Shown here: one piece after another, positions 1-42,439 of the stretch
How the letters are laid out: each line of letters starts with the position of its first letter
Numbering within the stretch: the first letter of the stretch is position 1
The notes under the pieces: model-generated
The model's input: only the letters and a program-made list of their open reading frames with translations
What the model was told of the DNA's origin: nothing
The model's database searches: none
NCBI RefSeq assembly: GCF_000003605.2
Contig: NW_003136143.1
Span: forward strand, 1-42,439
Direction: 5' to 3'
Length of the DNA: 42,439 nt
Origin: Saccoglossus kowalevskii
Lineage: Eukaryota; Hemichordata; Enteropneusta; Harrimaniidae
Made by a program: the position numbers and the translations under genes

Positions 1-34
1 TTAGTGTACATATTTCCAATTGGGTGTTTCCCAT
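1..34. other. Left flank, non-repeat or strongly degenerate sequence
   Basis: These bases (TTAGTGTACATATTTCCAAT onward) do not align convincingly to the 61-bp monomer. From about base 35 the sequence TTGCATTGCCCATACC matches monomer variants seen at 3945 and 33759, so I place the array edge here. The flank could instead be a decayed monomer, since fragments such as ATTTCC and TTTCCCAT resemble monomer pieces. It is too short to identify. Confidence 0.6.
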
Positions 35-53
35 TTGCATTGCCCATACCTGA

Positions 54-70
54 CCCTAACCCTAACCCTA
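54..70 (+). repeat. Near-perfect triple telomere hexamer in the first monomer
   Basis: Two CCCTAA units are followed by CCCTA before the sequence turns into TATATGCC. This is the longest telomere-like run at the array edge and lies only about 20 bases inside the proposed boundary. Confidence 0.9.
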
Positions 71-240
71 TATATGCCAAGACACGTTCCTGTTAATAAT
101 TCCGTTGTCCACACCTGACCTGACCCTAACCATAATGCCAAGACACGTTCCTGTTAATAATTCCGTTGCCCATACCTGACCTGACCCTAACCCTAATGCC
201 AAGACACGTTCCTGTTAATAATTCTGTTGCCCATACCTGA

Positions 241-258
241 CCCTAACCCTAACCCTAA
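241..258 (+). repeat. Perfect (CCCTAA)3 within a monomer
   Basis: Here the usual CCCGACCCTAACCCTAA tract reads as three exact CCCTAA hexamers. The previous copy has the TTCTGTTG variant at 222. Both features recur with the same spacing at 7061 and 7080. Confidence 0.95.
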
Positions 259-599
259 TGCCAAGACACGTTCCTGTTAATAAATCCGTTGCCCATACCT
301 GACCTGACCCTAACCCCAATGCCAAGACATGTTCCTGTTAATAATTCCGTTGCCCATACCTGACCCGACCCTAACCCCAATGCCAAGACACGTTCCTGTT
401 AATAATTCCATTGCCCATACCTGACCCGACCCTAACCCCAATGCCAAGACATGTTCCTGTTAATAATTCCATTGCCTATACCTGACCTGACCCTAACCCC
501 AATGCCAAGACATGTTCCTGTTAATAATTCCATTGCCTATACCTGACCTGACCCTAACCCTAATGCCAAGACACGTTCCTGTTAATAATTCCGTTGCCC

Positions 600-2286
600 A
601 TACCTGACCCGACCCTAACCCCAATGCCAAGACACGTTCCTGTTAATAATTCCGTTGCCCATACCTGACCTGACCCTAACCCTAATGCCAAGACATGTTC
701 CTGTTAATAATTCCGTTGCCCATACCTGACCCGACCCTAACCCCAATGCCAAGACACGTTCCTGTTAATAATTCCGTTGCCCATACCTGACCCGACCCTA
801 ACCCTAATCCCAAGACATGTTCCTGTTAATAATTCCGTTGCCCATACCTGACCCGACCCTAAACCTAATGCCAAGACACGTTCCTGTTAATAATTCCGTT
901 GCCCATACCTGACCCGACCCTTACCCTAATCCCAAGACACGTTCCTGTTAATAATTCCGTTGCCCATACCTGACCCGACCCTAAACCTAATGCCAAGACA
1001 CGTTCCTGTTAATAATTCCGTTGCCCATACCAGACCCGACCCTAACCCTAATCCCAAGACATGTTCCTGTTAATAATTCCGTTGCCCATACCTGACCCGA
1101 CCCTAACCCTAATCCCAAGACATGTTCCTGTTAATAATTCCGTTGCCCATACCTGACCCGACCCTACCTTAATGCCAAGACACGTTCCTGTTAATAATTC
1201 CGTTGCCCATACCTGACCCGACCCTTACCCTAATCCCAAGACACGTTCCTGTTAATAATTCCGTTGCCCATACCTGACCTGACCCTAACCCTAATGCCAA
1301 GACATGTTCCTGTTAATAATTCCGTTGCCCATACCTGACCCGACCCTAACCCTAATGCCAAGACACGTTCCTGTTAATAATTCCGTTGCCTATACCTGAC
1401 CCGACCCTAACCCTAATGCCAAGACATGTTCCTGTTAATAATTCCGTTGCCTATACCTGACCTGACCCTTACCCTAATGCCAAGACACGTTCCTGTTAAT
1501 AATTCCGTTGCCCATACCTGACCCGACCCTAACCCTAATGCCAAGACACGTTCCTGTTAATAATTCCATTGTCTATACCTGACCTGACCCTAACCCCAAT
1601 GCCAAGACACGTTCCTGTTAATAATTCCGTTGCCCATACCTGACCCGACCCTAACCCTAATGCCAAGACACGTTCCTGTTAATAATTCCGTTGCCCATAC
1701 CTGACCCGACCCTAACCCCAATGCCAAGACATGTTCCTGTTAATAATTCCGTTGCCCATACCTGACCCGACCCTAACCCTAATGCCAAGACACGTTCCTG
1801 TTAATAATTCCGTTGCCCATACCTGACCCGACCCTAACCCTAATGCCAAGACACGTTCCTGTTAATAATTCCGTTGCCCATACCTGACCTGACCCTAACC
1901 CCAATGCCAAGACATGTTCCTGTTAATAATTCCGTTGCCCATACCTGACCCGACCCTAACCCTAATGCCAAGACACGTTCCTGTTAATAATTCCGTTGTC
2001 CATACCTGACCCGACCCTAACCCTAATGCCAAGACATGTTCCTGTTAATAATTCCGTTGCCTATACCTGACCCGACCCTAACCCTAATGCCAAGACACGT
2101 TCCTGTTAATAATTCCGTTGCCCATACCTGACCCGACCCTAACCCTAATGCCAAGACATGTTCCTGTTAATAATTCCGTTGCCCATACCTGACCCGACCC
2201 TAACCCTAATGCCAAGACATGTTCCTGTTAATAATTCCGTTGCCCATACCTGACCCGACCCTAACCCTAATGCCAAGACATGTTCC
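600..2286 (+). repeat. Mixed-variant block of the 61-bp satellite
   Basis: This stretch holds only satellite copies. Between 780 and 1260 many copies read TAATCCCAAG instead of TAATGCCAAG, and the core alternates between CTAAACCTAA, CTTACCCTAA and CTAACCCTAA. After 1260 the GCCAAG form dominates again. ACATGTTC and ACACGTTC copies are intermixed, with no sustained higher-order period that I could follow. Confidence 0.85.
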
Positions 2287-2700
2287 TGTTAATAATTCCG
2301 TTGCCCATACATGACCCGACCCTAACCCTAATGCCAAGACACGTTCCTGTTAATAATTCCATTGTCCATACCTGACCCGACCCTAAACCTAATGCCAAGA
2401 CATGTTCCTGTTAATAATTCCGTTGCCCATACATGACCCGACCCTAACCCTAATGCCAAGACACGTTCCTGTTAATAATTCCGTTGTCCATACCTGACCC
2501 GACCCTAAACCTAATGCCAAGACATGTTCCTGTTAATAATTCCGTTGCCCATACATGACCCGACCCTAACCCTAATGCCAAGACACGTTCCTGTTAATAA
2601 TTCCGTTGTCCATACCTGACCCGACCCTAAACCTAATGCCAAGACATGTTCCTGTTAATAATTCCGTTGCCCATACATGACCCGACCCTAAACCTAATGC
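2287..2700 (+). repeat. 122-bp dimer higher-order repeat
   Basis: Two monomer types alternate. Type A has CCCATACATGACCCG and is followed by the ACACGTTC form. Type B has GTTGTCCATACCTG with a TAAACCTAA core and is followed by ACATGTTC. The rare ACATGACC marker falls at 2309, 2431, 2553 and 2675, exactly 122 bp apart, giving about 3.5 dimers. The last copy already carries TAAACC after the marker, so the block edge is hybrid. Confidence 0.93.
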
Positions 2701-4330
2701 CAAGACACGTTCCTGTTAATAATTCCGTTGCCCATACCTGACCCGACCCTAACCCTAATGCCAAGACACGTTCCTGTTAATAATTCCGTTGCCCATATCC
2801 TGACCCGACCCTAACCCTAATGCCAAGACACGTTCCTGTTAATAATTCCGTTGCCCATACCTGACCCGACCCTAACCCTAATGCCAAGACATGTTCCTGT
2901 TAATAATTCCGTTGCCCATACCTGACCCGACCCTTACCCTAATGCCAAGACACGTTCCTGTTAATAATTCCATTGCCCATACCTGACCCGACCCTAACCC
3001 TAATGCCAAGACATGTTCCTGTTAATAATTCCGTTGCCCATACCTGACCCGACCCTAACCCTAATGCCAAGACATGTTCCTGTTAATAATTCCGTTGCCC
3101 ATACCTGACCCGACCCTAACCCTAATGCCAAGACACGTTCCTGTTAATAATTCCGTTGCCCATACCTGACCCGACCCTAACCCTAATCCCAAGACACGTT
3201 CCTGTTAATAATTCCGTTGCCCATACCTGACCCGACCCTAACCCTAATGCCAAGACACGTTCCTGTTAATAATTCCGTTGCCCATACCTGACCCGACCCT
3301 AACCCTAATGCCAAGACACGTTCCTGTTAATAATTCCGTTGCCCATACCTGACCCGACCCTAACCCTAATGCCAAGACACGTTCCTGTTAATAATTCCGT
3401 TGCCCATACCTGACCCGACCCTAACCCTAATGCCAAGACACGTTCCTGTTAATAATTCCGTTGCCTATACCTGACCCGACCCTAACCCTAATGCCAAGAC
3501 ACGTTCCTGTTAATAATTCCGTTGCCCATACCTGACCCGACCCTAACCCTAATGCCAAGACGCGTTCCTGTTAATAATTCCGTTGCCCATACCTGACCCG
3601 ACCCTTACCCTAATTGTCAAGACACGTTCCTGTTAATAATTCCGTTGCCCATACCTGACCCGACCCTAACCCTAATGCCAAGACACGTTCCTGTTAATAA
3701 TTCCGTTGTCCATACCTGACCCGACCCTAACCCTAATCCCAAGACACGTTCCTGTTAATAATTCCGTTGCCCATACCTGACCCGACCCTTACCCTAATCC
3801 CAAGACACGTTCCTGTTAATAATTCCGTTGCCCATACCTGACCCCACCCTAACCCTAATGCCAAGACATGTTCCTGTTAATAATTCCGTTGCCCATACCT
3901 GACCCGACCCTAACCCTAATGCCAAGACACGTTCCTGTTAATAATTGCATTGCCCATACCTGACCCGACCCTAATCCTAATGCCAAGACACGTTCCTGTT
4001 AATAATTCCGTTGCCCATACCTGACCCGACCCTAACCCTAATCCCAAGACATGTTCCTGTTAATAATTCCGTTGCCCATACCTGACCTGACCCTAACCCT
4101 AATGCACAAGACACGTTCCTGTTAATAATTCCGTTGCCTATACCTGACCCGACCCTTACCCTAATCTCAAGACACGTTCCTGTTAATAATTCCGTTGCCC
4201 ATACCTGACCTGACCCTAACCCTAATGCCAAGACACGTTCCTGTTAATAATTCCGTTGCCCATACCTGACCTGACCCTAACCCTAATGCCAAGACATGTT
4301 CCTGTTAATAATTCCGTTGCCTATACCTGA
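2700..4330 (+). repeat. Near-consensus satellite block
   Basis: Copies here are close to consensus, most uniformly at 3080-3600, where successive units differ at only a few sites. Rare markers are GACGCGTTC near 3561, an extra base in TAATTGTCAAG near 3612, TTGCATTG at 3945 and ATGCACAAG near 4103. Apart from these I see only satellite. Confidence 0.85.
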
Positions 4331-4590
4331 CCCGACCTTAACCCTAATGCCAAGACACGTTCCTGTTAATAATTCCGTTGTCTATACCTGACCCGACCCT
4401 AACCCTAATGCCAAGACATGTTCCTGTTAATAATTCCGTTGTCCATACCTGACCCGACCTTAACCCTAATGCCAAGACATGTTCCTGTTAATAATTCCGT
4501 TGTCCATACCTGACCCGACCCTAACCCTAATGCCAAGACATGTTCCTGTTAATAATTCCGTTGTCCATACCTGACCCGACCTTAACCCTA
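4330..4590 (+). repeat. 122-bp dimer repeat marked by GACCTTAACC
   Basis: The core variant GACCTTAACC occurs at 4334, 4456 and 4578, each 122 bp apart, alternating with ordinary GACCCTAACC copies. Most copies also share GTTGTCCAT or GTTGTCTAT and the ACATGTTC form. Confidence 0.85.
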
Positions 4591-4805
4591 ATGCCAAGAC
4601 ACGTTCCTGTTAATAATTCCGTTGCCCATACCTGACCTGACCCTAACCCTAATGCCAAGACATGTTCCTGTTAATAATTCCGTTGCCCATACCTGACCCG
4701 ACCCATAACCATAATGCCAAGACGCGTTCCTGTTAATAATTCCGTTGCCCATACCAGACCTGACCTCTAACCCTAATCCCAAGACACGTTCCTGTTAATA
4801 ATTCC

Positions 4806-5350
4806 GTTGTCCATACCTGACCCGACCCTAACCCTAATGCCAAGACACGTTCCTGTTAATAATTCCGTTGCCCATACCTGACCTGACCCTAACCCTAATC
4901 CCAAGACACGTTCCTGTTAATAATTCCGTTGCCCATACCTGACCTGACCCTAACCCTAATCCCAAGACATGTTCCTGTTAATAATTCCGTTGTCCATACC
5001 TGACCCGACCCTAACCCTAATGCCAAGACACGTTCCTGTTAATAATTCCGTTGCCCATACCTGACCTGACCCTAACCCTAATCCCAAGACACGTTCCTGT
5101 TAATAATTCCGTTGCCCATACCTGACCTGACCCTAACCCTAATCCCAAGACATGTTCCTGTTAATAATTCCGTTGTCCATACCTGACCCGACCCTAACCC
5201 TAATGCCAAGACACGTTCCTGTTAATAATTCCGTTGCCCATACCTGACCTGACCCTAACCCTAATCCCAAGACACGTTCCTGTTAATAATTCCGTTGCCC
5301 ATACCTGACCCGACCCTAACCCTAATCCCAAGACACGTTCCTGTTAATAA
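4806..5350 (+). repeat. 183-bp trimer higher-order repeat
   Basis: A three-monomer unit repeats almost perfectly. Monomer 1 has GTTGTCCAT, CCCGACC and TAATGCCAAGACACG. Monomer 2 has GTTGCCCAT, CCTGACC and TAATCCCAAGACACG. Monomer 3 has CCTGACC and TAATCCCAAGACATG. The GTTGTCC marker lies at 4806, 4989 and 5172, exactly 183 bp apart, and the third copy fades after about 5350. Confidence 0.93.
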
Positions 5351-6250
5351 TTCCGTTGCCCATACCTGACCTGACCCTAACCCTAATCCCAAGACACGTT
5401 CCTGTTAATAATTTCCGTTGCTCATACCTGACCCGACCCTAACCCTAATCCAAGACACGTTCCTGTTAATAATTCCGTTGCCCATACCTGACCCGACCCT
5501 AACCCTAAATGCCAAGACACGTTCCTGTTAATAATTCCATTGCCCATACCTGACCCAACCCTAACCATAATGCCAAGACACGTTCCTGTTAATAATTCCG
5601 TTGCTCATACCTGACCCGACCCTAACCCTAATGCCAAGACACGTTCCTGTTAATAATTCCGTTGCCCATACCTGACCCGACCCTAACCCTAATGCCAAGA
5701 CACGTTCCTGTTAATAATTCCGTTGCCCATACCTGACCCGACCCTAACCCTAATGCCAAGACACGTTCCTGTTAATAATTCCGTTGACCATACCTGACCC
5801 GACCCTAACCCTAATGCCAAGACACGTTCCTGTTGATAATTCTGTTGCCCATACCTGACCCGACCCTAACCCTAATGCCAAGACACGTTCCTGTTAATAA
5901 TTCCGTTGCCCATACCTGACCCAACCCTAACCCTAATCCCAAGACATGTTCCTGTTAATAATTCCGTTGCCCATACCTGACCCGACCCTTACCCTAATGC
6001 CAAGACACGTTCCTGTTAATAATTCCGTTGCCCATACCTGACCCGACCCTAACCCTAATGCCAAGACATGTTCCTGTTAATAATTCCGTTGCCCATACCT
6101 GACCCAACCCTAACCCTAATCCCAAGACATGTTCCTGTTAATAATTCCGTTGCCCATACCTGACCCGACCCTTACCCTAATGCCAAGACACGTTCCTGTT
6201 AATAATTCCGTTGCCCATACCTGACCCGACCCTTTACCCTAATGCCAAGA
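5350..6250 (+). repeat. Satellite block with an embedded 183-bp trimer repeat
   Basis: The block begins with several one-base indels: ATTTCCGTTG near 5411, AATCCAAG near 5448 and CTAAATGCC near 5508. Copies from 5570 to 5910 are near consensus. From 5918 the marker GACCCAACCC with TAATCCCAAGACATG recurs at 6101, 183 bp later, each time followed by a CTTACCC copy. An extra T (CCCTTTACCC) occurs near 6232. Confidence 0.82.
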
Positions 6251-6254
6251 CACG

Positions 6255-6975
6255 TTCCTGTTTATAATTCCGTTGCCCATACCTGACCCGACCCTAACCC
6301 TAATGCCAAGACACGTTCCTGTTAATAATTCCGTTGCCCATACCTGACCCGACCCTAACCCTAATGCCAAGACACGTTCCTGTTTATAATTCCGTTGCCC
6401 ATACCTGACCCGACCCTAACCCTAATGCCAAGACACGTTCCTGTTAATAATTCCGTTGCCCATACCTGACCCGACCCTAACCCTAATACCAAGACACGTT
6501 CCTGTTAATAATTCCGTTGCCCATACCTGACCCGACCCTAACCCTAATACCAAGACACGTTCCTGTTAATAATTCCGTTGCCCATACCTGACCCGATCCT
6601 AACCCTAATGCCAAGACGCGTTCCTGTTTATAATTCCGTTGCCCATACCTGACCCGATCCTAACCCTAATGCCAAGACACGTTCCTGTTAATAATTCCGT
6701 TGCCCATACCTGACCCGATCCTAACCCTAATGCCAAGACGCGTTCCTGTTTATAATTCCGTTGCCCATACCTGACCCGATCCTAACCCTAATACCAAGAC
6801 ACGTTCCTGTTTATAATTCCGTTGCCCATACCTGACCCGATCCTAACCCTAATGCCAAGACACGTTCCTGTTAATAATTCCGTTGCCCATACCTGACCCG
6901 ATCCTAACCCTAATGCCAAGACGCGTTCCTGTTTATAATTCCGTTGCCCATACCTGACCCGATCCTAACCATAAT
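6255..6975 (+). repeat. Block with GTTTATAATT, GACGCG and GATCCTAACC variants
   Basis: The AT-rich box reads GTTTATAATT at 6260, 6382, 6626, 6748, 6809 and 6931, so the spacing is mainly 122 or 244 bp. From 6590 the telomere flank reads CCCGATCCTAACC in every copy, and GACGCGTTC appears at 6616, 6738 and 6921. Some copies read TAATACCAAG. The linked rare variants mark a locally amplified dimer family. Confidence 0.9.
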
Positions 6976-7800
6976 ACCAAGACACGTTCCTGTTAATAAT
7001 TCCGTTGCCCATACCTGACCTGACCCTAACCCTAATGCCAAGACACGTTCCTGTTAATAATTCTGTTGCCCATACCTGACCCTAACCCTAACCCTAATGC
7101 CAAGACACGTTCCTGTTAATAATTCCGTTGCCCATACCTGACCCAACCCTAACCCTAATGCCAAGACACGTTCCTGTTAATAATTCCATTGCCCATACCT
7201 GACCCGACCCTAACCCCAATGCCAAGACATGTTCCTGTTAATAATTCCATTGCCTATACCTGACCTGACCCTAACCCCAATGCCAAGACACGTTCCTGTT
7301 AATAATTCCGTTGCCCATACCTGACCTGACCCTAACCCCAATGCCAAGACACGTTCCTGTTAATAATTCCGTTGCCCATACCTGACCCGACCCTAACCCC
7401 AATGCCAAGACACGTTCCTGTTAATAATTCCGTTGCCCATACCTGACCTGACCCTAACCCCAATGCCAAGACATGTTCCTGTTAATAATTCCATTGCCTA
7501 TACCTGACCTGACCCTAACCCTAATGCCAAGACACGTTCCTGTTAATAATTCCGTTGCCCATACCTGACCCGACCCTAACCCCAATGCCAAGACACGTTC
7601 CTGTTAATAATTCCGTTGCCCATACCTGACCTGACCCTAACCCCAATGCCAAGACACGTTCCTGTTAATAATTCCGTTGCCCATACCTGACCCGACCCTA
7701 ACCCCAATGCCAAGACACGTTCCTGTTAATAATTCCGTTGCCCATACCTGACCCGACCCTTACCCTAATGCCAAGACACGTTCCTGTTAATAATTCCGTT
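6969..7800 (+). repeat. Segment paralogous to the left edge of the array
   Basis: The order ACCATAAT, then TTCTGTTG at 7061, then (CCCTAA)3 at 7080 matches 130, 222 and 241, each offset by 6839 bp. Further on, TTCCATTGCCCAT followed by a CCCCAA core, ACATGTTC and CCATTGCCTAT resembles 408-540, now with an offset of 6778 bp, one monomer less. This indicates an old segmental duplication with a one-monomer difference. Confidence 0.82.
7080..7097 (+). repeat. Perfect (CCCTAA)3 within a monomer
   Basis: Three exact telomere hexamers lie inside a single monomer. It is the paralogue of the run at 241-258, preceded by the same TTCTGTTG monomer. Confidence 0.95.
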
Positions 7801-7810
7801 GCCCATACCT

Positions 7811-8230
7811 GACCCTACCCTAACCCCAATGCCAAGACACGTTCCTGTTAATAATTCCGTTGCCCATACCTGACCCACCCTAACCCTAATGCCAAGACAC
7901 GTTCCTGTTAAATAATTCCGTTGCCCATACCTGACCCTACCCTAACCCTAATGCCAAGACACGTTCCTGTTAAATAATTCCGTTGCCCATACCTGACCCG
8001 ACCCTAACACTAATGCCAAGACACGTTCCTGTTAATAATTCCGTTGCCCATACCTGACCCTACCCTAACCCCAATGCCAAGACACGTTCCTGTTAATAAT
8101 TCCGTTGCCCATACCTGACCCACCCTAACCCTAATGCCAAGACACGTTCCTGTTAAATAATTCCGTTGCCCATACCTGACCCTACCCTAACCCCAATGCC
8201 AAGACACGTTCCTGTTAATAATTCCGTTGC
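7811..8230 (+). repeat. About 245-bp tetramer repeat with 60-bp and 62-bp monomers
   Basis: GACCCTACCCTAACCCC starts at 7811 and again at 8056, 245 bp apart. Both are followed by a 60-bp copy with GACCCACCC (one base short) and a 62-bp copy with GTTAAATAATTCC (one A extra). The indels are shared between the two halves, so they were present before duplication and are true sequence variants. Confidence 0.88.
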
Positions 8231-9240
8231 CCATACCTGACCCGACCCTAATCCTAATGCCAAGACACGTTCCTGTTAATAATTCCGTTGCCCATACCTG
8301 ACCTGACCCTAACCCTAATGCCAAGACACGTTCCTGTTAATAATTCCGTTGCCCATACCTGACCTGACCCTAACCCTAATGCCAAGACACGTTCCTGTTA
8401 ATAATTCCGTTGCCCATACCTGACCTGACCCTAACCCTAATGCCAAGACACGTTCCTGTTAATAATTCCGTTGCCCATACCTGACCCGACCCTAACCCTA
8501 ATGCCAAGACACGTTCCTGTTAAATAATTCCGTTGCCCATACCCTGACCCGACCCTAACACTAATGCCAAGACATGTTCCTGGTTAATAATTCCGTTGCC
8601 CCATACCTGACCCTAACCCTAACCCTAATGCCAAGACATGTTCCTGTTAATAATTCCGTTGCCTATACCTGACCCAACCCTAACCCCAATGCCAAGACAT
8701 GTTCCTGTTAATAATTCCGTTGCCCATACCTGACCCGACCCTAACCCTAATGCCAAGACATGTTCCTGTTAATAATTACGTTGCCCATACCTGACCCGAC
8801 CCTAACCCCAATGCCAAGACATGTTCCTGTTAATAATTCCGTTGCCCATACCTGACCCGACCCTAACCCTAATGCCAAGACACGTTCCTGTTAATAATTC
8901 CGTTGCCCATACCTGACCCGACCCTAACCCTAATGCCAAGACATGTTCCTGTTAATAATTCCGTTGTCCATACCTGACCCGACCCTAATCCTAATGCCAA
9001 GACATGTTCCTGTTAATAATTCCGTTGCCCATACCTGACCTGACCCTAACCCCAATGCCAAGACATGTTCCTGTTAATAATTCCGTTGCCCATACCTGAC
9101 CCGACCCTAACCCTAATGCCAAGACATGTTCCTGTTAATAATTCCGTTGCCCATACCTGACCCGACCCTAACCCTAATGCCAAGACATGTTCCTGTTAAT
9201 AATTCCGTTGCCCATACCTGACCCGACCCTTACCCTAATG
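8230..9240 (+). repeat. Satellite block with a small insertion cluster and a telomere triplet
   Basis: Copies from 8230 to 8520 are uniform, with CCTGACC in most. At 8520-8605 four one-base gains occur together: GTTAAATAATT, ACCCTGACC, CTGGTTAATAA and TGCCCCATACC. Immediately after, (CCCTAA)3 lies at 8611-8628. Copies after 8630 are rich in ACATGTTC. Confidence 0.85.
8611..8628 (+). repeat. Perfect (CCCTAA)3 within a monomer
   Basis: Three exact telomere hexamers lie directly downstream of a cluster of one-base insertions. The preceding monomer lacks the TTCTGTTG marker found before the other two perfect triplets, so this may be an independent conversion of CCCGACC to CCCTAACC. Confidence 0.95.
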
Positions 9241-11640
9241 CCAAGACACGTTCCTGTTAATAATTCCGTTGTCTATACCTGACCTGACCTTAACCCTAAT
9301 GCCAAGACATGTTCCTGTTAATAATTCCGTTGCCCATACCTGACCCGACCCTTACCCTAATGCCAAGACACGTTCCTGTTAATAATTCCGTTGCCTATAC
9401 CTGACCCGACCCTAACCCCAATGCCAAGACACGTTCCTGTTAATAATTCCATTGTCTATACCTGACCTGACCTTAACCCTAATGCCAAGACATGTTCCTG
9501 TTAATAATTCCGTTGCCTATACCTGACCCGACCCTAACCCCAATGCCAAGACATGTTCCTGTTAATAATTCCGTTGCCCATACCTGACCCGACCCTTACC
9601 CTAATGCCAAGACATGTTCCTGTTAATAATTCCGTTGCCCATACCTGACCCGACCTTAACCCTAATGCCAAGACACGTTCCTGTTAATAATTCCGTTGCC
9701 TATACCTGACCCGACCCTAACCCTAATGCCAAGACACGTTCCTGTTAATAATTCCGTTGCCTATACCTGACCCGACCCTTACCCTAATCCCAAGACACGT
9801 TCCTGTTAATAATTCCGTTGCCCATACCTGACCTGACCCTAACCCTAATGCCAAGACATGTTCCTGTTAATAATTCCGTTGCCCATACCTGACCCGACCC
9901 TAACCCTAATGCCAAGACACGTTCCTGTTAATAATTCCGTTGCCTATACCTGACCCGACCCTTACCCTAATCCCAAGACACGTTCCTGTTAATAATTCCG
10001 TTGCCCATACCTGACCTGACCCTAACCCCAATGCCAAGACACGTTCCTGTTAATAATTCCGTTGCCCATACCTGACCTGACCCTAACCCTAATGCCAAGA
10101 CACGTTCCTGTTAATAATTCCGTTGCCCATACCTGACCCGACCCTAACCCTAATGCCAAGACACGTTCCTGTTAATAATTCCGTTGCCCATACCTGACCC
10201 GACCCTTACCCTAATGCCAAGACACGTTCCTGTTAATAATTCCGTTGCCTATACCTGACCCGACCCTAACCCTAATGCCAAGACACGTTCCTGTTAATAA
10301 TTCCGTTGCCTATACCTGACCCGACCCTTACCCCAATGCCAAGACACGTTCCTGTTAATAATTCCGTTGCCCATACCTGACCTGACCCTAACCCCAATGC
10401 CAAGACATGTTCCTGTTAATAATTCCATTGCCCATACCTGACCCGACCCTAACCCCAATGCCAAGACATGTTCCTGTTAATAATTCCGTTGCCCATACCT
10501 GACCTGACCCTAACCCCAATGCCAAGACACGTTCCTGTTAATAATTCCATTGCCCATACCTGACCCGACCCTAACCCTAATGCCAAGACATGTTCCTGTT
10601 AATAATTCCGTTGCCCATACCTGACCTGACCCTAACCCCAATGCCAAGACATGTTCCTGTTAATAATTCCATTGCCCATACCTGACCTGACCCTTACCCT
10701 AATGCCAAGACATGTTCCTGTTAATAATTCCGTTGCCCATACCTGACCCGACCCTAACCCTAATGCCAAGACATGTTCCTGTTAATAATTCCGTTGCCCA
10801 TACCTGACCCGACCCTAACCCCAATGCCAAGACACGTTCCTGTTAATAATTCCGTTGCCTATACCTGACCTGACCCTAACCCTAATGCCAAGACATGTTC
10901 CTGTTAATAATTCCATTGTCTATACCTGACCTAACCCTAACCCCAATGCCAAGACATGTTCCTGTTAATAATTCCATTGTCTATACCTGACCTAACCCTA
11001 ACCCCAATGCCAAGACACGTTCCTGTTAATAATTCCGTTGCCTATACCTGACCTGACCCTAACCCCAATGCCAAGACACGTTCCTGTTAATAATTCCGTT
11101 GCCTATACCTGACCCGACCCTAACCCTAATGCCAAGACATGTTCCTGTTAATAATTCCGTTGCCCATACCTGACCCGACCCTTACCCTAATGCCAAGACA
11201 TGTTCCTGTTAATAATTCCGTTGCCCATACCTGACCCGACCCTTACCCTAATGCCAAGACATGTTCCTGTTAATAATTCCGTTGCCCATACCTGACCTGA
11301 CCCTAACCCTAATGCCAAGACATGTTCCTGTTAATAATTCCGTTGCCCATACCTGACCTGACCCTAACCCTAATGCCAAGACATGTTCCTGTTAATAATT
11401 CCGTTGCCCATACCTGACCTGACCCTAACCCTAATGCCAAGACATGTTCCTGTTAATAATTCCATTGTCTATACCTGACCTAACCCTAACCCCAATGCCA
11501 AGACATGTTCCTGTTAATAATTCCGTTGCCCATACCTGACCTGACCCTAACCTAATGCCAAGACATGTTCCTGTTAATAATTCCATTGTCTATACCTGAC
11601 CCGACCCTAACCCCAATGCCAAGACATGTTCCTGTTAATA
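9240..11640 (+). repeat. Diverse block rich in CTTACCC, CCCCAA and GTCTAT variants
   Basis: Only satellite is present. GTCTATACCTGACCTGACCTTAACC-type copies occur at 9271 and 9454, 183 bp apart. At 10917-11030 two neighbouring copies combine CCATTGTCTAT with GACCTAACCCTAACCCC and ACATGTTC, and a third occurs near 11464; these copies restore part of a third telomere hexamer. ACATGTTC is frequent throughout. Confidence 0.83.
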
Positions 11641-12060
11641 ATTACGTTGCCCATACCTGACCTGACCCTAACCCTAATGCAAAACACGTTCTGTAATAAT
11701 TACGTTGCCCATACTGACCCGACCCTAACCTAATGCAAGACACGTTCCTGTTAATAATTACGTTGCCCATACTGACCCGACCCTAACCCTAATGCCAAAA
11801 CACGTTCCTGTTAATAATTACGTTGCCCATACCTGACCCGACCCTAACCCTAATGCCAAGACACGTTCCTGTTAATAATTACGTTGCCCATACCTGACCC
11901 GACCCTAACCCTAATGCCAAGACACGTTCCTGTTAATAATTACGTTGCCCATACCTGACCCGACCCTAACCCTAATGCCAAAACACGTTCCTGTTAATAA
12001 TTACGTTGCCCATACCTGACCCGACCCTAACCCTAATGCCAAGACACGTTCCTGTTAATA
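11636..12060 (+). repeat. Block with ATTACGTTG variant and a deletion cluster
   Basis: About seven neighbouring copies read ATTACGTTG instead of ATTCCGTTG, and three read CCAAAACACG. Within 11680-11770 bases are lost from doubled letters: TGCAAAACACG, GTTCTGTAATAATT, CATACTGACC and AACCTAATGCAAG. The block therefore combines a real linked variant with either decay or consensus error. Confidence 0.87.
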
Positions 12061-12239
12061 ATTCCATTGCCCATACCTGACCCAACCCTAATCCTAATGC
12101 CAAGACACGTTCCTGTTAATAATTCCGTTGCCCATACCTGACCCGACCCTAACCCTAATCCCAAGACACGTTCCTGTTAATAATTCCGTTGCCCATACCT
12201 GACCCGACCCTAACCCTAATGCCAAGACATGTTCCTGTT

Positions 12240-13080
12240 AATAATTCCGTTGCCCATACCTGACCCGACCCTTACCCTAATCCCAAGACACGTTCCTGTT
12301 AATAATTCCGTTGCCCATACCTGACCCGACCCTAACCCTAATGCCAAGACATGTTCCTGTTAATAATTCCGTTGCCCATACCTGACCCGACCCTTACCCT
12401 AATCCCAAGACATGTTCCTGTTAATAATTCCGTTGCCCATACCTGACCCGACCCTTACCCTAATCCCAAGACATGTTCCTGTTAATAATTCCGTTGCCCA
12501 TACCTGACCCGACCCTTACCCTAATGCCAAGACACGTTCCTGTTAATAATTCCGTTGCCCATACCTGACCCGACCCTTACCCTAATCCCAAGACATGTTC
12601 CTGTTAATAATTCCGTTGCCCATACCTGACCCGACCCTTACCCTAATCCCAAGACATGTTCCTGTTAATAATTCCGTTGCCCATACCTGACCCGACCCTT
12701 ACCCTAATCCCAAGACATGTTCCTGTTAATAATTCCGTTGCCCATACCTGACCCGACCCTTACCCTAATCCCAAGACATGTTCCTGTTAATAATTCCGTT
12801 GCCCATACCTGACCCGACCCTTACCCTAATCCCAAGACACGTTCCTGTTAATAATTCCGTTGCCCATACCTGACCCGACCCTAACCCTAATGCCAAGACA
12901 TGTTCCTGTTAATAATTCCGTTGCCCATACCTGACCCGACCCTTACCCTAATCCCAAGACATGTTCCTGTTAATAATTCCGTTGCCCATACCTGACCCGA
13001 CCCTTACCCTAATCCCAAGACATGTTCCTGTTAATAATTCCGTTGCCCATACCTGACCCGACCCTTACCCTAATGCCAAG
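12240..13080 (+). repeat. Homogenised CTTACCCTAATCCC block
   Basis: Nearly every copy carries CCCGACCCTTACCCTAATC joined to CCAAGACATGTTC. The linkage of CTTACCC, ATCCC and ACATG over about a dozen consecutive copies shows recent local amplification of one monomer type. A few copies revert to CTAACCC or ACACG. Confidence 0.9.
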
Positions 13081-13930
13081 ACACGTTCCTGTTAATAATT
13101 ACGTTGCCCATACCTGACCCGACCCTAACCCTAATGCCAAAACACGTTCCTGTTAATAATTCCGTTGCCCATACCTGACCTGACCCTAACCCTAATGCCA
13201 AGACACGTTCCTGTTAATAATTCCGTTGTCCATACCTGACCTGACCCTAACCCTAATGCCAAGACACGTTCCTGTTAATAATTCCGTTGCCCATACCTGA
13301 CCTGACCCTAACCCTAATGCCAAGACACGTTCCTGTTAATAATTACGTTGTCCATACCTGACCCGACCCTAAACCTAATGCCAAGACACGTTCCTGTTAA
13401 TAATTCCATTGCCCATACCTGACCCGACCCTAACTCTAATGCAAGACACGTTCCTGTTAATAATTCCGTTGCCCATACTGACCCGACCCTAACTCTAATG
13501 CAAGACACGTTCCTGTTAATAATTCCGTTGCCCATACTGACCCGACCCTAACCCTAATGCAAGACACGTTCCTGTTAATAATTCCGTTGCCCATACCTGA
13601 CCCGACCCTTACCCTAATGCCAAGACATGTTCCTGTTAATAATTCCGTTGCCCATACCTGACCCACCCTAACCCCAATGCCAAGACACGTTCCTGTTAAT
13701 AATTCCGTTGACCATACCTGACCCACCCTAACCCCAATGCCAAGACACGTTCCTGTTAATAATTCCATTGCCCATACCTGACCCGACCCTAACCCTAATG
13801 CCAAGACACGTTCCTGTTAATAATTCCGTTGCCCATACCTGACCCACCCTAACCCTAATGCCAAGACACGTTCCTGTTAATAATTCCATTGCCCATACCT
13901 GACCCGACCCTAACCCTAATGCCAAGACAC
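13080..13930 (+). repeat. Block with one-base deletions, paralogous to 14885-15300
   Basis: Two AACTCTAAT copies (13434, 13493) are followed by a CTTACCC copy (13609), two 60-bp GACCCACCCTAACCCC copies, one of which carries GTTGACCAT at 13707, and a CCATTG copy (13765). The same order occurs 1461 bp downstream. Between 13440 and 13570 this copy has lost bases that its paralogue keeps: GCAAGAC for GCCAAGAC and CATACTG for CATACCTG. A further CCATTG copy at 13886 reflects an extra 121-bp step here. Confidence 0.87.
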
Positions 13931-14880
13931 GTTCCTGTTAATAATTCCGTTGCCCATACCTGACCCGACCCTAACCCTAATCCCAAGACACGTTCCTGTT
14001 AATAATTCCGTTGCCCATACCTGACCCGACCCTTACCCTAATGCCAAGACACGTTCCTGTTAATAATTCCGTTGCCCATACCTGACCCGACCCTAACCCT
14101 AATGCCAAGACACGTTCCTGTTAATAATTCCGTTGCCCATACCTGACCCGACCCTAACCCTAATGCCAAGACACGTTCCTGTTAATAATTCCGTTGCCCA
14201 TACCTGACCCGACCCTAACCCTAATGCCAAGACACGTTCCTGTTAATAATTCCGTTGCCCATACCTGACCCGACCCTAACCCTAATGCCAAGACACGTTC
14301 CTGTTAATAATTCCGTTGCCCATACCTGACCCGACCCTAACCCTAATGCCAAGACACGTTCCTGTTAATAATTCCGTTGCCCATACCTGACCCGACCCTA
14401 ACCCTAATGCCAAGACACGTTCCTGTTAATAATTCCGTTGCCCATACCTGACCCGACCCTAACCCTAATGCCAAGACACGTTCTTGTTAATAATTCCGTT
14501 GCCCATACCTGACCCGACCCTTACCCTAATGCCAAGACACGTTCCTGTTAATAATTCCGTTGCCCATACCTGACCCGACCCTTACCCTAATGCCAAGACA
14601 CGTTCCTGTTAATAATTCCGTTGCCCATACCTGACCCGACCCTAACCCTAATGCCAAGACACGTTCTTGTTAATAATTCCGTTGCCCATACCTGACCCGA
14701 CCCTAACCCTAATGCCAAGACACATTCCTGTTAATAATTCCGTTGCCCATACCTGACCCGACCCTAACCCTAATGCCAAGACACGTTCCTGTTAATAATT
14801 CCGTTGCCCATACCTGACCCGACCCTTACCCTAATGCCAAGACACGTTCCTGTTAATAATTCCGTTGCCCATACCTGACC
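13930..14880 (+). repeat. Highly uniform near-consensus block
   Basis: Most copies match the consensus exactly, alternating only between CTAACCC and CTTACCC. The rare GTTCTTGTTAA variant occurs at 14481 and 14664, 183 bp apart, indicating trimer-sized copying. This stretch is the best reference for the consensus. Confidence 0.88.
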
Positions 14881-14884
14881 CGAC

Positions 14885-15400
14885 CCTAACTCTAATGCCA
14901 AGACACGTTCCTGTTAATAATTCCGTTGCCCATACCTGACCCGACCCTAACTCTAATGCCAAGACACGTTCCTGTTAATAATTCCGTTGCCCATACCTGA
15001 CCCGACCCTAACCCTAATGCCAAGACACGTTCCTGTTAATAATTCCGTTGCCCATACCTGACCCGACCCTTACCCTAATGCCAAGACATGTTCCTGTTAA
15101 TAATTCCGTTGCCCATACCTGACCCACCCTAACCCCAATGCCAAGACACGTTCCTGTTAATAATTCCGTTGACCATACCTGACCCACCCTAACCCCAATG
15201 CCAAGACACGTTCCTGTTAATAATTCCATTGCCCATACCTGACCCGACCCTAACCCTAATGCCAAGACACGTTCCTGTTAATAATTCAGTTGCCCATACC
15301 TGACCCGACCCTAACCCTAATCCCAAGACACGTTCCTGTTAATAATTCCGTTGCCCATACCTGACCCAACCCTAACCCTAATGCCAAGACACGTTCCTGT
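14885..15400 (+). repeat. Intact paralogue of 13430-13930
   Basis: AACTCTAAT occurs twice (14888 and 14949), followed by a CTTACCC copy (15070), two GACCCACCCTAACCCC copies with GTTGACCAT at 15168, and CCATTG at 15226. The offset to the upstream segment is 1461 bp at the CTTACCC and GTTGACCAT markers. All monomers here keep their doubled letters, except the shared one-base-short GACCCACCC units. Confidence 0.88.
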
Positions 15401-18140
15401 TAATAATTCCGTTGCCCATACCTGACCCGACCCTAACCCTAATGCCAAGACATGTTCCTGTTAATAATTCCGTTGCCCATACCTGACCCGACCCTAACCC
15501 TAATCCCAAGACATGTTCCTGTTAATAATTCCGTTGCCCATACCTGACCCGACCCTAACCCTAATGCCAAGACATGTTCCTGTTAATAATTCCGTTGCCC
15601 ATACATGACCCGACCCTAACCCTAATCCCAAGACACATTCCTGTTAATAATTCCGTTGCCCATACCTGACCTGACCCTAACCCTAATGCCAAGACATGTT
15701 CCTGTTAATAATTCCGTTGCCCATACCTGACCCGACCCTAACCCTAATCCCAAGACACGTTCCTGTTAATAATTCCGTTGCCCATACCTGACCTGACCCT
15801 AAACCTAATGCCAAGACACGTTCCTGTTAATAATTCCGTTGCCCATACCTGACCCGACCCTAACCCTAATGCCAAGACACGTTCCTGTTAATAATTCCGT
15901 TGCCCATACCTGACCTGACCCTAACCCTAATGCCAAGACACGTTCCTGTTAATAATTCCGTTGCCCATACCTGACCCGACCCTAACCCTAATGCCAAGAC
16001 ATGTTCCTGTTAATAATTCCGTTGCCCATACCTGACCTGACCCTAACCCTAATGCCAAGACATGTTCCTGTTAATAATTCCGTTGCCCATACCTGACCCG
16101 ACCCTAACCCTAATCCCAAGACACGTTCCTGTTAATAATTCCGTTGCCCATACCTGACCCGACCCTAACCCTAATGCCAAGACATGTTCCTGTTAATAAT
16201 TCCGTTGCCCATACCTGACCTGACCCTAACCCTAATGCCAAGACATGTTCCTGTTAATAATTCCGTTGCCCATACCTGACCCGACCCTAACCCTAATCCC
16301 AAGACACGTTCCTGTTAATAATTCCGTTGCCCATACCTGACCTGACCCTAACCCTAATGCCAAGACACGTTCCTGTTAATAATTCCGTTGCCCATACCTG
16401 ACCCGACCCTAACCCTAATGTCAAGACACGTTCCTGTTAATAATTCCGTTGCCCATACCTGACCCGACCCTAACCCTAATCCCAAGACATGTTCCTGTTA
16501 ATAATTCCGTTGCCCATACCTGACCCGACCCTAACCCTAATCCCAAGACACGTTCCTGTTAATAATTCCGTTGCTCATACCTGACCTGACCCTAACCCTA
16601 ATCCCAAGACATGTTCCTGTTAATAATTCCGTTGCCCATACCTGACCCGACCCTAACCCTAATGCCAAGACATGTTCCTGTTAATAATTCCGTTGCCCAT
16701 ACCTGACCCGACCCTTACCCTAATGCCAAGACACGTTCCTGTTAATAATTCCGTTGCCCATACCTGACCCGACCCTAAACCTAATGCCAAGACACGTTCC
16801 TGTTAATAATTCCGTTGCCCATACCTGACCCGACCCTAACCCTAATGCCAAGACATGTTCCTGTTAATAATTCCGTTGCCCATACCTGACCCGACCCTTA
16901 CCCTAATGCCAAGACACGTTCCTGTTAATAATTCCGTTGCCCATACCTGACCCGACCCTAACCCTAATCCCAAGACACGTTCCTGTTAATAATTCCGTTG
17001 CCCATACCTGACCTGACCCTAACCCTAATGCCAAGACACGTTCCTGTTAATAATTCCGTTGCCCATACCTGACCCGACCCTAACCCTAATGCCAAGACAC
17101 GTTCCTGTTAATAATTCCGTTGCCCATACCTGACCCGACCCTAAACCTAATGCCAAGACACGTTCCTGTTAATAATTCCGTTGCCCATACCTGACCCGAC
17201 CCTAACCCTAATGCCAAGACACGTTCCTGTTAATAATTCCGTTTGCCCATACCTGACCCGACCCTAAACCTAATGCCAAGACACGTTCCTGTTAATAATT
17301 CCGTTGCCCATACCTGACCCGACCCTAACCCTAATGCCAAGACACGTTCCTGTTAATAATTCCGTTGCCCATACCTGACCTGACCCTTACCCTAATGCCA
17401 AGACACGTTCCTGTTAATAATTCCGTTGCCCATACCTGACCCGACCCTAACCCTAATGCCAAGACACGTTCCTGTTAATAATTCCGTTGCCCATACCTGA
17501 CCCGACCCTAACCCTAATGCCAAGACACGTTCCTGTTAATAATTCCGTTGCCCATACCTGACCTAACCCTAACCCTAATGCCAAGACATGTTCCTGTTAA
17601 TAATTACGTTGCCCATACCTGACCTGACCCTAACACTAATCCCAAGACACGTTCCTGTTAATAATTCCGTTGCCCATACCTGACCCGACCCTAACCCTAA
17701 TGCCAAGACACGTTCCTGTTAATAATTACGTTGCCCATACCTGACCCGACCCTAACCCTAATGCCAAGACATGTTCCTGTTAATAATTCCGTTGCCCATA
17801 CCTGACCCGACCCTAACCCTAATCCCAAGACACGTTCCTGTTAATAATTCCGTTGCCCATACCTGACCCGACCCTAACCCTAATGCCAAGACACGTTCCT
17901 GTTAATAATTCCGTTGCCCATACCTGACCCCACCCTAACCCTAATGCCAAGACACGTTCCTGTTAATAATTCCGATGCCCATACCTGACCCGACCCTAAC
18001 CCTAATGCCAAGACACGTTCCTGTTAATAATTCCGTTGCCCATACCTGACCCGACCCTAACCCTAATGCCAAGACACGTTCCTGTTAATAATTCCGTTGC
18101 CCATACCTGACCCGACCCTAACCCTAATGCCAAGACACGT
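15400..18140 (+). repeat. Satellite block with trimer repeat and alternating CTAAACC copies
   Basis: At 15980-16345 a trimer of CCCGACC/GCCAAGACATG, CCTGACC/GCCAAGACATG and CCCGACC/TCCCAAGACACG is present twice (183 bp). CATACATGACC recurs near 15603. Around 17130-17340, CTAAACCTAA copies alternate with CTAACCCTAA copies, and one copy has an extra T (GTTTGCCC near 17243). ATTACG copies appear near 17605 and 17727. I see no other sequence type. Confidence 0.83.
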
Positions 18141-18940
18141 TCCTGTTGATAATTTCCGTTGCCCATACCTGACCCGACCCTAACCTTAATGCCAAGACAC
18201 GTTCCTGTTGATAATTCCGTTGCCCATACCTGACCCGACCCTAACCCTAATGCCAAGACACGTTCCTGTTAATAATTCCGTTGCCCATACCTGACCCGAC
18301 CCTAACCTTAATGCCAAGACACGTTCCTGTTAATAATTCCGTTGCCCATACCTGACCCGACCCTAAACCTAATGCCAAGACACGTTCCTGTTGATAATTC
18401 CGTTGCCCATACCTGACCCGACCCTAACCCTAATGCCAAGACACGTTCCTGTTAATAATTCCGTTGCCCATACCTGACCCGACCCTAACCTTAATGCCAA
18501 GACACGTTCCTGTTGATAATTCCGTTGCCCATACCTGACCCGACCCTAACCCTAATGCCAAGACACGTTCCTGTTGATAATTCCGTTGCCCATACCTGAC
18601 CCGACCCTAACCCTAATGCCAAGACACGTTCCTGTTGATAATTCCGTTGCCCATACCTGACCCGACCCTAACCCTAATGCCAAGACACGTTCCTGTTGAT
18701 AATTCCGTTGCCCATACCTGACCCGACCCTAACCCTAATGCCAAGACACGTTCCTGTTAATAATTCCGTTGCCCATACCTGACCCGACCCTAACCCTAAT
18801 GCCAAGACACGTTCCTGTTGATAATTCCGTTGCCCATACTGACCCAATCCTAACTCTAATGCAAGACATGTTCCTGTTAATAATTCCGTTGTCCTATACC
18901 TGACCCGACCCTTACCCTAATGCCAAGACATGTTCCTGTT
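18140..18940 (+). repeat. Homogenised GTTGATAATT block
   Basis: The normally steady AT-rich box reads GTTGATAATT in most copies from about 18145 to 18815. At the right edge, GTTGAT is followed by GACCCAATCC at 18841 and AACTCTAATG. This same linked trio reappears at about 34912-34950. Losses in CATACTG and GCAAGAC at 18838-18865 are absent from that distant copy. Confidence 0.88.
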
Positions 18941-20480
18941 AATAATTCCGTTGACCATACCTGACCCGACCCTAACCCTAATGCCAAGACACGTTCCTGT
19001 TAATAATTCCGTTGACCATACCTGACCCGACCCTAACCCTAATGCCAAGACACATTCCTGTTAATAATTCCGTTGACCATACCTGACCCGACCCTAACCT
19101 TAATGCCAAGACATGTTCCTGTTAATAATTCCGTTGCCCATACCTGACCCGACCCTTACCCTAATGCCAAGACACATTCCTGTTAATAATTCCGTTGACC
19201 ATACCTGACCCGACCCTAACCCTAATGCCAAGACACGTTCCTGTTAATAATTCCGTTGTCCATACCTGACCTGACCCTAACCCTAATGCCAAGACACGTT
19301 CCTGTTAATAATTCCGTTGCCCATACCTGACCCGACCCTAACCTTAATGCCAAGACACGTTCCTGTTAATAATTCCGTTGCCCATACCTGACCTGACCCT
19401 AACCCTAATGCCAAGACACGTTCCTGTTAATAATTCCGTTGCCCATACCTGACCCGACCCTAACCTTAATGCCAAGACATGTTCCTGTTAATAATTCCGT
19501 TGCCCATACCTGACCCGACCCTTACCCTAATGCCAAGACACGTTCCTGTTAATAATTCCGTTGCCCATACCTGACCTGACCCTAACCCTAATGCCAAGAC
19601 ACGTTCCTGTTAATAATTCCGTTGCCCATACCTGACCCGACCCTAACCTTAATGCCAAGACACGTTCCTGTTAATAATTCCGTTGCCCATACCTGACCCG
19701 ACCCTAACCTTAATGCCAAGACACGTTCCTGTTAATAATTCCGTTGCCCATACCTGACCTGACCCTAACCCTAATGCCAAGACACGTTCCTGTTAATAAT
19801 TCCGTTGCCCATACCTGACCCGACCCTAACCTTAATGCCAAGACATGTTCCTGTTAATAATTCCGTTGCCCATACCTGACCCGACCCTAACCTTAATGCC
19901 AAGACACGTTCCTGTTAATAATTCCGTTGCCCATACCTGACCCGACCCTTACCCTAATGCCAAGACACGTTCCTGTTAATAATTCCGTTGCCCATACCTG
20001 ACCCGACCCTTACCCTAATGCCAAGACACGTTCCTGTTAATAATTCCGTTGCCCATACCTGACCCGACCCTTACCCTAATGCCAAGACACGTTCCTGTTA
20101 ATAATTCCGTTGCCCATACCTGACCCGACCCTAACCCTAATGCCAAGACACGTTCCTGTTAATAATTCCGTTGCCCATACCTGACCCGACCCTAACCTTA
20201 ATGCCAAGACACGTTCCTGTTAATAATTCCGTTGCCCATACCTGACCCGACCCTTACCCTAATGCCAAGACATGTTCCTGTTAATAATTCCGTTGCCCAT
20301 ACCTGACCCGACCCTAACCCTAATGCCAAGACACGTTCCTGTTAATAATTCCGTTGCCCATACCTGACCCGACCCTAACCTTAATGCCAAGACACGTTCC
20401 TGTTAATAATTCCGTTGCCCATACCTGACCCGACCCTTACCCTAATGCCAAGACATGTTCCTGTTAATAATTCCGTTGCC
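18940..20480 (+). repeat. AACCTTAAT-rich block
   Basis: Many copies carry CTAACCTTAATG, often alternating with CCTGACCCTAACCCTAATG or CTTACCCTAATG copies. GTTGACCAT is frequent at 18950-19200. The AACCTTAAT variant is uncommon elsewhere, so it marks a local expansion. Confidence 0.85.
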
Positions 20481-22340
20481 CATACCTGACCCGACCCTAA
20501 CCCCAATGCCAAGACATGTTCCTGTTAATAATTCCGTTGCCCATACCTGACCCGACCCTAACCCCAATGCCAAGACACGTTCCTGTTAATAATTCCATTG
20601 CCCATACCTGACCCGACCCTAACCCTAATGCCAAGACATGTTCCTGTTAATAATTCCATTGCCCATACCTGACCCGACCCTAACCCTAATGCCAAGACAC
20701 GTTCCTGTTAATAATTCCGTTGCCCATACCTGACCCGACCCTTACCCTAATCCCAAGACACGTTCCTGTTAATAATTCCGTTGCCCATACCTGACCCGAC
20801 CCTAACCCTAATGCCAAGACACGTTCCTGTTAATAATTCCGTTGCCCATACCTGACCCGACCCTAACCCTAATGCCAAGACACGTTCCTGTTAATAATTC
20901 CGTTGCCTATACCTGACCCGACCCTTACCCTAATGCCAAGACACGTTCCTGTTAATAATTCCGTTGCCCATACCTGACCCGACCCTTACCCTAATCCCAA
21001 GACACGTTCCTGTTAATAATTCCGTTGCCCATACCTGACCCGACCCTTACCCTAATGCCAAGACACGTTCCTGTTAATAATTCCGTTGCCCATACCTGAC
21101 CCGACCCTTACCCTAATCCCAAGACACGTTCCTGTTAATAATTCCGTTGCCCATACCTGACCCGACCCTTACCCTAATGCCAAGACACGTTCCTGTTAAT
21201 AATTCCGTTGCCCATACCTGACCCGACCCTTACCCTAATGCCAAGACACGTTCCTGTTAATAATTCCGTTGCCCATTCCTGACCTGACCCTAAACCTAAT
21301 GTCAAGACACGTTCCTGTTTATAATTCCGTTGCCTATACCTGACCCGACCCTAAACCTAATCCCAAGACACGTTCCTGTTAATAATTCCGTTGCCCATTC
21401 CTGACCCGACCCTAAACCTAATGCCAAGACACGTTCCTGTTAATAATTCCGTTGCCTATACCTGACCCGACCCTAACCCTAATGCCAAGACACGTTCCTG
21501 TTAATAATTCCATTGCCCATACCTGACCCGACCCTAAACCTAATGCCAAGACATGTTCCTGTTAATAATTCCGTTGCCCATACCTGACCTGACCCTAACC
21601 CTAATGCCAAGACACGTTCCTGTTAATAATTCCGTTGCCTATACCTGACCCGACCCTAAACCTAATCCCAAGACACGTTCCTGTTAATAATTCCGTTGCC
21701 CATACCTGACCCGACCCTAACCCTAATGCCAAGACACGTTCCTGTTAATAATTCCGTTGCCCATACCTGACCCGACCCTAACCCTAATGCCAAGACACGT
21801 TCCTGTTAATAATTCCGTTGCCCATACCTGACCCGACCCTAAACCTAATGCCAAGACATGTTCCTGTTAATAATTCCGTTGCCCATACCTGACCCGACCC
21901 TTACCCTAATGCCAAGACACGTTCCTGTTAATAATTCCGTTGCCCATACCTGACCCGACCCTAACCCTAATGCCAAGACACATTCCTGTTAATAATTCCG
22001 TTGCCCATACCTGACCCGACCCTAAACCTAATGCCAAGACACGTTCCTGTTAATAATTCCGTTGCCCATACCTGACCCGACCCTAAACCTAATGCCAAGA
22101 CACGTTCCTGTTAATAATTCCGTTGCCTATACCTGACCCGACCCTAACCCCAATGCCAAGACATGTTCCTGTTAATAATTCCGTTGCCCATACCTGACCA
22201 GACCCTAAACCTAATGCCAAGACACGTTCCTGTTAATAATTCCGATGCCCATACCTGACCCGACCCTAACCCTAATGCCAAGACACGTTCCTGTTAATAA
22301 TTCCGTTGCCCATACCTGACCCGACCCTAACCCTAATGCC
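20480..22340 (+). repeat. Mixed block with CTAAACC copies and a short 122-bp repeat
   Basis: CTTACCC copies dominate 20900-21240. The rare CCCATTCCTGACC occurs at 21272 and 21394, 122 bp apart, each with a CTAAACCTAA core. GTTTATAATT recurs once near 21317. From 21640 to 22210 CTAAACCTAA copies recur irregularly. Confidence 0.83.
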
Positions 22341-24000
22341 AAGACACGTTCCTGTTAATAATTACGTTGCCCATACCTGACCCGACCCTAACCCTAATGC
22401 CAAGACACGTTCCTGTTAATAATTCCGTTGCCCATACCTGACCAGACCCTAACCCTAATGCCAAGACACGTTCCTGTTAATAATTACGTTGCCCATACCT
22501 GACCCGACCCTAACCCTAATGCCAAGACACGTTCCTGTTAATAATTCCGTTGCCCATACCTGACCCGACCCTAACCCTAATGCCAAGACACGTTCCTGTT
22601 AATAATTCCGTTGCCCATACCTGACCCCACCCTAACCCTAATGCCAAGACACGTTCCTGTTAATAATTCCGTTGCCCATACCTGACCCGACCCTAAACCT
22701 AATGCCAAGACACGTTCCTGTTAATAATTCCGTTGCCCATACCTGACCCGACCCTAAACCTAATGCCAAGACACGTTCCTGTTAATAATTCCGTTGCCCA
22801 TACCTGACCCGACCCTAACCCTAATGCCAAGACACGTTCCTGTTAATAATTCCGTTGCCTATACCTGACCCGACCCTAACCCTAATGCCAAGACACGTTC
22901 CTGTTAATAATTACGTTGCCCATACCTGACCAGACCCTTACCCTAATGCCAAGACACGTTCCTGTTAATAATTCCGTTGCCCATACCTGACCCGACCCTA
23001 ACCCTAATGCCAAGACACGTTCCTGTTAATAATTCCGTTGCCCATACCTGACCCGACCCTAACCCTAATGCCAAGACACGTTCCTGTTAATAATTCCGTT
23101 GCCCATACCTGACCCGACCCTAACCCTAATGCCAAGACACGTTCCTGTTAATAATTCCGTTGCCCATACCTGACCCGACCCTAACCCTAATGCCAAGACA
23201 CGTTCCTGTTAATAATTCCGTTGCCCATACCTGACCCGACCCTAACCCCAATGCCAAGACACGTTCCTGTTAATAATTCCGTTGCCTATACCTGACCTGA
23301 CCCTAACCATAATGCCAAGACATGTTCCTGTTAATAATTCCGTTGCCCATACCTGACCCGACCCTAACCCTAATGCCAAGACACGTTCCTGTTAATAATT
23401 CCGTTGCCCATACCTGACCCGACCCTAACCCCAATGCCAAGACACGTTCCTGTTAATAATTCCGTTGCCCATACCTGACCTGACCCTTACCCCAATGCCA
23501 AGACATGTTCCTGTTAATAATTCCGTTGCCCATATCTGACCCGACCCTAACCCTAATGCCAAGACACGTTCCTGTTAATAATTCCGTTGCCCATACCTGA
23601 CCCGACCCTAACCCTAATGCCAAGACACGTTCCTGTTAATAATTCCGTTGCCCATACCTGACCTGACCCTAACCCTAATGCCAAGACACGTTCCTGTTAA
23701 TAATTCCGTTGCCCATACCTGACCCGACCCTAACCCTAATGCCAAGACATGTTCCTGTTAATAATTCCGTTGCCCATACCTGACCCGACCCTAACCCTAA
23801 TGCCAAGACATGTTCCTGTTAATAATTCCGTTGCCCATACCTGACCCGACCCTTACCCTAATGCCAAGACACGTTCCTGTTAATAATTCCGTTGCCCATA
23901 CCTGACCCGACCCTAACCCTAATGCCAAGACATGTTCCTGTTAATAATTCCGTTGCCCATACCTGACCCGACCCTAACCCCAATGCCAAGACACGTTCCT
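22340..24000 (+). repeat. Near-consensus block with ATTACG and CCAGACCC copies
   Basis: ATTACGTTG copies near 22361, 22483 and 22910 are linked to nearby GACCAGACCC copies. The run 22980-23260 is nearly pure consensus. CCTGACC and CCCCAA copies enter around 23280-23500. Confidence 0.82.
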
Positions 24001-25260
24001 GTTAATAATTCCGTTGCCCATACCTGACCCCACCCTAACCCCAATGCCAAGACACGTTCCTGTTAATAATTCCGTTGCCCATACCTGACCCCACCCTAAC
24101 CCTAATGCCAAGACACGTTCCTGTTAATAATTCCGTTGCCTATACCTGACCCCACCCTAACCCTAATGCCAAGACACGTTCCTGTTAATAATTCCGTTGC
24201 CCATACCTGACCCGACCCTAACCCTAATGCCAAGACACGTTCCTGTTAATAATTCCGTTGCCCATACCTGACCCGACCCTAACCCTAATGCCAAGACATG
24301 TTCCTGTTAATAATTCCGTTGCCCATACCTGACCCGACCCTAACCCTAATGCCAAGACATGTTCCTGTTAATAATTCCGTTGCCCATACCTGACCCGACC
24401 CTAACCCTAATGCCAAGACACGTTCCTGTTAATAATTCCGTTGCCCATACCAGACCCGACCCTTACCCTAATGCCAAGACACGTTCCTGTTAATAATTCC
24501 GTTGCCCATACCTGACCCGACCCTAACCCTAATGCCAAGACACGTTCCTGTTAATAATTCCGTTGCCCATACCTGACCCGACCCTAACCCTAATGCCAAG
24601 ACACGTTCCTGTTAATAATTCCGTTGCCCATACCTGACCCGACCCTAACCCTAATGCCAAGACACGTTCCTGTTAATAATTCCGTTGCCCATACCTGACC
24701 CGACCCTAACCCTAATGCCAAGACACGTTCCTGTTAATAATTCCGTTGCCCATACCTGACCCCACCCTAACCCTAATGCCAAGACACGTTCCTGTTAATA
24801 ATTCCGTTGCCCATACCTGACCCGACCCTAACCCTAATGCCAAGACACGTTCCTGTTAATAATTCCGTTGCCCATACCTGACCCGACCCTAAACCTAATG
24901 CCAAGACACGTTCCTGTTAATAATTCCGTTGCCCATACCTGACCCGACCCTAACCCTAATGCCAAGACACGTTCCTGTTAATAATTCCGTTGCCCATACC
25001 TGACCCGACCCTAAACCTAATGCCAAGACACGTTCCTGTTAATAATTCCGTTGCCCATACCTGACCCTACCCTAACCCTAATGCCAAGACACGTTCCTGT
25101 TAATAATTCCGTTGCCCATACCTGACCCGACCCTAAACCTAATGCCAAGACACGTTCCTGTTAATAATTCCGTTGCCCATACCTGACCCTACCCTAACCC
25201 TAATGCCAAGACACGTTCCTGTTAATAATTCCGTTGCCCATACCTGACCCGACCCTAACC
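24000..25260 (+). repeat. Block with CCCCACCC and CCCTACCC copies and dimer alternation
   Basis: CCTGACCCCACCCTAACC occurs in three consecutive copies near 24025-24160. From 24885 to 25200 CTAAACCTAA copies alternate with either ordinary or CCCTACCCTAACCC copies at 122-bp spacing. Confidence 0.83.
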
Positions 25261-28200
25261 CTAATGCCAAGACATGTTCCTGTTAATAATTCCATTGCTC
25301 ATACCTGACCTGACCCTAACCCTAATGCCAAGACACGTTCCTGTTAATAATTCCGTTGCCCATACCTGACCCGACCCTAACCCTAATGCCAAGACATGTT
25401 CCTGTTAATAATTCCATTGCTCATACCTGACCTGACCCTAACCCTAATGCCAAGACACGTTCCTGTTAATAATTCCGTTGCCCATACCTGACCTGACCCT
25501 AACCCTAATGCCAAGACACGTTCCTGTTAATAATTCCGTTGCCCATACCTGACCCGACCCTAACCCTAATGCCAAGACACGTTCCTGTTAATAATTCCGT
25601 TGCCCATACCTGACCCGACCCTAAACCTAATGCCAAGACACGTTCCTGTTAATAATTCCGTTGCCCATACCTGACCCGACCCTAACCCTAATGCCAAGAC
25701 ACGTTCCTGTTAATAATTCCGTTGCCCATACCTGACCCGACCCTAAACCTAATGCCAAGACACGTTCCTGTTAATAATTCCGTTGCCCATACCTGACCCG
25801 ACCCTAACCCTAATGCCAAGACACGTTCCTGTTAATAATTCCGTTGCCCATACCTGACCCGACCCTAACCCTAATCCCAAGACACGTTCCTGTTAATAAT
25901 TCCGTTGCCCATACCTGACCTGACCCTAACCCTAATCCCAAGACACGTTCCTGTTAATAATTCCGTTGCCCATACCTGACCTGACCCTAACCCTAATGCC
26001 AAGACACGTTCCTGTTAATAATTCCGTTGCCCATACCTGACCCGACCCTAACCCTAATCCCAAGACACGTTCCTGTTAATAATTCCGTTGCCCATACCTG
26101 ACCTGACCCTAACCCTAATGCCAAGACACGTTCCTGTTAATAATTCCGTTGCCCATACCTGACCCGACCCTAACCCTAATCCCAAGACACGTTCCTGTTA
26201 ATAATTCCGTTGCCCATACCTGACCCGACCCTAACCCTAATGCCAAGACACGTTCCTGTTAATAATTCCGTTGCCTATACCTGACCCGACCCTAACCCTA
26301 ATGCCAAGACATGTTCCTGTTAATAATTCCGTTGCCCATACCTGACCTGACCCTAACCCTAATGCCAAGACACGTTCCTGTTAATAATTCCATTGCCCAT
26401 ACCTGACCCAACCCTAACCCTAATGCCAAGACACGTTCCTGTTAATAATTCCGTTGCCTATACCTGACCCCACCCTAACCCTAATGCCAAGACATGTTCC
26501 TGTTAATAATTCCGTTGCCTATACCTGACCCGACCCTAACCCTAATGCCAAGACACGTTCCTGTTAATAATTCCGTTGCCCATACCTGACCTGACCCTAA
26601 CCCTAATGCCAAGACACATTCCTGTTAATAATTCCGTTGCCCATACCTGACCCCACCCTAACCCTAATGCCAAGACACGTTCCTGTTAATAATTTCGTTG
26701 CCCATACCTGACCTGACCCTAACCCTAATGCCAAGACACGTTCCTGTTAATAATTCCGTTGCCCATACCTGACCTGACCCTAACCCTAATGCCAAGACAC
26801 GTTCCTGTTAATAATTCCGTTGCCCATACCTGACCCGACCCTAACCCTAATGCCAAGACACGTTCCTGTTAATAATTCTGTTGCCCATACCTGACCTGAC
26901 CCTAACCCTAATGCCAAGACACGTTCCTGTTAATAATTTCGTTGTCCATACCTGACCTGACCCTAACCCTAATGCCAAGACACGTTCCTGTTAATAATTC
27001 AGTTGTCCATACCTGACCCGACCCTAACCCTAATGCCAAGACACGTTCCTGTTAATAATTCAGTTGTCCATACCTGACCTAACCCTAACCCTAATGCCAA
27101 GACACGTTCCTGTTAATAATTCCGTTGCCCATACCTGACCCGACCCTAACCCTAATGCCAAGACACGTTCCTGTTAATAATTCCGTTGTCCATACCTGAC
27201 CCGACCCTAACCCTAATGCCAAGACACGTTCCTGTTAATAATTCCGTTGCCCATACCTGACCTGACCCTAACCCTAATGCCAAGACACGTTCCTGTTAAT
27301 AATTCCGTTGCCCATACCTGACCTGACCCTAACCCTAATGCCAAGACACGTTCCTGTTAATAATTCCGTTGCCCATACCTGACCCGACCCTAACCCTAAT
27401 GCCAAGACACGTTCCTGTTAATAATTCCGTTGCCCATACCTGACCCGACCCTAACCCTAATGCCAAGACACGTTCCTGTTAATAATTCCGTTGCCCATAC
27501 CTGACCTGACCCTAACCCTAATGCCAAGACATGTTCCTGTTAATAATTCCGTTGCCCATACCTGACCCGACCCTAACCCTAATGCCAAGACACGTTCCTG
27601 TTAATAATTCCGTTGCCCATACCTGACCCGACCCTAACCCTAATGCCAAGACACGTTCCTGTTAATAATTCCGTTGCCCATACATGACCCGACCCTAACC
27701 CTAATGCCAAGACACGTTCCTGTTAATAATTCCGTTGCCCATACCTGACCCGACCCTAACCCTAATGCCAAGACACGTTCCTGTTAATAATTCCGTTGCC
27801 CATACCTGACCCGACCCTAACCCTAATGCCAAGACACGTTCCTGTTAATAATTCCGTTGCCCATACCTGACCCAACCCTTACCCTAATGCCAAGACACGT
27901 TCCTGTTAATAATTCCGTTGCCCATATCTGACCCGACCCTAACCCTAATGCCAAGACACGTTCCTGTTAATAATTCCGTTGCCCATACCTGACCCGACCC
28001 TAACCCTAATGCCAAGACACGTTCCTGTTAATAATTCCGTTGCCCATACCTGACCCGACCCTAACCCCAATGCCAAGACACGTTCCTGTTAATAATTCCG
28101 TTGTCCATACCTGACCCGACCCTAACCCTAATGCCAAGACACGTTCCTGTTAATAATTCCGTTGCCCATACCTGACCCAACCCTAACCCTAATGCCAAGA

Positions 28201-28900
28201 CACGTTCCTGTTAATAATTCCGTTGCCCATACCTGACCCGACCCTTACCCTAATGCCAAGACGCGTTCCTGTTAATAATTCCGTTGCCCATACCTGACCT
28301 GACCCTAACCCTAATGCCAAGACATGTTCCTGTTAATAATTCCGTTGCCCATACCTGACCCGACCCTTACCCTAATGCCAAGACATGTTCCTGTTAATAA
28401 TTCCGTTGCCCATACCTGACCCGACCCTTACCCTAATGCCAAGACACGTTCCTGTTAATAATTCCGTTGCCCATACCTGACCCGACCCTAACCCTAATGC
28501 CAAGACACGTTCCTGTTAATAATTCCGTTGCCCATACCTGACCCGACCCTAACCCTAATGCCAAGACACGTTCCTGTTAATAATTCCGTTGCCCATACCT
28601 GACCCGACCCTAACCCTAATGCCAAGACACGTTCCTGTTAATAATTCCGTTGCCCATACCTGACCCGACCCTAACCCTAATGCCAAGACACGTTCCTGTT
28701 AATAATTCCGTTGCCCATACCTGACCCGACCCTAACCCTAATGCCAAGACACGTTCCTGTTAATAATTCCGTTGCCAATACCTGACCCGACCCTAACCCT
28801 AATGCCAAGACACGTTCCTGTTAATAATTCCGTTGCCCATACCTGACCCGACCCTAACCCTAATCCCAAGACACGTTCCTGTTAATAATTCCGTTGCTCA
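25260..28900 (+). repeat. Long near-consensus block with a short dimer duplication
   Basis: The combination ACATGTTC, TTCCATTGCTCAT and CCTGACC appears twice, 122 bp apart, near 25270 and 25393. At 25870-26230 TAATCCCAAG and CCTGACC copies are mixed. TTCAGTTGTCC occurs in two consecutive copies (26998 and 27059). From 27350 to 28860 copies are close to consensus. Confidence 0.85.
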
Positions 28901-29580
28901 TACCTGACCTGACCCTAACCCTAATGCCAAGACATGTTCCTGTTAATAATTCCGTTGCCCATACCTGACCCGACCCTTACCCTAATCCCAAGACACGTTC
29001 CTGTTAATAATTCCATTGCCCATACCTGACCCGATCCTAACCCTAATGCCAAGACACGTTCCTGTTAATAATTCCATTGCCTATACCTGACCCGACCCTA
29101 ACCCTAATGCCAAGACACATTCCTGTTAATAATCCCGTTGCCTATACCTGACCCGACCCTAACCCTAATGCCAAGACACGTTCCTGTTAATAATTCTGTT
29201 GCCCATACCTGACCCGACCCTAACCCTAATGCCAAGACACATTCCTGTTAATAATTCCGTTGCCCATACCTGACCTGACCCTAACCCCAATGCCAAGACA
29301 TGTTCCTGTTAATAATTCCGTTGCCCATACCTGACCTGACCCTAACCCCAATGCCAAGACACGTTCCTGTTAATAATTCCGTTGCCCATACCTAACCCGA
29401 CCCTAACCCTAATGCCAAGACACATTCCTGTTAATAATCCCGTTGCCTATACCTGACCCGACCCTAACCCTAATGCCAAGACACGTTCCTGTTAATAATT
29501 CTGTTGCCCATACCTGACCCGACCCTAACCCTAATGCCAAGACACATTCCTGTTAATAATCCCGTTGCCCATACCTGACC
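28900..29580 (+). repeat. 305-bp pentamer repeat marked by ACACATTCC and AATCCCGTTG
   Basis: The linked pair ACACATTCC and AATCCCGTTGCCTAT at about 29117-29145 recurs 305 bp (five monomers) later at 29422-29450. Each is followed by a TTCTGTTGCCC copy. AATCCCGTTG also occurs at 29558, 122 bp after the second. ACACAT is the G-to-A form of the CpG in ACACGT. Confidence 0.9.
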
Positions 29581-30420
29581 CGACCCTAACCCCAATGCCA
29601 AGACACGTTCCTGTTAATAATTCCGTTGCCTATACCTGACCCGACCCTAACCCCAATGCCAAGACACGTTCCTGTTAATAATTCCGTTGCCTATACCTGA
29701 CCCGACCCTAACCCCAATGCCAAGACACGTTCCTGTTAATAATTCCGTTGCCTATACCTGACCCGACCCTAACCCTAATGCCAAGACACGTTCCTGTTAA
29801 TAATTTCCGTTGCCTATACCTGACCCGACCCTAACCCCAATGCCAAGACACGTTCCTGTTAATAATTCCGTTGCCAATACCTGACCTGACCCTAACCCTA
29901 ATGCCAAGACACGTTCCTGTTAATAATTCCGTTGCCCATACCTGACCCGACCCTAACCCTAATGTCAAGACACGTTCCTGTTAATAATTACGTTGCCCAT
30001 ACCTGACCTGACCCTAACCCTAATGCCAAGACATGTTCCTGTTAATAATTCCGTTGCCCATACCTGACCCGACCCTAACCCTAATGCCAAGACACGTTCC
30101 TGTTAATAATTCCGTTGCCCATACCTGACCTAACCCTAACCCTAATGCCAAGACACGTTCCTGTTAATAATTCCATTGCCCATACCTGACCCGACCCTAA
30201 CCCTAATGCCAAGACATGTTCCTGTTAATAATTCCATTGCCCATACCTGACCTGACCCTAACCCTAATGCCAAGACATGTTCCTGTTAATAATTCCGTTG
30301 CCCATACCTGACCTAACCCTAACCCTAATGCCAAGACACGTTCCTGTTAATAATTCCATTGCCCATACCTGACCTAACCCTAACCCTAATGCCAAGACAC
30401 GTTCCTGTTAATAATTTCGT
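29580..30420 (+). repeat. CCTAT plus CCCCAA tandem, then CCTAACCCTAACCC copies
   Basis: Several consecutive copies at 29590-29870 combine GTTGCCTAT with a CTAACCCCAATG core. From 30120 to 30380 three copies have GACCTAACCCTAACCC, restoring part of a third telomere hexamer. Confidence 0.83.
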
Positions 30421-30900
30421 TGCCAATACCTGACCCGACCCTAACCCTAATGCCAAGACACGTTCCTGTTAATAATTTCGTTGCCAATACCTGACCCGAC
30501 CCTAACCCTAATGCCAAGACATGTTCCTGTTAATAATTTCGTTGCCAATACCTGACCCGACCCTAACCCTAATGCCAAGACATGTTCCTGTTAATAATTC
30601 CGTTGTCTATACCTGACCTGACCCTAACCCTAATGCCAAGACATGTTCCTGTTAATAATTTCGTTGCCCATACCTGACCTGACCCTAACCCTAATGCCAG
30701 ACATGTTCCTGTTAATAATTTCGTTGCCCATACTGACCCACCCTAACCCAATGCAAGACATGTTCATGTTAATAATTCCGTTGGCCCATACTGACCCGAC
30801 CCTAACCCTAATCCAAGACATGTTCCTGTTAATAATTCCGTTGCCCATACTGACCTGACCCTAAACGTAATGACAAGACACGTTCCTGTTAATAATTCCG
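30410..30900 (+). repeat. TTTCGTTG block with a strong deletion cluster
   Basis: AATTTCGTTGCCAAT appears in three consecutive copies near 30415, 30476 and 30537, and TTTCGTTGCCC in the next ones. From 30695 to 30875 one-base changes cluster: GCCAGACATG, CATACTGACCCACCC, AACCCAATGCAAG, TTGGCCCATACTG and ATCCAAG. These losses shift frames and create a short open reading frame on each strand; I treat neither as a gene. Confidence 0.87.
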
Positions 30901-32760
30901 TTGCCCATATCTGACCCGACCCTAACCCTAATGCCAAGACATGTTCCTGTTAATAATTCCGTTGCCTATACCTGACCCGACCCTAACCGTAATGCCAAGA
31001 CACGTTCCTGTTAATAATTCCGTTGCCTATACCTGACCCGACCCTAACCCCAATGCCAAGACACGTTCCTGTTAATAATTCCGTTGCCCATACCTGACCC
31101 GACCCTAACCCTAATGCCAAGACATGTTCCTGTTAATAATTCTGTTGCCCATACCTGACCTGACCCTAACCCTAATGCCAAGACATGTTCCTGTTAATAA
31201 TTCCATTGTCTATACCTGACCTGACCCTAACCCTAATGCCAAGACACGTTCCTGTTAATAATTCCATTGTCTATACCTGACCCGACCCTTACCCTAATGC
31301 CAAGACATGTTCCTGTTAATAATTCCGTTGCCTATACCTGACCCGACCCTAACCCCAATGCCAAGACACGTTCCTGTTAATAATTCCATTGTCTATACCT
31401 GACCTGACCCTAACCCCAATGCCAAGACACGTTCCTGTTAATAATTCCGTTGCCTATACCTGACCCGACCCTAACCCCAATGCCAAGACACGTTCCTGTT
31501 AATAATTCCGTTGCCCATACCTGACCTGACCCTAACCCTAATGCCAAGACACGTTCCTGTTAATAATTCCGTTGCCTATACCTGACCCGACCCTAACCCC
31601 AATGCCAAGACACGTTCCTGTTAATAATTCTGTTGCCCATACCTGACCTGACCCTAACCCCAATGCCAAGACACGTTCCTGTTAATAATTCCGTTGCCTA
31701 TACCTGACCCGACCCTAACCCCAATGCCAAGACACGTTCCTGTTAATAATTCCGTTGCCCATACCTGACCCGACCCTAACCCCAATGCCAAGACACGTTC
31801 CTGTTAATAATTCCGTTGCCCATACCTGACCTGACCCTAACCCCAATGCCAAGACACGTTCCTGTTAATAATTCCGTTGCCTATACCTGACCCGACCCTA
31901 ACCCCAATGCCAAGACACGTTCCTGTTAATAATTCTGTTGCCCATACCTGACCTGACCCTAACCCCAATGCCAAGACACGTTCCTGTTAATAATTCCGTT
32001 GCCTATACCTGACCCGACCCTAACCCCAATGCCAAGACACGTTCCTGTTAATAATTCCATTGTCTATACCTGACCCGACCCTAACCCTAATGCCAAGACA
32101 CGTTCCTGTTAATAATTCCGTTGCCCATACCTGACCTGACCCTAACCCTAATGCCAAGACATGTTCCTGTTAATAATTCCGTTGCCCATACCTGACCTGA
32201 CCCTAACCCTAATGCCAAGACATGTTCCTGTTAATAATTCCGTTGCCCATACCTGACCTGACCCTAACCCCAATGCCAAGACACGTTCCTGTTAATAATT
32301 CCGTTGCCTATACCTGACCCGACCCTAACCCCAATGCCAAGACACGTTCCTGTTAATAATTCCATTGTCTATACCTGACCTGACCCTAACCCCAATGCCA
32401 AGACACGTTCCTGTTAATAATTCCGTTGCCTATACCTGACCCGACCCTAACCCCAATGCCAAGACACGTTCCTGTTAATAATTCCGTTGCCCATACCTGA
32501 CCTGACCCTAACCCTAATGCCAAGACACGTTCCTGTTAATAATTCCGTTGCCTATACCTGACCCGACCCTAACCCCAATGCCAAGACACGTTCCTGTTAA
32601 TAATTCTGTTGCCCATACCTGACCTGACCCTAACCCCAATGCCAGACACGTTCCTGTTAATAATTCCGTTGCTTATACTTGACCCGACCCTAACCCCAAT
32701 GCAAGACATGTTCCTGTTAATAATTCCGTTGCCCATACTGACCCGACCCTAACCCCAATG
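30900..32760 (+). repeat. 976-bp (16-monomer) duplication with CCTAT and CCCCAA copies
   Basis: CCATTGTCTAT at 31386 begins a series of six or seven monomers that is repeated in the same order from 32362. The series is CCATTGTCTAT/CCCCAA, GCCTAT/CCCCAA, GCCCAT/CCTGACC, GCCTAT/CCCCAA, TTCTGTTG/CCTGACC, GCCTAT/CCCCAA. The offset is exactly 976 bp. The TTCTGTTG markers lie at 31628, 31933 and 32604, separated by 5 and 11 monomers. The end of the second copy (32641-32745) has lost single bases that the first copy keeps. Confidence 0.9.
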
Positions 32761-33640
32761 CCAAGACATGTTCCTGTTAATAATTCCGTTGCCTATACCT
32801 GACCCGACCCTAACCCCAATGCCAAGACACGTTCCTGTTAATAATTCCGTTGCCCATACCTGACCTGACCCTTACCCTAATGCCAAGACACGTTCCTGTT
32901 AATAATTCCGTTGCCCATACCTGACCTGACCCTTACCCTAATGCCAAGACACGTTCCTGTTAATAATTCAGTTGTCCATACCTGACCCGACCCTAACCCT
33001 AATGCCAAGACACGTTCCTGTTAATAATTCCGTTGCCCATACCTGACCTGACCCTTACCCTAATGCCAAGACACGTTCCTGTTAATAATTCAGTTGTCCA
33101 TACCTGACCCGACCCTAACCCCAATGCCAAGACACGTTCCTGTTAATAATTCCGTTGCCCATACCTGACCTGACCCTAACCCCAATGCCAAGACACGTTC
33201 CTGTTAATAATTCCGTTGCCCATACCTGACCTGACCCTAACCCTAATGCCAAGACACGTTCCTGTTAATAATTCCGTTGCCTATACCTGACCCGACCCTA
33301 ACCCTAATGCCAAGACATGTTCCTGTTAATAATTCCGTTGCCTATACCTGACCTGACCCTTACCCTAATGCCAAGACACGTTCCTGTTAATAATTCCGTT
33401 GCCCATACCTGACCCGACCCTAACCCTAATGCCAAGACACGTTCCTGTTAATAATTCCATTGTCTATACCTGACCTGACCCTAACCCCAATGCCAAGACA
33501 CGTTCCTGTTAATAATTCCGTTGCCCATACCTGACCCGACCCTAACCCTAATGCCAAGACACGTTCCTGTTAATAATTCCGTTGCCCATACCTGACCCGA
33601 CCCTAACCCTAATGCCAAGACACGTTCCTGTTAATAATTC
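32760..33640 (+). repeat. Satellite block with a TTCAGTTGTCC dimer
   Basis: TTCAGTTGTCCAT occurs at 32967 and 33089, 122 bp apart, each preceded by a CTTACCC copy. The remaining copies mix CCCCAA, CCTGACC and CTTACCC forms. Confidence 0.83.
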
Positions 33641-34900
33641 CGTTGCCATACCTGACCCGACCCTTACCCTAATGCCAAGACACGTTCCTGTTAATAATTC
33701 CGTTGCCCATACCTGACCCGACCCTTACCCTAATGCCAAGACACGTTCCTGTTAATAATTGCATTGCCCATACCTGACCCGACCCTTACCCTAATGCCAA
33801 GACACGTTCCTGTTAATAATTCCGTTGCCCATACCTGACCCGACCCTTACCCTAATGCCAAGACACGTTCCTGTTAATAATTCCGTTGCCCATACCTGAC
33901 CCGACCCTTACCCTAATGCCAAGACACGTTCCTGTTAATAATTCCGTTGCCCATACCTGACCCGACCCTAACCCTAATGCCAAGACACGTTCCTGTTAAT
34001 AATTCCGTTGCCCATACCTGACCCGACCCTTACCCTAATCCCAAGACACGTTCCTGTTAATAATTCCGTTGCCCATACCTGACCCGACCCTTACCCTAAT
34101 GCCAAGACACGTTCCTGTTAATAATTCCGTTGCCCATACCTGACCCGACCCTTACCCTAATGCCAAGACGCGTTCCTGTTAATAATTCCGTTGCCCATAC
34201 CTGACCCGACCCTTACCCTAATGCCAAGACGCGTTCCTGTTAATAATTCCGTTGCCCATACCTGACCCGACCCTAACCCTAATGCCAAGACATGTTCCTG
34301 TTAATAATTCCGTTGCCCATACCTGACCCGACCCTTACCCTAATGCCAAGACGCGTTCCTGTTAATAATTCCGTTGCCCATACCTGACCCGACCCTAACC
34401 CTAATGCCAAGACATGTTCCTGTTAATAATTCCGTTGCCCATACCTGACCCGACCCTAAACCTAATGCCAAAACACGTTCCTGTTAATAATTCCGTTGCC
34501 CATACCTGACCCGACCCTAAACCTAATGCCAAAACACGTTCCTGTTAATAATTCCGATGCCCATACCTGACCCGACCCTAACCCTAATGCCAAGACATGT
34601 TCCTGTTAATAATTACGTTGCCCATACCTGACCCGACCCTAACCCTAATGCCAAGACACGTTCCTGTTAATAATTCCGTTGCCCATACCTGACCCGACCC
34701 TAACCCTAATGCCAAGACACGTTCCTGTTAATAATTCCGTTGACCATACCTGACCCGACCCTAACCCTAATGCCAAGACATGTTCCTGTTAATAATTCCG
34801 TTGCCCATACCTGACCCGACCCTAACCCTAATGCCAAGACACGTTCCTGTTAATAATTCCGTTGCCCATACCTGACCCGACCCTAACCCTAATGCCAAGA
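33640..34900 (+). repeat. CTTACCC-homogenised block with GACGCG copies
   Basis: Almost all copies at 33655-34200 carry CCCGACCCTTACCCTAATG. GACGCGTTC occurs near 34169, 34230 and 34352. Two copies with CTAAACC and CCAAAACACG follow near 34460 and 34521. TTGCATTG occurs once at 33759. Confidence 0.85.
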
Positions 34901-35985
34901 CACGTTCCTGTTGATAATTCCGTTGTCCATACCTGACCCAATCCTAACTCTAATGCCAAGACATGTTCCTGTTAATAATTCCGTTGTCCATACCTGACCC
35001 GACCCTAAACCTAATGCCAAGACACATTCCTGTTAATAATTCCGTTGCCCATACCTGACCCGACCCTAACCCTAATGCCAAGACACGTTCCTGTTAATAA
35101 TTCCGTTGCCCATGCCTGACCCGACCCTAACCCTAATGCCAAGACACGTTCCTGTTAATAATTCCGTTGTCCATACCTGACCCGACCCTAACCCTAATGC
35201 CAAGACACGTTCCTGTTAATAATTCCGTTGCCCATACCTGACCCGACCCTAAACCTAATGCCAAGACACGTTCCTGTTAATAATTCCGTTGTCCATACCT
35301 GACCCGACCCTAAACCTAATGCCAAGACACGTTCCTGTTAATAATTCCGTTGTCCATACCTGACCCGACCCTAACCCTAATGCCAAGACATGTTCCTGTT
35401 AATAATTTCCGTTGCCCATGCCTGACCCGACCCTAACCCTAATGCCAAGACACGTTCCTGTTAATAATTCCGTTGTCCATACCTGACCCGACCCTAACCC
35501 TAATGCCAAGACACGTTCCTGTTAATAATTCCGTTGCCCATACCTGACCCGACCCTAAACCTAATGCCAAGACACGTTCCTGTTAATAATTCCGTTGTCC
35601 ATACCTGACCCGACCCTAACCCTAATGCCAAGACACGTTCCTGTTAATAATTCCGTTGCCCATGCCTGACCCGACCCTAACCCTAATGCCAAGACACGTT
35701 CCTGTTAATAATTCCGTTGTCCATACCTGACCCGACCCTAACCCTAATGCCAAGACACGTTCCTGTTAATAATTCCGTTGCCCATACCTGACCCGACCCT
35801 AAACCTAATGCCAAGACACGTTCCTGTTAATAATTCCGTTGTCCATACCTGACCCGACCCTAACCCTAATGCCAAGACACGTTCCTGTTAATAATTCCGT
35901 TGCCCATGCCTGACCCGACCCTAACCCTAATGCCAAGACACGTTCCTGTTAATAATTCCGTTGCCCATACCTGACCCGACCCTAA
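34900..35985 (+). repeat. 244-bp tetramer higher-order repeat marked by CCCATGCC
   Basis: The rare A-to-G variant CCCATGCCTGACC occurs at 35111, 35417, 35661 and 35905, spaced 306, 244 and 244 bp. The tetramer order is CATGCC/CTAACCC, GTTGTCC/CTAACCC, GTTGCCC/CTAAACC and GTTGTCC/CTAACCC. The first interval contains one extra monomer plus a one-base insertion (ATTTCC near 35406). The left end (34912-34990) repeats the GTTGAT, CCCAATCC and AACTCTAAT trio of 18808-18865. Confidence 0.92.
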
Positions 35986-36099
35986 ACCTAATGCCAAGAC
36001 ACGTTCCTGTTAATAATTCCGTTGCCCATACCTGACCCGACCCTAACCCTAATGCCAAGACACGTTCCTGTTAATAATTCCGTTGCCCATACCTGACCC

Positions 36100-36480
36100 G
36101 ACCCTAACCCTAATGCCCAGACACGTTCCTGTTAATAATTCCGTTGCCCATACCTGACCCGACCCTAATCCTAATGCCAAGACACGTTCCTGTTATAATT
36201 CCGTTGTCCATACCTGACCCCACCCTAACCCTAATGCAGACATGTCCTGTAATAATTCCGTTGCCCATACTGACCCGACCTTACCCTAATGCCAAGACGC
36301 GTTCCTGTTAATAATTCCGTTGCCCATACGTGACTGACCCTAACCCTAATGCCAAGACACGTTCCTGTTAATAATTCCGTTGCCCATACTGACCCGACCC
36401 TAACCGTAATGCCAAGACACGTTCCTGTTAATAATTCCGTTGCCCATACCTGACCCGACCCTAACCCTAATGCCAAGACA
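36100..36480 (+). repeat. Deletion-rich island in the satellite
   Basis: One-base losses cluster at 36190-36390: TGTTATAATTCC, AATGCAGACATGTCCTGTAA, CATACTGACCCGACCTTACC, CGTGACTGACCC and CATACTGACC. Flanking copies on both sides are near consensus. The short open frame on the minus strand here is a by-product of the frameshifts. Confidence 0.87.
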
Positions 36481-37950
36481 TGTTCCTGTTAATAATTCCG
36501 TTGCCCATACCTGACCCGACCCTAACCCTAATGCCAAGACACGTTCCTGTTAATAATTCCGTTGCCCATACCTGACCCGACCCTAACCCTAATGCCAAGA
36601 CACGTTCCTGTTAATAATTCCGTTGCCCATACCTGACCCGACCCTTACCCTAATGCCAAGACACGTTCCTGTTAATAATTCCGTTGCCCATACCTGACCC
36701 GACCCTTACCCTAATGCCAAGACACGTTCCTGTTAATAATTCCGTTGCCCATACCTGACCCGACCCTAACCCTAATGCCAAGACACGTTCCTGTTAATAA
36801 TTCCGTTGCCCATACCTGACCCGACCCTTACCCTAATGCCAAGACACGTTCCTGTTAATAATTCCGTTGCCCATACCTGACCCGACCCTAACCCTAATGC
36901 CAAGACACGTTCCTGTTAATAATTCCGTTGCCCATACCTGACCCGACCCTTACCCTAATGCCAAGACACGTTCCTGTTAATAATTCCGTTGCCCATACCT
37001 GACCCGACCCTAACCCTAATGCCAAGACACGTTCCTGTTAATAATTCCGTTGCCCATACCTGACCCGACCCTAACCCTAATGCCAAGACACGTTCCTGTT
37101 AATAATTCCGTTGCCCATACCTGACCCGACCCTAACCCTAATGCCAAGACATGTTCCTGTTAATAATTCCGTTGCCCATACCTGACCCGACCCTTACCCT
37201 AATGCCAAGACACGTTCCTGTTAATAATTCCGTTGCCCATACCTGACCCGACCCTAACCCTAATGCCAAGACACGTTCCTGTTAATAATTCCGTTGCCCA
37301 TACCTGACCCGACCCTAACCCTAATCCCAAGACACGTTCCTGTTAATAATTACGTTGCCCATACCTGACCCGACCCTAACCCTAATGCCAAGACACGTTC
37401 CTGTTAATAATTCCGTTGCCCATACCTGACCCGACCCTAACCCTAATGCCAAGACACGTTCCTGTTAATAATTACGTTGCCCATACCTGACCCGACCCTA
37501 ACCCTAATGCCAAGACATGTTCCTGTTAATAATTCCGTTGCCCATACCTGACCCAACCCTAACCCTAATGCCAAGACACGTTCCTGTTAATAATTCCGTT
37601 GCCCATACCTGACCCGACCCTAACCCTAATGCCAAGACATGTTCCTGTTAATAATTCCGTTGCCCATACCTGACCCGACCCTAACCCTAATGCCAAGACA
37701 TGTTCCTGTTAATAATTACGTTGCCCATACCTGACCCGACCCTAAACCTAATGCCAAGACACGTTCCTGTTAATAATTCCGTTGCCCATACCTGACCCCA
37801 CCCTAACCCTAATGCCAAGACACGTTCCTGTTAATAATTCCGTTGCCCATACCTGACCCGACCCTAAACCTAATGCAAGACACGTTCCTGTTAATAATTC
37901 CGTTGCCCATACCTGACCCGACCCTAACCCTAATGCCAAGACACGTTCCT
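36480..37950 (+). repeat. Near-consensus block
   Basis: Copies are mostly consensus with alternating CTTACCC. ATTACGTTG occurs near 37351, 37473 and 37717; the first two are 122 bp apart. One AATGCAAG loss lies near 37875 and one extra base (GTTAATATATTCC) near 37955. Confidence 0.84.
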
Positions 37951-40525
37951 GTTAATATATTCCGTTGCTCATACCTGACCCGACCCTTACCCTAATGCCA
38001 AGACACGTTCCTGTTAATAATTCCGTTGCCCATACCAGACCCGACCCTAACCCTAATCCCAAGACACATTCCTGTTAATAATTCCGTTGCCCATACCAGA
38101 CCCCACCCTAACCCTAATCCCAAGACACGTTCCTGTTAATAATTCCGTTGCCCATACCAGACCCGACCCTAACCCTAATGCCAAGACACGTTCCTGTTAA
38201 TAATTCCGTTGCCCATACCAGACCCGACCCTAACCCTAATGCCAAGACACGTTCCTGTTAATAATTCCGTTGCTCATACCTGACCCGACCCTAACCCTAA
38301 TGCCAAGACACGTTCCTGTTAATAATTCCGTTGCTCATACCTGACCCGACCCTAACCCTAATGCCAAGACACGTTCCTGTTAATAATTCCGTTGCCCATA
38401 CCTGACCCGACCCTAACCCTAATGCCAAGACACGTTCCTGTTAATAATTCCGTTGCCCATACCTGACCCGACCCTAACCCTAATGCCAAGACACGTTCCT
38501 ATTAATAATTCCGTTGCCCATACCTGACCCGACCCTTACCCTAATGCCAAGACACGTTCCTGTTAATAATTCCGTTGCTCATACCTGACCCGACCCTAAC
38601 CCTAATGCCAAGACACGTTCCTGTTAATAATTCCGTTGCTCATACCTGACCCGACCCTAACCCTAATGCCAAGACACGTTCCTGTTAATAATTCCGTTGC
38701 CCATACCTGACCCGACCCTAACCCTAATGCCAAGACACGTTCCTGTTAATAATTCCGTTGCCCATACCAGACCCCACCCTTACCCTAATGCCAAGACACG
38801 TTCCTGTTAATAATTCCGTTGCTCATACCTGACCCGACCCTAACCCTAATGCCAAGACACGTTCCTGTTAATAATTCCGTTGCCCATACCTGACCCGACC
38901 CTAACCCTAATGCCAAGACACGTTCCTGTTAATAATTCCGTTGCCCATACCTGACCCGACCCTTACCCTAATGCCAAGACACGTTCCTGTTAATAATTCC
39001 GTTGCTCATACCTGACCCGACCCTAACCCTAATGCCAAGACACGTTCCTGTTAATAATTCCGTTGCTCATACCTGACCCGACCCTAACCCTAATGCCAAG
39101 ACACGTTCCTGTTAATAATTCCGTTGCCCATACCTGACCCGACCCTAACCCTAATGCCAAGACACGTTCCTGTTAATAATTCCGTTGCCCATACCAGACC
39201 CCACCCTTACCCTAATGCCAAGACACGTTCCTGTTAATAATTCCGTTGCTCATACCTGACCCGACCCTAACCCTAATGCCAAGACACGTTCCTGTTAATA
39301 ATTCCGTTGCTCATACCTGACCCGACCCTAACCCTAATGCCAAGACACGTTCCTGTTAATAATTCCGTTGCCCATACCTGACCCGACCCTAACCCTAATG
39401 CCAAGACACGTTCCTGTTAATAATTCCGTTGCCCATACCAGACCCCACCCTTACCCTAATGCCAAGACACGTTCCTGTTAATAATTCCGTTGCTCATACC
39501 TGACCCGACCCTAACCCTAATGCCAAGACACGTTCCTGTTAATAATTCCGTTGCTCATACCTGACCCGACCCTAACCCTAATGCCAAGACACGTTCCTGT
39601 TAATAATTCCGTTGCCCATACCAGACCCCACCCTTACCCTAATGCCAAGACACGTTCCTGTTAATAATTCCGTTGCTCATACCTGACCCGACCCTAACCC
39701 TAATGCCAAGACACGTTCCTGTTAATAATTCCGTTGCTCATACCTGACCCGACCCTAACCCTAATGCCAAGACACGTTCCTGTTAATAATTCCGTTGCCC
39801 ATACCAGACCCCACCCTTACCCTAATGCCAAGACACGTTCCTGTTAATAATTCCGTTGCTCATACCTGACCCGACCCTAACCCTAATGCCAAGACACGTT
39901 CCTGTTAATAATTCCGTTGCTCATACCTGACCCGACCCTAACCCTAATGCCAAGACACGTTCCTGTTAATAATCCCGTTGCCCATACCTGACCCGACCCT
40001 AACCCTAATGCCAAGACACGTTCCTGTTAATAATTCCGTTGCCCATACCAGACCCCACCCTTACCCTAATGCCAAGACACGTTCCTGTTAATAATTCCGT
40101 TGCTCATACCTGACCCGACCCTAACCCTAATGCCAAGACACGTTCCTGTTAATAATTCCGTTGCCCATACCTGACCCCACCCTAACCCTAATGCCAAGAC
40201 ACGTTCCTGTTAATAATTCCGTTGCCCATACCTGACCCCACCCTAACCCTAATGCCAAGACACGTTCCTGTTAATAATTCCGTTGCCCATACCAGACCCC
40301 ACCCTTACCCTAATGCCAAGACACGTTCCTGTTAATAATTCCGTTGCCCATACCAGACCCCACCCTAACCCTAATGCCAAGACACGTTCCTGTTAATAAT
40401 TCCGTTGCCCATACCTGACCCCACCCTAACCCTAATGCCAAGACACGTTCCTGTTAATAATTCCGTTGCCCATACCAGACCCCACCCTTACCCTAATGCC
40501 AAGACACGTTCCTGTTAATAATTCC
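37950..40525 (+). repeat. 3-4-monomer higher-order repeat marked by CCAGACCCCACCC and GCTCAT
   Basis: The first part (38020-38230) has consecutive CATACCAGACC copies. Then a recurring unit appears: one CATACCAGACCCCACCCTTACC monomer, two GTTGCTCAT monomers, and zero or one GTTGCCCAT monomers. The CCAGACCCC marker lies at 38767, 39194, 39438, 39621, 39804, 40048, 40292, 40353 and 40475; the steps are 427, 244, 183, 183, 244, 244, 61 and 122 bp, all multiples of 61. Sequence identity between units is very high, suggesting recent amplification with gain and loss of whole monomers. Confidence 0.92.
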
Positions 40526-42220
40526 GTTGCTCATACCTGACCCGACCCTAACCCTAATGCCAAGACACGTTCCTGTTAATAATTCCGTTGCTCATACCTA
40601 ACCCGATCCTAACCCTAATGCCAAGACACGTTCCTGTTAATAATTCCGTTGCTCATACCTAACCCGATCCTAACCCTAATGCCAAGACACGTTCCTGTTA
40701 ATAATTCCGTTGCTCATACCTGACCCGACCCTTACCCTAATGCCAAGACACGTTCCTGTTAATAATTCCGTTGCCCATACCTGACCCGACCCTAACCCTA
40801 ATGCCAAGACATGTTCCTGTTAATAATTCCGTTGCCCATACCTGACCCGACCCTTACCCTAATGCCAAGACACGTTCCTGTTAATAATTCCGTTGCCCAT
40901 ACCAGACCCCACCCTAACCCTAATGCCAAGACATGTTCCTGTTAATAATTCCGTTGCCCATACCTGACCCGACCCTAACCCTAATGCCAAGACACGTTCC
41001 TGTTAATAATTCCGTTGCCCATACCTGACCCGACCCTAACCCTAATGCCAAGACACGTTCCTGTTAATAATTCCGTTGCCCATACCTGACCCGACCCTTA
41101 CCCTAATGCCAAGACACGTTCCTGTTAATAATTCCGTTGCCCATACCTGACCCGACCCTTACCCTAATGCCAAGACACGTTCCTGTTAATAATTCCGTTG
41201 CTCATACCTAACCCGATCCTAACCCTAATGCCAAGACACGTTCCTGTTAATAATTCCGTTGCTCATACCTGACCCGACCCTTACCCTAATGCCAAGACAC
41301 GTTCCTGTTAATAATTCCGTTGCTCATACCTGACCCGACCCTAACCCTAATGCCAAGACACGTTCCTGTTAATAATTCCGTTGCTCATACCTGACCCGAT
41401 CCTAACCCTAATGCCAAGACACGTTCCTGTTAATAATTTCCGTTGCTCATACCTGACCCGACCCTTAACCCTAATGCCAAGACACGTTCCTGTTAATAAT
41501 TCCGTTGCCCATACCTGACCCGACCCTAACCCTAATCCCAAGACATGTTCCTGTTAATAATTCCGTTGACCATACCTGACCCGACCCTTACCCTAATGCC
41601 AAGACACGTTCCTGTTAATAATTCCGTTGCCCATACCTGACCCGACCCTAACCCTAATGCCAAGACACATTCCTGTTAATAATTCCGTTGCCCATATCTG
41701 ACCCGACCCTAACCCTAATGTCAAGACACGTTCCTGTTAATAATTCCGTTGCCCATACCTGACCCGACCCTAACCCTAATGCCAAGACATGTTCCTGTTA
41801 ATAATTCCGTTGCCCATACCTGACCCAACCCTAACCCTAATCCCAAGACACATTCCTGTTAATAATTCCGTTGCCCATACCTGACCCGACCCTAACCCTA
41901 ATGCCAAGACATGTTCCTGTTAATAATTCCGTTGCCCATACCTGACCCCACCCTAACCCTAATCCCAAGACACGTTCCTGTTAATAATTCCGTTGCCCAT
42001 ACCTGACCTGACCCTAACCCTAATGCCAAGACACGTTCCTGTTAATAATTCCGTTGCCCATACCTGACCCGACCCTAACCCTAATCCCAAGACATGTTCC
42101 TGTTAATAAATTCCGTTGACCATACCTGACCCGACCCTAAACCCTAATGCCAAGACATGTTCCTGTTAATAATTCCGTTGACCATACCTGACCCGACCCT
42201 AACCCTAATACCAAGACACA
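40525..42220 (+). repeat. Block with GCTCATACCTAACCCGATCC copies, then mixed copies
   Basis: The linked variants GCTCAT, CCTAACCCGATCC appear in two adjacent copies (about 40590 and 40651) and again near 41200. One further CCAGACCCC copy lies at 40902. From 41530 to 42220 copies mix ACATGTTC, ACACATTCC, TAATCCCAAG and GTTGACCAT. Isolated one-base gains occur at about 41438, 41466 and 42110. Confidence 0.85.
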
Positions 42221-42439
42221 TTCCTGTTATAATTCCGTTGCCCATACCTGACCCGACCCTTACCCAATCCCAGACACGTTCCTGTTAATAATTCCGTTGC
42301 CCATACCTGACCCGACTCTTACCTAATGCCAAGACATGTTCTGTATAATTCCGTTGCCCATACTGACCCGACCTACCTAATGCCAGACACGTTCCTGTTA
42401 ATATTCGTTGCTCATACCTGACCGACCTACCCTATGCCA
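42220..42439 (+). repeat. Right end of the window, deletion-rich monomers
   Basis: Losses build up towards the last base: GTTATAATTCC, CCCAATCCCAGACACG, GACTCTTACCTAATG, GTTCTGTATAATTCC, CATACTGACCCGACCTACC, TAATATTCGTTG and GACCGACCTACCCTATGCC. The window stops inside a monomer. This could be a contig end with poor consensus or the decayed edge of the array. Confidence 0.88.

Follow-up and report, generated by a model that had tools for sequence, protein, structure and literature searches.

Introduction

The birth of a satellite is usually inferred after the event. Among the closest described systems, Tetris / TIR-220 of Drosophila virilis is a dispersed element with variable internal tandem repeats that also form kilobase-size satellite arrays, and unequal crossing-over has been proposed for these arrays (PMC4079207). 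The non-autonomous Helentrons Cg_HINE of Crassostrea gigas carry tandem repeats between conserved left and right segments, with a microsatellite-like stretch on the left (PMC7492417). The working principle, a satellite born from the internal repeat of a dispersed element, is thus already known, and the array of Saccoglossus kowalevskii described here is very probably a further case of it. The whole stretch analysed, of 42,439 nucleotides and referred to as the window, is a complete contig of a 572-Mb assembly, and its features are as follows.

1..39, + strand: left-flank remnant of a dispersed element, identified by probe match and comparison with 46 copies; the window begins within the element
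40..42439, + strand: tandem satellite, its 61-bp monomer present in about 695 copies of a single orientation (Tandem Repeats Finder, wraparound alignment), leaving the contig at its right end
40..104, + strand: opening monomer of the array, containing CCTGA, a CCCTAA pair and a third unit, CCCTA, after which bases are inserted
236..258, + strand: example of a 62-bp variant monomer with CCTGA and three CCCTAA; the triple CCCTAA is also found at 7080 and 8611
42178..42439, + strand: last five monomer rows, with 1, 2, 4 and 7 deleted bases and then a row cut at the contig end

Results

Structure of the array

The window contains one head-to-tail array at 40-42439 with a period of 61 bp, 695.6 copies and 96% matches by Tandem Repeats Finder, and wraparound alignment gave 696 monomer rows, the last of which is cut by the contig end. 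These values agree with the count of about 695 monomers made earlier from the letters alone, which had placed the start at 35; the array starts at 40, and positions 1-39 are element flank. The period, orientation and motif noticed in that sequence-only reading were also borne out. The array orientation is uniform because TTAGGG occurs 0 times on the + strand. Such head-to-tail monomers over tens of kilobases make this a long tandem satellite.

The mean pairwise divergence of monomers in the window was 4.85% and neighbours were closer than distant monomers, the differences being 2.36 between adjacent monomers (lag 1) and about 2.8 at a lag of 20-30. Multi-monomer blocks shared within the window numbered 3, compared with 0 in each of five shuffles, and the lag analysis found no higher-order period in the array. 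The array is locally homogenised, as expected of concerted evolution. CpG transitions accounted for 377 of the 1060 substitutions in the window rows and fell at 6 of the 61 monomer positions. For the sampled contigs of the assembly, which were chosen for telomere hexamers and not at random, GC was 36.7% and CpG observed/expected was 0.81 in 117,684 unmasked bases. Together with an SPTLC1-like exon, these values point to an animal genome, probably that of an invertebrate; a COX1 match was located at C4830. The deletions in the final five rows most likely reflect poor consensus quality rather than biology, and further deletion clusters were seen elsewhere in the array.

The monomer as an internal segment of a dispersed element

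The probe TGCCAATTGGGTGTTTGCCATTTG, which matches the window at 14-37 with 2 mismatches, was found at 49 places of the genome, and a second probe just left of it at 58 places, the control giving 0 in both cases (for the first, the reversed probe). The 46 slices that were read cover 47 of the 49 probe places, leaving out C4441 and the places seen by the second probe alone. When compared with the majority of these 46 copies, window positions 1-43 showed 4 differences in 43 bases, and the other copies showed 0 to 14. The flanks that the long copies have in common reach as far as -588 and +1083 relative to the probe. The window array itself lies within a copy of this dispersed repeat, and some other copies are situated deep within long contigs, one of them at base 1,662,347 of a 1,946,473-base contig.

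Complete monomers were counted in the 34 copies having the right flank in the slice, the other 12 of the 46 being excluded as this flank was not recognised there. Of these, 18 copies have one monomer, 11 have two and 3 have three, while the remaining 2 carry a shortened unit; one copy counted as single-monomer (L069) has an additional partial second monomer, and L094, outside the scripted count, has four by eye. The 61-bp segment, telomere-like core included, therefore stands once between constant flanks in 18 of the 34 countable copies, and single-monomer copies also occur with the older right flank, GTAGCTC. The monomer is an internal segment of a dispersed element, an arrangement that is Tetris-like in its working principle.

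A TATA-type microsatellite lies some 100 bp to the left of the probe, and the element has consecutive arrays, the 61-bp one and then a 92-bp one. At a threshold of E 1e-8, 8 loci, of which four contain masked stretches, showed neither a self-inverted repeat nor long terminal inverted repeats, which speaks against membership of the foldback / Tetris family. No shared inverted 11-mer of the Helentron subTIR type was found in 2 copies, the counts being within the shuffle range. Element ends, target-site duplications and a mobilising enzyme were not found, so it is by inference that we propose spread of the family by transposition. ARAGORN predicted 0 tRNA genes in 5 loci; several stretches of the element resemble tRNA T-arms by eye.

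Other long arrays

A second contig, C521, has the element's right flank at 1-19 and its left flank at 16299-16350 with the array between them. Its size of about 267 monomers is arithmetic from the flank positions, the part at 6432-15999 having been observed only as exact 40-mer matches. A large array bounded on both sides by element flanks is thus seen in C521, while the window shows the left flank only; no element flank was seen in the parts of C1161 that were read. Furthermore, a 50-bp sister array in L067 has at least 60 copies with 98% matches.

The substitution G33C was present in 9.9% of the window monomers and 13.6% of the C521 monomers, and also in the main 50-bp unit, but in 0 of 57 dispersed monomers (38 loci; gap-free monomers only). 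Being common to the long arrays and absent from dispersed monomers, it suggests that the long arrays probably derive from a single expanded lineage or trade units with each other; wholly independent growth is less likely. When 61-bp monomers only were compared (634 from the window, 88 from C521), the mean difference between the two arrays was 2.64, not above the within-array values of 2.75 and 2.39, which counts against fully independent growth of these two arrays. Variant frequencies do differ between them, that of A24T being 15.8% in C521 and 3.4% in the window.

Proposed origin of the satellite

These observations make it very probable that the satellite is element-derived, an internal 61-bp segment, present once, having undergone tandem duplication at a 3-bp microhomology, followed by expansion and local homogenisation. 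The microhomology would be the trinucleotide TTG, which stands at both boundaries of the segment, on the left in CCATTTG|CGTTGCCC and on the right in AATAATTG|TAGCTC. Tandem duplication of the segment at TTG would give the junction AATAATTG|CGTTGCCC, and a lineage with the junction changed to AATTCCG would then have spread, carrying two or few copies. Growth to hundreds of units within the AATTCCG lineage may have proceeded by unequal exchange or slippage with short-range homogenisation; rolling-circle reinsertion is an alternative route. The right end of the window array would lie in the element flank TTGCTCAATAATGATACTC and the 92-bp array, the contig stopping before it.

Among 32 junction strings, of which 4 come from the C521 array edge, CCG was found 22 times, CTG 3 times and GCG twice, along with five others. 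The predicted founder junction GCG is seen in 2 of 32, is present in L094 and is absent from the window. Since a single-monomer copy may be a contracted longer array, copy counts would not by themselves establish the order from one to two copies, which is read from the junction letters. As the single-copy piece already contained the telomere-like letters, a repeat turning satellite is favoured over the amplification of a telomere fragment.

Telomere-like core and alternative explanations

The core CCCTAACCCTAA was exact in 416 of the 696 aligned monomers, within one mismatch in 684 and within two in 693; a plain string search without overlaps counts it 413 times in the window. The consensus order is CCTGA-CCCGA-CCCTAA-CCCTAA, as had been noted for the two units preceding the core, and the core has a perfect telomeric run of 13 bp. 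With CCCTAA x3 at 3 places only and two hexamers per 61 bp, the array is not a run of hexamers like a telomeric satellite or het-ITS. The proposal that CCTGA and CCCGA are decayed CCCTAA units received weak support, the telomere likeness of these 11 bases being equalled by 192 of 5000 shuffles, that of the 19 bases preceding the core by 480 of 5000 and that of all 49 non-core bases by 455 of 2000.

The core did not behave as a conserved functional telomeric motif, and this candidate was rejected. Outside CpG, substitutions in its 22-bp stretch had a rate of 0.023, compared with 0.013 in the remainder of the monomer (permutation test for a higher rate, p 0.18), so the core is no less variable than its surroundings; the variation is concentrated at CpG. 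A CENP-B-type centromeric box was also rejected, the best fit having 3 mismatches to essential bases. No canonical quadruplex (loops 1-7) was found in the consensus monomer, and variant monomers give 60 non-overlapping ones in the window; the G strand is predicted to be quadruplex-prone (G4Hunter 1.52). The exact core is present in 13 of 18 single-monomer dispersed copies. The core is an inherited part of the element, and we saw no evidence for its driving the expansion or acting as telomeric DNA.

Whether the core of the element was itself a true telomere fragment, which entered an ancestor of the element (for example through break repair or by insertion at the end of a chromosome) well before the satellite arose, is a separate question, and we regard this as possible and rather unlikely. 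A telomeric 12-mer in any phase or strand appeared in just 28 of 200,000 monomer shuffles, a post hoc comparison by which the core exceeds compositional chance for this monomer taken alone; a chance 12-mer among many repeat families is nevertheless possible by estimate. In the first monomer, the exact 12-mer stands in 23 of the 27 copies that have the young right flank and in 3 of the 7 that have the older flank, the remainder being one to few changes off. The genome also has other repeats with CCCTAA tracts. Against this, there are two hexamers only, the adjoining CCTGA and CCCGA barely exceed shuffles, and L105, among the most diverged copies read, has ACCCAAACCCTA at the core, which could be ancestral or decayed.

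It is very unlikely that a core so captured was kept through binding a telomere protein or stalling forks, with the eruptions of about 267 and about 695 units as internal protein platforms. The retention of the exact double hexamer in 416 of 696 monomers and the quadruplex-prone G strand leave room for such a reading. In the 50-bp sister array no exact CCCTAACCCTAA occurs over 4576 bases, the core having lost 11 bp; it carries the derived AATTCCG junction, so the absence of the core is a secondary loss. This core-less array counts against the core driving growth and not against putative protein binding. If such platforms exist, spread of the element would scatter putative binding sites and the eruptions would concentrate hundreds of them.

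The sequence-only reading had supposed that an interstitial telomere tract was captured beside a roughly 40-bp segment and the composite amplified directly into the satellite. A real telomere-like core and the amplification of a short segment stood, but the pair was not joined when the satellite formed; core and segment were already together, once, in the dispersed repeat with fixed flanks (18 of 34), which largely refutes direct capture for the satellite and leaves it with little probability. The 13-bp perfect run would favour it, as would the four window places, including the first monomer, where CCTGA is followed by three CCCTAA-type units, and a chromosome-end-like contig of the same assembly that starts with the same CCCTAA repeat as the core; the core is, however, no more conserved than other parts of the monomer. 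No 61-bp array was found in that one telomere-bearing contig (27,060 bases read, 856 masked in one slice).

A satellite that came first, the dispersed copies being its contracted or scattered pieces, is comparably improbable. The exchange that lengthens arrays can also shorten them to a single unit, and the CCG junction is common to most multi-copy elements; but the long copies carry the same flanks (-588 to +1083) outside the array, the junction can be predicted from these flanks, the older GTAGCTC-flank copies include single-monomer ones and G33C is missing from all 57 dispersed monomers. That the array length is an assembly artefact is hardly credible, for although the contig breaks off within the array, its last monomers are rich in deletions and deletion clusters occur elsewhere too, the window has 247 distinct monomer sequences, similarity dependent on distance and the exact consensus in 107 of 696 rows, and C521 has both flanks and different variant frequencies.

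Searches for the monomer elsewhere

An exact monomer 42-mer gave 0 matches in the genome contig collection and a 24-mer gave 0 in viral contigs, while a degenerate monomer pattern matched 8 bacterial places in the genome contigs, one match each, which were judged to be chance. A telomere-period pattern was seen at 2 places of one viral contig. Blastn of the monomer against loci L001-L033 returned nothing at E 0.01, no phage or plasmid matches were found to window 1-4000 and no Rfam matches to window 1-3000. Monomer words of 13 or 14 letters were absent from the paper texts searched; animal repeat libraries lay outside this search and a published twin is possible.

Discussion

The preferred reading, an internal segment of a dispersed element turned satellite, gains interest from one assembly that holds much of the series, with one, two, three, four, about 267 and about 695 segment copies beside the same flank, and that preserves both the founding junction and a natural control array without the telomere-like core. 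Telomere-like motifs in satellites need not stem from telomere amplification, and the signal of a TTAGGG probe on such arrays could be mistaken for the mark of an old chromosome fusion.

The array resembles interstitial telomeric sequences and het-ITS satellites in having a TTAGGG-type motif at non-terminal sites; those sequences are hexamer runs, whereas here there are two hexamers per 61-bp monomer, derived from a dispersed repeat (PMC6410037, PMC9498494). The miDNA4-type satellites derived from MITEs are similar in the model by which a monomer is born inside an element and is then amplified and homogenised (PMC9659126), but no terminal inverted repeats were found here in 8 loci. The likeness to Cg_HINE lies in the flanked tandem repeats, the left microsatellite and the consecutive arrays, present in some Cg_HINE and here 61-bp and then 92-bp; typical subTIRs and a 3' palindrome are described for Cg_HINE, whereas two copies here had no shared inverted 11-mer pair (PMC7492417). 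With Tetris / TIR-220 the array shares an origin of satellite arrays inside a dispersed element with variable repeat number. TIR-220 is part of the terminal inverted repeats of a foldback transposon, with at most 66 copies (PMC4079207), whereas the present element, with no self-inverted repeat in 8 loci, has a 61-bp unit and arrays of about 267 and about 695 copies.

A satellite array with a telomere-like core

The window is the whole of one contig (C2814) in an assembly of 572,110,611 bases in 4830 contigs. From base 40 to its end, it is a single array of 61-bp monomers with the consensus TTGCCCATACCTGACCCGACCCTAACCCTAATGCCAAGACACGTTCCTGTTAATAATTCCG (Tandem Repeats Finder: 695.6 copies, 96% matches), and its monomer alignment has 696 rows, the final one cut off by the contig end. 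The telomere-like double hexamer CCCTAACCCTAA, here called the core, was exact in 416 of the 696 rows and within one mismatch in 684, which bears out the telomere-like tandem satellite first noticed from the sequence alone. TTAGGG does not occur on the plus strand of the window, and the monomer orientation is therefore uniform. The telomeric 12-mer arose in 28 of 200,000 shuffles of the monomer, and no special conservation of the telomere-like stretch over the rest of the monomer was seen in the window rows.

The monomers showed a mean pairwise divergence of 4.85%; the number of differing positions rose from 2.36 between neighbours to ~2.8 at a distance of 20 to 30 monomers. A higher-order period was sought across the array and not found, and three multi-monomer blocks were in common within it, as against none in each of five order shuffles. 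CpG transitions at the three CpG sites made up 377 of the 1060 substitutions, as a cytosine-methylated array would show. Deletions were frequent in the final monomers and in some internal clusters.

Single-base deletion clusters in the window
11633-11809
13395-13573
30650-30887
36130-36426
42178-42439

Of the 89 deleted positions (about 25 of them due only to the contig end), 66 lay in one-base runs, which make up 62% of the positions in the monomer. These clusters probably reflect poor consensus and uncorrected read errors.

CCCTAA repeats elsewhere in the genome

Contig C4632 starts at base 1 with 41.7 CCCTAA units, so the genome's telomere repeat and the monomer core are alike in kind. Neither TRF nor blastn found a 61-bp array in this contig (856 bases of one slice masked). 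Further tandem arrays in it have periods of 31 bp and 209/422 bp, and a PF00078 reverse transcriptase lies there as well. Contig C3217 has three CCCTAA tracts spaced ~1.7 and 2.6 kb apart, each after a similar ~130-bp stretch (by eye), and close to them a 439-aa open frame with no Pfam match; they may be a telomere-associated mobile element, here in an animal whose telomeres are of the TTAGGG type. In addition, a short dispersed element has telomere-hexamer inverted ends (CCCTAA... to ...TTAGGG) enclosing roughly 80-100 bp, with AAACG repeats at its borders, and looks MITE-like by eye.

Features near CCCTAA repeats (L numbers are slices of contigs)
L034 7429-9408 and L035 5136-7060: further arrays of C4632
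L034 3203-4594: reverse transcriptase of C4632
L020 5887-6227 and 7626-7732, L021 191-280: same-oriented CCCTAA hexamer tracts of C3217
L025, L026, L029, L030, L032, and half in L027: hexamer-ended short element, around CCCTAA tracts

The monomer resides in a dispersed element

The exact 40-bp non-telomeric part of the monomer occurs 367 times in the assembly: 270 in the window, 90 in C521, two in C853, and one each in C205, C1161, C1555, C1796, and C2598. As these contig counts sum to 367, no exact occurrence in the assembly is missing from them. Isolated monomers have the left flank ...GCATGCCATAACCCGTTAGTGTACATCTTGCCAATTGGGTGTTTGCCATTTGCG and, where the copy reaches the right side, the right flank (T)TAATAATTGCTCAATAATGATACTCTGTTGTGCACTGTCTGCGGG...; window bases 1-43 match the left flank with four mismatches. 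A 24-base probe from the left flank was found at 49 places (reversed control, 0) and a neighbouring 28-base probe at 58. Together, the 46 slices studied (47 places) and the window (one place) take in all of the 49 places except C4441.

The right flank was recognised in 34 of the 46 slices, of which 18 had one complete monomer, 11 two, three three, and two a shortened 57-58-bp unit; L069 holds one complete monomer and a truncated second. The double hexamer was exact in 13 of the 18 single-monomer copies. With the older right flank (GTAGCTC type, n = 7), the core was exact in three and near-exact in the others; with the younger type, it was exact in 23 of 27. The sequence-only reading, in which a captured telomere tract beside a ~40-bp segment was amplified, was thus partly right, its motif standing, but wrong on the route of satellite formation, as single-monomer copies lie between fixed flanks. 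One slice (L086; C3478, 41985-42303) has two left-flank copies head-to-head, ~215 bp apart.

Long copies of this carrier are homologous over a stretch that reaches, relative to the probe, from about -588 to +1083 or beyond, and on the right they hold a tandem array with a 92-bp unit (9.5 to 14.9 copies). No self-inverted repeats were found in eight loci, no common subTIR-like pair in the two copies searched, and no tRNA gene by ARAGORN in five loci (L036, L066, L068, L069, and L070). By eye, tRNA T-arm-like stretches such as GGATTCGAACC were seen. An ISXO2-like transposase frame lies beyond an element copy that has no 92-bp array, in one copy only.

Features in and beside carrier copies
L036, L069, L070, L112-L114, left of the flank probe: T-arm-like stretches
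L068, L112, at the right end: T-arm-like stretches
L113 1060-2157, minus strand: open frame with ISXO2-like (DDE_Tnp_IS1595) transposase domain

From the first duplication to long arrays

The left single-copy boundary is CCATTTG/CGTTGCCC and the older right one AATAATTG/TAGCTC. Joining at the common TTG would yield the predicted junction AATAATTG/CGTTGCCC, which was present at two of the three junctions of slice L094; GCA, GTG, and ACG junctions occur in L098 and L103. CCG, one change from the predicted junction, accounted for 22 of 32 slice junctions and was counted 589 times in the window, where the predicted GCG is absent. The large arrays stem from the CCG lineage.

In contig C521 (16,779 bp), ~267 units lie between a right flank at 1-19 and a left flank at 16299-16350; bases 6432-15999 are known from probe matches only. 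The window repeats this layout with ~695 units, except that its right end is missing. Both arrays have a common monomer consensus, and monomers of one differ from those of the other by 2.64 on average, against 2.75 within the window and 2.39 within C521; frequencies of individual variants differ between them. G33C, a non-CpG change at monomer position 33, reaches 9.9% among the window monomers and 13.6% among those of C521; it is also in the main 50-bp unit (AATCC) described below, and in none of 57 gap-free dispersed monomers (38 loci). We read the long arrays as descending from one expanded lineage or exchanging units, and the G33C common to the window and C521 (L037-L065) hints at one founder array, moved or exchanged.

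The 4576 bases sampled from contig C1161 (14,575 bp), at its two ends and at points between them, form an array of a 50-bp monomer, with 60 copies at 98% in a single slice; they contain no exact CCCTAACCCTAA and no element flank. The array has the derived CCG junction and lacks 11 bp of the core. The absence of the telomere-like core therefore did not prevent its growth, or at least its persistence, and it serves as a natural control.

Comparison with known systems

A text search for the monomer's sequence words found no paper, within the limits of such a search. The carrier may be Helentron-like, a lead suggested because it combines a microsatellite with two consecutive arrays, as described for Cg_HINE (PMC7492417). 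In Drosophila virilis, internal tandem repeats of Tetris become a satellite (PMC4079207); the window array matches this working principle, but the long terminal inverted repeats of the foldback family were not found in eight loci of the carrier. Reviews cover MITE-derived satellites (PMC9659126) and interstitial telomeric sequences (PMC6410037 and PMC9498494). The window array is a well-documented new case of the known process by which an element-internal repeat becomes a satellite, with an unusually full series of copy-number stages.
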